From Prevotella sp. (lineage in GTDB: Bacteria > Bacteroidota > Bacteroidia > Bacteroidales > Bacteroidaceae): a stretch of DNA of 64,000 nucleotides. The translations under genes were made by a program, and so were the position numbers. Below are positions 1-64,000 of this stretch, piece by piece. Position 1 is the stretch's first letter, and each line of letters begins with the position of its first letter. The stretch lies in assembly GCA_017651265.1 (NCBI GenBank), contig JAGCDO010000033.1, forward strand, positions 1-64,000, written 5' to 3'. The notes under the pieces are model-generated. The model had not been told where the DNA came from and searched no databases. It saw only the letters and a list, made by a program, of their open reading frames with translations.

Positions 1-783
1 CAAGCAAATGATGGAGCAGGACACACACTTGATATTCCTATCTATTTCCGCGATAACAACGGAACCCCAGACCTCGCTGGTGCTCGTTCAGCCACTTCCG
101 AGTGGGAAATACTGGAATTGAGTGCGTCAACTTTGTCTCAGCATTACTTTGGTCTTGCTCCCAATTCTCTTTTAGAGAGAAACGGTAAGTATTACACAAC
201 ATTATATACCACCTTCCCCTACGAGCTGCAGAGTGGAACGGCTTACTATGTCGATCATGAAAGTATTGTGCCTTATGGTGATGGGAGCAAGTTTAGAGTA
301 GTATGTCAGGAAATTACGAATGGGAAGGTTCCTGCAAACCAAGCTGTTATTATCGAATGTGATGGATTGTATCCAGAAGATAACAAGATTCTTCCCTTAC
401 CTCAAAACGCTGAATTCCTTAACGGTAACTACCTAAAAGGAAATATTGCATTTAAGGATGGGCAAAAAATAGGTAATGGTAGCATCTATGTCCTTTCTGT
501 TGGACAATCATCAGGATTAGGATTCTACAAACTAAGGGAAGGAACTCCTGTTCCCGATAATAAGATGTATACACGATTGACAGAAGACCAGCAAAGTTTT
601 GCTAAAAGTATCACATTCTGTATCGGTGATGATGATAACATGGGTATAACTACTCAAATTAACCAGGTTGCAATGCCTGAAGATGTTGCTGGACAAGCTA
701 TCTATGATCTTCAGGGACGTCGTGTATTGAACCCGTCTAATGGTATCTACATTGTTAACGGTAAGAAGTTCGTAGTTAAGTAA
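1..783 (+). CDS. C-terminal part of a secreted protein with T9SS-like sorting tail (5'-truncated)
   Basis: Frame 1 is open from the first base, so the gene begins outside the window and only its last 260 residues are seen; a TTG at 118 is internal. I recognise no catalytic domain. The last ~30 residues (IYDLQGRRVLNPSNGIYIV, then NGKKFVVK) match the C-terminal domain typical of Prevotella proteins secreted by type IX secretion or held at the surface. This tail also occurs on the 640-residue protein at 5595-7517. The role is probably extracellular, but substrate and function cannot be told. The stop codon is followed directly by an AGGAGG sequence serving the next small gene, so the two are probably co-transcribed. 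Confidence 0.8.
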   Translation, partial: QANDGAGHTLDIPIYFRDNNGTPDLAGARSATSEWEILELSASTLSQHYFGLAPNSLLERNGKYYTTLYTTFPYELQSGTAYYVDHESIVPYGDGSKFRVVCQEITNGKVPANQAVIIECDGLYPEDNKILPLPQNAEFLNGNYLKGNIAFKDGQKIGNGSIYVLSVGQSSGLGFYKLREGTPVPDNKMYTRLTEDQQSFAKSITFCIGDDDNMGITTQINQVAMPEDVAGQAIYDLQGRRVLNPSNGIYIVNGKKFVVK

Positions 784-788
784 GGAGG
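782..788 (+). promoter_or_regulatory. Strong Shine-Dalgarno sequence, overlapping the upstream stop codon
   Basis: AAGGAGG starts within the TAA stop of the preceding gene and lies 8 nt before the ATG at 797. Bacteroidota genes seldom use a good Shine-Dalgarno sequence, so it both supports the small ORF as real and suggests strong, possibly coupled translation. Confidence 0.65.
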
Positions 789-796
789 TTTGGGTA

Positions 797-1003
797 ATGA
801 AGAAAAAGAAAAAAGGATATATAGTTCCTCAATGTGAGGACATAAGAATGACAGATGGCTTCAACGTAATGCTGGTGCTGTCTGTCCATGATGAAGAGAC
901 TGAAATTGTAGGAGCTAAGGAGAATTCATTCGACTTCGATGATGATCCGTGGGCTGATGACCCATGGGCAGATACCCCCGTGAAGGATCCTTGGGAAAAC
1001 TAA
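797..1003 (+). CDS. Small acidic protein with repeated DPWAD motifs
   Basis: 68 residues. The N-terminus is very basic (MKKKKKGYIVPQ), the middle is neutral, and the C-terminus is acidic with DPWAD, DPWAD and DPW repeats at about residues 50-66. There is no signal peptide or membrane segment. The ATG sits 8 nt after AAGGAGG and 13 bp after the stop of the secreted protein, so the two are probably one transcript. Short ORFs beginning with Lys then YIxPQ are, from memory, common beside exported proteins in Prevotella, with no known function. It could be a short accessory peptide of the upstream secreted protein. I assign no function. Confidence 0.6.
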   Translation: MKKKKKGYIVPQCEDIRMTDGFNVMLVLSVHDEETEIVGAKENSFDFDDDPWADDPWADTPVKDPWEN

Positions 1004-1012
1004 GGCTTCGCC

Positions 1013-1083
1013 AGTTGACAGTTGACAATTGACAATTGACAATTCTTGCCTTGCAAGTGGCAGAGCCGAGCGGACAATTGACA
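1013..1083. repeat. Heptad tandem repeat (AGTTGAC/AATTGAC)
   Basis: Four clean 7-bp units at 1013-1040 (AGTTGAC, AGTTGAC, AATTGAC, AATTGAC), a degenerate fifth to 1047, and one more AATTGAC at 1077-1083 after a GC-richer insert (1048-1076) with short self-complementary parts. It belongs to the same heptad family found elsewhere in the window. Confidence 0.75.
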
Positions 1084-1090
1084 ATAAAGC

Positions 1091-1135
1091 AAACAGCAGC
1101 AACATACTTCATACGGAGTAGTTGCTGCTGTTTTT
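1091..1135. terminator. Bidirectional hairpin terminator between the DPWAD gene and argC
   Basis: A perfect 13-bp stem (1091-1103 with 1121-1133; AAACAGCAGCAAC) with a 17-nt loop. On the plus strand it runs into TTTTTATATA; on the minus strand it lies downstream of argC and ends in a T-rich stretch. The genes on both sides converge here. Confidence 0.8.
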
Positions 1136-1195
1136 ATATACCATTTCCAAAACCATAGGTTTTAGAACGCAAAACCACATGTCCAAGAAAAACTG

Positions 1196-2317
1196 CTAAA
1201 ATGCGGAGGCTTTCAATCGTAAACCTGCGGTTTCATCGATGCCGAACATGATGTTCATGTTCTGAACGGCCTGACCAACGGCACCCTTCAACAGGTTATC
1301 GATGACTGATGTGATCAACAGTTTGTTACCGAACTTCTCGCAATGTATCAGCGCCTTGTTGGTATTCACCACCTGCTTCAAGTCTAGTGCCTTGTCGCTG
1401 TAGTGCGTAAAGGCAGCATCCTTGTAGAATGCCTTGTAGAACGCAACTATGTCATCAATAGGACAATCCGTCTTGATGACCTCAGTAACAAAGATGCCAC
1501 GGGCAAAGTCACCACGATAAGGGATGAAGTCGATGGATACTCCTGACTCTTGCTTCTCTGAGATGGGAGAGGTGAAGAAAGGTGCATCGGCTGGCCTTAC
1601 CTCGTTCAGACTCTGACAAATCTCGTGCAGGTGCTGATGGGTGAACTGCTTATAGATGCTGAAGTTGTTGTTACGCCACGAGAAATGGGTGGTAGCACCG
1701 GGCTTCTGTCCTGCTCCTGTACTTCCTGTGATACCGTTCACGGCTACATCATCATGGATGAGGCCCATCTTGGCAGCGGGAAGCAGTCCCAACTGGATGC
1801 AAGTGGCGAAACAGCCAGGGTTAGCCAGATGCTGTGCCTTCTCGATCTCTTCCTTATGGATTTCCGGGAGACCGTAAACGAAGTTATAGTGAATAGTGGA
1901 CAGTGAATAATTTGCTTCCGCTGTGGCATTTGCGCCATGTGACTTTGTATCAGAATCCTGTGCGGCAGCAAATTGTTCACTATTCACTGTTACCTGTTCC
2001 CTTTTAATTCTGAAATCCTGCGCCATGTCGATGATCTTGACATTGGCGGGGATGGTATGCTCTTTCAAGAACTGTTCGCTCTTACCATGACCGAAACAGA
2101 AGAACACCACATCGACCTGGTCGAAGGGCATCTCACTGGTGAACCGTAGATCGGTCTCACCGATCAGTCCTTCGTGCACATCGCTCACCAAGTTCCCTGC
2201 ATTACTCTCAGAGTTGGCAAACACAATCTCCGCCTGCGGGTGCCCCAATAAAACTCTAATCAGTTCACCTCCAGTATATCCTGCTGCACCTAATATTCCT
2301 ATCTTTATCATATTCAT
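1196..2317 (-). CDS. argC: N-acetyl/N-succinyl-gamma-glutamyl-phosphate reductase with a 37-residue in-frame repeat insertion
   Basis: Catalyses NADPH reduction of the acyl-glutamyl phosphate to the semialdehyde in arginine synthesis. The Rossmann motif is at residues 7-17 (GILGAAGYTGG), the catalytic cysteine is in NPGCFAT, and the family motifs GSTGAG, HFSWRNNN and NLLKGAVGQA are all present. At 373 residues it is about 50 longer than the usual ~322. Most of the excess is residues 109-145, between DFRIKREQ and FVYGLPE, which normally lie almost next to each other. This segment is encoded by a heptad-repeat element. All catalytic motifs are intact, so the enzyme is probably active with an enlarged surface loop. 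It is last in the minus-strand arg group and followed by a terminator. Met3 is an alternative start. Confidence 0.93.
   Translation of the reverse strand: MNMIKIGILGAAGYTGGELIRVLLGHPQAEIVFANSESNAGNLVSDVHEGLIGETDLRFTSEMPFDQVDVVFFCFGHGKSEQFLKEHTIPANVKIIDMAQDFRIKREQVTVNSEQFAAAQDSDTKSHGANATAEANYSLSTIHYNFVYGLPEIHKEEIEKAQHLANPGCFATCIQLGLLPAAKMGLIHDDVAVNGITGSTGAGQKPGATTHFSWRNNNFSIYKQFTHQHLHEICQSLNEVRPADAPFFTSPISEKQESGVSIDFIPYRGDFARGIFVTEVIKTDCPIDDIVAFYKAFYKDAAFTHYSDKALDLKQVVNTNKALIHCEKFGNKLLITSVIDNLLKGAVGQAVQNMNIMFGIDETAGLRLKASAF
1883..1993. repeat. Heptad-flanked 111-bp insertion inside argC
   Basis: The left edge carries AGTGAAT, AGTGGAC, AGTGAAT (1888-1908). The right edge carries the inverted form GTTCACT, ATTCACT (1975-1988). 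About 65 bp of non-repeat sequence lies between. The length is a multiple of three, there is no stop in the argC frame, and it encodes residues 109-145, which I do not expect in ArgC. The exact boundaries are inferred from the protein, not from a target-site duplication. Confidence 0.7.
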
Positions 2318-2324
2318 TTTCGGT

Positions 2325-2866
2325 AAAAGAAATTACAATAATTAGAATAATTATACCAGAAAACTATTTCCTACGCAGTAATGTAATCCCTGTAATTCTC
2401 TTGTGAGAGAAGAATGAAATTGTCTTCATCTGGAATGTATAAATAACGTTCTGCTCGAAGACTCCTTTCTCCAAAGTTAATAAGGATTCCTTTGTCGGAA
2501 TGTGTAATACGCATATAGTTGAATAGTTGGGCTCTATGATCAGAAATGATGGAATCTGTTGACTTCAATTCTATAACAATACCTTTATAATAGAAATCTG
2601 CGAAATAGATTTTTTGCATCAACTCTCCTTTATAGTATAGTTTTAGACGCTTTTCTCGTTCTGCTTCAAGTCCACGATAACTCATTTCAAGTGCTAAAGC
2701 TTCTTGATAAACTGGCTCAAATAATCCTCTTCCAAGAGTTTTGTGAACCTCCATAGCTGCACCAACAACGTCGTATATATCCTTATACTCTTGTTTCGTC
2801 ATATCTATCTACATCCAAATAACAGATATTTCTGGAGTAATTATTCTAATTATTCGAATTTCTTTT
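2325..2866. mobile_element. Candidate mobile unit: GxxExxY gene between 38-bp inverted repeats
   Basis: The left arm (2325-2362) and the right arm (2829-2866) are inverted copies matching at 34 of 38 positions. Each contains two 9-bp GAATAATTA-like units. They sit 9 and 27 bp outside the ends of the GxxExxY ORF, so the element fills nearly the whole argC-argG gap. A gene-less relative with the same arms lies at 4102-4194. No transposase is present and I saw no clear target-site duplication, so mobility is inferred from structure alone. Confidence 0.6.
2371..2802 (-). CDS. GxxExxY protein (PD-(D/E)XK nuclease-like family)
   Basis: 143 residues, the usual length for this family. The defining motif is GLFEPVY at residues 26-32. 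A PD-(D/E)XK-type core follows: Asp69 in FADFYYKG, then Glu78-x-Lys80 in IELKS. The N-terminal helix (DVVGAAMEVHKTLG) is also typical. The family is placed by profile in the PDDEXK superfamily, but its biological role is, as far as I know, not established. The gene interrupts the argG-argC pair on the same strand and sits inside 38-bp inverted repeats, so it looks like a passenger, not a member of the arginine pathway. It is probably transcribed with the arg genes. Confidence 0.88.
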   Translation of the reverse strand: MTKQEYKDIYDVVGAAMEVHKTLGRGLFEPVYQEALALEMSYRGLEAEREKRLKLYYKGELMQKIYFADFYYKGIVIELKSTDSIISDHRAQLFNYMRITHSDKGILINFGERSLRAERYLYIPDEDNFILLSQENYRDYITA

Positions 2867-2874
2867 ATTCTGGT

Positions 2875-4083
2875 TTATCTTTTCTCGTCCTTATGTATTC
2901 CGTAATACACTCTTAACGGAGTGCTGCTGACCTTGATGAAGCCCTTGGCCTCGTCGGCTGTCCAGCCGGTTTGGGTCTCACCGTACTCACCGAGCTTCGA
3001 CTTGGTCAGGTCGTTATCGCTGTCAACACCTACTGTCTCGAAACCGAAGGGACGGAGTTTCAGGATGGCGGTACCTGTGACGTTACGCTGACTGGAGGTG
3101 AGCATCGCCTCGATATCGGGCATTACCGGCTCCAGATACTGACTCTCGTGCAGGAACATGCCGTACCAGTTAGCCACCTGGTCCTTCCAGTACTGCTGCC
3201 ACTTGCTCAGGGTTGACTTCTCCAGCAGACGGTGAGCCTCGATGATCAGCTTGGGCGCTGCGGCCTCGAAGCCCACACGACCCTTGATACCGATGATGGT
3301 GTCGCCCACGTTGGCGTCGCGACCGATGGCGTAAGAGGCACCGATCTCCTCAATTTTCTGGATCGCCTTCACCTTATCATCGAATTTCTCGCCGTTGACT
3401 GCCACGATCTCGCCCTTCTCAAACTGGATCTTCAGCAACGACTCCTGTTCCTTGGCCGTTACATGCTTCAGGTAAGCATCCTCGGGCAGACCTTGCGTAG
3501 GATCGAGCAGCTCACCACCGCAGATACTGGTTCCCCAGATACCCACGTTGTATGAGTACTTCAGTTTGGTGAAGTCGGCAAAGAACCCATGGTCGTTCAG
3601 GTAATCCACCTCCTCCTTACGAGTCAGCTTTTTGTCACGAGTCAGCGTGATGATCTCCACACCCGGCGCCATCACCAGGAAGGTCATGTCGAAGCGGATC
3701 TGGTCGTTACCTGCTCCTGTTGAGCCATGAGCGATGGCATCAGCGCCAATCTCCTTGGCATAGCGGGCAATGGCAATGGCCTGGAAGATACGCTCAGAAC
3801 TGACGGATATAGGGTAGCAGTTATTACGCAGTACATTGCCGAAGATCATATACTTCAGTGACTTGGCATAATACTCCTGTGTTACATCGAGGGTAACGTA
3901 TGCCTTTGCGCCCAGCTTATAGGCGTTCTCCTCGTTCTTCTTCAGCTGTTCTTCGCTGAAACCGCCGGTATTGGCACATGCAGCATATACTTCATATCCT
4001 AAATCCTTTGCCAGATACATGACTGTGTAGGATGTATCCAGTCCGCCAGAAAAGGCGACTACCACTTTTTTCTTCTGTTCCAT
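2875..4083 (-). CDS. argG: Argininosuccinate synthase
   Basis: Joins citrulline and aspartate, using ATP, to make argininosuccinate in the cytoplasm. 402 residues, normal length. The ATP-pyrophosphatase P-loop AFSGGLDTS is at residues 10-18, and the GSTGAGNDQIRFD substrate-binding motif is present. It lies between the GNAT gene (upstream) and the GxxExxY unit and argC (downstream) on the minus strand, fitting an arginine operon driven from the argR promoter. Nothing is missing or truncated. Confidence 0.96.
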   Translation of the reverse strand: MEQKKKVVVAFSGGLDTSYTVMYLAKDLGYEVYAACANTGGFSEEQLKKNEENAYKLGAKAYVTLDVTQEYYAKSLKYMIFGNVLRNNCYPISVSSERIFQAIAIARYAKEIGADAIAHGSTGAGNDQIRFDMTFLVMAPGVEIITLTRDKKLTRKEEVDYLNDHGFFADFTKLKYSYNVGIWGTSICGGELLDPTQGLPEDAYLKHVTAKEQESLLKIQFEKGEIVAVNGEKFDDKVKAIQKIEEIGASYAIGRDANVGDTIIGIKGRVGFEAAAPKLIIEAHRLLEKSTLSKWQQYWKDQVANWYGMFLHESQYLEPVMPDIEAMLTSSQRNVTGTAILKLRPFGFETVGVDSDNDLTKSKLGEYGETQTGWTADEAKGFIKVSSTPLRVYYGIHKDEKR

Positions 4084-4101
4084 TTTCTATTTTTCTTTTT
4101 A

Positions 4102-4194
4102 GAAAGAAATTTGAATAATTATCATAATTATCCCAGAAATGATTGATTTAATATAATTAATGGAGTAATTATTCTAATTATAGTAATTTCTTTT
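4102..4194. mobile_element. MITE-like palindromic element between argG and the GNAT gene
   Basis: A 93-bp sequence whose left arm (4102-4139) matches the GxxExxY-unit repeat at about 32 of 38 positions and whose right arm (about 4158-4194) is its inverted copy, with only ~18 bp between. It has no coding capacity. It looks like a gene-less version of the element at 2325-2866. A degenerate single arm (CGAATTATACGAATTATCC) lies at about 4873-4891, across the GNAT-argR gap and the end of argR. Confidence 0.65.
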
Positions 4195-4203
4195 CTTCAT
4201 TCT

Positions 4204-4854
4204 CTATTCTTTATTACTATCTATCTCTCTGATTCGTTCCAGCACTTCATCAGGAATCTTGGCAGGCAAATGTTCGGTGGGATCGAAAAGCATGCCGGTG
4301 CAGATGCAATACTTGCGACCGGTGCGATGCAGCACATCCACGTTCACACAGCCCTCGCAACCCCGCCAGAATGCCTCATCGTCTGTCAGATCGGCAAACG
4401 TCACGGGCTTATAGCCCAGCTGCGAGTTCATCTGCATCACAGCGGCTCCACTTGTCAGCGAGAAAATCTTTGCTTTGGGCCAACGGATACGAGCCAGCGT
4501 AAAGGTCATGTCCTTGATGCGTTTTGCCAAATGCAGACCGCGGAACTTGGGGTGCACAATCAGACCAGAGGTGGTGACATACTGCTTGTTCCCCCAGGTT
4601 TCGATATAACTGAAGCCTGCGAACTCATCTCCATGGAGGGCGATAACTGCCTTGGCCTCCCGCATCTTGGTTGCCAGATACTCATGTGTACGCTTGGCAA
4701 TACCTGTTCCACGCACCTTGGCCGCTTCGCTGATGGTCTCTAAAATGGTGTCCACATACTTCTCATGCGAAGGGTCGGCTACCATCACCTGGATATCTTC
4801 CACCCTCACATCTCCCTTCATCGCTTCCTTTTCTTCTTCTTTAATCTCTTCCAT
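4204..4854 (-). CDS. GNAT-family N-acetyltransferase of the arginine cluster
   Basis: 216 residues. The GNAT core spans about residues 20-150, with the acetyl-CoA-binding motif at about 99-111 (IVHPKFRGLHLAK). Met12 is an alternative start; the extra N-terminus is a very acidic/basic tail. The C-terminus carries four cysteines (C166-x2-C169 and C183-x-C185) that could bind a metal. Its place between argR and argG suggests it acylates glutamate as the first step of arginine synthesis, but the substrate is inferred from context only. It is separated from argG by the MITE-like element. Confidence 0.8.
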   Translation of the reverse strand: MEEIKEEEKEAMKGDVRVEDIQVMVADPSHEKYVDTILETISEAAKVRGTGIAKRTHEYLATKMREAKAVIALHGDEFAGFSYIETWGNKQYVTTSGLIVHPKFRGLHLAKRIKDMTFTLARIRWPKAKIFSLTSGAAVMQMNSQLGYKPVTFADLTDDEAFWRGCEGCVNVDVLHRTGRKYCICTGMLFDPTEHLPAKIPDEVLERIREIDSNKE

Positions 4855-4886
4855 TTCTTCTCTACGAATGAGTCGAATTATACGAA

Positions 4887-5366
4887 TTATCCTTTGATGT
4901 TCGGTATCACTAAGCTAAGTCCGTCAATGACCTGCTCCTCGCGCGTACCTTGTTTTATTACTATAAAGATAGTATCGTCACCGGCAATGGTACCGATGAT
5001 TTCTGGAATAGCACTATTGTCGATGTTGTAGGCGATGCTGCTGGCATAACCGGGACGTGTCTTGATCACGCCCATGTTTCCAGAGAAGTTGATGCTTACG
5101 AAACCGGAGGTCTGCAGCATCTCCATGGCTGAACGTGGTGTGCTCACCCTTTTGTACATGGTCTCGTTGGGCAGCACGTACACATACTTACCATTCATTG
5201 AGGCAGCCTTAGCTACCTTCAACTGCTTCAGATCCCTGCTAAGCGTTGCCTGTGTCAGTTTGAAACCTTCCTTCTCCAGTGCTCGCAGCACTTCCTCCTG
5301 ACTGCCCAGTTCCATACTGGAAATGAGCATCTTGAGGGCTTCCATTCTACTGTTCTTTACTTTCAT
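4887..5366 (-). CDS. argR: Arginine repressor
   Basis: 159 residues, normal length. The N-terminal winged helix-turn-helix includes SQEEVLRAL (22-30) and the recognition helix TQATLSRDLKQL (38-49). The C-terminal oligomerisation and arginine-binding domain contains GTIAGDDTIFIVI (125-137), with the Asp pair that contacts arginine. First gene of the minus-strand arg group. The upstream region has a Bacteroidota-type promoter overlapped by a cluster of TTATGCA half-sites, which suggests autoregulation and control of the downstream GNAT, argG and argC. Confidence 0.94.
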   Translation of the reverse strand: MKVKNSRMEALKMLISSMELGSQEEVLRALEKEGFKLTQATLSRDLKQLKVAKAASMNGKYVYVLPNETMYKRVSTPRSAMEMLQTSGFVSINFSGNMGVIKTRPGYASSIAYNIDNSAIPEIIGTIAGDDTIFIVIKQGTREEQVIDGLSLVIPNIKG

Positions 5367-5376
5367 CTGAGTATAT

Positions 5377-5524
5377 TTATGCTATTTAGGCTGCAAATTT
5401 ACTGCTTTTTATGCAATTACACAAATTATTCTTGCATAAAATAGCAGTCTTCCCACAAATTTATGCAAAAGAGATACAAGCTTATGCAAAAGGAATAATA
5501 TTTTATGCAAAAGAACATGCATAA
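5377..5524. promoter_or_regulatory. Candidate ArgR operator array (TTATGCA half-sites)
   Basis: TTATGCA occurs on the plus strand at 5409, 5461, 5482 and 5503, and inverted (TGCATAA) at 5433 and 5518; a one-mismatch copy is at 5377. The copies at 5461, 5482 and 5503 are exactly 21 bp apart, the centre-to-centre spacing of adjacent 18-bp ARG boxes with 3-bp gaps. 5503-5524 is an inverted pair TTATGCA-n8-TGCATAA. The 5409/5433 pair surrounds the predicted -33 box of argR. Confidence 0.65.
5394..5425 (-). promoter_or_regulatory. argR promoter
   Basis: On the minus strand: TTTG (5422-5425), 20 bp, then TAAATTTG (5394-5401), matching the Bacteroidota -33 TTTG / -7 TAnnTTTG consensus. The argR start codon is 27 bp downstream. 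Half-sites of the candidate ArgR operator lie within and on both sides of it. Confidence 0.65.
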
Positions 5525-5529
5525 AGAAA

Positions 5530-5560
5530 GCGGGTGCTATGGTTTAGCCACAGCACCCGC
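5530..5560 (-). terminator. Terminator of the secreted beta-sandwich protein gene
   Basis: A strong hairpin with outer stem GCGGGTGCT (5530-5538) and AGCACCCGC (5552-5560), extended by TGG/CCA round a small loop. On the minus strand it is followed by CTTTCTTT. It lies 34 bp beyond the stop of the 5595-7517 gene and insulates it from argR. Confidence 0.75.
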
Positions 5561-5594
5561 CTTGTTTATCGGAAAGTCTTAACCGACCTTTACT

Positions 5595-7517
5595 TTACTT
5601 CACGATATACTTCTTACCGTTAACAATGTAGATACCCTTATTCATCTTGTTAACCTTGCGGCCCATCAGGTCGTAGATAACTTTTTCGCCCTTGGTTGCC
5701 TGGATATCCTTGATTCCAGACTGTGTACCATCCTTAGAAAGAGTAACATTGTAGATGTAGTACCAACCACTCTGAGAGATAGCCAACTTGGTAGAAACAG
5801 TCTCGCCATTATCGAACTTGATACCTGAATCAGGATTGTTCCAAACCATCACGTTGATCTTAGTACCATCAATGCTTGAATCATCCAAACGGATATTGAT
5901 ACCATCTTCCTCGTCAATGTAATAGCCCTTAGCGTTGATGAATCCACCGTCAGTCCATGGAAGGAGTCCGCTGAAGGTCTCGATAGGATCGTCCTCAGAA
6001 TCTTCAGGTTCAATCAATGCAAACAGCTTGATACCATCCTTACCATTTTTCAAGAAACTGAAGTCTTCAACTTCAAATGTATTCAGCATATCTGCCATGT
6101 CAACCGTATTTGCCTTTTCATCATCATCGAGATTAACAGCCAACGGGAGGTCCTGAGGAACACCTAACGTACGGTCTTCAATAGTAACATTTGCTTCTGT
6201 GAATGAGCACTCTTCAAAGATGAAATAGAAATTATTGTCTTCACCTACCTGCGGTACGCAGTCAAAGCAGATTGTCTGGCAGTTGTTAGCACCAGATGGG
6301 ATCGTTTGTCCCTGAGCTTCACCTAAATCAAATGTTGTCCAGTCGGTACCTATAGCAAACGCACTTTCATCACCGAACGTGTTGTAGCCAGCATACTGGG
6401 TTGGTCCATAATGAGCCTGTGTAGCAAGATTACCGGGCTTGTCTGCCTTTGCTTTAAACTTAAAGATATATCTCTCGCGAGCTTTCATCTTATGGAGTGT
6501 TGATACGAAGAACTGGTGTGCATAACGGTTTGGTGTGTTTGTACCAATCGTATCACCATTATTCCAGAAATACAGGGTCTGCATCAGGATGTTACCCTCT
6601 TCATCGTACTGCTGATTTCCTTCTTCATCAAGATTCTCTACTTCCTTAGAGTAATAACCCAATACAGGAACCTGTACTGCCATTACGCCAGGCTCTCCGG
6701 GAACCTCAACAATCGGTGCCTGGAATACACCAGCTGGAGTTTGGACGGTAAAGTTAGTACAAGCAAAATCACCTTGTGGACTTGAACCCTTGATACTATC
6801 ATTAGAATAGATACCCTTTCTCATGAAGTTAATCCATGTAACCTCACCAGTTTCTTCCTTGACATCTCTGATTTGCAGCTTAACGTCATCAAAATAGATC
6901 ACATTTGCATCCTCGTCTGTACAAAGATTGAATGCTACACTCTGGAAATTACCATTTCCCTGTGTCTCTGAGACAATAAGCACATCCGATGTATAATCAG
7001 TCCATTCTGTGGTATAGTTTATGTTACCGAACAGACTTGCATCAATGTAATCACCTGGCAAACTGTGTGCCTGACTCTCTAAAGAACCAGCCCTGTCTGC
7101 TTTAATTCTCATTTTGAGACGGATTTCCTTACCTGCGGGGATAGGATCAGTAGCATAGATAAAGAACTGGCAGTCCCATGATCCATAGGTTCCTTCATTT
7201 CCTGTGTAGTCCTTTGTCAAGTTTCCAGCGGCTTCACCTTCTGCACGGGAACGCACAACAACTTTTGCGACATGATTAGACGGATCAGCTGGATCTTCAG
7301 CAATCGTTGCTGTTCCGTCGTAACGTACAGACTGGTCTCCAGGCCATTCATGTACCCAGAATGAGTTCCATCCGTCTGCCTTATTGTCCTCGCGAACCGA
7401 ATAAGCAGGTGCATCACCTTCCATGTCGCTGTTAGTAACGACATTTTTCCATGACGTCTGTCCATAGGCAGAACCTGCCAACAAGACACCAACTAATAAT
7501 GTAAATAATTTCTTCAT
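5595..7517 (-). CDS. Secreted protein with two tandem beta-sandwich (CBM-like) domains and T9SS-like tail
   Basis: 640 residues. Signal peptide at 1-20 (MKKLFTLLVGVLLAGSAYGQ). Two related domains follow, at about 25-220 and 235-445. Both start with a protein-name-like WxN segment, contain an AGxLxxQAH motif (AGSLESQAHS, PGNLATQAHY) and end with a FxCxxxxxxxxNxxYFD/E strand, as in carbohydrate-binding jelly rolls of the CBM4/9 type. A third, unrecognised segment (about 450-600) precedes the sorting tail (IYDLMGRKV, then GIYIVNGKKYIVK). No catalytic residues are recognisable. Probably a surface or secreted binding protein; the ligand is unknown. Monocistronic, with its own terminator and an upstream TAnnTTTG-like box on the minus strand (7611-7618). 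Confidence 0.75.
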   Translation of the reverse strand: MKKLFTLLVGVLLAGSAYGQTSWKNVVTNSDMEGDAPAYSVREDNKADGWNSFWVHEWPGDQSVRYDGTATIAEDPADPSNHVAKVVVRSRAEGEAAGNLTKDYTGNEGTYGSWDCQFFIYATDPIPAGKEIRLKMRIKADRAGSLESQAHSLPGDYIDASLFGNINYTTEWTDYTSDVLIVSETQGNGNFQSVAFNLCTDEDANVIYFDDVKLQIRDVKEETGEVTWINFMRKGIYSNDSIKGSSPQGDFACTNFTVQTPAGVFQAPIVEVPGEPGVMAVQVPVLGYYSKEVENLDEEGNQQYDEEGNILMQTLYFWNNGDTIGTNTPNRYAHQFFVSTLHKMKARERYIFKFKAKADKPGNLATQAHYGPTQYAGYNTFGDESAFAIGTDWTTFDLGEAQGQTIPSGANNCQTICFDCVPQVGEDNNFYFIFEECSFTEANVTIEDRTLGVPQDLPLAVNLDDDEKANTVDMADMLNTFEVEDFSFLKNGKDGIKLFALIEPEDSEDDPIETFSGLLPWTDGGFINAKGYYIDEEDGINIRLDDSSIDGTKINVMVWNNPDSGIKFDNGETVSTKLAISQSGWYYIYNVTLSKDGTQSGIKDIQATKGEKVIYDLMGRKVNKMNKGIYIVNGKKYIVK

Positions 7518-7865
7518 AATTGTGATAATAAATTATTAATAATGTATAAAGGTTTTTAGTATAAATCAACGTTTAGGTACCCAAAAGTACACTATTCGCT
7601 CATTCAGATACAAAAGTAGTGCTTTTTTATGAAATAAATATTATTTGGTGTTACAAAATCTTTATTTTTTGTATCATTGGGCATTTTTGGTGTCATTCTA
7701 CAATACATAATATGGAGATTTTTTTTAATTTTGCAATCATGGTGTAAAAAATACACACTGTGCGTAACACGTATTATTATCAACAATCATACCTAAATCA
7801 CCGATTCGGCATATCTTTGATATGAAATCGAACGAATAAACTTTAAACGATTATAATAACAATTT
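7518..7865. other. Divergent intergenic region with promoter-like boxes
   Basis: 348 bp, AT-rich, no convincing gene. On the plus strand TATCTTTG (7812-7819) fits the Bacteroidota -7 box for the FAS1/SusCD unit, giving a leader of about 40 nt; no clear -33 TTTG is seen. On the minus strand TACTTTTG occurs twice (plus-strand CAAAAGTA at 7582-7589 and 7611-7618) as candidate -7 boxes for the 5595-7517 gene. A 60-codon antisense ORF here has no support. Confidence 0.5.
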
Positions 7866-10514
7866 ATGGAAAAGAGACAAATCGCAAAACAACGGCATCA
7901 ATGGACTGTTGCTGCCTGCGGACTGCTGATGAGTGCCTTCGCCCTTCAAGGTTGTCAAGACGACGTATTGACGGGGCAGCCTTCTTGGTTGGGTAACTCT
8001 ATCTACGAACGTCTGGAGGAAGATGGCAACTACACAACCATGCTGAGGTTGATTGATGACTTGGGGCAACACGAAGTGCTCAGCCACACTGGTTCGAAGA
8101 CACTGTTTGCCGCAAACGACGATGCTTTTCAACAATGGTTCTCCCGCAATGGCTGGGGTGTGAGCCGTTATGAACAGCTGTCAGTATCGCAGAAGAAACT
8201 TCTGCTTAACAATTCAATGGTTAACAACGCCTATCTGATCGAGTTGTTGTCGAACGGAAGGCCTCAGGGCGAGGACTCACATCCCGCTGAGGGTCGCACC
8301 ATGCGCCGCGAGACTGCAACCAGTGTTTATGACTCTGTGCAGATCATGAAACCTGATCAGATGCCGAGCACATCGGTTTGGGCCAGGTTCAAGAACAACG
8401 GCAGGAGCATTCCCGTGCTGAAGGATGCTACATCAGCACCGATGATCCATTTCCTGCCTTCTTATATGAAGATCAATAAGATTACCAGTACCGACCTTGA
8501 CGTGCTGACCAACCATCAGGCCAGCGACATCAACGAGGCTTGGGTAAACGGTAAGAAGGTGATTGAACGTGATATCACCTGTAAGAACGGTTATATACAA
8601 AAGGTGGACGGTGTAATCGAGTCGTCACCCAATATGGCAGAGATTATCCACCAGCATCCTGCCATGTCTCGTTGGGCAAAGATGATGGACCGTTTCTGTG
8701 CACCTTATTATACTGCTGAGGGTACGAGGGAGTACAACCGTTTGTATAACAACCAGGACTCTGTCTATGTTCTCCGCTACTATAGTGACTATTCTGCTGG
8801 TGGAGCAAACACTACCACGCCAAACGGCGAGGCTGTAAATGCCAAGCTGAAGTTTGATCCGGGATGGAACCAGTACGTCAGCACATCAGGCGATGCCAAC
8901 ATGAACTATGATGCTGGTGCTATGTTTGTTCCGACAAATCAGGCTCTGGAAGCCTGGTGGCAGAACGAAGGTAAGGACCTGCAGACAGAATACGGTGACA
9001 TCGACAGTATCCCCGAGGCTACAATGGCAAAACTTATCAATGTGAACATGCGCGACGTGTTCTCTGAGGCCATCCCCACGAAGTTCGACAAGGTGCTGAA
9101 CGATGCCAAGGTGGAAATGGGCATCCGCATTGAGGATGTTGATTCCTGCTTCATGGGCTGTAACGGTGTGGTATATATGGTGAACCGCGTTTATACGCCG
9201 GCAGAGTTTGCTTCCGTGGCTTATCCTGCCCTCGCCCACCCCACTGTCATGAACATCATCTACTGGGCTATCGACCAGTTGAACTTCTTGCCTTACCTGC
9301 TCTCCATGGACTCACAGTATAGTCTGATCCTCCCGACGAACAATGCTATGTTGTGGTACATTGACCCGTATTCCTATGGCAATGAAAGAGACGGAATGGA
9401 GGCTCCTACTGCAGTGGCTTTCGCTTATGATGAAACCAAAGCTTTGGAACAGCGTGTGAGAGCTTTCCGCTACGACTGTGTGATTGACGCAAATGGTAAT
9501 ATCTCCATTGATGAGAGTACAAGGAAAGAGGAAACAACCCGTTCGGTTGTCAATGACTTCCTGAAGCGCCTGATGGATCAGTTGATCATCGTTGGCGACG
9601 TAGAGGACGGTCATGAGTTCTACAAGTCGAAGGGCGGTACTCCTATCCGCGTGACCAGAGATGCTAACGGTCGTCTGGCCTTTGCCGGTGGATGGCAGAT
9701 GAACCACAACAAGGTTCTGCCCGTGAATCCGGAGGATATCTACGTGAAGACCAACGGTAAGTCGTATGTGATCAACGACCAGATGCCTTTGACAACAGAG
9801 AAATCCGTCTTCCTGACATTGGATGAGCGCGATGAGTTCTCAAAGTTCCTGGAGTTGCTGGATAACGACGGTGCCGACCTGTTGGCAACCACAGTAACCA
9901 AGAACAATTACGAAGCTGGTATGCAGAAGAAATCCAGCAAGAACCTGAAGTTGCTCGACAACTATAACTATACGATTTATGCGCCCACGAACAGTGCTAT
10001 TCAGGAACTGATCGACCAGGGCCTGCTGCCGACATGGGACGACTATGAGGCTCAGACTGAAGAGATCTGGGGTTCTGAAGAAGCTGCCGAACAAGCTAAG
10101 GCTATTATCAAGAACATCATCGTCAGCTTCCTGCGCTATCACGTACAAGACCATGCCGTACTCGTGAACATGGCTCCAGAGATCTACGATGAGGAGAACG
10201 GTCAGAAATCGCCAAGATACGAGAATACCTATGAGACCATGAAGCGTAATCTCGAAACAGGTCGATTCGATCCCGTTGTGGTCAACAACGAACCAGGTCA
10301 GATGTGGGTACGTGACTTACTTGGCAACACACGCCATATTGTTAAGACTGAAGGACTTTACAACCGCATTTGCCGTGAATACTGGTTCAAGACCACTGGT
10401 GAATGCTACATGGCATCCGATGCTGTAGTCCATCAGATAGACGGTGTCCTTCTCAGTGAACAGATGACACCTTGGAAAGATCAACTTAATAAAGTAAGAG
10501 CAAGGAGGAACTAA
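7866..10514 (+). CDS. Fasciclin (FAS1)-domain surface lipoprotein, 882 aa
   Basis: Lipoprotein signal peptide ending in the lipobox ALQGC (Cys30), followed by acidic QDD, which in this phylum favours export to the cell surface. FAS1-like segments lie at about 40-265 (GNYTTMLRLIDDLG, TLFAANDDAFQQWF, KVDGVI), 450-640 (SLILPTNNAMLWY) and 655-875 (YTIYAPTNSAIQEL, ending VVHQIDGVL). FAS1 domains mediate adhesion or ligand binding; here they probably work with the SusCD pair that begins 3 bp downstream. First gene of a 17-kb plus-strand unit. The ligand is unknown. Confidence 0.85.
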   Translation: MEKRQIAKQRHQWTVAACGLLMSAFALQGCQDDVLTGQPSWLGNSIYERLEEDGNYTTMLRLIDDLGQHEVLSHTGSKTLFAANDDAFQQWFSRNGWGVSRYEQLSVSQKKLLLNNSMVNNAYLIELLSNGRPQGEDSHPAEGRTMRRETATSVYDSVQIMKPDQMPSTSVWARFKNNGRSIPVLKDATSAPMIHFLPSYMKINKITSTDLDVLTNHQASDINEAWVNGKKVIERDITCKNGYIQKVDGVIESSPNMAEIIHQHPAMSRWAKMMDRFCAPYYTAEGTREYNRLYNNQDSVYVLRYYSDYSAGGANTTTPNGEAVNAKLKFDPGWNQYVSTSGDANMNYDAGAMFVPTNQALEAWWQNEGKDLQTEYGDIDSIPEATMAKLINVNMRDVFSEAIPTKFDKVLNDAKVEMGIRIEDVDSCFMGCNGVVYMVNRVYTPAEFASVAYPALAHPTVMNIIYWAIDQLNFLPYLLSMDSQYSLILPTNNAMLWYIDPYSYGNERDGMEAPTAVAFAYDETKALEQRVRAFRYDCVIDANGNISIDESTRKEETTRSVVNDFLKRLMDQLIIVGDVEDGHEFYKSKGGTPIRVTRDANGRLAFAGGWQMNHNKVLPVNPEDIYVKTNGKSYVINDQMPLTTEKSVFLTLDERDEFSKFLELLDNDGADLLATTVTKNNYEAGMQKKSSKNLKLLDNYNYTIYAPTNSAIQELIDQGLLPTWDDYEAQTEEIWGSEEAAEQAKAIIKNIIVSFLRYHVQDHAVLVNMAPEIYDEENGQKSPRYENTYETMKRNLETGRFDPVVVNNEPGQMWVRDLLGNTRHIVKTEGLYNRICREYWFKTTGECYMASDAVVHQIDGVLLSEQMTPWKDQLNKVRARRN

Positions 10515-10517
10515 GGC

Positions 10518-13500
10518 ATGCGAATTCTAAGATTCACTATTATATTATTCGCCCTGATTGCTGCAACAGTAGTCAGCGCGCAGGAACCGATAACCTCCAT
10601 TCACGGAAGTGTTAGTGATGACATGGGACCATTGATGGGTGCCTCTGTCTGTGAAATGGATGGAAGCGGACGTATCATTGAGTCAACCATTACCGACCTG
10701 AATGGTAACTTTACCATGAGGATCAGGAATCCCAAGGATAAGATCCGTTTCAGCTATGTAGGTTGTAAGGATGTTGTTGAGCCGATTAACAAGACCAATT
10801 ACCAGATTGTCTTGAAGTCGGAACTGCAGATCGACGAAGTGGTGGTAACCGCCACAAAGCGAGTAGGCGGAAACGGTCTGCCTATCCCGCAGCGAGAGGT
10901 TTCCAACGCTACCCAGAGTATTTCAACGAAGGAGTTTGAAGGTCTTTCCGTCATGTCCATCGAGGAAGCGCTCGTTGGTCGTATCGCCGGTCTTGACATT
11001 ATCGGAAACTCCGGTGACCTTGGAGCAGGATCCACCATGCGTCTTCGTGGTGCTTCATCTCTCTCCACACTGACCGATGCCAACCCGCTGATCGTAGTCG
11101 ACGGTAACGTACGTCAGGTTGACCTCGCTAACTTCGATATCAATACTGCCAACAACGAGAAGTTCGCCGAGTTGCTGAACATCAACCCTGAGGACATCTC
11201 TGATATCCGCGTGCTGAAAGATGCTGCCGCTACAGCGCTCTACGGCTCGCAAGGTGGTAACGGTGTGATTGAGTTAACCACCAAGCGTGGTACTCGTGGT
11301 AAACCAAGACTCTCTTATTCACTGAAACTGACTGGTACATACCAGCCTAAGGGATATGAGCTCCTGAACGGTGACGACTACACCATGTTGCTGAAGGAGT
11401 CGTACTTCAACCCTGAGCAGAGCGATGCTGCTTCAAATATTCCTGAGCTGAACTACGACCCGTCGTTCTCGGAATATGAGCAGTATAACAACAATACCGA
11501 CTGGCGTAAAGCTGTTACCCAGTGGGGTCTCCGTCAGAACCACTATGTTACCGTAGAAGGTGGTGGTGAGAAGGCATTGTTCCGTATCGGTGCAGGTTTC
11601 GATAATGAGACCGGTACGATGATCGAGCAGAAACTGCAGCGTTTCTCTACCCGTGTGGCTCTCGACTATAATGTAAGTGAACGTATTCGCGTAAGTACCA
11701 ACTTCGCGCTTACCTATACCAATAACCATCGTAACTCTGACGGTTTGCTCGACATCGCCATGAAGAAGATGCCGAACATGAGTATCTATGAGCAGGATCC
11801 TGTAACAGGTGAGAACACCTCTTCATATTATTCTATGCTGCAGAGTGCAAGCTCAGTATTCGACAGAAACCAGAAAGATTACGTGAACCCCGTGGCAAGT
11901 GCTAAACTGGCTAAGAACAGACAGAGCACTTACGACATGACACCTGAGTTGATTATCCAGTACCATCTGCTGGGCATGGACTATGACAGCTGGCAGTTGA
12001 ACTGGAGAGGTTCAGTGTATATGAACATCAACAACGGATATTCTAACAAGTACTATCCGCAGGAACTGAAGACCGTTTCTTGGGATCAGGGCGTAAATAC
12101 CACCTCTGACAGTTCTAACAAGAGCGTGTCGTTCAACACCAAGCAGCAGCTGACATTGATTCCTGCTTTCAAGAACAAAGACCACTCTCTGATGGTGATG
12201 GGACGCTTCGAGTTGACAAGCGGATCATCTACAGGACAGTCTGAGGACAAGCAGGGCGCTCCTACTGGTATCACCACCACACAGGGTGGCGGTATGATCA
12301 AGAACCTGAGCTCAAGCTTCGGACAGTCACGTTCCATGTACTACACAGGAACATTCCACTATGCTTATAAAGGACGCTACATTGCCGATGCTTCGCTGCG
12401 TGCCGATGGTACCACCAAGTTCGGTCCGGGTAACCGCTGGGGCTTCTTCCCCTCTGTATCTTTGAAGTGGATCATCAGTGATGAGCCTTGGATGCAGTCA
12501 ACCCGCAAGTGGCTGTCAATGTTCGCCATCCGTCCCAGCTGGGGTCGTGTAGGTCACCAGCCTGGACAGAACTATCTGTTTACCTCTAAGTATGATTCTG
12601 CCGACAGGTACATCGACATGATGGCCATGAAGCCGAACAACATCCGTCTGACCGACCTGAAGTGGGAGATCGTGGAGAGCTGGAACGGTGGTATCGACTT
12701 AGGATTCTTCAACGACCGTTTGACATTGACTATCGAGGGTTATAGTCAGACCACCTCAGACATGTTGATGTCCAACTACCGCATCCCGTCTAACGCAGGT
12801 TTCTCTTCAATACCTTATAGCAACAATGGTAAGATGCGTAATACAGGTTGGGAGTTCCATATCAATGCCAACCGTTTGATTACCGCAGGAAAGAAATTCT
12901 CTGTTGACTTCAACGCGAACTTCGGTAACAACCGCAATGAGTTGCTGGAGTTGGAGGAGAACCTCTTGGACAACCTGAACTCTGTTTATGGATTCTCTAA
13001 CGATGAGACCCTGCAGCGCGTACAGTTGCACAACCCGTTAGGTGCTATCTACGGTTTCCGCTATAAGGGTGTTTATCAGTACAACTACTCCACCTTCAGC
13101 AGAATGTCTCCCGAAGAGCGCGAGCAGTTCCTTGCCGATGGCAAGACAGCTCCTGTTGCTCAGAGTGCCGACGGTAAGCTGATTGTTGACGGTAAGGGCG
13201 ACCCCGTACGTATGATGTTCAACTACACCAACGACGCTACGGGTAGAAACTACCGCTTCAATGGTGGTGATGCTATCTATGAAGATATCAACCACGATGG
13301 TCAGATCAACGCACTTGACATCGTTTATCTGGGATCTTCTCTGCCTAAGCTCACTGGTGGTTTCGGATTCAATTTCAACTACGGCAGCTGGCGTCTGAGC
13401 ACCCAGTTCACCTACCGTGTTGGTAATAAGATCCTGAACAGAGCCCGTCTGCACGCAGAAGCCATGATCGGTAACGACAACCAGAGTCAGGCCGTGAACT

Positions 13501-13838
13501 ACCGCTGGCGTAAGGAAGGTGACATCACATCAATTCCTCGAGCCATGTACGGTAACAACTCCAACTACAACACGCTGATCAGCGATCGTTTCGTTGAGGA
13601 CGGTTCATACCTCCGTATGGGTTACGCCCAGATCTCTTATGCTATCAACAGGAAATATCTCAAACACCTTGGTCTGAACCGAGTGAGTTTGTATTTCAGC
13701 GCCAACAACCCGTTCGTTCTGACAAAGTACTCGGGTGTTGACCCGGATATTTCGAGCGGCGGTTACTCTCCTGCTATCGATAACGCACAGACACCGCGTT
13801 CACGCTCTTATACGTTAGGTATTACTGTACAATTCTAA
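10518..13838 (+). CDS. SusC-type TonB-dependent outer-membrane transporter (locus 1, first copy)
   Basis: 1106 residues. Signal peptide to about residue 21 (VVSAQ). A CarboxypepD-regulatory-like domain occupies about 27-108 (ITSIHGSVSDDMGPLMGA), then the plug (about 125-255, with VLKDAAATALYGSQGGNGVI) and a 22-strand-type barrel ending in an aromatic C-terminal strand (SYTLGITVQF). Forms the channel under the SusD lid encoded next. It starts 3 bp after the FAS1 gene and is preceded by AGGAGG (10503-10508), which lies within the upstream coding sequence. Substrate not deducible; no glycosidase lies nearby. Confidence 0.95.
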   Translation: MRILRFTIILFALIAATVVSAQEPITSIHGSVSDDMGPLMGASVCEMDGSGRIIESTITDLNGNFTMRIRNPKDKIRFSYVGCKDVVEPINKTNYQIVLKSELQIDEVVVTATKRVGGNGLPIPQREVSNATQSISTKEFEGLSVMSIEEALVGRIAGLDIIGNSGDLGAGSTMRLRGASSLSTLTDANPLIVVDGNVRQVDLANFDINTANNEKFAELLNINPEDISDIRVLKDAAATALYGSQGGNGVIELTTKRGTRGKPRLSYSLKLTGTYQPKGYELLNGDDYTMLLKESYFNPEQSDAASNIPELNYDPSFSEYEQYNNNTDWRKAVTQWGLRQNHYVTVEGGGEKALFRIGAGFDNETGTMIEQKLQRFSTRVALDYNVSERIRVSTNFALTYTNNHRNSDGLLDIAMKKMPNMSIYEQDPVTGENTSSYYSMLQSASSVFDRNQKDYVNPVASAKLAKNRQSTYDMTPELIIQYHLLGMDYDSWQLNWRGSVYMNINNGYSNKYYPQELKTVSWDQGVNTTSDSSNKSVSFNTKQQLTLIPAFKNKDHSLMVMGRFELTSGSSTGQSEDKQGAPTGITTTQGGGMIKNLSSSFGQSRSMYYTGTFHYAYKGRYIADASLRADGTTKFGPGNRWGFFPSVSLKWIISDEPWMQSTRKWLSMFAIRPSWGRVGHQPGQNYLFTSKYDSADRYIDMMAMKPNNIRLTDLKWEIVESWNGGIDLGFFNDRLTLTIEGYSQTTSDMLMSNYRIPSNAGFSSIPYSNNGKMRNTGWEFHINANRLITAGKKFSVDFNANFGNNRNELLELEENLLDNLNSVYGFSNDETLQRVQLHNPLGAIYGFRYKGVYQYNYSTFSRMSPEEREQFLADGKTAPVAQSADGKLIVDGKGDPVRMMFNYTNDATGRNYRFNGGDAIYEDINHDGQINALDIVYLGSSLPKLTGGFGFNFNYGSWRLSTQFTYRVGNKILNRARLHAEAMIGNDNQSQAVNYRWRKEGDITSIPRAMYGNNSNYNTLISDRFVEDGSYLRMGYAQISYAINRKYLKHLGLNRVSLYFSANNPFVLTKYSGVDPDISSGGYSPAIDNAQTPRSRSYTLGITVQF

Positions 13839-13859
13839 TTGATCATCGTAAACTGAAAT

Positions 13860-15659
13860 ATGAAAATTATGAATACCAAGATATATAAAGGGTTCTTAGG
13901 GGTATTAGGGATACTTGGAGGCTTAGGTCTTACCGCATGCTCTGATTTCCTGGAGATTGAACCTCAAAATGAGATTATCCTGGAGAAATTCTGGAATGAG
14001 AAGGCCGACGTTGACGCCATCATTGCAGGTTGCTATTCAGGAATGCAATCAGAAAACGTTATCAAACGTATGATGGTATGGGGTGAGTTCCGCAGCGATA
14101 ACATCGGTCCGGGCAGTAACGTCAGTTCCGATGGAAGCCTCGAGAAGATCCTGAAGGAGAATATCGATGCCAAGAATGGCTACACCAGCTGGACGGATTT
14201 CTATTCTGTCATCAACCGCTGTAATACCGTCATCAAATATGCTCCCGGCGTGGCCGCCAACGACCCCGCCTATACGGAGAGTGAACTGCAGGCCAACATC
14301 GCAGAGATGGTGGCACTCCGCAGCCTCAGCTATTTCTATCTGATCCGTGCCTTCCGTGACGTGCCTTTCTCAAGAGTGGCCTATACGGATGACGACCAGA
14401 CCATGGACCTGCCCGCTACGAAGTTCAATGATGTGCTCGACTCTCTGATCTATGACCTGGAGAGTGTACAGAACTTTGCCGTGAAGCGTTATCCTGTGAC
14501 CAAGGAATTCTACCAGACTGGTCGTATTACACAGGATGCCATCCACGCCCTGCTCTGCGAGCTCTATCTCTGGAAGAAGGACTATGCAAACTGTGTACGC
14601 TATGCCGACATGGTGATCGATTCTAAGAAAGCCATCTATGAGGAGAACCGCAAGAAGCGTTCCAACTCTTCCTTATCAAACGATGACGACATGGCTCGTT
14701 TCAACGGATTCCCCTTGGTCAGCAACTCATCGGGTGCCAACTACTATGGTGATGCCTATTCCGTCTTGTTTGGAACAGGCAGGAACAGCATAGACCTGAT
14801 CAATCAGGAAATCGTCTTCCAGTTAGTCTTCTCAGACTCTCCTGAAGGAGACGGTATGATGGCCAACGGTGCTGTCAACTCTTTCTACGGAAACTCCAAT
14901 GCCTCTGTTGGTCTGGTAGCTCCCTCTGACTATATCTACGCTCAGATTGAGGCTACAGGACAGGATCGCAAGGTATTTTCCGAACGTAACAAGAAACTGG
15001 ATGCCCGTATCTATACCAACTGTTTGTACAGAGGAAGCGGCGGTGACAAAGCCATCAACAAATATACTACGAGTTCGGTTGATATCTCTACCACTTCTGG
15101 TTCTCCAGAAGCATCCTACGGTTCAAAATATACGCAGAACCAGAACGGTACCAACTGGATTATCTATCGTTTGACGGACATCATGCTTCTCAAGGCTGAG
15201 GCATTGGCACAGATGGTTCGCGATGGTGACAATCCTGAAAACAGCGAGTACAACAGATCAATTCTGGACAGAGCGTTTACGCTTGTCAATGCTATTAACA
15301 AGCGCTCTCTCTGCCAGAACCAGCTTGTCGATACACTCCGCAGAGCCGACTACACCACCAAGGGTGATATGGAGACATTGGTGCTCCAGGAGCGTCAGCG
15401 CGAACTGATGTTCGAAGGCAAGCGTTGGTTCGACCTCGTTCGCCTCTCACAGCGTAACGGCAACACCCAGGTGTTGACTTCAGCCGCGCTGTCAAAAGCC
15501 ACAACTGGTGAAGGACTGATTGGTAACCACTTGGCAAAGATGGACGCCATCTATTGGCCCTATAATCTCGACGAGATGAAGGTTAACCTGAATCTTGTAC
15601 AGAACCCTGCCTTCAGCAGTGGTGAGGACGAGAGTTACCAAAAGACGACGAAGAAGTGA
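13860..15659 (+). CDS. SusD/RagB-family ligand-binding surface lipoprotein (locus 1, first copy)
   Basis: 599 residues. Lipobox GLTAC (Cys27) followed by SDFLEI, the usual SusD start. The TPR-rich SusD fold is marked by FWNEKADVDAIIAGCY near the N-terminus and the C-terminal signature ERQRELMFEGKRWFDLVRL. It binds the ligand outside the cell and hands it to the SusC encoded just upstream. Met4 (13869) is an alternative start. Confidence 0.95.
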   Translation: MKIMNTKIYKGFLGVLGILGGLGLTACSDFLEIEPQNEIILEKFWNEKADVDAIIAGCYSGMQSENVIKRMMVWGEFRSDNIGPGSNVSSDGSLEKILKENIDAKNGYTSWTDFYSVINRCNTVIKYAPGVAANDPAYTESELQANIAEMVALRSLSYFYLIRAFRDVPFSRVAYTDDDQTMDLPATKFNDVLDSLIYDLESVQNFAVKRYPVTKEFYQTGRITQDAIHALLCELYLWKKDYANCVRYADMVIDSKKAIYEENRKKRSNSSLSNDDDMARFNGFPLVSNSSGANYYGDAYSVLFGTGRNSIDLINQEIVFQLVFSDSPEGDGMMANGAVNSFYGNSNASVGLVAPSDYIYAQIEATGQDRKVFSERNKKLDARIYTNCLYRGSGGDKAINKYTTSSVDISTTSGSPEASYGSKYTQNQNGTNWIIYRLTDIMLLKAEALAQMVRDGDNPENSEYNRSILDRAFTLVNAINKRSLCQNQLVDTLRRADYTTKGDMETLVLQERQRELMFEGKRWFDLVRLSQRNGNTQVLTSAALSKATTGEGLIGNHLAKMDAIYWPYNLDEMKVNLNLVQNPAFSSGEDESYQKTTKK

Positions 15660-15681
15660 AATACGAAAAGAGAAAAAAGAT

Positions 15682-17763
15682 ATGAGACGTAAGAATATAT
15701 TCAAAGGGATTTTGGGAGGGCTGCTCATTGCGATGCTGACTCCTCTCAATACGCTGTTGCTGACAAGCTGCTCCGATGAGCCTGACAGCGAGTATTTCTA
15801 CACCTTTACCGGTGAGATGATGAGCGACTGGCTGACAAGTCCGGACCGCCCACAATACAGCGAATTTGCAGAAATCGTGGAGAGAGCCGGTCTGATGGAT
15901 CTCCTCGCCACCTACGGTCACTATACCTGCTTTGCCCCATCCAACGAGGCGGTTGACAAATTCCTGCAGGGACGTGGCCTCAGCAGTGTCTCACAGTTGA
16001 GCGACGCCGATTGTGATACCATTGCCCGTACCCACCTGATATCAAACATGTACACAACATTTGACATGATTGGTCATAAACTACCGTCTGTGAACATGTT
16101 GAACCGCTACTTGGCGACAGACCCAGGTTTCGATAACGATAGCAATGCGGTCATCGTTCTTGAAGGACTGGCCAAGATCAAATTTGACATGAAGGACGAC
16201 TCTGTGGAGAACGGTGTCATGCAACCCATTGATGCGGTTATTGAAAAGTCGAACAGCTATATCACCGACTTGATGCGTGAGAACCCGAAAATCAGCACCT
16301 TCTACAATGCCCTGCTGGCTACGGGAGTCATCAATGATGTAATGCTGGTTGAGGATGAAAATTATAATCCTAAAGAATACGAACCGTATTACACAGGTTC
16401 TGGCGACACATACACAGATAGTTATAGATATGATGTGCCTCCCACCAAGAAATATGGCTACACATTCTTTATTGAACCCGATGAACTGTTAGAGTCGAAA
16501 TATGGCATTCAGAAGGGTGACCTACGTGCCTTGTACGATTTGGCCTGCTCGATCTATGATGAGGTTTATCCTCAGGATGTGAGCGCACCTGGCCATAGCT
16601 TTGAGAACCTTACCGACAGCGTCAACCCCCTGCGTCGATTCATTCAGTACCATATTCTGAACAAGATTGCAGCCGGTGTCGACGACCTCACCCCGATGGA
16701 GGTTACCAACAAAGCGAACTTTGAAGGAGCCATCGGTATTGACGAGACACGTATCAACCCCTGTGACTGGCATCATACTCTTCTGCCCCACAGGATGATT
16801 AAAGTAGATAAGGTCACTGTCAGCAAATACCTGGGTGGAAGCAAAAGAAACCAGCGCTATATCAATAGACGTAATGATGCCAAGTTTAACTTCCTTGGTC
16901 AGCGCATTGAACCCAACGACGATGAGTATAAGCACGACGGTATCAACGGACACTATTTCTATGTTGATGACATCGTAGCCTTCAACAAGGATGTTCAGGA
17001 TAAGATACAGAATGTGCGTATCCGTATGGACTTCAACACAGTCTTCCCAGAGTTCATCTCAAACGGTCTGCGCCAAATGGGACAACCCTGGCAAACGAGC
17101 GTAGATGAGAAATACGGACTCAACTGGTGGTTCCCTGAGGGATATCTTGATGGTGTGACTTCTACCAACTGTAAGTTGACATGGAGAAGACCTATCGCAG
17201 TAGCAGATATCTACATGTGGGATGAGTTTGCACTCAAAGGAAACTATGACATTACCTTCCGACTGCCACCGGTACCCTTCTCGGGCGAATGGCAGATTCG
17301 TCTGGGCTTCACAGCTCAGGATTCCCGTGGTGTAGCCCAGATCTATGTCGATGGCGTACCACAAGGTATTCCTCTGGACATGACTCAGAGAATGAATTCT
17401 GAGTTCTACATCGGTGATGATTTCATTAGCAGCATCGATGACTATGATGCCATGAGTGCAGAGGAGAAAGCCGAGTATATCAAGTCTATGAAGAACCTCG
17501 GTGTATATACCCATCCACGCTCGATGTATTGTGACAATGGTGGATCTGGAAATAGAGGTTGGAATGTCGTCTACGATATCGGTATGCGTAAGATCATCAG
17601 CCAGTCGTTTATTGACTGTAACCAGGACCACTACATGAGGATCAGGGTGGCTTCCGATGGTAAGCAGGGTAACGACAATGAGTTCGCACTCGACTTCCTG
17701 GAGTTGGTACCGAAGAGTGTCTATGGTTCCGACGGTGACGGAGAAATGGAGGATGACCTCTAA
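15682..17763 (+). CDS. FAS1-domain lipoprotein, 693 aa
   Basis: The ATG at 15682 is chosen because it begins a good lipoprotein signal peptide (MRRKNIFKG...LLLTSC, Cys30) followed by acidic SDEPD; the open frame extends upstream into susD but that part is not signal-like. One FAS1 domain lies at about 45-200 (YTCFAPSNEAVDKFL) and a second, weaker one at about 205-460. The C-terminal ~230 residues resemble a beta-sandwich ligand-binding module (NGLRQMGQPWQTS to LDFLELVPK). It probably binds or presents ligand at the surface for the SusCD pairs on either side. Confidence 0.82.
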   Translation: MRRKNIFKGILGGLLIAMLTPLNTLLLTSCSDEPDSEYFYTFTGEMMSDWLTSPDRPQYSEFAEIVERAGLMDLLATYGHYTCFAPSNEAVDKFLQGRGLSSVSQLSDADCDTIARTHLISNMYTTFDMIGHKLPSVNMLNRYLATDPGFDNDSNAVIVLEGLAKIKFDMKDDSVENGVMQPIDAVIEKSNSYITDLMRENPKISTFYNALLATGVINDVMLVEDENYNPKEYEPYYTGSGDTYTDSYRYDVPPTKKYGYTFFIEPDELLESKYGIQKGDLRALYDLACSIYDEVYPQDVSAPGHSFENLTDSVNPLRRFIQYHILNKIAAGVDDLTPMEVTNKANFEGAIGIDETRINPCDWHHTLLPHRMIKVDKVTVSKYLGGSKRNQRYINRRNDAKFNFLGQRIEPNDDEYKHDGINGHYFYVDDIVAFNKDVQDKIQNVRIRMDFNTVFPEFISNGLRQMGQPWQTSVDEKYGLNWWFPEGYLDGVTSTNCKLTWRRPIAVADIYMWDEFALKGNYDITFRLPPVPFSGEWQIRLGFTAQDSRGVAQIYVDGVPQGIPLDMTQRMNSEFYIGDDFISSIDDYDAMSAEEKAEYIKSMKNLGVYTHPRSMYCDNGGSGNRGWNVVYDIGMRKIISQSFIDCNQDHYMRIRVASDGKQGNDNEFALDFLELVPKSVYGSDGDGEMEDDL

Positions 17764-17764
17764 T

Positions 17765-17799
17765 AATTCACAATTCATAATTCATAATTGAGAATTGAC
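17765..17799 (+). repeat. Heptad array directly before a start codon
   Basis: Five 7-bp units (AATTCAC, AATTCAT, AATTCAT, AATTGAG, AATTGAC) begin 1 bp after the previous stop codon and end 1 bp before the ATG at 17801. The array makes up the whole intergenic gap. Confidence 0.75.
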
Positions 17800-17800
17800 A

Positions 17801-19612
17801 ATGATGAAAAGATATAATATATATAAAAAGGTGTTAGGACTTGCGTTGGCAGTCCTCACCTTCGCGGCCTGTTCTGACACGTGGGATGAACACTATGACA
17901 GGTTAGGTGAAGGCAAGAACGATGCTACACTCTGGCAGGCCATTTCACAGAACAGCAACCTGAGTAACTTTGCCAAGGTTATTCAGGCCTGCGGCTACGA
18001 CAAGGCATTGAACAGCAGTCAGGTGTTCACCGTCTTCGCTCCTACCAATGACAATTTCTCTGCTCAGGAGGCTGACGAACTGATTGCTGCCTATAACGCA
18101 GAGAAAGGTAAGGTAAATGAAGATGACAATACGGTTATCAAGGAGTTCATTCAGAACCATATCGCGTTGTATAACCACTCTATCTCTGAATCGAGCAACG
18201 ACTCACTGGTTTTGATGAACGGCAAGAAAACCTTGCTGTCTGCCAGCAGTTTCTGTAACAGTCCGATTCTGTCAACCAACGGTCTTTATAACAATGGTGT
18301 TCTGTTTACCATTCAGGGAAAAGCCCGTTACTTCCCCACGGTATTCGAATACCTGCGTAAAGATGCCGATCTTGACAGTCTCTCAAGCTTCTTCTACAAC
18401 AGCCGTTTCTACCGCAAGGAGTTCATTCCCGGACGAAGCGTTCCCGGTGGTCTGGTAGATGGTAAGACCGTTTATCTCGACTCTGTCTTCGTACAGCAGA
18501 ACGATCTCTGGGATATGCTCTGGGCATATACGAACGAGGAAGACAGTACTTACTGGATGGTTGCTCCCACTAATAACGAGTGGAAGAAACTGATTGAAGA
18601 ATACGAGCCTTATTTCAACTACGACAATTTAACGGCATTCCGTGACTCGATGGCTTACACCATGCCGCGTTTGGCCATCGTTGCCGGTACCACCTTCAGT
18701 CGTACACTGAACACAGACGTTCACCTGACCGACTCTGCCATGTCAACTGATGCAATAGAGAATTACCTCAGTCGCCAATGGAGTTGGGGTAGCAACAACC
18801 TGCACTATTATCAGTACGGTGGTAAATCGGCTACCAACACCCAAAAGCCATTCTCAGCAACGGGCGTCTTCTCTGGCACCGACAATGTTGAATGCTCCAA
18901 TGGATTGGTGATGAAGTCTGATGACTGGAAAATCAACAAGCTGAACACGTTCTACCAGTGGAGAATCTACGAAGCAGAGGACGCATCCAACATCAAGGAA
19001 GTGAGTAAGAAAGAGAACACCACAACCAAAGAGATGGAGCCTACCATTGCTGCTGTTTCCCGTGAGGTACAGAACAACAACCGTTTCTATGGTAAGGTTT
19101 GGACCAACGAATTCGTGGAGTTCAGACAGATTCAGGCTACACAGAACCACTCTGTTACCTTCAACCTCCGTTCAGTGCTCTCCAACATCGGCTATGACAT
19201 CTATCTTGTTACAGCTCCTGCTTTGGCCAACGACAGTAACGCTACTGAAGAAGAGCGTCTGCCGACCAAACTGTCCTGCTCTATCAACTATCATAACCAG
19301 GATGGCGAGACAGAGACACAGATACTTCAATCAGGTGTGGAAACGAATCCTAATGTAGTGGACTATATCCTCTTAGCCGAAGACTTTAAGTTCCCGACAG
19401 CCTCTTATGGACTGACCGAAAGCGAGGCTCTGGTGACACTTGATGTTACGACCAAAGTGTCAGCTCCTGAGATACGCTCCAAGAAATATACGCGTACCAT
19501 GCGAATCGACTGTATCATGCTGGTTCCTCACGGCATCGCGAATGTCAACGAGGAACGATTTGAGATTGCGCCACATGGCGACGGAGACATCTTCCAATGG
19601 CTGAAGTACTAA
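17801..19612 (+). CDS. FAS1-domain lipoprotein, 603 aa
   Basis: Start placed at the first ATG (17801) after the heptad array; an in-frame TTG at 17795 is inside the repeat. Lipobox TFAAC (Cys24) followed by SDTWDEHYD, an acidic surface-export type tail. FAS1 domains at about 35-180 (VFTVFAPTNDNFS) and 185-330 (YWMVAPTNNEWKKL). A C-terminal beta-rich part (about 370-590) resembles that of the previous FAS1 protein. Third FAS1 lipoprotein of the locus, immediately before the second SusCD pair, so probably an accessory surface-binding component. Confidence 0.85.
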   Translation: MMKRYNIYKKVLGLALAVLTFAACSDTWDEHYDRLGEGKNDATLWQAISQNSNLSNFAKVIQACGYDKALNSSQVFTVFAPTNDNFSAQEADELIAAYNAEKGKVNEDDNTVIKEFIQNHIALYNHSISESSNDSLVLMNGKKTLLSASSFCNSPILSTNGLYNNGVLFTIQGKARYFPTVFEYLRKDADLDSLSSFFYNSRFYRKEFIPGRSVPGGLVDGKTVYLDSVFVQQNDLWDMLWAYTNEEDSTYWMVAPTNNEWKKLIEEYEPYFNYDNLTAFRDSMAYTMPRLAIVAGTTFSRTLNTDVHLTDSAMSTDAIENYLSRQWSWGSNNLHYYQYGGKSATNTQKPFSATGVFSGTDNVECSNGLVMKSDDWKINKLNTFYQWRIYEAEDASNIKEVSKKENTTTKEMEPTIAAVSREVQNNNRFYGKVWTNEFVEFRQIQATQNHSVTFNLRSVLSNIGYDIYLVTAPALANDSNATEEERLPTKLSCSINYHNQDGETETQILQSGVETNPNVVDYILLAEDFKFPTASYGLTESEALVTLDVTTKVSAPEIRSKKYTRTMRIDCIMLVPHGIANVNEERFEIAPHGDGDIFQWLKY

Positions 19613-19643
19613 TAATTAGTAATGAATTAAGAACTGTAAAGTT

Positions 19644-22600
19644 ATGAAGAAATATATATTATTTGGACTTACACTACTGATGGCCTTTCCTGTAAGCATT
19701 GCTGCACAGAACGAGGATGCGACAGAAGACGAAGATGTCATCTCAGTCCTTGCACGCAAGTTGCAACCGAAGCATAAGCAGTACCCCACACGCGTTATTC
19801 GCGGTCGTGTCGTCAGTGCCACCACAGGACAGCCCATTGCTGGTACCATCATCAGCGCTGATGATGTTGAAGGATACAGTACGCTGACCGAAGAGAACGG
19901 TACCTTCAAACTGAATGTACCCACATTCACCACATCAGTGTATATCAACATGCCTGACTATAATCCAGTTCGCTTAGGTCTGCAGAACACTGAACAGCAA
20001 CTGGAGGTCAAGCTCTATCCCCAGACTTTCTCAAAAGACTACGGGAAAGATATTAATGTACGTAATGACTATTCTACCGACGATTTCACCTATACCAATT
20101 CGGTGAATATCAAGGAAGAAGTGCAGAAGCACCTGGGAGCACAGGTATATAGCATCACCCGCAACGGTACACCCGGTGTTGGTAATGTAATGTTTGTGCA
20201 AGGTCTCAACTCACTCAATGTCAACGCTCAGCCGCTGGTTGTTATTGATGATGTCATCATCGACCAGCAGTACGGACGTACGATGCTCCATGAGGGTTTC
20301 TTCAATGATATCCTCTCGACCATCAATCCGGCTGACATCGAAAAGGTTACCGTGATCAGAAATGGTACAGCCCTGTATGGTGCCAAGGGTGCTAATGGCG
20401 TGATCCTGATTCAGACACACCGTAGCAAGTCGATGGCTACCCGTATCACAGCTAACATTTCTGCTGGTGTAACCCTGCAGCCGAAGTTCATCTCCGTGAT
20501 GGATGCCGAGCAGTACCGTAGCTACACCTCTGAGTTGCTGAAGTCAACCAATACACGTAACCGTACCTTCAAGTTCCTGAAGGAGGATCCTGACTACTAT
20601 TACTACACACAGTACCACCAGAACACAGACTGGAAGGACTATGTGTATCGTACAGCCATGACCCAGAACTACGGTATTAATATTGAAGGTGGTGATGCTG
20701 TGGCTAACTATAACCTCTCTGTAGGATACATCACGCAGCAGAGCACATTGAAGTATAACGACATGGATCGTTTGAACATCCGTTTCAATACTGATATCTC
20801 ACTGAGCGACCGCTTTGACATCCGCTTCGACGCTTCATTCGGAAACATCACCCGTGATATCCGAAACGATGGTGCCCCTGCCGGTTACGACGAGGGTACG
20901 CCTACTGCGCCTGGATTCCTGGCCTACATCAAGAGTCCGTTCATGAGTCCTTATAGCTATGGTATGGGACGCTTGTCTGACACCCACTACGACATCGATC
21001 AGGAGTCGTATCTGTCAGAGGCCCTGGCCAACTACAAGAACTACAACTGGAAGTTGGGTAACCCTGCAGCCATTAACGAGTATTCCGAGGCTGAGAACAA
21101 GAACCGACTGGAGAACTCCATGCTGAACCTGACCGTTACGCCTAAGTTCCGTCTTACCCGTAACCTCACTATCTCGGAGCACTTCAGCTATAACCTGGTG
21201 AACACCAATGAGGCATTCTACATTCCTATCAACGGTACACCAAGTTACTATGTAGGCAGTATCGGTGCCTATCGTGACAACGAGGTACGCTCACTGGCTT
21301 CCAAGCAGAACTCTGTGCTGAGCGACACCCGTCTTGACTGGCAGAACCGCTACAATGCACACTTCATCCATCTCTTCGGTGGTGCTCGCATCAACTGGGA
21401 GAGCTATTCCATGACTTCCCTGCTCGGTTACAATACAGGTAATGATAAGCAGCCGTTCTTGAAGTCAAGTCTTACCAACACCAACGACTTCGGTACCAGT
21501 GACAACTGGAACTCGCTGGCTTGGTATGCTCAGGCTGAGTACAACTATCTGGGCCGTTACTTCCTGCAGGCTAACCTCACGGTAGAGGGTTCTTCCCGCT
21601 TTGGCCGTGATGGCGGTGACCTCCGCGTCTTCGACGCTGCATGGGGTATCTTCCCCGGTGTACAGGCTGCATGGATTATCAGTAATGAGCCGTGGATGGC
21701 TAAGATGAAGGCCATTAACTTCCTGCGTCTGTCTGCTGGCTTTGACGTAAGTGGTAATGATGATATCGACTATTACGCTGCCCGTAGCTTCTTCAGTGCT
21801 TCGCAGTTCCTCAACACCATTGCAGGAATCAGTTTCGATGGCATTGGAAACACCAAGATCCAATGGGAGACAACCCGTCGTATCAACGTTGGTCTGGAGG
21901 CTAACCTCTTCAACAACCGTTTGAGCATCGGTCTGAACGGCTTCCGTTCTACCACCGACAACCTGCTCACCCGTCAGTCACTGGGCTTCCTCAGCGGTCT
22001 GAACCAGAACTGGACCAACGACGGTAAGCTGAAGAACATCGGATTCGACGCTTCTGCTGCTGTCAAGGTATTAGCCTTGAAAGACTTCCAGTGGGAGGTT
22101 GGAGCCAGCGTAGGTCACTTCAAGAATGAGATTACGCAGTTGCCCGAAGGCGCAAGCTTTATCGACAACGAAGTATATGGAGCAACGATCCGCACCCAGG
22201 TAGGCCAGGCTGCCAACCTGTTCTACGGACACAAGTCGCTCGGTGTATTCGCCACAACAGCTGAGGCTGATGCTGCCAGTCTGTTCGTACTCAAGGAGAA
22301 CGGTATCGACCGTGACTATTACAAGGCAGGTGATATCCACTTTGCCGACCTCGATGGCGATCATCAGATTACTGATGCCGACCGTACGGTTATCGGCGAT
22401 CCTAATCCCGATATCTATGGTAACATCTTCACGACCTTATCCTACAAGCATCTGAAACTGGATCTCCGCTTCAACTACTCATTGGGCAATGATGTGTATA
22501 ACTATCAGCGTTCACAGTTGGAAGGCGGTAGCCGCTTCATGAACCAGACCACAGCCATGCTTCGCCGCTGGCAGGTGGAAGGACAGGTGACGGATATCCC

Positions 22601-22895
22601 GCAGATCACCTTCCAGGATCCGCTTGGCAACTCTCGTTTCAGCGACCGATGGATTGAGGACGGTAGCTATCTCCGTCTGAAGACCGTTACCCTTAGCTAC
22701 GACCTGCCGCTCCGCAGCGAGTACCTGCAGGGTCTGCAGTTCTGGGTACAGGCTAACAATGTCTTCACCCTGACGAAGTATCTCGGCAGCGATCCTGAGT
22801 TCACCATGACTTCCAATGTCATCGGACAAGGTATCGACTTGGGACAGATTAGTCAGAGTCGTTCCTTCGTGGCCGGAATTAAGATTAAACTCTAA
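19644..22895 (+). CDS. SusC-type TonB-dependent transporter (locus 1, second copy)
   Basis: 1083 residues. Signal peptide to about 21 (VSIAAQ). CarboxypepD-regulatory-like domain at about 49-115 (VIRGRVVSATTGQPIAGT), preceded by an acidic stretch (EDATEDEDVIS). The plug contains TVIRNGTALYGAKGANGVIL; the barrel ends in SRSFVAGIKIKL. Paired with the SusD encoded 30 bp downstream. The N-terminal extension (GRVV domain plus a YPQTFSKDYGKD linker) differs from the first SusC, so the two are not recent duplicates. Confidence 0.95.
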   Translation: MKKYILFGLTLLMAFPVSIAAQNEDATEDEDVISVLARKLQPKHKQYPTRVIRGRVVSATTGQPIAGTIISADDVEGYSTLTEENGTFKLNVPTFTTSVYINMPDYNPVRLGLQNTEQQLEVKLYPQTFSKDYGKDINVRNDYSTDDFTYTNSVNIKEEVQKHLGAQVYSITRNGTPGVGNVMFVQGLNSLNVNAQPLVVIDDVIIDQQYGRTMLHEGFFNDILSTINPADIEKVTVIRNGTALYGAKGANGVILIQTHRSKSMATRITANISAGVTLQPKFISVMDAEQYRSYTSELLKSTNTRNRTFKFLKEDPDYYYYTQYHQNTDWKDYVYRTAMTQNYGINIEGGDAVANYNLSVGYITQQSTLKYNDMDRLNIRFNTDISLSDRFDIRFDASFGNITRDIRNDGAPAGYDEGTPTAPGFLAYIKSPFMSPYSYGMGRLSDTHYDIDQESYLSEALANYKNYNWKLGNPAAINEYSEAENKNRLENSMLNLTVTPKFRLTRNLTISEHFSYNLVNTNEAFYIPINGTPSYYVGSIGAYRDNEVRSLASKQNSVLSDTRLDWQNRYNAHFIHLFGGARINWESYSMTSLLGYNTGNDKQPFLKSSLTNTNDFGTSDNWNSLAWYAQAEYNYLGRYFLQANLTVEGSSRFGRDGGDLRVFDAAWGIFPGVQAAWIISNEPWMAKMKAINFLRLSAGFDVSGNDDIDYYAARSFFSASQFLNTIAGISFDGIGNTKIQWETTRRINVGLEANLFNNRLSIGLNGFRSTTDNLLTRQSLGFLSGLNQNWTNDGKLKNIGFDASAAVKVLALKDFQWEVGASVGHFKNEITQLPEGASFIDNEVYGATIRTQVGQAANLFYGHKSLGVFATTAEADAASLFVLKENGIDRDYYKAGDIHFADLDGDHQITDADRTVIGDPNPDIYGNIFTTLSYKHLKLDLRFNYSLGNDVYNYQRSQLEGGSRFMNQTTAMLRRWQVEGQVTDIPQITFQDPLGNSRFSDRWIEDGSYLRLKTVTLSYDLPLRSEYLQGLQFWVQANNVFTLTKYLGSDPEFTMTSNVIGQGIDLGQISQSRSFVAGIKIKL

Positions 22896-22925
22896 TTGAA
22901 AGTTGAAAACTGAAAATTGAAAATT
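22896..22925 (+). repeat. Heptad array filling the susC-susD gap
   Basis: Units TTGAAAG, TTGAAAA, CTGAAAA, TTGAAAA (22896-22923) start right after the susC stop and run into the susD ATG at 22926. An in-frame TTG at 22917 lies in the repeat and is not a likely start. Confidence 0.7.
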
Positions 22926-24806
22926 ATGATTACTAAGATATATAAATTCATCTTCGCTTTCAGCGTCATCTGTGGCTTGGCTTCCTGCTCCGATTTCTTT
23001 GACCAGGAGTCTGAGCATGTAATCTTCACAGAAAAGGACCACCTGCACAATGCTACCGACACCATCTACAGTGTTATTGGTATCTTGAACAAACTGCAGG
23101 CCATTGGCGACCGTACCGTACTGCTCGGTGAGGTGCGTGGCGATCTTGTTGATATCACCAATACAGCCAACAGCGACTTGCGCGACATGGCTCTATTCAA
23201 CATGGGTGACGACAACCAGTATAACCAGCCACGCGACTACTATGCAGTGATCAACAACTGTAATTATTTCATTGCCAACGTAGATACCGCCATGAAGAAC
23301 AACCGTAATGAGTATCTCTTCATGAGGGAGTATGTGGCCGTGAAGGCTATCCGTGCCTGGACCTATCTCCAGCTGGTGCTTAACTATGGTTCTGTTCCCT
23401 TCGTAACAGATCCTATTCTCAGTAAGATCGATGCAGAGAAGGAGTTCCCCAGGTATAACCTGCAGGATATCTGCCAGTATTTCATCAACGACCTTGCTCC
23501 CCTGACCGACCGTTGGGCCAATGAGTATCCGAACTATGGTAACATCAGAACCCTCAGAAACGGTGCTTCCAGACTGCTTTTCTTCCCTGTGAACATCGTG
23601 TTGGGTGATCTGAACCTCTGGCTGGCCAGCGTCACTGGCAATCAGTCAACCTACCGCGAAGCTGCCATGCGCTACTATAAGTACATATCGCAGCGTAATG
23701 GTGACAACTCAACCTACCCCATTGGCGGCAGCTACTATTCTTGGATGCCTGGATCAGCAACATGGGACAGCATGTATGGTTATATAAGCGGTGGTGACTA
23801 TAGCTCAGAGACCTATGGACAGAATACTGAGCTCATCACTGTTATCGCCGGTGACTCTATCCCCGCAGAAGGAAACTATAGTCAGCTGCGCAACTTGTTC
23901 TACTCCCGTGAGGACAACGACTACCATGTAAGCATCGTTCCTTCCACCGGTATGTTCAATCTGTCAGAGAGTCAGGCTAACTGCTGTGTAAGTTCTACAG
24001 GTACCACCTTCTACTATGCACCAAGTGACTTGACACGACACAGAGCAGGTGACCTGCGCCTGTATTACTGCTATGACTGGGGACAGGGTACCAATACTTT
24101 AACGGGCGAGCGCTATGATGTATCGTACATCGACAAGCAGTCGTTCCAGAACATCCACATCTATCGTCGTTCCATGATCTATCTGCGTTTGGCAGAAGCC
24201 CTCAACGGAGCAGGATTCCCACGTGCTGCCTTCAGCATCCTGTCAACAGGTCTGAACAACGAAATCCTCAGTCAGGAAATCTATCCTCGTTGCTCTCAGA
24301 GCGACTCCTTGTGGATCAGTCAGATTGACTTCCCCGAGACTCGTTATGGTATCATAACGGTTCAGGAGTATGCTAATCAGACTTCGACAGCTAACCACAA
24401 CACCATAGGTATCCACACCCGCGGTTCCGGTTGGACACCGTTTAACGAATACTACAAGTTGCCAGATGTTGAGCCGTTGTTCGAGGTTGATGAAGAAGGT
24501 AATCCTATTGAAGGTTCTTATATCTACCAGAAGGATACACCAGAACTGACCCAAAGGCAGAAGGAATTCGTTGACAGTCTGCTGCTCAACGAGAACGGTC
24601 TGGAACTGGCCTTCGAGGGCACCCGCTTCTATGATATCATGCGCTTTGCTTACCGTCAGCCGAACCCCGGACAGTTCCTTGCAGATAAGGTTTATGCCCG
24701 TCGCGGTAAGGCCAACAGCGGTGCAATGCGCGGTGAGATCAAGAAGGACCTGACCGACCAGCGTAACTGGTTCCTCCAGTGGAACGGTCAGATTGGTCTG
24801 CAATAG
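22926..24806 (+). CDS. SusD/RagB-family surface lipoprotein (locus 1, second copy)
   Basis: 626 residues from the ATG at 22926 (MITKIYKF). Lipobox GLASC (Cys21) followed by SDFFDQE. SusD N-terminal and C-terminal signatures are present, the latter as LELAFEGTRFYDIMRFAYR. Last gene of the 17-kb FAS1/SusCD unit; a strong terminator follows at 24838. It binds the ligand for the SusC just upstream. Confidence 0.94.
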   Translation: MITKIYKFIFAFSVICGLASCSDFFDQESEHVIFTEKDHLHNATDTIYSVIGILNKLQAIGDRTVLLGEVRGDLVDITNTANSDLRDMALFNMGDDNQYNQPRDYYAVINNCNYFIANVDTAMKNNRNEYLFMREYVAVKAIRAWTYLQLVLNYGSVPFVTDPILSKIDAEKEFPRYNLQDICQYFINDLAPLTDRWANEYPNYGNIRTLRNGASRLLFFPVNIVLGDLNLWLASVTGNQSTYREAAMRYYKYISQRNGDNSTYPIGGSYYSWMPGSATWDSMYGYISGGDYSSETYGQNTELITVIAGDSIPAEGNYSQLRNLFYSREDNDYHVSIVPSTGMFNLSESQANCCVSSTGTTFYYAPSDLTRHRAGDLRLYYCYDWGQGTNTLTGERYDVSYIDKQSFQNIHIYRRSMIYLRLAEALNGAGFPRAAFSILSTGLNNEILSQEIYPRCSQSDSLWISQIDFPETRYGIITVQEYANQTSTANHNTIGIHTRGSGWTPFNEYYKLPDVEPLFEVDEEGNPIEGSYIYQKDTPELTQRQKEFVDSLLLNENGLELAFEGTRFYDIMRFAYRQPNPGQFLADKVYARRGKANSGAMRGEIKKDLTDQRNWFLQWNGQIGLQ

Positions 24807-24837
24807 ACGAATCCTACAGAAACAACCTATAAAAAGG

Positions 24838-24872
24838 AAATCCCTGAACCGATAACGTTCAGGGATTTTTTT
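24838..24872 (+). terminator. Terminator of the FAS1/SusCD unit
   Basis: A perfect 12-bp stem AAATCCCTGAAC (24838-24849) / GTTCAGGGATTT (24857-24868) with a 7-nt loop and a run of seven T. It lies 31 bp after the last SusD. Confidence 0.9.
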
Positions 24873-24908
24873 GTGTTGACAAACGGAATGGATGTCTATT
24901 AGGCATTG

Positions 24909-24967
24909 TTCCCAACATGGGAATAATTTGTTCCCAGCATGGGAACACTTCATTCCCAACATGGGAA
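24909..24967. repeat. Three palindromes TTCCCAnnnTGGGAA at 22-bp period
   Basis: Fifteen-bp palindromes at 24909-24923, 24931-24945 and 24953-24967 (TTCCCAACATGGGAA, with one A-to-G variant). Starts are exactly 22 bp apart and the 7-bp spacers differ. The array lies between the SusCD terminator and the argD promoter. A four-copy relative is at 42936-43016. Confidence 0.85.
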
Positions 24968-25047
24968 AAAATATCATTCCTTGTGCGGGAAGAGGCAAAC
25001 AAATGCAAAAAGATAGAGAAATGTAAGGGATTGTCGGATAAATGCAG

Positions 25048-25055
25048 TAACTTTG
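25048..25055 (+). promoter_or_regulatory. Predicted -7 box of the argD-proC operon
   Basis: TAACTTTG matches TAnnTTTG and lies 28 bp before the argD ATG. I see no good -33 TTTG at the usual distance, and no perfect TTATGCA half-site. Confidence 0.45.
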
Positions 25056-25083
25056 CAACCGATTTATGTAATATAGTAACGAA

Positions 25084-26211
25084 ATGAAGTTATTCGACGT
25101 ATATCCGCTCTTCGATGTAAACATCGTCAAGGGAAAAGGTTGCAAGGTTTGGGACGATAAAGGACAGGAGTATCTTGACCTCTATGGCGGTCATGCCGTC
25201 ATCAGCATTGGTCATGCTCACCCCCATTATATCAGCAAGGTGAATGAACAACTCGGCAAACTCGGGTTCTACTCGAACTCCGTAGTGAATAAGCTGCAGG
25301 TGGAACTGGCAGAGCGACTGGGCAGGATCAGTGGTTATGATGACTATCAGCTGTTCCTGATCAACTCCGGTGCTGAGGCCAACGAGAATGCCCTGAAGCT
25401 GGCATCGTTCACCAACGGTCGTACGCGTGTTCTCAGTGCTGCCAAGGCTTTTCACGGAAGAACATCACTTGCTGTGGAGGTAACGAACAATCCCAAGATC
25501 ATCGCACCCATCAATGCCAACGGTCATGTCACCTATCTGCCGCTGAACGATCTGCCGGCATGGGAGAAAGAACTGGCAAAAGGCGATGTGTGTGCTGTCA
25601 TTCTGGAGTGCATCCAGGGTGTGGGTGGCATCCAGCTGGCTACAGAGGAGTTTGCACAAGGATTGGCTGCTGCCTGCAAGAAACACGGCACCATCCTGAT
25701 CTGCGATGAGATCCAGTGCGGTTACGGTCGTAGCGGAAAGTTCTTCGCCCACCAGTGGTTAGGCATCCGTCCTGATATCATCACCGTGGCCAAAGGCATT
25801 GCCAACGGCTTCCCCATGGGTGGCGTATTGATCTCGCCCAACTTCAAACCCGTTTATGGACAGTTAGGAACCACCTTCGGTGGAAACCATCTGGCTTGTG
25901 CCGCAGCATTGGCCGTGCTTGATGTCTTCGAAGAGGAACATCTCGTGGAGAATGCCCGTGTTGTTGGGGACTATCTCATCAACGAGATCAAACAGTTAAA
26001 CAACGATAGAATCAAGGATGTGAGAGGACGCGGTTTGATGATTGGTATCGACCTTGACGTGCCGCATCAGGAGGTGCGGAAGCCACTGATCTACGAACAG
26101 CATTGCTTCACAGGCTGTGCAGGCACAAATATCCTGCGTCTGCTGCCGCCGCTTTGTCTGACGCAGGCTGAGGCTGATGATTTTATTACAAGACTGAAGA
26201 AATGTTTATAG
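25084..26211 (+). CDS. argD: Acetyl/succinylornithine aminotransferase
   Basis: PLP-dependent class III aminotransferase of arginine synthesis, converting the acyl-glutamate semialdehyde to acyl-ornithine. 375 residues, normal length. Phosphate-binding SGAEANE at 95-101, PLP-ring Asp208 in CDEIQCGYGRSG, and catalytic Lys237 in ITVAKGIANG. Starts the plus-strand arg/pro operon; proC follows after 8 bp. With a SOTCase-type argF' at the far end, the substrate is more likely succinylated than acetylated, but the sequence alone does not settle this. Confidence 0.94.
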   Translation: MKLFDVYPLFDVNIVKGKGCKVWDDKGQEYLDLYGGHAVISIGHAHPHYISKVNEQLGKLGFYSNSVVNKLQVELAERLGRISGYDDYQLFLINSGAEANENALKLASFTNGRTRVLSAAKAFHGRTSLAVEVTNNPKIIAPINANGHVTYLPLNDLPAWEKELAKGDVCAVILECIQGVGGIQLATEEFAQGLAAACKKHGTILICDEIQCGYGRSGKFFAHQWLGIRPDIITVAKGIANGFPMGGVLISPNFKPVYGQLGTTFGGNHLACAAALAVLDVFEEEHLVENARVVGDYLINEIKQLNNDRIKDVRGRGLMIGIDLDVPHQEVRKPLIYEQHCFTGCAGTNILRLLPPLCLTQAEADDFITRLKKCL

Positions 26212-26219
26212 TCTAAGAT

Positions 26220-27002
26220 ATGAGTAAGATTGCAGTGATTGGCGCTGGTGCCATGGGAGGCGCCACCGTGGAAGGATTGATCAAAGGCGACTATTTCCGC
26301 AACGAGGATATCACCGTTGCCGATCCGTCGCAGAAGGTGATTGACAAATTCGCCCAAATGGGATTGGCCGTTACGACCGACAATCAGTTGGCTGCCGAGT
26401 CGGCCGATGTGGTGTGCGTGGTGGTGAAGCCCTGGCTGGTGGAGCACGTGCTCAAGGATATCAAACCAGGATTGGATCCTCAGAAGCAACTACTCATCGT
26501 GATTGCTGCCGGCGTACCATCTGCCAGCATCAAGGAATGGTTGGGCGAGAAGTGCCCTCCCCTCTTCCTCGTCATCCCCAACATCGCTATTGCTGAGATG
26601 GCTTCGATGACCTTCATCGTGCCCGTGGGAGCCTCGGAGAAAGATACTCAGATTGTAGTGGACATCTTTAACGAGATGGGTAACACGGTGATTACCGACG
26701 AGCAGCATCTGGCTGCAGGTACCACCCTGGCCAGCTGCGGTATTGCCTATGCCATGCGTTATATCCGTGCGGCCAGTGAAGGTGGCGTGGAATTAGGATT
26801 CAAGGCCGACGATGCGAAGAAGATCGTGATGCAGACCATGAAGGGTGCGGTAGAACTGCTGGAAGCCAGTGGTTTGCATCCCGAAGCTGCTATCGACCTG
26901 GTGGCCACTCCTGGCGGTGTCACCATCAAAGGCCTCAACGAGATGGAGCATGCTGGCTTCACCTCTGCCGTTATCCGCGGACTGAAAGCTGGAGCGAAAT
27001 AA
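26220..27002 (+). CDS. proC: Pyrroline-5-carboxylate reductase
   Basis: Last step of proline synthesis: NAD(P)H-dependent reduction of pyrroline-5-carboxylate. 260 residues. N-terminal Rossmann motif GAGAMGG at 8-14; VVVKPWLVE and, near the C-terminus, the family signature VATPGGVTIKGLNEME with the following helix that forms the dimer active site. Tightly packed between argD and the XRE-cupin gene, and proB and proA lie further along the same strand. Confidence 0.95.
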   Translation: MSKIAVIGAGAMGGATVEGLIKGDYFRNEDITVADPSQKVIDKFAQMGLAVTTDNQLAAESADVVCVVVKPWLVEHVLKDIKPGLDPQKQLLIVIAAGVPSASIKEWLGEKCPPLFLVIPNIAIAEMASMTFIVPVGASEKDTQIVVDIFNEMGNTVITDEQHLAAGTTLASCGIAYAMRYIRAASEGGVELGFKADDAKKIVMQTMKGAVELLEASGLHPEAAIDLVATPGGVTIKGLNEMEHAGFTSAVIRGLKAGAK

Positions 27003-27023
27003 TTGAAAATAGAGAATTAAGAT

Positions 27024-27581
27024 ATGGAAGAACAACTGAAACAAATAGGTGAGCGCCTGCGCGGACTCCGTGACGTGCTGGATATCTCTATTGGTGAGAT
27101 GGCAGAAACCATCGGCATCAGTGAGGAGAAGTATGAGAAGATCGAGGCTGGTGAGTTGGACATCACCATCTCGAACCTGATGAAGATCGCCCACAAATAT
27201 GGAATCTCTGCCGAGGAACTGATGTTCGCAGAGGCGCCTCATATGAAGTCGTACTTCGTGGTACGCAAAGGACAAGGCATGTCGGTTGAGCGTACGAAAG
27301 CCTACAAGTACCAGAGTCTGGTAAGCGGTTTCGTGAACCACAAGGCCGATGTGTTCATCGTTACCGTGGAACCGAAACCCGGTGCACGCACCATCTACAA
27401 GAATACACACCCTGGACAGGAGTTCAACCTCGTACTTGAAGGTGCTATGGAACTGTATATCGGTGGTAAGACCATGATTCTTGAGGAAGGCGACAGCATC
27501 TATTTCGACTCGTCAAAGCCTCACGGCATGCTGGCAGTAGGCGATAAGCCTGTGAAGTTCCTCGCCTTTACTGTGGAGTAA
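27024..27581 (+). CDS. XRE-family regulator with C-terminal cupin domain
   Basis: 185 residues. Helix-turn-helix at about 7-62 (GEMAETIGISEEKYEKIEAG), cupin_2 barrel at about 110-185 (GARTIYKNTHPGQEFNLVLE, then GDSIYFDSSKPHGM). Such proteins usually sense a small molecule through the cupin. It sits between proC and an acyl-CoA ligase; from memory the same trio is common in Bacteroides. It may regulate the ligase or the arg/pro genes, but no target can be read from the sequence. Confidence 0.88.
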   Translation: MEEQLKQIGERLRGLRDVLDISIGEMAETIGISEEKYEKIEAGELDITISNLMKIAHKYGISAEELMFAEAPHMKSYFVVRKGQGMSVERTKAYKYQSLVSGFVNHKADVFIVTVEPKPGARTIYKNTHPGQEFNLVLEGAMELYIGGKTMILEEGDSIYFDSSKPHGMLAVGDKPVKFLAFTVE

Positions 27582-27582
27582 A

Positions 27583-27714
27583 AGACCCACCCCCACCCCT
27601 CCCTGTGAGGGAGGGGAGTAAATGCATTATCAATAAGAACAAAAATGGAAGAGAATAAAGGAACAAAAGGAGTATCTGCTCCCCTCTCTCACAGGGAGGG
27701 GCAAGGGGTTGGTC
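27583..27714. repeat. GC-rich inverted repeat pair carrying the start codon of the acyl-CoA ligase
   Basis: Left copy 27583-27619, right copy about 27678-27714, inverted to each other. Each copy is itself a hairpin: CCCCTCCCT-GTG-AGGGAGGGG at 27596-27616, and CCCCTCTCT-CAC-AGGGAGGGG at 27681-27701. The ~58 bp between them holds the ligase ATG (27645). The right copy is translated as ligase residues 12-24. Confidence 0.75.
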
Positions 27715-29402
27715 TCTTGAATAGATTTTTAAAGCAGACCAAGTTTACTTCTGTAGAAGATTACAATAAGAACCTGGAGTTCATCATCCCCGAGAACTTT
27801 AACTTCGCCTATGACGTGATGGACGCATGGGCAGCCGAGGCACCTGAAAAGTTGGCCATCCTGTGGACGAACGATCAGGGAGAGGAATTACGTACTACCT
27901 TCGGACAGCTGAAGGAGCAGACGGACCAGGCCGCGAGCTACCTGCAATCATTGGGTATCGGAAAGAACGACCCGGTGATGCTTATCTTGAAGCGCCGCTA
28001 CGAATGGTGGGTGGTCATGCTGGCCCTGCATAAGCTGGGTGCAGTGGTGATTCCTGCCACCCACATGCTCACCAAGCACGATATTGTTTACCGTAATACC
28101 CGCGCTAGCATCAAGGGTATCATCTGTGTGGATGATGCATATGTGATGAGTCAGGTGGAAGCAGCCATGCCTGAGAGTCCTACGGTTAAGGTGCTCATCA
28201 AGGTAGAGGAAGCTAATGATACTAGTGTTTCTAGTAGTACTAGTAATACTAGCTTATGGCACTCCTGGCAGAACGAGTGGCTGCAGGCGCCGAAGTTTGT
28301 CAAGCCTGCCTTTGTCAACACCAACGACGACACCATGCTGATGTACTTCACCAGTGGCACCAGCGGTGAACCGAAGATGGTGGCTCACGACTATCTCTAT
28401 GCCATGGGGCATCTCTCAACGGGTGTGTTCTGGCATAACCTCCACGAGGGTTCCCTTCATCTCACCGTGGCCGACACGGGTTGGGGAAAGGCTGTGTGGG
28501 GTAAGTTCTACGGACAGTGGTTTGCCGGCGCAACGGTCTTTGTGTTCGACCATGAGAAGTTCAATGCTGACACATTGCTTCGCCAGATAGAGAAATATAA
28601 GGTGACGAGCTTCTGTGCTCCGCCAACCATCTACCGTTTCATGATTCGCGAGGATCTGAGCAAGTACGACCTCTCTTCGTTGGAGTATTGTACCACTGCC
28701 GGTGAGGCATTGAACCCTGCTGTGTTCGACAAGTTCAAGGAGAAGACTGGTATCCAGATGATGGAAGGCTTCGGACAGACGGAGACCACCATGACACTGG
28801 GAACCTTCCCTTGGATGACTCCCAAGCCAGGTTCCATGGGAATCCCCAACGCACAATACGACATCGACCTGCTGCGTGCCGACGGTACACCATGTGAAGA
28901 TGGTGAGAAGGGCGAGATCGTAGTACGAGTAGGCGACCGTAAGCCTATCGGTTTGTTCAAATATTACTATCGTGATGAAGAGCTGACCCGTGAGGCATGG
29001 CACGATGGCATCTACCATACAGGTGATATGGCTTGGCGCGATGAGGACGGCTACTACTGGTTCGAGGGTCGTATCGATGATGTGATCAAGTCGTCTGGCT
29101 ACCGCATCGGTCCGTTCGAGGTGGAGAGTGCGCTGATGACTCACCCTGCTGTCGTGGAGTGCGCCATTACCGGTGTACCCGATGACATTCGTGGTATGGT
29201 GGTAAAAGCGACTGTCGTACTCGGTAAGGAGTGGAAGGACAAGGCTGGCGAAGACCTGATCAAGGAACTCCAGCAGCACGTCAAGAAAGAAACAGCTCCT
29301 TATAAGTATCCGCGTATCATCGAGTTCGTCGATGAACTGCCAAAGACCATCAGTGGAAAAATCCGCCGCGTAGAGATTCGCAATAAGGACAGCAAGAAAT
29401 AA
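27645..29402 (+). CDS. AMP-forming acyl-CoA synthetase (acetyl/medium-chain acyl-CoA ligase type)
   Basis: 585 residues. Adenylate-forming enzyme: the P-loop YFTSGTSGEPK is at 234-244, the adenylation core contains MMEGFGQTETT, and the C-terminal lid has SSGYRIGPFEVES and the catalytic lysine in PKTISGKIRR. It activates a carboxylic acid with ATP and CoA; the exact acid is unknown. Two oddities: residues 1-25 come largely from a GC-rich inverted repeat that supplies the start codon, and residues 192-203 (DTSVSSSTSNTS) are encoded by a 9-bp CTAG array in a surface segment before the P-loop. Otherwise intact and co-directional with the XRE-cupin and YraN genes. Confidence 0.9.
   Translation: MEENKGTKGVSAPLSHREGQGVGLLNRFLKQTKFTSVEDYNKNLEFIIPENFNFAYDVMDAWAAEAPEKLAILWTNDQGEELRTTFGQLKEQTDQAASYLQSLGIGKNDPVMLILKRRYEWWVVMLALHKLGAVVIPATHMLTKHDIVYRNTRASIKGIICVDDAYVMSQVEAAMPESPTVKVLIKVEEANDTSVSSSTSNTSLWHSWQNEWLQAPKFVKPAFVNTNDDTMLMYFTSGTSGEPKMVAHDYLYAMGHLSTGVFWHNLHEGSLHLTVADTGWGKAVWGKFYGQWFAGATVFVFDHEKFNADTLLRQIEKYKVTSFCAPPTIYRFMIREDLSKYDLSSLEYCTTAGEALNPAVFDKFKEKTGIQMMEGFGQTETTMTLGTFPWMTPKPGSMGIPNAQYDIDLLRADGTPCEDGEKGEIVVRVGDRKPIGLFKYYYRDEELTREAWHDGIYHTGDMAWRDEDGYYWFEGRIDDVIKSSGYRIGPFEVESALMTHPAVVECAITGVPDDIRGMVVKATVVLGKEWKDKAGEDLIKELQQHVKKETAPYKYPRIIEFVDELPKTISGKIRRVEIRNKDSKK
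28218..28253 (+). repeat. CTAG 9-bp array in the acyl-CoA ligase gene
   Basis: Four 9-bp units (GATACTAGT, GTTTCTAGT, AGTACTAGT, AATACTAGC). This is the only array read in the ACT-AGT frame (Thr-Ser); the other six are read CTA-GTx. Confidence 0.85.
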
Positions 29403-29762
29403 ATGGCTGCGCACAACGAACTCGGCAGGTGGGGAGAAGACCTGGCTGCTGCCTTTCTCGAAGAAAAGGGTTATGCCATCGTTGAACGCGACTGGAAGTC
29501 TGGTCATCATGATCTCGACATCGTGGCAAAGGATGGCAGTACACTGGTCATCGTAGAAGTAAAGACCCGCCGCAATCGTTTGTATGGTAATCCAGAGGAA
29601 GCCATCGACTACAAAAAACGTCGGAGTCTGCTGTCGGCCATTAACCACTACACCAAGTCGCATCGTATCTACAGCAATGTCCGCTTCGACATCATCAGTA
29701 TTGTAGGCAACATGGGCGAAAAGCCCGAAATAGACCACATCATAGATGTAGCATTATTATGA
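29403..29762 (+). CDS. YraN/UPF0102-family endonuclease-like protein
   Basis: 119 residues, normal for the family. The PD-(D/E)XK-like core is visible: Glu in GRWGEDLAAAFLEEKGY, Asp in HHDLDIVAKDG, and Glu-x-Lys in VIVEVKTRR. The role is not firmly known; a nucleic-acid function is assumed from the fold. It starts directly after the ligase stop codon and overlaps proB by 4 bp (ATGA), so it is translated within the arg/pro operon. Confidence 0.88.
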   Translation: MAAHNELGRWGEDLAAAFLEEKGYAIVERDWKSGHHDLDIVAKDGSTLVIVEVKTRRNRLYGNPEEAIDYKKRRSLLSAINHYTKSHRIYSNVRFDIISIVGNMGEKPEIDHIIDVALL

Positions 29763-30529
29763 AAAGAATCGTTATAAAGGTAGGCTCGAACGTCCTGACA
29801 CGTCCTGACGGGAAATTGGATGTGACACGCATGTCGGCACTGGTTGACCAGATTGCTTGGCTGCGTAAGCATGATATCGAGGTCATCCTCGTATCATCTG
29901 GAGCCATGGCTTCCGGACGTGGAGAACTGAAGGTTGACCACTCGTTGGATTCCGTGGAGCAGCGACAGCTGTTCTCTGCCGTCGGACAGGTGAAGCTCGT
30001 AGGACTCTATTATGATTTGTTCCGCGAGTTTGGTATTCATGTAGGACAGGTACTGACTATGAAAGAGAACTTCCAGCCCGGAGAGCAATACCGTAACCAG
30101 CGGGCTTGTATGACCGTTATGCTCGAGAATGACGTGCTGCCCATCGTGAACGAGAACGACACGGTGAGTGTTACTGAGCTGATGTTCACCGATAACGATG
30201 AACTGTCTGGTCTCATTGCGCAGATGATGAAAGCCGATACGTTGATCCTGCTTTCTAACATCGATGGTATCTTCACCACTCATCCCGATGACCCGAATGC
30301 CGAACTGATTAATGAAGTGGCTCCCGGTCGCGACCTCTCAGAATACATCCAACCCGAGAAGAGTGCCTTCGGTCGTGGTGGCATGCACTCAAAGTACACC
30401 ACTGCCAGCAAGGTATCACAGTCGGGCATCCGCGTCATCATAGCCAATGGAGAGCGCGAGAATATCCTTATCGATTTGATGGAACGTAAAGACGAAACCC
30501 CACATACAGAGTTTACCCCATGCAACTGA
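29759..30529 (+). CDS. proB: Glutamate 5-kinase, kinase domain only
   Basis: First step of proline synthesis: ATP-dependent phosphorylation of glutamate. 256 residues, comprising only the amino-acid-kinase domain ([11 protein letters not shown] at the N-terminus, [16 protein letters not shown], and the FGRGGMHSK motif). The C-terminal PUA domain found in many ProB proteins is absent. The ATG overlaps the YraN stop by 4 bp, and the 3' end overlaps proA by 10 bp, so the short form is not an artefact of a missed downstream exon or gap. Confidence 0.94.
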
Positions 30530-31761
30530 AAGAAACATTCGAACGAGTGAAGTGCGCCAGTAAGAGTCTGGCCCTGCTGAGCGACGAGCAGCGCAACGAG
30601 ATTCTTCAAGCCGTTGCCGATGCTATTATCAATAATAAGGTGAGAATCCTGGAGGCTAATGCACAGGATCTGGCTAAGATGGAGAAGAGTAATCCGCTGT
30701 ACGACCGTCTGCAGCTGACTGACAGTCGATTGGAGGGCATCGCCGCCGACATGCGTAATGTGGCTACCCTACCCTCTCCCCTCGGTCATATCACCAAGCA
30801 GAAGACGTTGCCCAATGGACTTCGCCTTTGTCGTGTGAGTGTTCCCTTCGGTGTGATCGGTATGATCTACGAGGCACGTCCCAACGTTACCTTTGATGTC
30901 TTCTCTCTCTGTTTCAAGAGTGGTAATGCCTGTGTACTGAAAGGTGGTAAGGATGCCGACTGTTCGAACCGCGAGGAGGTGGCATTGATTCATGAGATCT
31001 TGGAGAAATATGGTGTCAATCCTGATGTTGTCGCCCTGCTGCCGGCCACACATGAAGCTACTGGCGAGATGCTGAATGCGGTAGGCTATGTCGATCTGTG
31101 CATCCCCCGTGGCGGTCGTAAGCTCATCGACTTCGTTCGTGACACTGCCCGCATCCCCGTTATCGAGACTGGTGCTGGCGTGGTGAACACCTATTTCGAC
31201 AAGGAGGGTGATCTGGAAATGGGCAAGGCTATCATCAATAATGCCAAGACCCGCAGGGTGAGCGTATGCAATGCACTGGATTGTTTGCTGGTACATCTAG
31301 AAAGACTAGTAGATCTAGCAGAACTAGTAAAGCCGATGGCAGAGAAGAATGTCATCATCTATGCCGATGAGAAGGCCTATGCTGCCCTCGAAGGTAAATA
31401 TCCTTTGTTGGAGCATGCTACCAACGAGAGCTTCGGAACGGAGTTCATGGATTATAAACTGGCCATCAAGACCGTTTCTTCTCTCGAAGAGGCACTTGCT
31501 CATATCGATGAGAATGGCTCCGGTCACAGCGAGGCCATCATCACCATGAACGAGACAACAGCTCGTAAGTTCCAGGCACATGTAGATGCTGCTTGCGTTT
31601 ATTGGAATGCACCGACTTCCTTTACCGACGGTGCTCAGTTCGGTCTTGGCGCCGAGATTGGCATCTCTACCCAGAAACTCGGTCCTCGAGGACCGATGGC
31701 CTTGGAAGAGATCACCACCTATAAATGGCTTATCGAGGGTGAAGGACAAATAAGGGGATAG
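30520..31761 (+). CDS. proA: Gamma-glutamyl phosphate reductase
   Basis: Second step of proline synthesis: NADPH reduction of glutamyl-5-phosphate. 413 residues, normal length. The aldehyde-dehydrogenase-like fold has its catalytic Cys250 in [11 protein letters not shown], and the C-terminal [20 protein letters not shown] is the ProA signature. Residues 259-270, in a helix just after the active site, are encoded by a 9-bp CTAG array but keep a plausible Leu/Val-rich helical sequence; the total length is unchanged. Overlaps proB by 10 bp. Confidence 0.95.
31294..31329 (+). repeat. CTAG 9-bp array in proA
   Basis: Four 9-bp units (CATCTAGAA, AGACTAGTA, GATCTAGCA, GAACTAGTA), read in frame as [12 protein letters not shown]. 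Confidence 0.8.
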
Positions 31762-31781
31762 TGAATTGTTTGAGTAATCAT

Positions 31782-31816
31782 AAAGTTCAAAGATCAAAGT
31801 TCAAAGTTCAAAGATT
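31782..31816 (+). repeat. Heptad array ending exactly at the argF' start codon
   Basis: Five 7-bp units (AAAGTTC, AAAGATC, AAAGTTC, AAAGTTC, AAAGATT) with the ATG of argF' as the very next three bases. Confidence 0.8.
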
Positions 31817-32779
31817 ATGAAAAGTTTCATCAACGTACAAGATATCGGCGATCTGCACCAAGCACTTGCCGAAGCCCAAGAGATCAAGAACGACCGTTTT
31901 AAGTACCAGCATCTGGGTAAGAACAAAACCCTGATGATGATCTTCTTTAATAACTCCCTGCGCACCCGCCTCTCTACCCAGAAGGCTGCCATGAACCTCG
32001 GCATGAACGTTATCGTGCTTGACGTCAATGCAGGCGCCTGGAAACTGGAAACGGAACGCGGTGTCATCATGGATGGTGACAAGAGCGAGCACTTGTTGGA
32101 GGCTATCCCCGTGATGGGTTGCTACTGCGACCTGATCGGTATTCGTAGCTTTGCCGGTCTTACCGACCACGAATACGACTATGCCGAGACCGTTCTGAAC
32201 CAGTTCATCAAATACAGCGGTCGTCCGGTCTTCGCCATGGAGACTGCTACCGTGCATCCCCTGCAGGCTTTTGCCGACCTGATTACTATCGAGGAGCATA
32301 AGAAAGTAGAGCGACCGAAGGTTGTACTAACCTGGGCTCCTCACTGTAGAGCATTGCCGCAGGCTGTTCCTAACAGTTTCGCCCAGTGGATGAATGCAGC
32401 CGATGTGGATTTCGTCATCACCCATCCTGAAGGTTACGAGCTGGATCCGCAGTTCGTGGGGAACGCCCGTGTGGAGTACGATCAGCGTAAAGCCTTTGAG
32501 GGAGCCGACTTCATCTACGCCAAGAACTGGAGTAATCCAGGTGTAACCAATCCTGCCGACTATGGTAAGATTACCTCGAAAGACATGTCATGGACAGTAG
32601 ATACGGAGCACATGTCATGGACCAACAATGGAAAGTTCATGCACTGTCTGCCTGTACGCCGTGGTTTGATTGTCACCGATGATGTGATTGAGAGCGAGAA
32701 CTCCATCGTCATCCCAGAGGCTGCCAACCGCGAAATCTCCTGCTCTGTGGTACTCAAACGCATGCTCGAGAGCTTGTAA
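31817..32779 (+). CDS. argF': N-succinylornithine (or N-acetylornithine) carbamoyltransferase
   Basis: Transfers the carbamoyl group to an acylated ornithine, giving acyl-citrulline; this replaces classical OTCase in Bacteroidota. 320 residues. Carbamoyl-phosphate loop FFNNSLRTR at 43-51 (instead of STRTR), HPLQ at 147-150, and HCLPVRR near the C-terminus. The residue reported to set specificity (Pro90 in the Bacteroides fragilis SOTCase, Glu92 in the Xanthomonas AOTCase) corresponds to Ser90 here, in GDKSEH. The acyl group is therefore likely succinyl by phylogeny but not by that residue. Last gene of the arg/pro operon. Confidence 0.9.
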   Translation: MKSFINVQDIGDLHQALAEAQEIKNDRFKYQHLGKNKTLMMIFFNNSLRTRLSTQKAAMNLGMNVIVLDVNAGAWKLETERGVIMDGDKSEHLLEAIPVMGCYCDLIGIRSFAGLTDHEYDYAETVLNQFIKYSGRPVFAMETATVHPLQAFADLITIEEHKKVERPKVVLTWAPHCRALPQAVPNSFAQWMNAADVDFVITHPEGYELDPQFVGNARVEYDQRKAFEGADFIYAKNWSNPGVTNPADYGKITSKDMSWTVDTEHMSWTNNGKFMHCLPVRRGLIVTDDVIESENSIVIPEAANREISCSVVLKRMLESL

Positions 32780-32803
32780 CCCCTTGTGAAGCATCTCAAA
32801 AAG

Positions 32804-32848
32804 AAAGATAACACATTTTTTGTCTTTCGCAGAAAATGTGTTATCTTT
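32804..32848. other. 16-bp perfect inverted repeat after argF', containing a promoter-like box
   Basis: AAAGATAACACATTTT (32804-32819) and its exact inverted copy (32833-32848), with a 13-nt loop. It could be the argF' terminator, though there is no T-run after it. TATCTTTG (32842-32849) at its right arm matches a -7 box. Confidence 0.6.
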
Positions 32849-32875
32849 GGCTTTAGCGAAGACACTTGCACTCAA

Positions 32876-32912
32876 CAAAACAAAAAGAAAAATCCTTTTC
32901 CTTTTTGTTTTG
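32876..32912. other. 12-bp perfect inverted repeat overlapping the -33 region
   Basis: CAAAACAAAAAG (32876-32887) and CTTTTTGTTTTG (32901-32912), 13-nt loop. The right arm contains the TTTG proposed as the -33 box of the next gene. Confidence 0.6.
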
Positions 32913-32934
32913 TGTTCGTTTATCCGTATCTTTG
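32904..32934 (+). promoter_or_regulatory. Promoter of membrane/lipoprotein module 1, nearly leaderless
   Basis: TTTG (32904-32907), 19 bp, TATCTTTG (32927-32934): a full match to the Bacteroidota consensus. The ATG at 32939 is only 4 bp after the -7 box, so a transcript starting at the usual distance would be leaderless or nearly so. Confidence 0.6.
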
Positions 32935-32938
32935 CATT

Positions 32939-34351
32939 ATGAAAGCTGCTATCAAGAAATATGTCCCTTTAATTCTGGTCATCGTATGGGGAATAGCGTG
33001 CTGGGGGTTCTTCCAGTTCTGCTACTCCTATCATTTCTATTATCAAGAACAGAACCAGATCTTCCTGCTTACTTGGGAGCATATCAGTCAGTATTTAGCA
33101 CCTTGTGGATGGCTTGCCAAGCTCATTGGCGACTTCCTCACCCAGTTCTATTATTATCTTTATGTAGGACCGGTTATTCTGACTGGCTGCTTACTTTTGT
33201 TGGGGCACTTCCTGCAACGCCTGTTGTATCGATGGGGCGTAGGCAAATGGATTGCCGTCCTTGTGGCCATGATCGTCATGACACTCTTTGCTGTCTTCTG
33301 TTTCCACCACAATTACCGACTGAGTAACATCATTTCTGCCGCAGGACTGGCAGGAACGTTCCTCTTGGCAACCTTGTTGTGGAAGAAACGGAACTGGCTC
33401 AGAATACTCCTGGCGTTCGTTATCGCCATCGCAGGCTGCTATCATTTCGGTAAGCCAGAGATGGGAAAGCTACAACAACCGAACTTCTTCGTAGAAAAAC
33501 AACTCGCTGTTGACAACGAGTATCATTTCAGGAATTACGATAAGGTCATCAGTATGGTGGAAAACGATCCGCATCCCACCCAGGAGATGAAGTTCTTCTA
33601 CAATCTGGTGCGTGCCCAACAAGGACAGCTTCCCGACTATCTGATGCGATTCGACAACAACGAACTCGGCACCTTCTACAAGATCGGTCCTGAAACTCCG
33701 CTGTTCACCATCAAGAGTATGAACGAGTTGTACTGGGTATTAGGCGATATGACCTTCACGGAACGGGCCGCCATGATGGCCAACGTGTTCTCTCCTGAGA
33801 ACAGGAACGTACGAATGATCAGACGATTGGCAGAATGCAATATGGTAAGTCAGGACACGATAGCCGCCAACAAGTACCTGCGAATCCTTGACAAGACACT
33901 CGTCTATCGGTCATGGGCCGGAAACATCCGCAAACATGGTCAGACCATCTACAAGGAGAAGATGCAGCTGGTAAACCACCACGACACCATCACGGTTTCT
34001 GACAATGCCCATTTCCTGATGATGCAGTTACTTGACACAAACCCAGACAACATCATTGCATTGGATTATATCCTCTGCAGTAACCTGTTGCTGAAAGACA
34101 TTGAAAACTTCAAGCGCGATTACGACCGCTATTGCATTGACACAGGGAAACCCCGTTTGAAGACATTGTATCAAGAAGCTTTGTGCATCTGGCTGGCTGG
34201 TACCAATGCCCCGCAGGAAGAATGGGAGAAATACATCCAACGGGCAGATGTTTTCCAACAGTTCCAGCAGTATAACGAACAGCGTGGTCATCCCCGCTTC
34301 AAAGGCACCTACTGGTATTACTTTGACAAATCAAAAGCGCCGAAGGTATGA
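32939..34351 (+). CDS. Polytopic membrane protein, DUF6057-like (module 1)
   Basis: 470 residues from the ATG at 32939 (MKAAIKKYV); the frame is open further upstream but that part crosses the promoter. About six membrane segments fill the first ~215 residues, with the conserved YYQEQNQIFLLTWEHI after the first. The C-terminal ~255 residues are soluble, helical and TPR-like (GDMTFTERAAMMANVF, ECNMVSQDTIAANKYL). Paralogous to the proteins at 37403-39157 and 41340-42839, which share the same architecture; this copy has no CTAG array. The stop overlaps the next gene by 4 bp. I recall the family as DUF6057; its function is unknown. Confidence 0.8.
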   Translation: MKAAIKKYVPLILVIVWGIACWGFFQFCYSYHFYYQEQNQIFLLTWEHISQYLAPCGWLAKLIGDFLTQFYYYLYVGPVILTGCLLLLGHFLQRLLYRWGVGKWIAVLVAMIVMTLFAVFCFHHNYRLSNIISAAGLAGTFLLATLLWKKRNWLRILLAFVIAIAGCYHFGKPEMGKLQQPNFFVEKQLAVDNEYHFRNYDKVISMVENDPHPTQEMKFFYNLVRAQQGQLPDYLMRFDNNELGTFYKIGPETPLFTIKSMNELYWVLGDMTFTERAAMMANVFSPENRNVRMIRRLAECNMVSQDTIAANKYLRILDKTLVYRSWAGNIRKHGQTIYKEKMQLVNHHDTITVSDNAHFLMMQLLDTNPDNIIALDYILCSNLLLKDIENFKRDYDRYCIDTGKPRLKTLYQEALCIWLAGTNAPQEEWEKYIQRADVFQQFQQYNEQRGHPRFKGTYWYYFDKSKAPKV

Positions 34352-35847
34352 AAAGGAAGCATATACTCAATAAACTAGTAATACTAGAAAAACTAGTTAC
34401 ACTAGATATACTAGTGGCACTGGTTGTTTTAGCAACAATAGCATCTTGCACCCCCACACCAAGGGATGTGCAGAAGAGCGATGAGTTGCCGCCTATCTAC
34501 CCTGATTACTGTGATGTAACCATCCCAGAGAACATTGCTCCGCTGAACTTCTTGCTTCGGGCAGATTGCGAAGCCGTTCAAGTGCAGGCAGGAGATATCA
34601 CCATCCATGCCAGAGGTAATGAGGTGACGTTTGACATGGACGACTGGAAAACACTGATAGAGCAATTTTCGGGCAAGACCATCACCATTTCCGTTACGGC
34701 ACTTATCAATAGTAGGTGGATACAGTACAAACCATTCACCTGGATGGTAACGAAAGACAAGATTGATCCTTTCCTTACCTACCGTTTGATTGAGCCTGAT
34801 TACGAGGTGTGGCATCAGGTGGAGCTTCATGAACGGTGTGTGGAGAACTATGATGAACGGAGCATATCTTCATATAAGAATGTAGGCGACCGCTGTATGA
34901 ACTGTCATGTCTATCACAACCAAGACCCGGAAAGATCGATGCTCTATGTCCGCGGTGAGGGTGGAGGTGCTTTCCTGAACGAAGGAGGAAGACTGCAGAA
35001 GCTTAACATCAAGACCGATGGCATGGTTTCAGGAAGCGTCTATTACGGTTTCAGTCGTACAGGACGATACATCACGTTTTCCTCCAACGTCATCATTCCT
35101 GCCTTCCATGCAAAGCCCGATAAACGGTTAGAGGTATATGACAGTAAGTCGGATGTCTATGTAGCCGACCTACAGACGAACACCATCATTCCCTCTCCCC
35201 TACTCTGCGACAGCATGAAGTTCGAGACCTTCCCCACCTTCTCCCCCGACGGCAAGTATATCTATTATTGCGTTGCCGACAACGTAAGTCTGCCAACAGA
35301 GATCAGTAAGTTGCAATATGTCCTATGCCGTATTCCCTTTGATGAGAAAAGCGGTACGATCGGTACAGAAGTAGATACCTTGAGAATTGCAGCTACGCCA
35401 CAAGGTACAAAGAGTTCCGTATGCCATCCACGCATTAGTCCTGACGGCAGGTTCCTGCTCTATACCGTGGCCGACTACGGTACTTTCCCCATCTGGCATC
35501 CTGAGGCCGACCTGCAGATGATGGATCTGCAGAAAGGAACTATTGATACTCTTAGTATTGTGAACAGCAACAAGAGCGACACCTATCATTCCTGGAGCAG
35601 CAACAGTCGTTGGTTCGTGTTTGCCTCCAAACGTGATGACGGATTATATGGCAAACCCTATTTCTGCTATGTCGATAAGAACGGCAAGGCACACAAGCCC
35701 TTCTGCCTTCCCCAGAAGCATCCAACGTTCTACGATAATAACCTGAAGTCGTTCAACGCCCCGGAATTAGGTAAGGGAAAGGTCCCCTTTGATGCGAACG
35801 ATGTAGCGAAAGCTATGAAGCAGGAGGCAATACCTTTTAAATACTAA
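34348..35847 (+). CDS. Lipoprotein with one CxxCH haem-type motif and TolB/PD40-like propeller (module 1)
   Basis: 499 residues. The signal peptide (KLVILEKLVTLDILV..., lipobox TIASC, Cys34) is encoded by a CTAG array and contains unusual Glu and Asp. An N-terminal beta domain (about 45-165) is followed by CMNCH at 183-187, a cytochrome-c-type haem site, and then by a beta-propeller of PD40/TolB repeats (FSRTGRYITFSS, FPTFSPDGKYIYYC, HPRISPDGRFLLYT, WSSNSRWFVFASKRDDG). The residues after Cys34 (TPTPRD) lack the acidic surface-export signal, so a periplasmic location is likely, which fits haem attachment. Translationally coupled (ATGA) to the membrane protein before it. Confidence 0.8.
   Translation: MKRKHILNKLVILEKLVTLDILVALVVLATIASCTPTPRDVQKSDELPPIYPDYCDVTIPENIAPLNFLLRADCEAVQVQAGDITIHARGNEVTFDMDDWKTLIEQFSGKTITISVTALINSRWIQYKPFTWMVTKDKIDPFLTYRLIEPDYEVWHQVELHERCVENYDERSISSYKNVGDRCMNCHVYHNQDPERSMLYVRGEGGGAFLNEGGRLQKLNIKTDGMVSGSVYYGFSRTGRYITFSSNVIIPAFHAKPDKRLEVYDSKSDVYVADLQTNTIIPSPLLCDSMKFETFPTFSPDGKYIYYCVADNVSLPTEISKLQYVLCRIPFDEKSGTIGTEVDTLRIAATPQGTKSSVCHPRISPDGRFLLYTVADYGTFPIWHPEADLQMMDLQKGTIDTLSIVNSNKSDTYHSWSSNSRWFVFASKRDDGLYGKPYFCYVDKNGKAHKPFCLPQKHPTFYDNNLKSFNAPELGKGKVPFDANDVAKAMKQEAIPFKY
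34372..34425 (+). repeat. CTAG 9-bp array encoding the signal peptide of lipoprotein 1
   Basis: Six 9-bp units from AAACTAGTA to GCACTGGTT; the last has lost the CTAG core. Read as Leu-Val-rich triplets KLV-ILE-KLV-TLD-ILV-ALV. Confidence 0.9.
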
Positions 35848-35853
35848 AACAAC

Positions 35854-35875
35854 AATGGCGGCCATGGCCGCCATT
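35854..35875. terminator. Perfect 22-bp palindrome shared by two convergent modules
   Basis: Half-site AATGGCGGCCA followed by its exact complement. It fills most of the 29 bp between the stop codons of lipoproteins 1 and 2 and would serve as a bidirectional terminator. T-runs are weak. Confidence 0.65.
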
Positions 35876-35876
35876 A

Positions 35877-37406
35877 TCATTTCACTTTTGTCTCTACACG
35901 CTGATCGGAAATGATCTCCCGTCCAGCTTTGTAAGCATCGAAATCCACCTTCGTCTTCGTGAAGTCGGGCGTATTGAAGGAGTAAATGCTCTCCTCGTAA
36001 TATGCTTTGGGATGCCGCTGTGGCAAGAGGAATGGCTTTGAGAAGTGACCTTGGTCGTCAACACTGGTGAGATACAGACGAGAATAATAGCCATCATCTC
36101 TCCTACTGGTAAATACAATCCAATGCGAGTTCACGTTCCAGTTATGGTAGCTGTCGGCTTTCGGACTATTGATCTCTTTCAGTTCGCGAGACTCCCCAGT
36201 CTGTAGGTCGAGTAACCACTGCTCACTCTCTTCATGCCAGATGGAGAAATAACCATAGTCCATCAGTGTGAAAAGGATATACTTCCCATCGTAAGAAGGT
36301 CGTGGCCATGTCAGACTCTTCCCCATCGCCACAGCATTGAAGACCGTATCCACCTTCTCGCCGAACTTCCCCGTCTCAGGATCAAAACTGATCTTACAAA
36401 GGTTATACTTCTCATCCTTATAATGAGCAGGATACTCCTGCTGTTTGCAAGTCATATAATATAAGGTGCGCCCATCAGAAGAGAACACTGGTGAGTTCTC
36501 GCTCCAGTCTTTGGTCTGCAAGAGAGAATCCGTCAGAATCTCGCGGGTAACAGGATTATATACGAACACATCCGACGAGAGATCAAACACCTCGATACGC
36601 TCATTGGGAGCTACATGGAAAGCCTGACGAGTCTGGTTCGTTGAGAACGCGCAATACTTCCCGCTTGGATGCCAGTACGGATAGACCATCGAGCCTCCTA
36701 ACTGTTCGTTGGATGCTTTCAGCCACTCACGCTGACCGTCTATCTGGAACATCGTGGCCCCATGACCGCCACGAACATGGAAGACGAACTGCTGAGGATC
36801 GGTTTGATGGGAAGAATGACAGTTGACGCACATGCCTGGTACCTGAGTATTCTCGATGATAGGATACTCATTGAAAGTGGATAAGTCACGCTGATAGAGA
36901 CCCATCTTACTGAACACCTCATAGCTTGGAGCGATGCGGCGGTAGGTGAGTCCCCACTCATCGAGCGCATACTGACTAACCGTAACCACGAAATCCTTGT
37001 ATTGTGTCCATTGTCCATCCTTCAATGTGCAAACCGTAAAGGTAAGATTACCTCCCTTGTTCTGTTGCGTCAGCTCATGCCAATCATTGATATCGAAAGC
37101 AGCCTCATCACCATGGACATGCAGTTCACCGCCTTTGCTGCCCTTCACCACCACATCCATGCCATCAATATCCTCATCCACACTATTGAAGTTCAGCGGA
37201 GCAATCTCTGCCGGAATCGTCACACCGATATAATCAGGATAGATCTTTGGCAGCTGGTTCACCTTGGTAGGGTTCGTTACCTGGCCAGTGCAACCGGTAA
37301 GAAAGGGAATCACTAGTAATCCTAGTATCACTAGTTTAGCTAGTACTACTAGGTTTTCTAGTACTACTAGTTTCTCTGGTTTCAGTATATGCCGCATCCT
37401 TTTCAT
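35877..37406 (-). CDS. Lipoprotein with CxxCH motif and TolB/PD40-like propeller (module 2)
   Basis: 509 residues. Long signal peptide (lipobox FLTGC, Cys39), most of it encoded by a CTAG array (EKLVVLENLVVLAKLVILG). After the beta domain comes CVNCH at 193-197, followed by a propeller with FSSDGRTLYYMT, RPSYDGKYILFTL and WNVNSHWIVFTSRRDDG. Much closer to lipoprotein 3 than to lipoprotein 1: both share PKIYPDYIGVTIP or a near match, NFNxVDEDIDGMDVxVKG and LDEWGLTYRRI or a near match. The post-lipobox residues TGQVTN are not acidic, suggesting a periplasmic site. Overlaps the upstream membrane protein gene by 4 bp. Confidence 0.8.
   Translation of the reverse strand: MKRMRHILKPEKLVVLENLVVLAKLVILGLLVIPFLTGCTGQVTNPTKVNQLPKIYPDYIGVTIPAEIAPLNFNSVDEDIDGMDVVVKGSKGGELHVHGDEAAFDINDWHELTQQNKGGNLTFTVCTLKDGQWTQYKDFVVTVSQYALDEWGLTYRRIAPSYEVFSKMGLYQRDLSTFNEYPIIENTQVPGMCVNCHSSHQTDPQQFVFHVRGGHGATMFQIDGQREWLKASNEQLGGSMVYPYWHPSGKYCAFSTNQTRQAFHVAPNERIEVFDLSSDVFVYNPVTREILTDSLLQTKDWSENSPVFSSDGRTLYYMTCKQQEYPAHYKDEKYNLCKISFDPETGKFGEKVDTVFNAVAMGKSLTWPRPSYDGKYILFTLMDYGYFSIWHEESEQWLLDLQTGESRELKEINSPKADSYHNWNVNSHWIVFTSRRDDGYYSRLYLTSVDDQGHFSKPFLLPQRHPKAYYEESIYSFNTPDFTKTKVDFDAYKAGREIISDQRVETKVK
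37311..37382 (-). repeat. CTAG 9-bp array encoding the signal peptide of lipoprotein 2
   Basis: Eight 9-bp units, seven with a CTAG core and the last decayed to CTGG. Longest array in the window. Confidence 0.9.
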
Positions 37407-39157
37407 TTTTCATTCGTTAAATAATACCACACTGTATTCTTGAACCTTGCCAGTTCAGGCGAGTTCTTGTCATTGGAGTAGATTCTGCTGAATTCATTCA
37501 TCTGCTGTAGGATCATATCGCTGATCAAACCCCGTGGCGGTTGCTGTCGTTGCTGCATGAAAGCAAAGGCCAAGGCCTCCTGACAGCTGCGCGGACGATA
37601 CAGCGCCCTTTCCTGTACCACCTGCACATACGACATGAAACGAGGGATATCCTTATCGAGCAGCGGCATCAGCATCAGATACTGCATAGCCATCTGATTC
37701 TGCGGGTTATGAACAAACAACTGTCCACAAATCTTATCCAGTTCCGTTTCGCTGAATAAGAAGTCCTCTTGCAGTCGATACTGGCGGAGTTGTCCATAGA
37801 GCGGATGTCCATTGATGACTTTCTCATCCCCCAGCATGGTCATCATGCGCTTAGCCCACGGTCGGTAGAACACGGTTTTCTCCAGCATCTTCAAGTATTT
37901 CTCAGCCACTTTGTACTGACCATTTATCATATTCGTTTCCGCCAACCGCTTCACTACACGGGCACTCTTGTTGTAATTAGGAATAGCCTCCATGGCCTCA
38001 AAAGCAAACCGCTGGGCTGTGTTCACCAGTCCTAAATGGAAATAGATCTCACCTGTGAGCTGTGCCGTGGCGAAGTTCCGCTCAAACTTCGGGAGCAAAC
38101 CCTCTGAACCACGCTGGTAGAAATCAAACGCCCGCTCTCCCAACTGGTTCGTCATACCCAGCGCCAGGTTCGTAGCACTCACGCTCATCGGCAGGTCGGG
38201 CATCTGTTTCTCCGCCTTGGCGATGATGGCGTTCCACTGATTGGTACGTACCAGATAGTCGTATTCTATTAGTTCGTATTTCTTGGTATCATAGCCCCGA
38301 GGGATGATCAGTACAGCAGCAACCGCCAACACAACAAGTTCTGCCATATAAACCCATTTCTTCTGCTTCTCTGCAACGGCATGGAATTTCCTGCAGAGCC
38401 AAACAAGCAGGATTATAACAACGGGGATCGCCATCAGCACATAGGGCAGCACCTCAGGGATACGGTAGTAACTAATGCCCAACACCACTCTTGACATGGG
38501 GAAAGGCAGATAGTGTGCGCTCAGCAAGATCAGTGCCAACGAATAGATAACTGCCACTGCCGCCACTGTTAAAGGCAGCATCAATGCGGCCACCAGCAGC
38601 ACCATCGGTCCGATGAGCCAATAGAGCAGTGGTATCAGGAGCAGCAAAGTGCCTAGTTTTACTAGATTGCCTAGTTTTTCTAGTTTACCTAGTACAACTA
38701 GTTCCAGTCGTCTAAGCAACAATGCCACTGCCAGCGCCATCACCAATGCCACCACATACGTCAACATCACACTCTCATCGCCCATGGCATACCATAGCAT
38801 CAAGGCTGGGAGGAAGCTCAAGGGATAGAGTTGATAGTTGATAGTTGACAGTTGATAGTTGACAGTTGTCATCAGTCGCCAAGTGAGGCGTTGGATGAGC
38901 ATAAAAAGTACGGCAAGGATCAAGGCACCGAAGGTAACACCATTATAGAACTGCACCAGGAACTCGGCGATATACCTGGCTAAGCCCCCTGGTTCTGACA
39001 AACGCTCACAGAAATAATCACCGTCGAACAGGAACAGTTGCAGCTGCTCCTGATAAGTAAGCGCAAAGGGATAGCGGTATCTCCAAAACAGGAACACCGC
39101 AATGCCGAACACCACTGTCAGCACCCATCCACCATATTTAAATCTATCGACTTTCAA
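37403..39157 (-). CDS. Polytopic membrane protein, DUF6057-like (module 2)
   Basis: 584 residues, the longest of the three paralogs. Starts MKVDRFKYGGWVLTVVFGI with a membrane helix, then YPFALTYQEQLQLFLFDGDY and the conserved PGGLARYIAEFLVQFY. About nine membrane segments reach residue ~280, then a soluble TPR-like C-terminus (LAETNMINGQYKVAEKYLK). Two repeat-derived segments lie within the membrane part: a heptad array (TTVNYQLSTINYQL), absent from the paralog at 41340, and a CTAG array (ELVVLGKLEKLGNLVKLG) at the same position as the array in that paralog. Function unknown. Coupled to lipoprotein 2 by an ATGA overlap. Confidence 0.8.
   Translation of the reverse strand: MKVDRFKYGGWVLTVVFGIAVFLFWRYRYPFALTYQEQLQLFLFDGDYFCERLSEPGGLARYIAEFLVQFYNGVTFGALILAVLFMLIQRLTWRLMTTVNYQLSTINYQLYPLSFLPALMLWYAMGDESVMLTYVVALVMALAVALLLRRLELVVLGKLEKLGNLVKLGTLLLLIPLLYWLIGPMVLLVAALMLPLTVAAVAVIYSLALILLSAHYLPFPMSRVVLGISYYRIPEVLPYVLMAIPVVIILLVWLCRKFHAVAEKQKKWVYMAELVVLAVAAVLIIPRGYDTKKYELIEYDYLVRTNQWNAIIAKAEKQMPDLPMSVSATNLALGMTNQLGERAFDFYQRGSEGLLPKFERNFATAQLTGEIYFHLGLVNTAQRFAFEAMEAIPNYNKSARVVKRLAETNMINGQYKVAEKYLKMLEKTVFYRPWAKRMMTMLGDEKVINGHPLYGQLRQYRLQEDFLFSETELDKICGQLFVHNPQNQMAMQYLMLMPLLDKDIPRFMSYVQVVQERALYRPRSCQEALAFAFMQQRQQPPRGLISDMILQQMNEFSRIYSNDKNSPELARFKNTVWYYLTNEK
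38649..38702 (-). repeat. CTAG 9-bp array in membrane protein 2
   Basis: Six 9-bp units, each with CTAG, between two predicted membrane segments. The array in membrane protein 3 (42385-42420) occupies the homologous place, just before the shared PLLYWLIG motif. Confidence 0.88.
38829..38870 (-). repeat. In-frame heptad array in membrane protein 2
   Basis: Six 7-bp units (AGTTGAT, AGTTGAT, AGTTGAC, AGTTGAT, AGTTGAC, AGTTGTC), 42 bp or 14 codons in all. Paralog 3 has only PPKWWLLSVLP here, so this is about a 10-residue insertion. Confidence 0.8.
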
Positions 39158-39171
39158 TTCTCAATAATCTA

Positions 39172-39840
39172 TTATTCCTTTATCTCTTCATTCGTATCAG
39201 CATTGAACGTGACAACACGTCCGTCAGGATACTTCCGCTTATAGGTCAAGGGGAAACGCACCTTCAGAAAATCATGGAGCACACCCTTCTTCATGTTCTT
39301 CGCCAACTGACGAGTATAGTTCTTATAGACCAGATGGAAGCTGTCGGCCCGCTGCTCAATATACTTCGCCTGCACTGCATCACCCTTTTGTTTGAGTTCT
39401 TCCACATTCCTTCGCATCTTTGCCACTTGCAGGTTATGCATCTCAGTGCGCATCTTCCACTGCTGCAGCGAGTCGTTCTGTGGTGTGCCGCCTGCGCTAC
39501 TCACACTATCGATCACCACCTTCACCTCTCCTGGTTCACCCACCACCAGTATAGGCTGCAAGCCCATACGATAGTGATAGTCCATCAGGATCTGATACAT
39601 CTGCATGGTATCTCTGCTGAAGTCTTTTTCGAAGGAAAACATCCCATTGGTTATTTCCATGGAATCCACATACTCTGCGGTCTTAGGACCGTTCATGGGT
39701 ACAAGGAAGATACGCTTGCCCTCGTACTGTTCACCTTTCACCACACCATTGATGTAGCACTTCCCGTTGTTAGCCGACTGACAGCTGAACATCATCATTG
39801 CAGCTGCCACTGTCATAAAGCATAATAGAATCTTTCTCAT
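39172..39840 (-). CDS. DUF4369-type periplasmic lipoprotein without thioredoxin domain
   Basis: 222 residues. Lipobox MMFSC (Cys20), followed by QSANNG with no acidic export signal. Residues about 27-130 (CYINGVVKGEQYEGKRIFLV, VVGEPGEVKVVID) match the DUF4369 domain that normally precedes a thioredoxin-like domain in Bacteroidota thiol-disulfide proteins. Here the thioredoxin part is missing; instead there is a helical, charged segment (about 135-200) and a basic end. It lies between modules 3 and 2 on the same strand, 3 bp after lipoprotein 3 and 14 bp before membrane protein 2, so it is part of that operon. A link to haem or thiol chemistry is only an inference. Confidence 0.75.
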   Translation of the reverse strand: MRKILLCFMTVAAAMMMFSCQSANNGKCYINGVVKGEQYEGKRIFLVPMNGPKTAEYVDSMEITNGMFSFEKDFSRDTMQMYQILMDYHYRMGLQPILVVGEPGEVKVVIDSVSSAGGTPQNDSLQQWKMRTEMHNLQVAKMRRNVEELKQKGDAVQAKYIEQRADSFHLVYKNYTRQLAKNMKKGVLHDFLKVRFPLTYKRKYPDGRVVTFNADTNEEIKE

Positions 39841-39843
39841 ATA

Positions 39844-41343
39844 TTATTCATTTTGACTTCTCAATTTAACTTGTTCCCGTTTGTTATCAAACACCTGTCG
39901 GTATGCTTCATGGGCATCCACATCCACCTTCGTCTTGGTGAAGTCGGGCACATTATACGCATCCATCATCTCAGAATAGAACTTACGTGGATTCTGCTGA
40001 GGCAACAGGAATGGTTTCGATACCTTTCCCTGGTCATCAATGCATGCCAGATAGAGTTTTGTGTACATCCCGTCTTCACGTTTACTGCAGAAAACGAACC
40101 ACTTACTATTCTCGCTCCAGTTATGGAAGCACTCACTCTGATTACTGTTCAGTTCCTTCAGTTCCCGACTCTCACCTGTCTGCAGATCCATCAGCCACAG
40201 GTCGGCATCATTCTGACTAACCGGGAAATTTCCACGACTGCTCACACAATACATCAACCAACGACCGTCGTACGAAGGACGTGCCAGCACATAGCTCTTA
40301 TCGGTAGCAGGACCATTCAGCAATGTATCCACCATCTCACCAAACGTTCCTGTCTTTGCATCAAAGCCAATACGGCACAACGAGCATTTCACCTTCTCAT
40401 ATTCCGCCGGCACCCTACAAGGTTTCGAGGTACTATAATAGAGCCATTTACCGTCGGCCGAGAAAGCAGGGAAGATCTCCAGATCGTCCGTCTGCAGCAG
40501 CGGAGAGAGAATCAGTTCGTTTGTCCGGGTATCAAGAACCTCCACATTACTGAACTTATGATACACCTCAATACGCTGTCCTGTTCCAGTGAAGAAGCTC
40601 TGATGCACGGAATTGACAGCCAGAGCCACATAATCGCCATCGGGGTGCCAATAACTATAAGAGCCAGCCGCTTTGGTGGAGTCGGTCTTCGTTTCCACCC
40701 ACGTCTGCTTCCCATCCTTCTGTATCATGGTTCCTCCACCCTCGCCACGCATCTGCAAGGTGATACGGTTGGGGTTGGTGCGGTTGGCTGTATGACAGTT
40801 GAAGCAACGACCAGGAACAACCGTTTCCGTCAGGATAGCATACTCGTTGAATGTATGGATATCCCGCTGGTAGATACCGATATCGCCACCTACCTCATAG
40901 CCAGGCTTGATGCGACGATAGGTCAGACCCCAATCATCCAGCGGATACTGACTAACATGAATCACGAAATCCTGATACTGTTTCCACTGCCCTTCTTTCT
41001 TCACACAAACGGTAACGGTCAGTTCGCCCCCGATGTTCTGTTCGGTAAGCGTATGCCAGTCGGCTATATCGAAATCAGCCCAAGCGCCATTTACATGCAG
41101 TTCCCCTCCTTTACTACCTTTTACCAATACATCCATTCCATCGATGTCTTCATCAACCATATTGAAGTTCAGCGGAGCGATATCAGCAGGGATGGTCACG
41201 CCGATATAATCAGGGTAGATTTGCGGCTGGGCATTTACCATAGAAACGTTCTCCACCTTGTTAGCGCATCCTAGGAGAACTAGTTGTACTAGTAGTACTA
41301 GTGGAACTAGTGATACTAGTTTAGTATAAACCCTTCTCTTCAT
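39844..41343 (-). CDS. Lipoprotein with CxxCH motif and TolB/PD40-like propeller (module 3)
   Basis: 499 residues from the ATG at 41343, chosen because it begins the signal peptide (MKRRVYTKLVSLVPLVLLV, lipobox VLLGC, Cys26) and overlaps the membrane protein stop by 4 bp; the frame is open 26 codons further up but those are not signal-like. The signal peptide is encoded by a CTAG array. Domain order as in lipoprotein 2: beta domain, CFNCH at 180-184, propeller (FSADGKWLYYST, RPSYDGRWLMYCV, WSENSKWFVFCSKREDG). Closest relative is lipoprotein 2. Residues after Cys26 (ANKVEN) argue for a periplasmic lipoprotein. Confidence 0.8.
   Translation of the reverse strand: MKRRVYTKLVSLVPLVLLVQLVLLGCANKVENVSMVNAQPQIYPDYIGVTIPADIAPLNFNMVDEDIDGMDVLVKGSKGGELHVNGAWADFDIADWHTLTEQNIGGELTVTVCVKKEGQWKQYQDFVIHVSQYPLDDWGLTYRRIKPGYEVGGDIGIYQRDIHTFNEYAILTETVVPGRCFNCHTANRTNPNRITLQMRGEGGGTMIQKDGKQTWVETKTDSTKAAGSYSYWHPDGDYVALAVNSVHQSFFTGTGQRIEVYHKFSNVEVLDTRTNELILSPLLQTDDLEIFPAFSADGKWLYYSTSKPCRVPAEYEKVKCSLCRIGFDAKTGTFGEMVDTLLNGPATDKSYVLARPSYDGRWLMYCVSSRGNFPVSQNDADLWLMDLQTGESRELKELNSNQSECFHNWSENSKWFVFCSKREDGMYTKLYLACIDDQGKVSKPFLLPQQNPRKFYSEMMDAYNVPDFTKTKVDVDAHEAYRQVFDNKREQVKLRSQNE
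41268..41321 (-). repeat. CTAG 9-bp array encoding the signal peptide of lipoprotein 3
   Basis: Six 9-bp units, all with a CTAG core, ending just before the lipobox cysteine codon. Confidence 0.9.
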
Positions 41344-42839
41344 TCTCCCCTCCTTTCCATCATTCGTTGCACATACTTGGCAAAGGGTGAGTCGGGCACA
41401 CGGCCCTGGGCCTGAATGCAACGCATTACATCCTGATAGCCCAAAGGCATCTCACGGTAGCCCCCATACTGCTGAGCCAGTCCTAAATACTGTTGGAAGC
41501 CCTGCAGGTTTCCCTTGAGGAGCATCTGCGCCAAGAAGTAGTCGAGCGCCATCTTGTTCTCGTTGTTGTTCATGAACAGCAAGCCGAACATCTTGTCTAT
41601 TTCGTCATAGCTATAGAGGAAGTTCTCCTTATATCGCAGTTGGCGCAGCTTACCATAGACAGGATGTTTATCCATCTTCTCCTTATCTTTCATCAACGCC
41701 TCAGCCTCGTTGGCCCAACTACGATAGAAGAGCGATTTCTTGAGCAAGGCGAGTTGTTTCGCAGCTGTCTTTTGATGCCCGTTCACCATCATGCACTCGG
41801 CAATTCGCTTTGTGCAACGTCCGCTTTTCCTACCGTTCAGGATCGACTCCTGCGTATCGAACATATAGCGTTGAGCCGAGTTCACCATACCTAAATGCCA
41901 GAACGCCTCAGCCGAAGGAAGCATCGAGGTCAGGTCGCGAATACGCGGCATAATCAGTGCGTCCTCGCCACTCTGGTAGAAGTCGAACATCCGTCCAGCC
42001 AGCTGACGCTTTTTCGACAAGGCCAGATTTACACATACAGAGCTGAACGGTGTCTTCACCTGGTATTGCTGAGCTCTTTTGACAATCTCATCCCAGCGCT
42101 CGTTTCGCACCAGATAGTCCTGACGGATCAACTCATACATCTCCTTGTCGTAGCCTTTCAACTGCGGATAGTGTAGCGGAATGCGATAATAGTTCAGTCC
42201 TGACAGCACCTGTTGCAAAGGCCATTGCGGTAACAGCCAGGCGTATGCTATCAGTTGAACCGCAACGAACCAACCAGCCAGCCATAGATGTTTCCAGCCT
42301 AACTGGCAGACGCGTACCAATATATATATCCACACCGCTAGACCAATAAGCCAATAAAGCAACGGAACCATGAGCAGTTCTATCATAACTAGTATGACTA
42401 GTCTATCTAGTTTTACTAGTTTCCCCATGATCCACGCCGCGAATAATGCCAAGACCACAGCCACGGGGAATGACAGCAACACGTTGATATCACCCATCAG
42501 CCACCATAACAGGATAACAGGCAACACGCTCAACAGCCACCATTTTGGGGGAAGTAATCGAACTGTCAACCGCTGCAGAACGACAAACAGCAAAGCCAGC
42601 AGCAATGCCCCCAGCCATTCCACATAATAGAATTGCACGATAAACTCGCCCAGCCAGTCGGCCAAGCCACCGGGAACGCTCATCCTTTCCAGGAAATAAT
42701 CGCCCGTCCACAAGAACAGTTGATACTGCTCCTGATACGACAAGGCATGGGGGTAAAAGACATACCAGAACAAGAATACGCCGATGCCCACCAGCACCGA
42801 CAACACCCAGTTTCCATATCTCCTTAATTCCTTTCCCAT
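41340..42839 (-). CDS. Polytopic membrane protein, DUF6057-like (module 3)
   Basis: 499 residues. MGKELRRYGNWVLSVLVGI, YPHALSYQEQYQLFLWTGDY and PGGLADWLGEFIVQFYY at the N-terminus match paralog 2 closely. About seven membrane segments to residue ~215, then a soluble helical C-terminus (MVNGHQKTAAKQLALLKKSL). A CTAG array encodes KLVKLDRLVILV between two membrane segments. First gene of a five-gene minus-strand operon: membrane protein 3, lipoprotein 3, DUF4369 lipoprotein, membrane protein 2, lipoprotein 2. The promoter lies directly upstream. Function unknown. Confidence 0.8.
   Translation of the reverse strand: MGKELRRYGNWVLSVLVGIGVFLFWYVFYPHALSYQEQYQLFLWTGDYFLERMSVPGGLADWLGEFIVQFYYVEWLGALLLALLFVVLQRLTVRLLPPKWWLLSVLPVILLWWLMGDINVLLSFPVAVVLALFAAWIMGKLVKLDRLVILVMIELLMVPLLYWLIGLAVWIYILVRVCQLGWKHLWLAGWFVAVQLIAYAWLLPQWPLQQVLSGLNYYRIPLHYPQLKGYDKEMYELIRQDYLVRNERWDEIVKRAQQYQVKTPFSSVCVNLALSKKRQLAGRMFDFYQSGEDALIMPRIRDLTSMLPSAEAFWHLGMVNSAQRYMFDTQESILNGRKSGRCTKRIAECMMVNGHQKTAAKQLALLKKSLFYRSWANEAEALMKDKEKMDKHPVYGKLRQLRYKENFLYSYDEIDKMFGLLFMNNNENKMALDYFLAQMLLKGNLQGFQQYLGLAQQYGGYREMPLGYQDVMRCIQAQGRVPDSPFAKYVQRMMERRGE
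42385..42420 (-). repeat. CTAG 9-bp array in membrane protein 3
   Basis: Four 9-bp units (ATAACTAGT, ATGACTAGT, CTATCTAGT, TTTACTAGT, plus-strand reading), homologous in place to the array at 38649-38702. Confidence 0.88.
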
Positions 42840-42847
42840 ATACCTTG

Positions 42848-42879
42848 CAAAGATACGATTAATTCTTTAAACGACCAAA
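42848..42879 (-). promoter_or_regulatory. Promoter of the five-gene module 3/2 operon, nearly leaderless
   Basis: On the minus strand TTTG (42876-42879), 20 bp, TATCTTTG (42848-42855). The start codon is 8 bp after the -7 box, so the leader is at most a few bases. Same arrangement as the module 1 promoter (TATCTTTGCA directly before the ATG). Confidence 0.65.
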
Positions 42880-42935
42880 GGTTCAAAGGGTAACTTTAAG
42901 TGCTTTCTTTGTAAATCTGAGCAGGATTCCAATTA

Positions 42936-43016
42936 TTCCCAACGTGGGAACTTTTTATTCCCAACGTGGGAACTTTTTATTCCCAAGGTGGGAACAATTC
43001 ATTCCCAACGTGGGAA
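42936..43016. repeat. Four palindromes TTCCCAnnnTGGGAA at 22-bp period
   Basis: Palindromes start at 42936, 42958, 42980 and 43002, exactly 22 bp apart (TTCCCAACGTGGGAA three times, one with AGG in the middle). Spacers are 7 bp, two of them identical (CTTTTTA). Same family as 24909-24967, with CGT instead of CAT in the core. Confidence 0.88.
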
Positions 43017-43032
43017 CATTGTGAAACACAAA

Positions 43033-43079
43033 CCGTCCCGTAACGAACGCCACGGGACGGAGTAAGGTGTTATCACCTT
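43033..43079 (-). terminator. Terminator of the minus-strand SusCD locus 2
   Basis: Two hairpins: CCGTCCCGT/ACGGGACGG (43033-43041 with 43052-43060) and a small AAGGTG/CACCTT (43064-43079). On the minus strand the larger one is followed by TTTGTGTTT. Confidence 0.75.
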
Positions 43080-43105
43080 TTCATCTTTTTACCTTATAGG
43101 CGCGT

Positions 43106-44584
43106 TTACTTGGCCTTGAAGTGCCAGTAAGTTGCCTCACCCCAACTACCATTGGAAGAGAAGTCACCACCATCAGGATAAACCAGACACATCTTTGAGC
43201 CAGTCAGATAGACAACCTCGAAAGATGTAGGCATGTTACCACCAGAGTTGATCTCGTATGGGAACAAGATTGTACCAGCTGTCGTGTTCAGGTTAGCCAC
43301 CTTCCAGTCGTTAGCCACACTGGTATCGAACTCAAACTTACCGCTGTTGATCAAACTGCCATTACCAGCATAACGCTTGATGGATCCGTCGCTTGCGAGT
43401 GAGAAGAAAGCATCCATGCTCTCATCACCATGAGCAGCACCATCATTTGTGTGGTTCAGCTGACCCATGAACTCTTCCTCGTTGGTTACGCCCCACCACT
43501 GTCCGTTGTGAGCTGTACCTACATCGGCTCCACTACCGCCGCAGTAACCCATGTTACCCCAAACGGTATTCGTTCCGTCATAGTCCCATGTCCAGTCTTT
43601 AGAAGCAGTCTTTCCATAGCCAACAGCCATACCTTCGATATCACTGCTGCTGCAGAAATGCCAGAATGTAGCCTCGCCCCAGTTGCCAAGACTGCCGTAG
43701 TCGCCACCATCAGGATAAACCAATGTCATCTTGTCGGCTGTCAGATAGACAATCTCAAATGTACCAGGGTTGTTACCACCTGAGTTGATTTCGTACGGCC
43801 AGAGGATAGAAGTGGTAACCAGATCGCCAACCTTCCACTCTCCATTAGGATTGTAACCAGATACAGAGAACTTACCTGTACGGATCATGTTTCCATCCTT
43901 GTCGTAGCAAGTAGAGACACCATCGTCGGTGAATTCCATATAAGCATCGATACTCTCGTCACCATGAGCAGCATTATCGGGAGTATGCTGGAGCTGATTC
44001 ATAAACTCACTCAGCTCACCACTTTCATCGAGGCCTACGCCCCACCACTGACCGTTACCAGAAATACCTACATCAGCACCAGCACCGCCGCAGTAACCCA
44101 TGTTACCCCAAACGATACCTGTCACACTTGTATCCCATTTCCAGATCTTCTTGCCATATACATCACTGGCGAGAAGACGGAGTTCCGGATCAAGCTCCTG
44201 TTGTACATAGACTGTGTATTGCTTGGTGATAATCACCTCAGAGTTATCAGAGTTCACCGTGCGAACATAGAAAGTCTGGTTAGGATCTGAACCACGCTTG
44301 GGCTTGATGGCAAACGTACCACTATATCCTCTTGCCAACTGGTTCTCTGCACCTTCGGAATCGAGGTTGAAGATCGACACCATCATAGAAGGATTGGTTG
44401 TATAGGTAAAGTAGTTGCCATCAGCGGCTGGATTGCCATTCGCATCTGTCTGGGTGATGTAAACAGCACTCTCTACATCACTGGCAGCCAATGACACCGG
44501 ATCAAAGTCTTTCTCACTCTGACTGGGATCGCAGGCCGTAAGAATACCCGCAGCTGCCATCAGGAAAAATATTGTTTTCTTCAT
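43106..44584 (-). CDS. Surface lipoprotein with duplicated ligand-binding domain (SusE/F position)
   Basis: 492 residues. Lipobox ILTAC (Cys18). The N-terminal ~150 residues form a beta-domain region (TNPSMMVSIFNLDSEG). Two copies of a ~150-residue domain follow, at about 165-310 and 335-490. Both carry VWGNMGYCGGxGADVG, NGQWWGV, AHGDESxDA, PYEINSGGN and LVYPDGGD, and end with WGEATxWHF. The aromatic, Gly-rich motifs look like a carbohydrate-binding surface, but I do not recognise the family. Downstream of susD on the minus strand, in the place of SusE/SusF-type glycan-binding proteins. No catalytic motif seen. Confidence 0.8.
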   Translation of the reverse strand: MKKTIFFLMAAAGILTACDPSQSEKDFDPVSLAASDVESAVYITQTDANGNPAADGNYFTYTTNPSMMVSIFNLDSEGAENQLARGYSGTFAIKPKRGSDPNQTFYVRTVNSDNSEVIITKQYTVYVQQELDPELRLLASDVYGKKIWKWDTSVTGIVWGNMGYCGGAGADVGISGNGQWWGVGLDESGELSEFMNQLQHTPDNAAHGDESIDAYMEFTDDGVSTCYDKDGNMIRTGKFSVSGYNPNGEWKVGDLVTTSILWPYEINSGGNNPGTFEIVYLTADKMTLVYPDGGDYGSLGNWGEATFWHFCSSSDIEGMAVGYGKTASKDWTWDYDGTNTVWGNMGYCGGSGADVGTAHNGQWWGVTNEEEFMGQLNHTNDGAAHGDESMDAFFSLASDGSIKRYAGNGSLINSGKFEFDTSVANDWKVANLNTTAGTILFPYEINSGGNMPTSFEVVYLTGSKMCLVYPDGGDFSSNGSWGEATYWHFKAK

Positions 44585-44611
44585 ATTGATATTTTCTTTA
44601 ATGGATTGAAA

Positions 44612-46462
44612 TTAATATACCGGTGTACCTGACATCTGGGCATCGCTTGCGCTGCTTCCCCATCCAGGATTCTGTTTCAACACTTCCTCGTCTCCAGCCA
44701 ACTCAATCTGTGAAGTTGGAATCTGCAGGAAGCCATCGGTTGCAGCATAACGCTTAGCCCAAGAAGAGGTGGCGTGATGCATGGTGGTCCAACGACCGCA
44801 ATAGTTCACCTTTGAACCATTCTGTTTCTCCAAAGCCTGTGCTGCTTCGCAGTTCTCACCTCCGTTGATACCCGACCAACGGCGCAGGTCATTAAAGCGT
44901 ACGCCCTCGAAGGCCAACTCGAAGCGACGTTCGTTCTTGATATTCTGCCAACTGTAGTTTGTAGGATTCAGTCCGGCACGAGCACGCACCTTGTTCATCT
45001 GATCGGCTGTACCCGTCAGCTCTGAGTGCATCAGCATTACGTCAGCAAGACGGATCAGTGTCACGTCACAGAAATGAGAACCCTGCATACAGTTACCGTT
45101 CTTCGGTCCTTGATAGTTGTCCGGATCTGCCACATCCCACCAAGTGTAAGGACCAGCACCTGTATAGCTGTCCCAGTTGGCTTGCATGGTGGTTACCGGC
45201 ATCAGTTTCTTGTTATAATAGCCAGCATCCTCAGTACAGCTCGTTGTGAAAACGAAATGGTCCAACTCATTTTGTGCATCACAGATAGAAGCTGCCTTAC
45301 GTGGGTCGGTATCGCTCCAGTCGTCCCAGAGTGTAGCCTGTACAGTTCCCTGACCCCAACCTTGTCCGAAGGGGAAGGTGTTCTCACGACCGTTAAAGTA
45401 GGTATTGCCCGTATTAGGATTGGTTGCACCTGCAGCATCATCATCGCAACGCAGACCTACGTACAATGACAGCTGGTTGCAGTAACCCATACCGGTTGTA
45501 CCGTTCCATGACTGACAGTTCATGAACTGAATCTGGAAGATCTGTTCAGCATTACCATTACCGGCAAACTTCAAGCCCTGTCCCTTGGTGTAGTTATAAT
45601 CCTCTACTGTGAATTCATTGGTGTATTGCCATAGTTCCTGATAGTGAGGAATCAGACTGTAGCCACCATTGTTAATCACATCCTCAAGAGCTTTCACCAC
45701 CTGATCTTTGGTCAGTTCCTGCTCGCCATCAAGGGTGATGATTGTAACAGGAGCCAAGTTGGCATTAGCCAGTTCACCAGCTTTCTTGTAGAAGCCCTGA
45801 TAGAACATATAGGCACGACCCAACAGTGCCTCTGCAGCATACTTTGTAGCATGTCCGTCACCCTGTGTCTTCTTCGTCATCAGGGTAGCAGCCTGAACAA
45901 GGTCACCTAAGATATGCGGATAAATAACGGTCTCTGCATCTTGCTGCGGACAAGGTGTAGGACATCCGGGCTGCCAGTAAGCAGGGATGTTGCCGAACAT
46001 CTGTGTTCCCCAGAACAAGTATAAAGCACGCATGAACAAGGTCTCGCCAAGTAACTGATCGCGCTCTGTCTTATTGGCCCACTCCACATTATCGATAGAG
46101 TAGATAATGGTACTTGCACGGTTCAAACCCTCATACACATGCTTCCAAGCATTCTGATAGAGATTCTCATTATTTGTGGTGAGATGACCAACGGCATGAG
46201 ACTCCGTGTCGCCAGTACCACCAGCACCGTTACAATCGTCAGACATTAAATTCCAAACCATGTAAGGCATTTCCAACGGTGTCGTAACGAAACCGTTCAG
46301 CACAGAATACACACCATTCAACTCACTAACCACATCATCGGATGTAGCAGGGAAGTTTCCGGTATCCTGTTTCGTATAATTGATTGAGTCGAGCTGATCC
46401 TCGCACGAAGTGAATCCAAATGCGAGCAACGCAGCTACGGCCATTGTTACTATTTTTTTCAT
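44612..46462 (-). CDS. SusD/RagB-family surface lipoprotein (locus 2)
   Basis: 616 residues. Lipobox GFTSC (Cys20) followed by EDQLDS, an acidic surface-export tail. N-terminal SusD motif SDDVVSELNGVYSVL; C-terminal signature NERRFELAFEGVRFNDLRRW. Ligand-binding partner of the SusC encoded just upstream on the minus strand (32-bp gap). The middle contains several Trp- and Asn-rich loops (SWNGTTGMGYCNQLS) that may form the glycan site. Confidence 0.95.
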   Translation of the reverse strand: MKKIVTMAVAALLAFGFTSCEDQLDSINYTKQDTGNFPATSDDVVSELNGVYSVLNGFVTTPLEMPYMVWNLMSDDCNGAGGTGDTESHAVGHLTTNNENLYQNAWKHVYEGLNRASTIIYSIDNVEWANKTERDQLLGETLFMRALYLFWGTQMFGNIPAYWQPGCPTPCPQQDAETVIYPHILGDLVQAATLMTKKTQGDGHATKYAAEALLGRAYMFYQGFYKKAGELANANLAPVTIITLDGEQELTKDQVVKALEDVINNGGYSLIPHYQELWQYTNEFTVEDYNYTKGQGLKFAGNGNAEQIFQIQFMNCQSWNGTTGMGYCNQLSLYVGLRCDDDAAGATNPNTGNTYFNGRENTFPFGQGWGQGTVQATLWDDWSDTDPRKAASICDAQNELDHFVFTTSCTEDAGYYNKKLMPVTTMQANWDSYTGAGPYTWWDVADPDNYQGPKNGNCMQGSHFCDVTLIRLADVMLMHSELTGTADQMNKVRARAGLNPTNYSWQNIKNERRFELAFEGVRFNDLRRWSGINGGENCEAAQALEKQNGSKVNYCGRWTTMHHATSSWAKRYAATDGFLQIPTSQIELAGDEEVLKQNPGWGSSASDAQMSGTPVY

Positions 46463-46494
46463 ATTATTCTTCTCTATTTATCGTTGTGAATCCT

Positions 46495-49400
46495 TTAGAA
46501 CTTAATATTGACACCAATAAGGAAGGTACGTGAGGTAGGATAGAGACCTACATCAATGCCACGTGCCCAAGAGTCCTTACCACCGTTTGAACCGATTTCA
46601 GGGTCAACACCGGTATAGCCAGTGAAGGTGTAGAGGTTCTGAGCCTGTACATAGAGGCGCAGCTGCTGGAACGGACTGCTCTTCCAAATATTGTTCACGT
46701 CGTAACCCAATGTTACGTTCTGGATACGGAAGAAGTCGGCATCCTGCATGTAGCGTGTAGAAACCCATTGGTTGTTGTCGCCAGCGAGGACGAGACGGGG
46801 CTGTGTGTTGCTTGTGCCCTCTCCGTGCCAGCGCTCGAAGATATCCTGTGTGAAGTTATCATACGGATTGGCAAGCTGAGCAGTACGGAAATACTGCATC
46901 ACCTGCATACCGAACTGACCACTACCTGTTACAGAGAAGTCGAGACCCTTCCAGTCGAAGCCCAAAGAAACACCGAGGGTGTAGTCAGGATGTGGGTTAC
47001 CAATCTCATGACGATCAAGATCGTAATTGATTACATGGTCTCCATCATAGTCAACCCAAATCATGTCACCTGGCTGAGCATCATCACGAACAGCCTTGCC
47101 TTCTGCACGAGCTTTATCGATCTGAGCCTGGTTTTGCCAGATGCCCTCATAGTCCATACCATAGAAATATGCGATGGGGTGTCCAACCTGAACACGAGAT
47201 ACATAAGCGGAATTCTCGAACAGAGCCTTGTCCTGACCATTGATGATACCCTGCTCATTGGCAATTCGGGTTACCTCATTCTTATTGGTAGCAAAGTTCA
47301 CGTTTGCACGATAGCGGAAATCCTTACCAATCTGGTCGTTCCAGGAAAGTGCAACCTCAATACCCTTATTCTCGATGTCACCACCATTGATATAAGGAGC
47401 ATTTGTACCAAGTACTAATGGAGCTGGAGCCAAGATCAACCAGTCTTTGGTGGTCTTCTTGTACCAGTCGAAGTTCACACCGAGCTTACTGTTGATGAAG
47501 CGGGCATCGAAACCGATGTTCAGCTGTTCAGAAGTTTCCCATGTGATATCCTCGTTAGGAATAATGTCTGCGAAAGCACCAGGTGCAAAACTGGTCTGAG
47601 ACAAGGTCTGCGCCATGGAGCTACCGAACTTATAAGCATAGTCGGCATAGTCTGTCGGAGAATAGGAAATAGTAGCCAGGTACTGGAAGTTAGGAATAGC
47701 ACAGTTACCATTCTGACCCCAAGATGCACGGATCTTCAAGAAATCCATCCAAGAACGTGTACCTTCCATAAACGACTCATTGGTAACAACCCAACCTGCA
47801 GAAACTGAGGGGAAGTAACCCCAACGGTGACCGCGAGCGAAGTTGGATGAACCATCAGCACGCATGGTGAAGGTAGCCATGTATTTCTCATCGTAGTTCC
47901 AGTTAACACGTCCGAAGAACGAAGCCAGAGCGCTGTCGCCCCATGGTGAGCCACCGAAAGAACTGATCTGACTGGCAGCATAGTTAGAGGGCCACTGATA
48001 GATACCCTGATGTACCATTGACTTCTCTGTGCCTTCAGGTGCCTTTGTGCTAACAGAGAGGCTTTGTCCCCACTGGGTCTTCTCGAACGACTGACCGATC
48101 ATTACATCAAAAGCATTCTTGGCAAATACGGGAAGAACGTATGTCAGTGTGTTGTCCACTGAGAAGCTTCCACCGTCGCTGGAATTCTGGCTGACAGCGT
48201 AATCACCAGAAGAAGAGCTCTGGTTCATGGAGAACGGACGGCTATAGCCGCGGCCATTATAAGAACTGTAACCTGTGTTGAATGATCCACGATAGCGCAG
48301 ACCCTTAATGGGTTCGATAATCCAGAAGAAGGTTGCGCCAACACCGAAGTTACGGTCTTTCTGTGTAGAATTAAACTGTCCTGCATAGAGACCCTGCAAC
48401 GGATTCGACCACATCTGACCGCTATAGCCGGTAGAGTTCTTTCCATAGGCTGTCAACGATCCATCTTCGTTGTAAGGCATTACTAACGGAGAGGCGATAT
48501 ACACAGGCTGGATAGAGTTCCAGTAACCATTACTCTCTGAAAGACCTGTACGGGTGTTGTACCAGAACGAGATGTTCTCACCAATGGTAATAATGTCGTG
48601 TGACTTACCCTTGAGCAGCACGTGCTCAGAGTTGATACGGCCACCATAGCGCTTGTACGACGGAGCCATGTCACCACCGAAAGTACCATTGTTTGAAGTA
48701 TAGTTCAAGCCCATGGCAAATTTAGAGCGCTCGCTACCACCTGTCAGACTGAAAGAGTGGTTGAACTGCATGGCGTTCTTGTTGCGGTAGATCTCAAACC
48801 AATCGGTACCTTCCCATCCTCCATTCACCTTGTCGAGAACAGCCTGGGGGACGATTGAGTTCCACTTGACAGCATTACCTGTAGTATTGAAGTTCAATTC
48901 ATTGATGATCTGCATGTATTCTTGGGCATTCAATGTAGCAGGACGCTTGGCGGGATTGCTCCAACCAACATATCCATCGTAGGAAGCCTGAATCTTTCCT
49001 GCTTTACCCTGCTTGGTGGTCACGAGGATTACACCGTTGGCAGCACGGGCACCGTAGATGGCAGCAGAAGCAGCATCCTTCAATACGTCGATGCTCTCAA
49101 TGTCAGCGGGGTTCAAACCGTTCAAACCTTCATCAGCAGTACCACTGGAGATACCGTCGATGATCAGCAATGGTGAAGAAGTACCCATGGTACCCACACC
49201 ACGAATGTTTACCTTAAAGCCTTGACCTGGCTGAGCTGATGCCTGTGTGATCTGCACACCTGGAGTAGAAGCCTGCATGGCTGTCAGTGCGTTAGTGGTG
49301 TTCAACTTGGCAATGTCCTCACCCTTTACCTGAACCGTAGCACCGGTAACCAGTTTTTTCTTCTGGACACCATAACCTACCACAACCACTTCTTCCAAAG

Positions 49401-49749
49401 AGGTGTTATCTTCCTCTAAGGTTACATCGATGCGACTGTTGTTACCCACTTTGATTTCTTGGGTTTTGTAGCCGATGTAGCTGATAACCAAGGTCGCACC
49501 TGGCTTCACGCTCAGAGTGTAGTTACCGTCAAGATCGGTAACCGTTCCATTACTAGTACCTTTCTCCAAGATGCTGGCACCGATAACCGGGCCCATTGCA
49601 TCCACAACGGTACCTGTCACTTTTCTGTCCTGCTGTACCGACTGAACGGTATTCACAGCAGAGTCAGCCTTAGCTTGAGGTGACCAGAACAATCCGAAGA
49701 CTGCACAGACACCTGCTAGCAGCGCTGTCTTTCTCAAGTTTTGATTCAT
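46495..49749 (-). CDS. SusC-type TonB-dependent transporter (locus 2)
   Basis: 1084 residues. Signal peptide to about residue 28 (WSPQAKA). CarboxypepD-regulatory-like domain at about 43-115 (KVTGTVVDAMGPVIGASILE), TonB-box-like EEVVVVGYG at 119-127, plug with VLKDAASAAIYGARAANGVI, and barrel ending in TSRTFLIGVNIKF. First gene of the minus-strand locus SusC-SusD-lipoprotein, divergent from locus 3. A TATCTTTG box lies on the minus strand at 49884-49891, 134 bp before the start. Confidence 0.96.
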   Translation of the reverse strand: MNQNLRKTALLAGVCAVFGLFWSPQAKADSAVNTVQSVQQDRKVTGTVVDAMGPVIGASILEKGTSNGTVTDLDGNYTLSVKPGATLVISYIGYKTQEIKVGNNSRIDVTLEEDNTSLEEVVVVGYGVQKKKLVTGATVQVKGEDIAKLNTTNALTAMQASTPGVQITQASAQPGQGFKVNIRGVGTMGTSSPLLIIDGISSGTADEGLNGLNPADIESIDVLKDAASAAIYGARAANGVILVTTKQGKAGKIQASYDGYVGWSNPAKRPATLNAQEYMQIINELNFNTTGNAVKWNSIVPQAVLDKVNGGWEGTDWFEIYRNKNAMQFNHSFSLTGGSERSKFAMGLNYTSNNGTFGGDMAPSYKRYGGRINSEHVLLKGKSHDIITIGENISFWYNTRTGLSESNGYWNSIQPVYIASPLVMPYNEDGSLTAYGKNSTGYSGQMWSNPLQGLYAGQFNSTQKDRNFGVGATFFWIIEPIKGLRYRGSFNTGYSSYNGRGYSRPFSMNQSSSSGDYAVSQNSSDGGSFSVDNTLTYVLPVFAKNAFDVMIGQSFEKTQWGQSLSVSTKAPEGTEKSMVHQGIYQWPSNYAASQISSFGGSPWGDSALASFFGRVNWNYDEKYMATFTMRADGSSNFARGHRWGYFPSVSAGWVVTNESFMEGTRSWMDFLKIRASWGQNGNCAIPNFQYLATISYSPTDYADYAYKFGSSMAQTLSQTSFAPGAFADIIPNEDITWETSEQLNIGFDARFINSKLGVNFDWYKKTTKDWLILAPAPLVLGTNAPYINGGDIENKGIEVALSWNDQIGKDFRYRANVNFATNKNEVTRIANEQGIINGQDKALFENSAYVSRVQVGHPIAYFYGMDYEGIWQNQAQIDKARAEGKAVRDDAQPGDMIWVDYDGDHVINYDLDRHEIGNPHPDYTLGVSLGFDWKGLDFSVTGSGQFGMQVMQYFRTAQLANPYDNFTQDIFERWHGEGTSNTQPRLVLAGDNNQWVSTRYMQDADFFRIQNVTLGYDVNNIWKSSPFQQLRLYVQAQNLYTFTGYTGVDPEIGSNGGKDSWARGIDVGLYPTSRTFLIGVNIKF

Positions 49750-50287
49750 ACTAATTTTTCTTAGGTTTATATAGATTTCTTTAAACAGATCTCTGTATTC
49801 CCCCTTGTTTCGGTTTTGTTATACGTTAGGGTTATTAGCTATGGTATATATCTCCCACTGGATGATATAGCTTTTCAAGTTGCAAAGATATATGTATTTT
49901 TTATAAAAGTATAATACTTTCTTGCCAATTTTTACGCTTTTCTTGCTTTTTTTTGCTTTCCCAACGCTCATCCACCCCTTCCTACCTTATTATATTATAA
50001 TAACGAGCTCTCAGAATCTTTGTTTTCTGTCGTAATTAAGATTCTTTTATAAGAAAGAAAAGAAAAAGCCCCTTTCTTTAAAAAAAATGTGCAGAATGTT
50101 TCATGTTGTTAAATAAAATGCTTATATTTGCAACCGATTACCTTTAACATTATAACTAATTACCATAATTTTTTAACTTAAGCATGAAACAAAATACGGG
50201 AATAATAACAGGCAAAGAGTACCATAGGTACTGTGGCTGATGATTCTATGCATCTGATAATCTAATAAATAAACCAAATAGTCTTAT
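49750..50287. other. Divergent promoter region between SusCD loci 2 and 3
   Basis: 538 bp without a convincing gene. Minus-strand -7 box TATCTTTG at 49884-49891 (locus 2) and plus-strand TATATTTG at 50123-50130 (locus 3); -33 boxes are unclear. An inverted repeat AGAATCTT/AAGATTCT lies at 50013-50020 and 50038-50045, about 80 bp before the plus -7 box, and could be an operator. The plus leader is long (~150 nt) and contains an 18-codon ORF at 50184-50240. Confidence 0.5.
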
Positions 50288-53200
50288 ATGGAAAAATGTA
50301 AATCTTATCTCTTTGGGCTACTTGCACTATTGTGTATGTTGCCCAGTGTGGCTTTCGCCCAGAACATCCGGGTGGAAGGTCAGGTGAAAGATGAGACTGG
50401 TGAACCCATGATTGGTGTCTCCGTGATGGTGGCAGGCACTGATACTGGTGTGATCACCGATCTCGACGGTAACTTTGTGTTGCCTTCCGTTTCACAAGGA
50501 GCAACTCTGGAGTTCTCCTACATCGGCTATCTTACCCAGAGTCTGAAAGCCAGTAGAAACATGAACGTCAGCATGAAGCCCGACCTGCAGAGTCTGGAAG
50601 AAGTGGTGGTGATTGCCTACGGTCAGCAGAAAAAGGTAACCATCACGGGATCCGTCTCGCAAGTTGGTGGTGACGAACTGCTGAAGGCGCCTGTGGCCAG
50701 TGTGGCCAATGCCTTGCAAGGAAAGCTGCCGGGTATGTCGGTGGTACAGCCTTCTGGTATGCCAGGTGCTGACGAACCGGTTATCCGTGTGCGTGGTACT
50801 GGTTCTTTGAACAGTGCTGAGCCCTTGGTGCTGGTGGATGGTGTTGAGCGTTCGTTTGGACAGCTCGATCCTAATGAAATCGAGGACATCTCTATCTTGA
50901 AGGATGCCTCTGCTACAGCCGTATTCGGTGTACGTGGTGCTAATGGTGTTATCCTTGTTACTACCAAACGTGGTGCTCCTGGCAAGGCTTCAGTAACTGT
51001 TTCAGCAAGTACAGCAGTTCAGCAGATCTCGAAGTTCATCGATTTCGCTGATTCCTATACTTATGGAAAGATGTGGAACTACACGGCCATTACTGATGCG
51101 CTGCCTATGAGCCAGTGGCCCGGTACGGCCAATATTAAAGACTACACGCCTTATGCCGACACCGGTATCCGATTCAGTCAGGATGTCATGGAGCATTTCC
51201 GCACAGGTGATATGCCTGTCACATTCCCCAATACCGACTGGATTAAGTATATGATGAACGATGCCGCATGGCAGGAGCAGGTGAATGTGAATGTGAACGG
51301 TGGTACGGAGAAAGTAAGATACTTCGTTTCTGCCGGATTCCTGAACCAGAACTCACTCTTTAAGACCTTCTCTGACAACAAGGATGAGACCTTCAAATAC
51401 AATCGTTTCAACTATCGTGCCAACTTAGATATCAACGTATCTAAGTATAGTCAGCTTGCTCTCACACTGGGTGGTCGTGTTCAGAACCGTACCACGATGG
51501 GTGGTGGCGAAGGATTCCTCTTCCGCTATCTGCAAGGAGCAACACCTTATGCTGGTATCGGTGTTGACGACGAAGGTCGCCATATCGTTTCCGACGATAA
51601 CTTCGTAGGTCCTTACGACCGTGATGCTCTCTCGAACTTCTTCGACTTAGGTTATGTAAACGAGAGCACCAACGTACTGAACCTTGACCTCCAGTACAAG
51701 CTCGACATGAGTTTCCTCACACCGGGTCTGGATTTCAAGATCAAGGGATCATACAATACTGACTATACAGCTCAGAAGAACCGCCAGAATGGATTTGGTA
51801 CAGGTGTTACCTACGTGGCAACTATCGTTGACGGCAAGGAGGTGCTCCGCAAGGAAAACATTACCTGGCCGATTCCTTACAACGAATCCAAGTGGGGTAA
51901 CAGAAACTGGTATGCTGAGGCAAGTTTCAACTACGCTCGCAAGTTTGGTAACCACAACGTGGGCGCGTTGCTGCTTTACAACCAGAGCAAGACCTATTAT
52001 CCTTGGGACTCCGACGGTAGCTTGTATCAGTCCATCCCGAAGGGTTATGTGGGTCTCGTAGGTCGTATCACTTACGACTATGCTACACGATATATGGTTG
52101 ACTTCAATATCGGTTACAACGGTTCAGAGAACTTTGCCGAGGGTAAGCGCTACGGTACGTTCCCATCGTTCTCTGTTGGTTGGATACCTTCAAGCGAAAA
52201 GTTCTGGGAGCCCATTAAGCCTTACATTGGCTATCTGAAACTCCGTGGATCATGGGGTATGGTAGGTAACGACAACACCAATGGTGCCCGCTTCCTCTAT
52301 CTACCTGGTGCTTGGCAGTTCTATTCAGGAGCCACAACAGTTAACCCGCAGAAACGAGGTGCAAACTTTGGTACGAGCGGTAACTGGTTGCAGGCTGTGA
52401 AAGAGTTGACCGCCGGTAACCCGAACGTTACCTGGGAAACAGCTACTAAGATCAACCTTGGTTTAGATGCAGCTTTCTTGAAAGACCGTCTGACGGTGAA
52501 CCTCGACCTCTTCTGGGAAGACCGCAAGGACATTCTGGTATCGAATGCCTCTATGCTGCCTGCTGTAACCACTCTTCCTTCAAGCTATGTCAACGAAGGT
52601 CGCGTGAAGAACCATGGTTATGAGTTGACCTTGAAGTGGGCCGATAGGGTTGGTGATCTCCGATACAGTATCAGTCCAAGCATTGCTTTTGCCAGAAATA
52701 AGGTCATTGAAATGCTCGAGGTGCCACCCATGTATGATTATCTGAGCCGTACCGGACTTCCTGTAGGACAGCGATTCGGCTACGAACTCTTCGAGTTCTA
52801 TCAGCAGGGTACCGAGGCACGCTATAAAGAGAAATATGGTGTAGATATGCCTGACCAGGTGGCAGAACTGAGATATGGTGATGCTGTCTATGTTGACTTA
52901 AACGACGATGGTGTTATCGACCAGAACGACCAAAAGCCTCTTGGTTATACAGACAATCCTGAAATCACTTGGTCGGTCAATGCCAACCTGAATTGGAAGG
53001 GATTTGACTTCTCCATGCTTTGGGTAGGTGCCGACAATACCAGTCGTGCACTGAACGGATACTTCCGCGACCAGTTTGGTTCTACCAACACTTCTGCATT
53101 GGCACAATGGGTTGCCGACAACTCTTGGACAGAGGACAACCCCAATGCCATCCTGCCACGTATCTCGTTCACCAACCGTGTTCATAACAATCGCGATTCA

Positions 53201-53443
53201 CGGGCATGGGTTATCGACTCTAAATATGTGCGTCTGAAGAATGTGGAGATTGGTTATACCATCAACAAACCCAAGTGGTTAGACCTGCTCAACTATGTGA
53301 GATTCTATATCTCCGGTCAGAACCTGCTGACATTCGCAGACTTCAAAGGCAACGACCCCGAGGCTCCTGGTTCAGGACTTGACTTCGGTGTACGCTATCC
53401 TATGACACGTGTGTATAACTTTGGCATACAAGTCAACTTCTAA
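50288..53443 (+). CDS. SusC-type TonB-dependent transporter (locus 3, first copy)
   Basis: 1051 residues. Signal peptide to about 24 (SVAFAQ). CarboxypepD-regulatory-like domain at about 27-100 (IRVEGQVKDETGEPMIG), TonB-box-like EEVVVIAYGQ at about 104-113, plug with SILKDASATAVFGVRGANGV, barrel ending in TRVYNFGIQVNF. It is followed after 13 bp by its SusD partner. Substrate unknown; no degradative enzyme is encoded in the locus. Confidence 0.96.
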   Translation: MEKCKSYLFGLLALLCMLPSVAFAQNIRVEGQVKDETGEPMIGVSVMVAGTDTGVITDLDGNFVLPSVSQGATLEFSYIGYLTQSLKASRNMNVSMKPDLQSLEEVVVIAYGQQKKVTITGSVSQVGGDELLKAPVASVANALQGKLPGMSVVQPSGMPGADEPVIRVRGTGSLNSAEPLVLVDGVERSFGQLDPNEIEDISILKDASATAVFGVRGANGVILVTTKRGAPGKASVTVSASTAVQQISKFIDFADSYTYGKMWNYTAITDALPMSQWPGTANIKDYTPYADTGIRFSQDVMEHFRTGDMPVTFPNTDWIKYMMNDAAWQEQVNVNVNGGTEKVRYFVSAGFLNQNSLFKTFSDNKDETFKYNRFNYRANLDINVSKYSQLALTLGGRVQNRTTMGGGEGFLFRYLQGATPYAGIGVDDEGRHIVSDDNFVGPYDRDALSNFFDLGYVNESTNVLNLDLQYKLDMSFLTPGLDFKIKGSYNTDYTAQKNRQNGFGTGVTYVATIVDGKEVLRKENITWPIPYNESKWGNRNWYAEASFNYARKFGNHNVGALLLYNQSKTYYPWDSDGSLYQSIPKGYVGLVGRITYDYATRYMVDFNIGYNGSENFAEGKRYGTFPSFSVGWIPSSEKFWEPIKPYIGYLKLRGSWGMVGNDNTNGARFLYLPGAWQFYSGATTVNPQKRGANFGTSGNWLQAVKELTAGNPNVTWETATKINLGLDAAFLKDRLTVNLDLFWEDRKDILVSNASMLPAVTTLPSSYVNEGRVKNHGYELTLKWADRVGDLRYSISPSIAFARNKVIEMLEVPPMYDYLSRTGLPVGQRFGYELFEFYQQGTEARYKEKYGVDMPDQVAELRYGDAVYVDLNDDGVIDQNDQKPLGYTDNPEITWSVNANLNWKGFDFSMLWVGADNTSRALNGYFRDQFGSTNTSALAQWVADNSWTEDNPNAILPRISFTNRVHNNRDSRAWVIDSKYVRLKNVEIGYTINKPKWLDLLNYVRFYISGQNLLTFADFKGNDPEAPGSGLDFGVRYPMTRVYNFGIQVNF

Positions 53444-53456
53444 ACAATTGATGATT

Positions 53457-55451
53457 ATGAAAAAAATATTTAATTACATATTGGCTTTGGGGATGACTAG
53501 TTGCATCTTCACTGCATGTGTCGATGATATCAATGTGGGTAATGCTTTCTTGGAGAAAGCACCTGGCGTAGAAGTGAATATCGACACCGTGTTCAACAAG
53601 GCCGAATACACCCGCAATTTCCTGTGGAGTGCCTATGGACAGCTATACTGTACCTACACCTCTGGAAATATGATGAACGGTGCGCCCATCGACGTGCTTT
53701 CCGACTCCTATCATTGTTACGTTGGATGGGGCGGTCCTATACAGAGTTATTATCCAGGAAACTTGACCGAGAATGCTCAGGATACCGAGGATGGTAACTT
53801 CCAGGGCAAATTCTCTTATTCCACAAAGAGTGGTCTGGACAGTGATGCTGGTGGACGTGTATCTATCTATGAGACCGTTCGCAAGTGCTGGCAGATCATC
53901 GAGAATATCGAACGTGTACCCGATATGAGTGATACGGAGAAGAGTCGTCTGCGTGGTGAAGCCTATACAATTATGGCCAGCCGTTATTTCGATGCTTTCC
54001 GTAACTTCGGTGGCTTATGCCTTGTGAAAAAGGCATACGAAGTGGGAGAAACATTCACAGAAGGTCGTTCTACTGCTTGGCAGACTGTTGAGTTCATCGA
54101 CTCACTGATTCAGTGTGCCATCAATGAACCAGGTTACATCTGGAACATCCCCAACGCCGACATCGGTCAGTGGTCAGGACGTTTGACACGTGCTTCTGCC
54201 CGTGCCCTTCGTGCCAAGGTTTGGATGTTTGCTGCATCGCCATTGTTCAATAACAACGAGCCCTATCTCACCTACACCAAGAAACCTACTGGTTTGGAGA
54301 GTGAGGAGCACATCTGGTTTGGTAAGGAAGATCCTTCCTTGTGGAGCCGCTGTCTGCAGTATTGCAATGAGTTCTTCGATGACAATGCTGCCAATGGCAA
54401 CTATTACCAACTGGTACAGCCAGAGTCTCAAGACGAAGCCGGCTACCGCATGGCTTACCGCCGCGCTTACCGCTATCGTAACAATGAGACACGACACGAG
54501 AAGCTGTTTGATGCACATCCCACACTCACCCTGTCAGATGGTGGCTGGGGTTGGGGCTGGCGTGGTTTTGCCCTCGACTGTTTGCGTCAGGGTGGTGCCG
54601 TTCCTACCAACGAGTTGATGGAATGCTTCGGTATGCAGGATGGACGTAACTTCCCCTATTCTGACATTTATGGCCGCGGTAAGAATCCTGATGGCATTGA
54701 TATCTTTGCCAATCGCGACCCGCGTTTGTACGAAACAATGATTGTTCCCCAGCAGTCACTCCCTGCCGGATTCGACTATGCAGGTATGACCTACATGGAC
54801 TCTTGGGTAGGTGGTTTCCTGGAGAAGAACAGTAATGTGAACAACAAGGACGATGTGGCCTCTGGTTACAGTAAGTTCAAGTGGCTGCTCGATTATTGGG
54901 GAGGAAACCGCTATGATGATGACCTCATCGGCGTGCCCTACATCCGTTTGGCTGAGATGTATCTCATCCGCGCAGAAGCCAAGGCTGAGACAGGTGACCT
55001 CCGTGGCGCCCTGGATGACATTCATGTTGTTCGCAGCCGTGTAGGTCTGGGACGTCTTGAGACCATGAACCCGGAATTGAATCTGACCTCTAATAAGGAG
55101 AACCTCATCAACGAGATTCTTCGTGAGCGTAACTGCGAAATCGGTGCCGAGTGCGGCGACCGCCTCTACGACATGGTACGACGCAAGCGTCAGGACCTTT
55201 TCACCAAGCCACTGCATGAAATCAGAATCTATTGTCTCGATGCAAACGGTAACCGTTTGGACGATGGAGAAGATCACCAGTATAAAGCAGGTCAACCTTG
55301 GCCGAAGTTCGAATACGAGAAACCTGAAATCGTTGTAGGACACCGTCGCTGGTGGGATCCTGGTTACTGGACCAACAAGTGGTATCTCGATCCTGTATCT
55401 CGTATTGAGATTCAGAAGGGATATGGTCTTACACAGAATCCTGGGTGGTAA
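53457..55451 (+). CDS. SusD/RagB-family surface lipoprotein (locus 3, first copy)
   Basis: 664 residues from the ATG at 53457 (MKKIFNYILALG, lipobox IFTAC, Cys21, then VDDI); 53451 is an equally possible start two codons up. The longer open frame overlaps susC and is not signal-like. Large SusD with many aromatic loops (GGWGWGWRGFALDCL). The C-terminal signature is altered (RERNCEIGAECGDRLYDMVR instead of ELAFEGxRFxDLRR), as in some RagB-like branches. It ends in KGYGLTQNPGW, the typical SusD tail. Confidence 0.93.
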   Translation: MKKIFNYILALGMTSCIFTACVDDINVGNAFLEKAPGVEVNIDTVFNKAEYTRNFLWSAYGQLYCTYTSGNMMNGAPIDVLSDSYHCYVGWGGPIQSYYPGNLTENAQDTEDGNFQGKFSYSTKSGLDSDAGGRVSIYETVRKCWQIIENIERVPDMSDTEKSRLRGEAYTIMASRYFDAFRNFGGLCLVKKAYEVGETFTEGRSTAWQTVEFIDSLIQCAINEPGYIWNIPNADIGQWSGRLTRASARALRAKVWMFAASPLFNNNEPYLTYTKKPTGLESEEHIWFGKEDPSLWSRCLQYCNEFFDDNAANGNYYQLVQPESQDEAGYRMAYRRAYRYRNNETRHEKLFDAHPTLTLSDGGWGWGWRGFALDCLRQGGAVPTNELMECFGMQDGRNFPYSDIYGRGKNPDGIDIFANRDPRLYETMIVPQQSLPAGFDYAGMTYMDSWVGGFLEKNSNVNNKDDVASGYSKFKWLLDYWGGNRYDDDLIGVPYIRLAEMYLIRAEAKAETGDLRGALDDIHVVRSRVGLGRLETMNPELNLTSNKENLINEILRERNCEIGAECGDRLYDMVRRKRQDLFTKPLHEIRIYCLDANGNRLDDGEDHQYKAGQPWPKFEYEKPEIVVGHRRWWDPGYWTNKWYLDPVSRIEIQKGYGLTQNPGW

Positions 55452-55457
55452 TTTTTC

Positions 55458-55492
55458 AAATTGAAAATGAACAATTGAAAATTGAAAAGATT
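55458..55492 (+). repeat. Heptad-like array before the second susC start of locus 3
   Basis: About five degenerate 7-bp units (AAATTGA, AAATGAA, CAATTGA, AAATTGA, AAAGATT), ending at the ATG of 55493. Confidence 0.6.
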
Positions 55493-58264
55493 ATGAAAAT
55501 AAGAAATAAATATATATATACCTTGATGGGACTCTGCGTTGCCCCGATGGCAGTCAGTGCCCAGGTGACGCTGAGCGACAAAGCGTCGCAGAAGGTAGAT
55601 TTAGGCTATGGCGTTGAGCAGACGGAATACCTCACTACAGCGGCAGCTACAACCATCACGGCTGAAGAGTTGCGTCGCACCTCAGCCATCAGTCTGGCTG
55701 ATGCCCTCTATGGCAAGCTTCCTGGCCTGAATGCTTTCCAGAACACTGGTTTCAAAGGCGAGGAAGGTCGTGGTGCTACGTTTAACATCCGTGGCGTACA
55801 GACCACTGGTGAGAGAGATATCTTGATTCTTGTAGATGGTGTGGAACGACCTATCGACCGTCTTTCTGTAGAAGAGGTGGAAAGCGTTACCGTGTTGAAA
55901 GATGCGGCCGCTGTAGCTCTCTACGGTCATGAAGCCATCAATGGCGTTCTGTTGGTAAAGACCAAGCACGGTAGTACAGACGGGAAATACCACTTCAAGG
56001 CAGGTGCTTCACATAAGATTCAGTTCGATCCGCAGATGGCTGATATGGTCAGCGCCTACGACTATGCCAACGCTTTGAACAAAGCTCGTTTGAACGACGG
56101 TCTTGCTCCTGCTTATACCAGCAGCGAGTTGCAGAAATTCGTTGACGGCAGTAATCCACTGATTTATCCCAACGTAAACTGGAAGGATGAAGTGTTCAAG
56201 AATACGGCACATGAATCGAATGCCTACCTGTCGTTCTTCGGTGGTACAGACAAGGTACAGTACTATACCCAGCTCGACTATACCGATGCCCGTGGTCTCT
56301 ATAAGAACCCTGATCAGGGTGATTGGAACTCACAGTTGAAGTATTCGAAGGCTAATATCCGTGCCAACATCGACTTCGAGGTAAGCAAGTCAACAAGGGT
56401 AAGCGCCAACATCTTAGGTATTCTGATGGAGACGAATGGCGTGCCCAACGTAAACTCAAACGATGCATGGTGGCATCTGTATAAAGTACCTGCACTGGCC
56501 TTCCCCATCAAGACTGCAAGTGGCGTATGGGGTGGTAGTCAGACCTACGGCGACTTCAACCTTTTGGCTAAGTCACAGGGTGCCGGTTTCATGAAGACGC
56601 ACCAGCGCCAGATCTGGGCAAACATGACTTTGGAGCAAGACCTTGATTTCATTACAGATGGTTTGAAGTTCTATGTAGGAGCTTCTTACGACAACTCTTC
56701 CAATACCATTGAGACTCGTACAAAGGGTTATCAGTACGGATGGCACGAGGCTGATGGTAGTGAGCATGTGATGGGTACCGTAGAAGACAAGCTGACGTTC
56801 AACCACTGGGTTGACACACAGTGGCGTATTGCCACCTTCAATGCAGGATTGAAATATGCCTTGCAGCTCAATAATGGCGACAACTTCGGTGCCAATGCCA
56901 ACTATAACATGAAGAGCGAGATTCGTGATGGTCAGGACAACACCTGGTATCGTGCTAACTGGCAGCTGGCTTTACACTATGACCACGCTAACCGCTTGAT
57001 GGCCGATGTGGTGCTGGCAGCCAACGGTTCTAACCGCAGTAAGCCAGCCAAGTGGGGCTTCTCGCCGACAATCGGTCTGGGTTACATCTATGCCAACAAT
57101 CCTGATGGTATCCTCAACTATGGAAAGGTACGTCTGTCAGGTGGTATTCAGCATACCGACTACGTGCCGGCTGCTGGTCTGTGGCTTGCCAGATGGAGCA
57201 ATTCTCACGGACAGTTCTGGTATGGAACTAATTTCGCCAGCTCTTGGGGTGCCTTCCTGACACAGTTCCCCACCGATGATTTCGCACAGGAAACAGCCTA
57301 TAAGGCCAACTTCGGTACCGATCTGAGAATAGCCAATGCGCTCGACGTGACGTTCGACGTGTTCTATCAGCAGCGTCGTAACATCCTGGTCAGCGCCGGT
57401 TCACTCAACTCTGATGTGGTTGGTATCCAGTCATCGTATGATGATAAGGGACGTGTAGCCAGCTACGGTATGGAACTTGGACTTCGCTATGCCAAGACCT
57501 TCGCCAATGGTCTTAACCTGAATGCCGGTGCTTCATTCTCAACAGTGAAGAGCGAAATCCTGGAATGGATTGAGACACCCGCCTATCCTAACCTCTCGCT
57601 GGTTGACGGTCCTGCCGACTATGAGCGTGGACTCATTGCCTTAGGTTTCTTCAAGGATCAGGCTGATATCGACAATAGTCCTGTTCAGCAGTTTGGACAG
57701 GTGAAAGTGGGTGACATCAAGTATAAGGATGTCAACGGTGATGGCGTCATCAACGAAAACGACTACGTAGCACAGGATTATGGCAACGCCTTCCCCGCCC
57801 TGAACTATGCCTTCACCTTTGGAGCAGAGTATAAGGGATTTGGCTTCAACGCCACTTTGCAGGGGGCTGGCCATCAGGTAAAGAACCTGCGCTATGTTGA
57901 TGGTGTATGGGGAGCTCTCTCCGACAACCGCAACCTCTCTCAGGAATACTACGACAACTGCTTCGACATCGCTGGAGCCAATGCAAGCTATCCTCGTCTG
58001 TCAACAGAGAATGTAGCTAACAACGCACAGAACTCCACGATCTGGTACAGCAACATCAGCTGGCTGAAGCTGCGCGACTGCGAAGTTTACTACAAGTTGC
58101 CTGCAAAAGTCATTGAGCCGCTGAAGGTTTCAAGTGCCAAGGTATTTGTACAGGGACAGAACCTCTTGTCCTTCGACAATAACGATGCCATGGATGCTGA
58201 GAACCTCAACACAGGTTATCCAGTGATGAAGAGTATTAATGTTGGTCTTTCAGTTCAGTTCTGA
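55493..58264 (+). CDS. Short SusC-type TonB-dependent transporter without CarboxypepD-like domain (locus 3, second copy)
   Basis: 923 residues from the ATG at 55493 (MKIRNKYIYTLMGL, signal peptide to about 23, VSAQ). The plug begins almost at once (residues ~45-170: TITAEELRRTSAISLADALY, VTVLKDAAAVALYGHEAING). The CarboxypepD-regulatory-like domain and an obvious TonB box, present in the other four SusC proteins here, are absent. The barrel is complete and ends in MKSINVGLSVQF. It may be energised differently or act with the first SusC. Followed by its own SusD. Confidence 0.92.
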   Translation: MKIRNKYIYTLMGLCVAPMAVSAQVTLSDKASQKVDLGYGVEQTEYLTTAAATTITAEELRRTSAISLADALYGKLPGLNAFQNTGFKGEEGRGATFNIRGVQTTGERDILILVDGVERPIDRLSVEEVESVTVLKDAAAVALYGHEAINGVLLVKTKHGSTDGKYHFKAGASHKIQFDPQMADMVSAYDYANALNKARLNDGLAPAYTSSELQKFVDGSNPLIYPNVNWKDEVFKNTAHESNAYLSFFGGTDKVQYYTQLDYTDARGLYKNPDQGDWNSQLKYSKANIRANIDFEVSKSTRVSANILGILMETNGVPNVNSNDAWWHLYKVPALAFPIKTASGVWGGSQTYGDFNLLAKSQGAGFMKTHQRQIWANMTLEQDLDFITDGLKFYVGASYDNSSNTIETRTKGYQYGWHEADGSEHVMGTVEDKLTFNHWVDTQWRIATFNAGLKYALQLNNGDNFGANANYNMKSEIRDGQDNTWYRANWQLALHYDHANRLMADVVLAANGSNRSKPAKWGFSPTIGLGYIYANNPDGILNYGKVRLSGGIQHTDYVPAAGLWLARWSNSHGQFWYGTNFASSWGAFLTQFPTDDFAQETAYKANFGTDLRIANALDVTFDVFYQQRRNILVSAGSLNSDVVGIQSSYDDKGRVASYGMELGLRYAKTFANGLNLNAGASFSTVKSEILEWIETPAYPNLSLVDGPADYERGLIALGFFKDQADIDNSPVQQFGQVKVGDIKYKDVNGDGVINENDYVAQDYGNAFPALNYAFTFGAEYKGFGFNATLQGAGHQVKNLRYVDGVWGALSDNRNLSQEYYDNCFDIAGANASYPRLSTENVANNAQNSTIWYSNISWLKLRDCEVYYKLPAKVIEPLKVSSAKVFVQGQNLLSFDNNDAMDAENLNTGYPVMKSINVGLSVQF

Positions 58265-58266
58265 AA

Positions 58267-58294
58267 AATTGATAATCAATAATTGATAATTGAA
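58267..58294 (+). repeat. Heptad array in the susC-susD gap
   Basis: Four 7-bp units (AATTGAT, AATCAAT, AATTGAT, AATTGAA) between the susC stop and the susD ATG at 58298. Confidence 0.7.
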
Positions 58295-58297
58295 ATT

Positions 58298-60001
58298 ATG
58301 AAGACAAATAAATATAATAAGGTTGCGGTAGGAGTGATTTCCTTCCTCCTTCCTCTTTCCTCTGTTCTCCTTTTCTCCTGTGCCGATCTGGATTACACAG
58401 AGCAGAACACCCGAGACGAGGATTGGACCTTCGAATATTTCGAGAACGGAATCAAGAACCTGGTATTCGACGTCTATGCGCAGGTGTACAATAACGAGTT
58501 GGCCTCTAACAGTGCCTACTTCCTGGCCGGAGCTACAGACGAGGCTCAGTATGCCCTCGAAACAGGAGCCGTCAATAACTACGTGAACGGCGGATGGAGC
58601 CCAGCCAATCCTTATTCCAACACATGGACAAAGGCCTATACAGCCATTGCAGATGTCAACATGTATCTGGAGAAGATCGACCAGACCGATATCTCCGAGT
58701 GGCAGTTTAACCCAGATTACAATATCTGGGTACAGCAGCTGGAGATTTTCCCCTATGAGTTGCGCTTCCTCAGAGCCTACTTCTATTATGAGTTGTTCAG
58801 AACCTACGGCAACGTACCTTTGGTAACAACCACACTCACCAACGGACAGGCTAATAGCATTGAACGTACCTCTGAAGATGATATCGTGAAGTTCATCGTT
58901 GAGGAGCTGGACGCTATTGCCCCCTACCTGCCTGAGAACTATATCACAGAGGTGGGTTCAGAAGTTGGTCGTGCCACCCGTATTGCAGCTTACGCCCTTA
59001 AGGCACGTACCCTGCTTTATGCAGCCTCACCGCTTCACAACCCGACAGGCGACAAGACAAGATGGGCCAAGGCTGCTGAAGCTTGCAAGTACATCCTTGA
59101 CAACGCTTCCGCTTGGGGCCTGAAGCTCAGCTCTTACGGTTCTTTGTGGGGACATGATGCTTTCTTCAACCCGGAAATCATCTTCGGTCTCGGACGTGGT
59201 GAGAGCAACGATTTCGAGATGGCCAACTATCCTGTTGGTGTAGAGAATGGTTCTTCTGGCAACTGTCCCACCCAGAGCCTGGTAGATCAGTATGAGTACC
59301 AGGACAACGGTGAAACCTTCGGTCAGCGCTATCCGGGCAACATCGACCTTACGTCGGTTGATCCCTACGAAGGTCTTGACCCCCGTTTCGCACTCACTGT
59401 AGTGAAGAACGGTGACGAATGGCCCAGCAATGGTGCTCAGAAGAAGACCATTGAAACCTTCGTTGGTGGATTCAATGGCGCTCCGAAATATGGAGCCACT
59501 CCTACAAGCTACTATCTCAAGAAGTACGTCGATGGTTCATGTGTTACCACAGCTGATAACCAGACCACCCGTCGTCACACTTGGATCATCTTCCGTCTGG
59601 GGGAGTTCTACCTTGACTATGCCGAGGCAGTGTTCAATGCCACAGGAAGTGCTAATGATGCAACCTATGGAATGACAGCCAATGAGGCCATCAACGTGCT
59701 GCGCAACCGCTCAGACATCCAGATGCCGCCGTTCACTGAAGAAGGCGATGCTTGGGTTGCACGCTATGAGCGCGAGCGCCTGGTGGAGCTGGCCTTCGAG
59801 AATCATCGTTTCTGGGATGTACGCCGCTGGAAGAAGGGTGCACAGTACTTTAAGACCATTCAGACAGCAACGCTCAGTAGCGATCTGATGCTTACTCGCT
59901 CTACGATTAGCCGCCAGTGGGATGAAAAGTTCAATTTCTACCCCATTCCACAGTCGGAACTGAAAAAGAATCCTAACCTTACCCAGAATCCGGGATGGTA
60001 A
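58298..60001 (+). CDS. SusD/RagB-family surface lipoprotein (locus 3, second copy)
   Basis: 567 residues from the ATG at 58298 (MKTNKYNKVAVGV, lipobox LLFSC, Cys28, then ADLDYTE). SusD fold markers: YELRFLRAYFYYELFRTYGN in the TPR region and ERLVELAFENHRFWDVRRW near the C-terminus; ends NPNLTQNPGW. Partner of the short SusC encoded immediately upstream. Confidence 0.95.
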   Translation: MKTNKYNKVAVGVISFLLPLSSVLLFSCADLDYTEQNTRDEDWTFEYFENGIKNLVFDVYAQVYNNELASNSAYFLAGATDEAQYALETGAVNNYVNGGWSPANPYSNTWTKAYTAIADVNMYLEKIDQTDISEWQFNPDYNIWVQQLEIFPYELRFLRAYFYYELFRTYGNVPLVTTTLTNGQANSIERTSEDDIVKFIVEELDAIAPYLPENYITEVGSEVGRATRIAAYALKARTLLYAASPLHNPTGDKTRWAKAAEACKYILDNASAWGLKLSSYGSLWGHDAFFNPEIIFGLGRGESNDFEMANYPVGVENGSSGNCPTQSLVDQYEYQDNGETFGQRYPGNIDLTSVDPYEGLDPRFALTVVKNGDEWPSNGAQKKTIETFVGGFNGAPKYGATPTSYYLKKYVDGSCVTTADNQTTRRHTWIIFRLGEFYLDYAEAVFNATGSANDATYGMTANEAINVLRNRSDIQMPPFTEEGDAWVARYERERLVELAFENHRFWDVRRWKKGAQYFKTIQTATLSSDLMLTRSTISRQWDEKFNFYPIPQSELKKNPNLTQNPGW

Positions 60002-60003
60002 TG

Positions 60004-60081
60004 AATTGATAATTGACAATTGAACTTTCGGAGCAGCGAGCGCCAACAAGCTTGCTTGATTGGCCAAGTCGTGACGAAAGT
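60004..60081. repeat. Heptads plus a ~58-bp hairpin between susD and the SusE-like gene
   Basis: Three heptads (AATTGAT, AATTGAC, AATTGAA; 60004-60024), then a structured segment bounded by ACTTTCG (60024-60030) and CGAAAGT (60075-60081), with an inner GCCAA/TTGGC pair. The heptad-plus-GC-rich-insert layout resembles 1013-1083. It is open in the frame of the next gene, but not translated if the ATG at 60113 is used. Confidence 0.55.
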
Positions 60082-60112
60082 CAACGAAGTTAAAATTGAA
60101 AATCAAAAGATT

Positions 60113-61978
60113 ATGAAGCATATAATCAATTATTTAGGCGCGTTGCTTGCGGTGGTTCTCATCGGAGCCACATTTACAGCTTGCTCTGACGAAGACGCCC
60201 AATCGGCAAACGTAGGACTGGGCATCAAGACTTTCTTCCCGACGAAGGTAGTCACCAACCAGCCCATGACCATCAATGGTTCCGGATTTAATGGTGTGAC
60301 TGAAATTGAATTCCCCGGTGGTAAGAAAGTGACCGATTTCGAGATTGTCGGCAACGACATGATCAGAGTCAACGCACCATCTGGCATTGCTGCTGATGGT
60401 GGTAAGATTATTGTGCGCACAGCCGATGACGAAGCTGAGTCGCATATGTCACTGACTGTTGGACATACCTATGTAACAGGTTACTCTAAACAGCCCGGTG
60501 AAAAAGCTTCTGGTGGTGAACTGATCGATGTGTTCGGTTCTGATCTGGAGTTCATCAATGGTGTTGAGTTGCTTGATGCAGATGGCGTTCCACAGATCAT
60601 CGATCATAAGGAGTTCTATCGCAAGGGCACTAACAAGCTCACGATTCGTCTTCCGAAGAAGAACATCTACGAAGGCACCTTTGTGGGTATTCTTCATACC
60701 TACGACGGACAGAGTATCATGATGCCGGAACTGGCCTATGAGCCAGGTGCTGATGAAGGTCATTGGGAGACTGTGAAGACCACCATCTGGAAGAACGATG
60801 GTTCACTCGGTGCCATCAGCTGGAGCAGTGACTATCGTTTCGCTTCAGAGGAAAGTAAGACCGGTGAGGAGTGCTATGCCGTTCCTATGGATGTATGGCA
60901 GAAGATGAAGTCTGAGACGTTCTACGTAACCATCAAGGGTGAAGATCCGCAGGTACGCGTTACCTCTGGATGGTGGAGCACCACATGGACTGGCAACGAT
61001 ATCCAGCCAGGCAATGAGCTGCTGACCGACAACGGTGACGGAACTTGGACCCTTACTGTTAACCTCGCAGGCGATCCGTTATTAGACGTTGTGGATGCAC
61101 AGCATCTGCTCTTCACAGGTGATCGTTACACTGTTGAGGAGATCTACTTCGCCGAAGATGTATGGATTGATGGTCCTGGTATGCAGGAAGTGAAGGTTCC
61201 CGTTTGGACAAATGGCGGTTCACTCGGTGCCATCAGCTGGAGCGGTGACTATCGCTTCGCTTCAGAGGAGAGTAAGACTGGTGAGGAGTGCTATGCTGTT
61301 CCTATGGATGTATGGCAGAGGCTCAAGACTGAGACGTTCTATGTAACCATTAAGGGTGAAGACCCACAGATACGCGTAACCTCAGGATGGTGGAGCACCA
61401 CATGGACTGGAGCCGACATCCAGCCAGGCAATGAGCTGCTGACCGACAATGGTGACGGTACATGGACCCTTACTGTTAACCTCGCAGGCGATCCGTTATT
61501 AGACGTTGTGGATGCACAGCATCTGCTCTTCACGGGTGACCGATACACTGTAGAGGAGATCTACTTCATTGAGCTTGTTGCCGGTGGCGGAGGTTCCAGC
61601 GAGACCGTCTTCTGGGAGAACAGCGGTGCCGGTGCAGTATCTTGGAACGGTACCTATCGTTTCGGTCTTGACGGCCATGATGGAAATAACGAGTGTATTA
61701 CCACATTCCCGCAGGATATATGGGACAAGATCAAGTCAGGCACATTCTACTTAGTAGTTGAGGCCACCGATCCTCAGATCCGCGTCACCAACGGCTGGTG
61801 GGATACCCAATGGCTCACTGACTTCCAACCTGGTAATGACTTGTTGACTGACAATGGAGACGGCACATGGACACTTGAAATCAATATCTCAGGTGATCCG
61901 CTCGTTGATACGATCGACGAGAAACATATCCTCTTCACAGGCGACCGATTCACGCCAGTGAAACTCTACTTCAAGTAG
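60113..61978 (+). CDS. Surface glycan-binding-type lipoprotein: two IPT/TIG domains plus three tandem repeats (SusE/F position)
   Basis: 621 residues from the ATG at 60113 (lipobox TFTAC, Cys24, then SDEDA); the frame is open upstream to a TTG at 60020 but that part is repeat sequence. Two IPT/TIG beta-sandwiches lie at about 35-120 (TFFPTKVVTNQPMTINGSGF) and 120-215 (ASGGELIDVFGSDLEFING). Three ~135-residue repeats follow, at about 220-355, 360-495 and 500-621. Each has a WxNxGxxGAxSWxxxYRF start, xVTxGWWxTxW and DNGDGTWTLxxN. The paired Trp motifs suggest an aromatic carbohydrate-binding face. Repeats 1 and 2 are nearly identical, also in DNA. Last gene of locus 3, followed by a terminator. 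Confidence 0.85.
   Translation: MKHIINYLGALLAVVLIGATFTACSDEDAQSANVGLGIKTFFPTKVVTNQPMTINGSGFNGVTEIEFPGGKKVTDFEIVGNDMIRVNAPSGIAADGGKIIVRTADDEAESHMSLTVGHTYVTGYSKQPGEKASGGELIDVFGSDLEFINGVELLDADGVPQIIDHKEFYRKGTNKLTIRLPKKNIYEGTFVGILHTYDGQSIMMPELAYEPGADEGHWETVKTTIWKNDGSLGAISWSSDYRFASEESKTGEECYAVPMDVWQKMKSETFYVTIKGEDPQVRVTSGWWSTTWTGNDIQPGNELLTDNGDGTWTLTVNLAGDPLLDVVDAQHLLFTGDRYTVEEIYFAEDVWIDGPGMQEVKVPVWTNGGSLGAISWSGDYRFASEESKTGEECYAVPMDVWQRLKTETFYVTIKGEDPQIRVTSGWWSTTWTGADIQPGNELLTDNGDGTWTLTVNLAGDPLLDVVDAQHLLFTGDRYTVEEIYFIELVAGGGGSSETVFWENSGAGAVSWNGTYRFGLDGHDGNNECITTFPQDIWDKIKSGTFYLVVEATDPQIRVTNGWWDTQWLTDFQPGNDLLTDNGDGTWTLEINISGDPLVDTIDEKHILFTGDRFTPVKLYFK
60775..61577 (+). repeat. Near-identical tandem duplication, period 417 bp
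   Basis: The segment beginning near 60775 recurs 417 bp (139 codons) later; for example GTTCACTCGG is at 60801 and 61218. Long stretches match almost base for base, including silent positions. The third protein repeat is much more diverged. Confidence 0.85.
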
Positions 61979-62000
61979 TGAGAAGATATAAACAAATAAG

Positions 62001-62037
62001 AAGAGCGCTCGTTTTCGTAACGGGCGCTCTTTTTTTC
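62001..62037 (+). terminator. Terminator of SusCD locus 3
   Basis: Stem AAGAGCGCTCGTT (62001-62013) / AACGGGCGCTCTT (62019-62031), one G-T pair, 5-nt loop, then a T-run. It lies 22 bp after the SusE-like gene. Confidence 0.88.
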
Positions 62038-62049
62038 TTCAAATAAAAT

Positions 62050-62108
62050 TGCTCCGCCAACAACCTACTGACTTTAAGTTGATTAGGCGTAATAGCGGAG
62101 CATTTTTT
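62050..62108. terminator. Second, bidirectional hairpin, also serving kbl
   Basis: TGCTCCGC (62050-62057) pairs with GCGGAGCA (62095-62102) round a 37-nt loop and is followed by TTTTTT on the plus strand; on the minus strand it is followed by AATTTTATTT. It lies between the convergent SusE-like and kbl genes. Confidence 0.65.
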
Positions 62109-62137
62109 AATTCTAATTCATACCTCGAATTCCTACA

Positions 62138-62203
62138 AGGCTGATAAGTGGGAGAAATCAGGCTGATAAGTGGGTCTAACTAGGCTGATAAGTAGGAGTA
62201 ACT
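62138..62203. repeat. Three tandem 22-bp units (AGGCTGATAAGTGGG...)
   Basis: Units at 62138-62159, 62160-62181 and 62182-62203, each starting AGGCTGATAAGT. The first 12 bases are invariant and the rest varies. It lies 15 bp past the stop codon of kbl. Confidence 0.85.
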
Positions 62204-62218
62204 AAGTTAGTTGGAAAA

Positions 62219-63409
62219 TCAACTATATAACACGCCCAGTTCCTTCCCCACTTTGATGAAGGCAGCAATACATCGGTCAAGGTGTTCACGCTGATGTCCG
62301 GCTGATATCTGCACACGAATACGAGCCTGTTCCTTGGGTACCACAGGATAGTAGAAGCCAGTAACGTAGATTCCCTCCTCCTGCATCTTGGCAGCATACA
62401 CCTGTGAGAGCTTGGCATCATAGAGCATCACAGCACAGATAGCACTCTGCGTAGGTTTGATATCGAAGCCTGCAGCCATCATCTTGTCGCGGAAATAGTT
62501 CACGTTCTCTACCAGACGGTCGTGAATCTCATTACTCTCCTTCAGCATCTTGAACACCTCCAATGAGGCTCCGATAATGGCAGGGGCAAGGGAATTGGAG
62601 AAAAGATATGGACGACTGCGCTGTCGGAGCAGATCGATAATCTCCTTCCGTCCTGTGGTGAAGCCGCCAAGGGCACCGCCGAATGACTTACCCAACGTAC
62701 CGGTATAGATATCCACCCTACCATAGGTGTTGAAGAACTCGCTCACACCATGACCGGTTGCACCTACCACACCAGCCGAATGACTCTCATCCACCATTAC
62801 CAATGCATCATACTTCTCGGCCAGATCGCAGATCTTATCCACAGGAGCCACATTACCATCCATCGAGAACACGCCATCGGTCACGATGATACGGAAGCGC
62901 TGCGCCTGTGCTTCCTGTAAGCATTTCTCCAGCTCCGCCATATCGGCATTCGCATAACGGTAACGCTTCGCCTTACAGAGCCGCACGCCATCGATGATAG
63001 ATGCATGGTTCAGCGCATCAGAAATGATGGCATCCTCTTCCGTGAACAAGGGTTCAAACACACCACCGTTCGCATCAAAACAAGCCGCATAGAGAATCGT
63101 ATCATCGGTCTTGAAATAATCAGAAATGGCAGTCTCCAGTTCCTTGTGGATATCCTGTGTGCCGCAGATAAAGCGCACACTCGACATACCAAAGCCACGG
63201 CGGTCCATCATCTTCTTCGAAGCCTCAATCAGACGCGGATGGTCTGACAAGCCCAGATAGTTGTTGGCACAGAAGTTCAGCACCTCCTGTCCCTTCACTT
63301 GAATCGCTGCCCGCTGCGGGCTCTCAATCAATCGTTCCTCTTTGTAAAGTCCTGCTTCACGAATCTCAGCAAGTGTCTGCGTGAGATGTTCTTTCATTCT
63401 TCCGTACAT
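62219..63409 (-). CDS. kbl: Glycine C-acetyltransferase (2-amino-3-ketobutyrate CoA ligase)
   Basis: PLP enzyme of the alpha-oxoamine synthase family that cleaves 2-amino-3-oxobutyrate with CoA to glycine and acetyl-CoA. 396 residues, normal length. NFCANNYLGL at 45-54, DGVFSMDG at 178-185, PLP-ring Asp207 in MVDESHSAG, and catalytic Lys241 in GTLGKSFGGALGG. Divergent from a threonine dehydrogenase 192 bp away, so the two make up the threonine-to-glycine route. AONS-family relatives (BioF, serine palmitoyltransferase) are less likely given the close KBL motifs and the neighbour. Confidence 0.93.
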   Translation of the reverse strand: MYGRMKEHLTQTLAEIREAGLYKEERLIESPQRAAIQVKGQEVLNFCANNYLGLSDHPRLIEASKKMMDRRGFGMSSVRFICGTQDIHKELETAISDYFKTDDTILYAACFDANGGVFEPLFTEEDAIISDALNHASIIDGVRLCKAKRYRYANADMAELEKCLQEAQAQRFRIIVTDGVFSMDGNVAPVDKICDLAEKYDALVMVDESHSAGVVGATGHGVSEFFNTYGRVDIYTGTLGKSFGGALGGFTTGRKEIIDLLRQRSRPYLFSNSLAPAIIGASLEVFKMLKESNEIHDRLVENVNYFRDKMMAAGFDIKPTQSAICAVMLYDAKLSQVYAAKMQEEGIYVTGFYYPVVPKEQARIRVQISAGHQREHLDRCIAAFIKVGKELGVLYS

Positions 63410-63601
63410 AGGCTAATGATTTGTTAGAATTATGCTACAAAGTAAGACAAAAATTTCGAGAATTCCGCTGTTTCCACCAAGAATTTTGCGGAAAGAACTT
63501 GTTTTTATGTAATTTTTATGCTAAAAAGTGACAGATTGTCGAAAAAAAATATTTATTTTGCAGTTGAAATATAACTAATCTAACCTATTGATGACGATGA
63601 T

Positions 63602-64000
63602 ATGAAAAGAATCCTGGTGATAGGTTCAACTGGACAAATCGGTTCAGAGCTGACAAGAGAACTGAGAAGACGCTACGGCAACGAACATGTTGTAGCGGGT
63701 TACATTACTGGGGCAGAGCCTACCGGTGAACTGAAAGAGGGAGGACCTGCTGAACTGGCTGACGTAACCGACGGTGAGATGATTGCCCATGTGGTGAAGA
63801 AACACCGTATCGATGCCATCTACAACCTTGCTGCCCTGCTGTCGGTAGTGGCAGAATCGAAGCCCAAGTTGGCATGGAAGATTGGAATCGACGGTTTGTG
63901 GAATGTCTTGGAGGTGGCCCGTGAGAACCACTGCGCCGTGTTCACCCCCAGTAGTATCGGCTCGTTTGGCAAGCACACACCCCATCGGGGTACACCGCAA
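63602..64000 (+). CDS. tdh: SDR-type L-threonine 3-dehydrogenase, N-terminal part (runs off the window)
   Basis: 133 residues visible from the ATG at 63602, open to the end of the window. The extended-SDR Rossmann motif GSTGQIG is at 8-14; YNLAALLSVVAESKPKLAW and VFTPSSIGSFG follow the pattern of the short-chain threonine dehydrogenases of Bacteroidota. It oxidises threonine to 2-amino-3-oxobutyrate with NAD+, the substrate of kbl, which lies divergently upstream. The catalytic Tyr-x3-Lys lies beyond the window, so the identity rests on the N-terminal half and the neighbour. Confidence 0.85.
   Translation, partial: MKRILVIGSTGQIGSELTRELRRRYGNEHVVAGYITGAEPTGELKEGGPAELADVTDGEMIAHVVKKHRIDAIYNLAALLSVVAESKPKLAWKIGIDGLWNVLEVARENHCAVFTPSSIGSFGKHTPHRGTPQ

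What the first reader, a model, noticed from the sequence alone, without database searches (positions are those of the whole stretch)
28218..42420. Seven in-frame 9-bp CTAG arrays confined to one 14-kb stretch of coding sequence
Arrays of 4-8 units with the form nnnCTAGnn at strict 9-bp period occur at 28218, 31294, 34372, 37311, 38649, 41268 and 42385. All lie inside genes, on either strand, and all keep the frame. Flanking bases differ between units and arrays, so they are not simple copies. CTAG is among the most avoided tetranucleotides in many bacteria, and CTA is a little-used Leu codon in the neighbouring genes, so the clustering is striking. None is seen in the SusCD loci or the left arg group. 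I know of no described element like this; it could be a coding-compatible repeat with its own spreading mechanism, or a binding platform for a protein.
Basis: partly seen in the sequence, partly recalled or inferred. Interest (0 to 1): 0.85.

Follow-up and report, generated by a model that had tools for sequence, protein, structure and literature searches.

The report
Palindrome arrays paired with a protein
Rumen and gut Prevotella carry dozens of short DNA arrays, repeating CTAG every 9 bases inside and between genes, that appear to be the scattered partner sites of a small unstudied protein family in which each protein type has its own array motif.

Summary
The seven CTAG arrays are real and far beyond chance: 36 of the window's 43 CTAGs sit in them at exactly 9 bp. 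They are not confined to this stretch. The genome holds about 40 such arrays on at least 20 contigs, and 213 of 398 genus genomes hold a run of four or more units. Between sister species the core diverges about 1%, flanks 3.8%, linkers 11%; units come and go whole. In proA the array arose by substitution, without length change.

The key find is a partner. Genes of the four-helix-bundle 'suffix' family (NCBIfam TIGR04258) are flanked by 9- or 10-bp tandem arrays (26 of 29 top-scoring loci; 0 of 43 control genes). The motif differs between genes (CTAG, CCTAGG, GTCSGAC, CTATAG and others) and follows the protein tree; for the two other motifs tested, arrays of that motif recur in the genomes whose gene carries it. 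Shorter relatives (Pfam PF05635) often have 7- or 8-bp arrays, inverted across the gene.

Best reading: a protein-array two-component system. Binding and the means of spread are inferred. Many genomes have arrays without the gene, or the reverse. I found no description in the open-access papers searched.

The parts
28222..28252 (.). CTAG array, 4 units, in an AMP-binding (acyl-CoA ligase-like, name by eye) ORF 27645-29402, reading frame nCT-AG (TSx repeat)
   Evidence: the array falls in a variable loop where G118 also has an array and G090 has a different 9-bp repeat (CTCNGANNA)
31297..31327 (.). CTAG array, 4 units, in proA-like ORF 30520-31761, frame CTA-G
   Evidence: no gap in the array segment against 20 of 20 orthologs
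34375..34414 (.). CTAG array, 5 units, in the N-terminal signal-like segment of ORF 34348-35847
   Evidence: conserved in G118
37313..37370 (.). CTAG array, 7 units, in the N-terminal signal-like segment of ORF 35877-37406 (minus strand)
   Evidence: G118 lacks exactly 18 bp (2 units)
38653..38701 (.). CTAG array, 6 units, in a hydrophobic segment of ORF 37403-39157 (minus strand)
41271..41319 (.). CTAG array, 6 units, in the N-terminal signal-like segment of ORF 39844-41421 (minus strand)
42389..42419 (.). CTAG array, 4 units, in a hydrophobic segment of ORF 41340-42839 (minus strand)
   Evidence: one unit is CTGG in G118
31782..31816 (.). heptamer array AAAGTTC at the border of the proA-like and argF-like ORFs; same unit as arrays near a short PF05635 gene on contig C61 of this genome
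   Evidence: L497 arrays at 303-509 (about 0.65 kb from the PF05635 hit) and 1587-1614 (about 0.1 kb)
38827..38868 (.). heptamer array AACTATC/AGTTGAY inside ORF 37403-39157; same unit as the arrays on both sides of a short PF05635 gene on contig C8 of this genome
   Evidence: L499 arrays at 1104-1131 and 1498-1532, either side of the hit; (L483)

Best explanation
The CTAG arrays are the dispersed partner sites of a two-component system. One component is a four-helix-bundle 'suffix' protein (TIGR04258; distant kin of Pfam PF05635, which a review likens to Avd of diversity-generating retroelements). The other is a tandem array of that protein's own short, mostly palindromic motif at a fixed 9- or 10-bp pitch. 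In the window's genome the partner gene is at contig C1 5517-6263 (coordinates of that contig, outside the window), with a CTAG array on each side. Shown: the arrays, their pitch, core constraint, whole-unit turnover, in-place origin in proA, the gene-flanking arrays, the match of motif to protein clade, and, for two further motifs, the recurrence of the same motif in the genomes whose gene carries it. Inferred: that the protein, probably as a multimer, binds its array cooperatively, one core per subunit or dimer; that binding keeps the core while linkers drift; and that arrays grow by unit duplication and reach new sites by ectopic copying or by selection at sites that tolerate the change, such as signal peptides, membrane segments, loops, Leu-x-x-Leu helices and gene borders.
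For: Reality and reach: 213 of 398 genus genomes with a 4-unit match; 3-unit match in 19 of 36 genus genomes and 0 of 24 genomes of other families of the order. In 118 loci chosen for CTAG arrays, CTAG/9 gives 140 arrays of 4 or more units with differing linkers and the next palindromic tetramer (AATT/7) 12; in the window plus stretches not chosen for arrays 8 and 7, seven of the 8 being the window's. DNA-level constraint, G000 against G118, 28 shared arrays: core 6/515, linkers 55/505, flanks 612/16196 sites different; reverse comparison, 26 arrays: 4/500, 57/495, 577/15065 (8 of 40 G000 arrays had no fetched ortholog and 4 no array at the aligned place). Partner: 6 of 6 members of one gene cluster lie 0-36 bp from arrays and are TIGR04258. 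Of the 30 best family hits 29 could be judged: 26 have a 9- or 10-bp array on at least one side, 16 on both; control genes with intergenic gaps 0 of 43 at 9/10 bp (6 of 43 at any period, the arrays being 7-bp). All genus loci from the family search 59 of 69 (40 of the loci picked by me, preferring genomes with CTAG arrays); order loci 13 of 28. Cognate motif: GTCSGAC/9 arrays in 4 of 4 genomes with a GTCSGAC-flanked gene and 2 of 61 others; CCTAGG/10 in 11 of 11 and 6 of 54 (labels; Fisher p 2e-5 and 1e-8). Motif labels on the protein tree: 13 changes against a shuffled mean of 44.8, 0 of 200 as low. Short PF05635 genes: arrays on at least one side in 18 of 28 loci, both in 12, and in 12 of those 12 the two sides match better as inverted than as direct repeats. 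Two of six window heptamer arrays match flanks of such genes of this genome.
Against: Arrays and gene are not strictly coupled. Among 398 genomes: both 141, arrays only 72, gene only 81, neither 104 (odds ratio 2.5, p 8e-6). Nearly complete genomes G010, G290 and G362 hold 53, 17 and 23 four-unit matches and no TIGR04258 gene; in 18 of the 72 such genomes a search with the G000 protein found nothing convincing, the best being a 33-residue piece in G249. G010 and G362 also lack any PF05635 hit. G118 has 69 matches and lacks the gene; there it lacks the 0.95-kb array-gene-array stretch, yet its core sites are constrained too. In G361 and G329 every match lies at the gene, so scattering is not universal. 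In the CCTAGG test two of the 11 positives (G197, G086) are own-flank matches only, for three (G364, G204, G029) the places were not listed, and the labels were written down after the counts were seen; L379 of G151, labelled CTAG/9, is ambiguous. Not every flank motif is palindromic (CTCCCA, heptamers). In the acyl-CoA-ligase-like loop the array goes with a net insertion, not substitution. No binding was measured; fold comparison was unavailable; PDB searches gave only 2QEE at E 1 and 2GSC at E 0.064 and 7BQN at E 0.14.
Confidence: 0.6

Rival explanations
1. Selfish spread: gene plus flanking arrays is (or was) a mobile element and the dispersed arrays are its non-autonomous remnants, as REPINs are of RAYT elements; the host gains nothing.
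For: Gene flanked on both sides by arrays (16 of 29), and inverted flanks in 12 of 12 doubly flanked short PF05635 loci; sporadic presence, 0-7 genes per genome; stretch present in G000 and G203 and absent in G118; arrays found without the gene.
Against: The proA arrays arose by substitution with no inserted bases, and an array in a valS-like ORF (name by eye) differs between G000 and G118 without length change, which insertion of an element does not give. G118 may have lost rather than never had the gene: G203 is slightly the more distant of the three. No transposase or nuclease family was hit by six proteins in NCBIfam and Pfam.
Confidence: 0.3
2. Host-function platform: the protein organises or regulates the chromosome through arrays kept by ordinary selection.
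For: Core constrained and linkers free over coding and non-coding arrays pooled; one motif per protein clade.
Against: Array number varies from 0 to 264 four-unit matches between genomes of one genus; genes and arrays occur without each other; of 66 listed places (of 74) in G010, 64 lie at 1.52-1.70 Mb of a 1.98-Mb contig, with no clear relation to skew in 20 sampled stretches.
Confidence: 0.3
3. Neutral microsatellites: replication slippage of a 9-bp unit.
For: Whole-unit gains and losses of 9, 18 and 27 bp.
Against: Units are not copies: 87 different linkers among 152. Core slower and linkers faster than flanks. In-place origin. Link to a protein family.
Confidence: 0.05
4. Protein-level repeat: selection for Leu-Val-x or Thr-Ser-x peptides.
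For: Several window arrays lie in signal-like or hydrophobic segments.
Against: Two reading frames (15 and 11 arrays) and 14 of 40 arrays outside ORFs; proA orthologs use mostly other Leu codons at the same positions.
Confidence: 0.03
5. The arrays act in RNA: the protein family, kin of proteins encoded in 23S rRNA intervening sequences, binds array transcripts or array hairpins.
For: Sub-threshold PF05635 kinship; inverted flanking heptamers could pair across the gene.
Against: CTAG cores give only 4-bp pairs, and arrays lie outside as well as inside ORFs; no RNA fold or expression test was made.
Confidence: 0.12

Closest known systems
REP / REPIN sequences and their RAYT genes (PMC3116915, passages read; PMC8049555, listing only)
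   Same: A gene flanked by short repeats of its own class, with the same repeats scattered through the genome, and repeat class going with the gene type.
   Different: RAYTs are transposase-like proteins (recalled) and REPs are extragenic palindromes used as inverted pairs; here the protein is a four-helix bundle, the repeat is a tandem array with a fixed 7-, 9- or 10-bp pitch and free linkers, and it is often inside coding sequence.
Avd of diversity-generating retroelements (PMC10053308, passages read)
   Same: That paper states that PF05635 resembles Avd and points to an alignment of structures 4DWL and 2GSC; the TIGR04258 proteins match PF05635 below cut-off.
   Different: A reverse transcriptase, template and variable repeat were not sought here; the variable sites are linkers in many loci.
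23S rRNA intervening-sequence proteins (Pfam PF05635)
   Same: Same family by profile, below cut-off; the gene lies between flanking repeats.
   Different: In G000 the gene lies between two other ORFs, not in a 23S rRNA gene; the flanks are tandem arrays.
Tandem operator boxes of MetJ and TrpR (recalled, no call)
   Same: Short palindromes at 8-bp pitch bound cooperatively; TrpR sites contain CTAG.
   Different: Those are a few promoter operators, not dozens of arrays, many within coding sequence, and the proteins are unrelated.
DNA uptake sequences (recalled, no call)
   Same: Short motifs that accumulate at sites tolerated by the proteins.
   Different: Single motifs, not phased arrays, and no flanking cognate gene.

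Membership tests
REPIN/RAYT | Cognate gene flanked by the repeat | tested here: met
   26 of 29 top-scoring TIGR04258 loci have a 9/10-bp array on at least one side, controls 0 of 43
REPIN/RAYT | Repeats dispersed in the same genome, matched to the gene's type | tested here: met
   not universal (G361 and G329: matches only at the gene)
REPIN/RAYT | Gene is a RAYT (transposase-like) protein | tested here: not met
   6 of 6 proteins hit TIGR04258 and TIGR02436 and, below cut-off, PF05635; no transposase family listed
REPIN/RAYT | Extragenic repeat built of inverted REP pairs | tested here: not met
   fixed 9-bp tandem pitch; 26 of 40 G000 arrays inside ORFs
TIGR04258 four helix bundle suffix family | Score above the curated cut-off | tested here: met
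   52.7-71.1 bits against a cut-off of 40 in 6 of 6 proteins
Pfam PF05635 (23S rRNA-intervening sequence protein) | Score above the gathering cut-off | tested here: not met
   26.9-31.5 bits against 33.8 in 6 of 6 TIGR04258 proteins; the shorter genes do exceed it
Diversity-generating retroelement | Reverse transcriptase with template and variable repeats nearby | not tested
   no search for a reverse transcriptase was made
23S rRNA intervening sequence | Gene lies within a 23S rRNA gene | tested here: not met
   in G000 the gene lies between a 794-aa and a 634-aa ORF; only this copy was looked at
Microsatellite / slippage repeat | Units are near-identical copies | tested here: not met
   87 different linkers among 152; linkers diverge faster than flanks

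The most novel reading that the evidence does not exclude
A motif-specific DNA-array writing and maintenance system: four-helix-bundle proteins, each with its own motif and pitch (7-8 bp for the short PF05635 type, 9-10 bp for the suffix type), drive tolerant chromosomal DNA, including coding sequence, into phased arrays by biased repair or ectopic copying. That would account for many of the heptamer and nonamer repeats of Bacteroidales genomes.
Probability: 0.3. Interest if true: 0.95.

Novelty: categorically new. Interest (0 to 1): 0.87.

Why it matters
It ties an abundant class of bacterial repeats to a widespread protein family of unknown function, and gives a direct test: each protein comes with its predicted DNA motif and pitch. 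If binding is confirmed, this is a new set of many distinct sequence specificities in one small fold, with a natural specificity code to read. If the protein also spreads arrays, it would be a way of editing coding DNA in place that I know no precedent for.

Tried and rejected
Chance, codon use and slippage. A terminus or origin marker: 20 sampled stretches of G010 contig C3 gave no clear skew pattern, and its arrays cluster at 1.52-1.70 Mb among ordinary-looking genes. Protein-level selection (two frames, intergenic copies). An ABC-type family near arrays was set aside: a mixture of ABC paralogs, four of 11 members from orthologous G000/G118 loci. Anti-phage models: weak matches only, E 0.003 and worse, for one of three proteins. 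One search counted partly overlapping loci (256 CTAG/9 arrays); I replaced it. The flank detector dropped 14 of 76 loci where my motif expression found no gene; one search recovered the gene in 104 of 105 loci (all but L454), L443 having been left out as a copy of the G000 gene. In one search two of 30 loci (L470, L471, TIGR04258 genes) were left out, and the ORF picked for L461 (20 aa) and L469 (63 aa) is not the gene; both were left in the counts. In one search row G127 is misplaced (frame slip in one gene), so I use that tree only to say that the proA array needs at least three changes of state on starred branches. Motif labels for one search were assigned by me from the flank printouts before the tree was built but; 70 of 104 genes had a label and 170 aa or more. 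Of six G000 PF05635 genes looked at, two have no heptamer array, and two have heptamers (AAGAAGC, AAGGAGG) not seen in the window's list. Not in print: searches listed no paper on CTAG 9-bp arrays or on TIGR04258/TIGR02436 with repeats; the library is open-access only, and one search was swamped by general papers.
Full report
OBSERVATION. The seven arrays are present at the stated places. Of 43 CTAGs in 64 kb, 36 are in them, at exactly 9 bp. Pair distances up to 45 bp in the window are 9, 18, 27, 36 and 45 only. Local shuffles give 0.0 three-unit windows against 22. All seven are in ORFs.

REACH. The window's genome has 116 three-unit matches against 3 for the reversed pattern, with arrays on at least 20 contigs. 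In 60 genomes, 19 of 36 genus genomes (the window's own included) and 0 of 24 genomes from other families of the order have a three-unit match. In 398 genus genomes, 213 have a four-unit match, with counts up to 264. The contig length of G118's C4 equals that of JAEEWT010000006.1, a Prevotella sp. MAG, isolate Tb.RUG.501, and two loci from them give the same proteins, so the window is most likely from a rumen Prevotella. In 118 loci chosen for CTAG arrays, CTAG/9 gives 140 arrays of 4 or more units with differing linkers, the next palindromic tetramer and period 12. Locus L050 holds long CTAG arrays at 8 bp.

EVOLUTION. The closest relative found, G118, has the same arrays; one lacks exactly 18 bp, others differ by 9 or 27 bp, and linkers vary. 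Of 40 G000 arrays, 8 had no fetched ortholog and 4 no array at the aligned place (two of these are poorly aligned). Over the 28 shared arrays core sites differ at 6 of 515, linkers at 55 of 505 and flanks at 612 of 16196; in the other direction (26 arrays, one more without an array) 4 of 500, 57 of 495 and 577 of 15065. In proA no ortholog (20 of 20) has a gap in the array segment; most carry a Leu-x-x-Leu helix with other Leu codons. G000 and G118 have 4 and 5 CTAGs there, G031 and G074 runs of 3, G114 four off-pitch. The tree needs at least three changes of state. A valS-like ORF (name by eye) shows four units in G000 against none in G118, no gap; which state is older was not settled. In the acyl-CoA-ligase-like loop the array goes with a net insertion, and G090 has an array of another motif, CTCNGANNA, in the same loop.

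PARTNER. ORFs of 164 loci plus the window, many of them chosen for arrays, were clustered. One cluster lay 0-36 bp from arrays in 6 of 6 loci. It is NCBIfam TIGR04258, four helix bundle suffix, with TIGR02436, and below cut-off PF05635. In G000 it stands between two CTAG arrays of 8 and 6 units. It occurs in 222 of 398 genus genomes and in 35 of 295 genomes drawn from the order (G000 among them), 0 of 14 control genomes.

GENERALISATION. The flanks of other members carry other motifs: CCTAGG at 10 bp, GTCSGAC at 9, CTATAG at 9, ATAAG-type at 9, CTCCCA at 9, TCNGA at 9 and more. With a fixed detector (5 or more columns identical over 4 consecutive units within about 300 bp), the 29 judged of the 30 best family hits give 26 with a 9/10-bp array on one side or both and 16 on both; 43 control genes with intergenic gaps give 0 at 9/10 bp and 6 at any period; all family-search genus loci 59 of 69; order loci 13 of 28. 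Random ORFs give 11 of 150 for any period.

COGNATE TEST. GTCSGAC arrays: 6 of 65 genomes, namely all four with a GTCSGAC-flanked gene (275, 154, 12 and 2 matches) and two of the 61 others, G225 and G349, each with three TIGR04258 genes of which not all flanks were seen. The two matches of G262 lie on contigs other than those of its genes. CCTAGG arrays: 17 of 65, all 11 with such a gene by the labels and 6 of 54 others; two of the 11 are own-flank matches only and three were not listed. Motif labels on the protein tree need 13 changes against a shuffled mean of 44.8; CTAG/9, CCTAGG/10, CTATAG/9 and CCTANNAC/10 fall in one supported clade, GTCSGAC and TCNGA in another.

HEPTAMERS. Short PF05635 genes carry arrays on at least one side in 18 of 28 loci (15 at 7 bp, 3 at 8 bp) and both in 12; in 12 of 12 the sides match better inverted than direct. 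In this genome AACTATC flanks one such gene on both sides, and AAAGTTC lies 0.1 and 0.65 kb from another; both units recur in the window, at 38827 and 31782. Four of the window's six heptamer arrays have no match among the six genes looked at.

AGAINST. Coupling is loose: 72 genomes have arrays without the gene and 81 the reverse. G010, G290 and G362 are nearly complete and have arrays but no TIGR04258 gene. G118 lacks the gene by absence of a 0.95-kb stretch between conserved neighbours; identities between G000, G118 and G203 slightly favour loss in G118 but do not settle it. So the gene is not needed for arrays to persist over short times, and some arrays may depend on something not found.

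MECHANISM. The model of P0004 (mean pLDDT 78.6, five sequences) is all-helical with a long C-terminal helix. That kin are multimeric and bind nucleic acid is recalled, not tested here. Cooperative binding of a multimer to a phased array is the simplest reading of a fixed pitch, constrained core and free linker. How new arrays arise without length change is open: selection at permissive sites or copying from other arrays.

KNOWN KINDS. It works like REPIN/RAYT (PMC3116915, passages) but fails two defining features. PMC10053308 (passages) reports that PF05635 resembles Avd. No paper on the present arrays or proteins was listed.

Noticed in passing
window 24906-24967 and 42933-43017: Tandem 22-bp repeats (TTGTTCCCAACATGGGAACAAT, 2.8 copies, and TTATTCCCAACGTGGGAACTTT, 3.9 copies) with a palindromic TTCCCA-TGGGAA core.
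   Followed up: no
window 62138-62204: A different 22-bp tandem repeat, 3 copies.
   Followed up: no
window 2331-4200: Four short AATT runs (3 units each) at 9 bp in two pairs.
   Followed up: no
window 32786-42839: Three paralogous pairs of a membrane-type protein and a lipoprotein-like protein with a CxNCH or CxxCH motif; six of the window's arrays lie at or near this cluster, five of them in these genes.
   Followed up: partly
L050:3972-4415: Very long CTAG arrays at 8-bp pitch (21, 19 and 14 units) upstream of a TIGR04258 gene that has 9-bp CTAG arrays downstream.
   Followed up: partly
argF-like ORF of G118 (L150), G061 (L168), G127, G022, G105: One loop of the enzyme holds different insertions in different species: an AAAGTTC heptamer array, a CCTCCC palindrome and others.
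   Followed up: no
L489 against L210: The order of the two halves around the element is inverted in G203, with the breakpoint at the left array.
   Followed up: partly
intergenic arrays, for example L034:1037, L083:806, L127:2767: Some intergenic arrays sit beside a run of C or G or of A or T (by eye, not counted).
   Followed up: no
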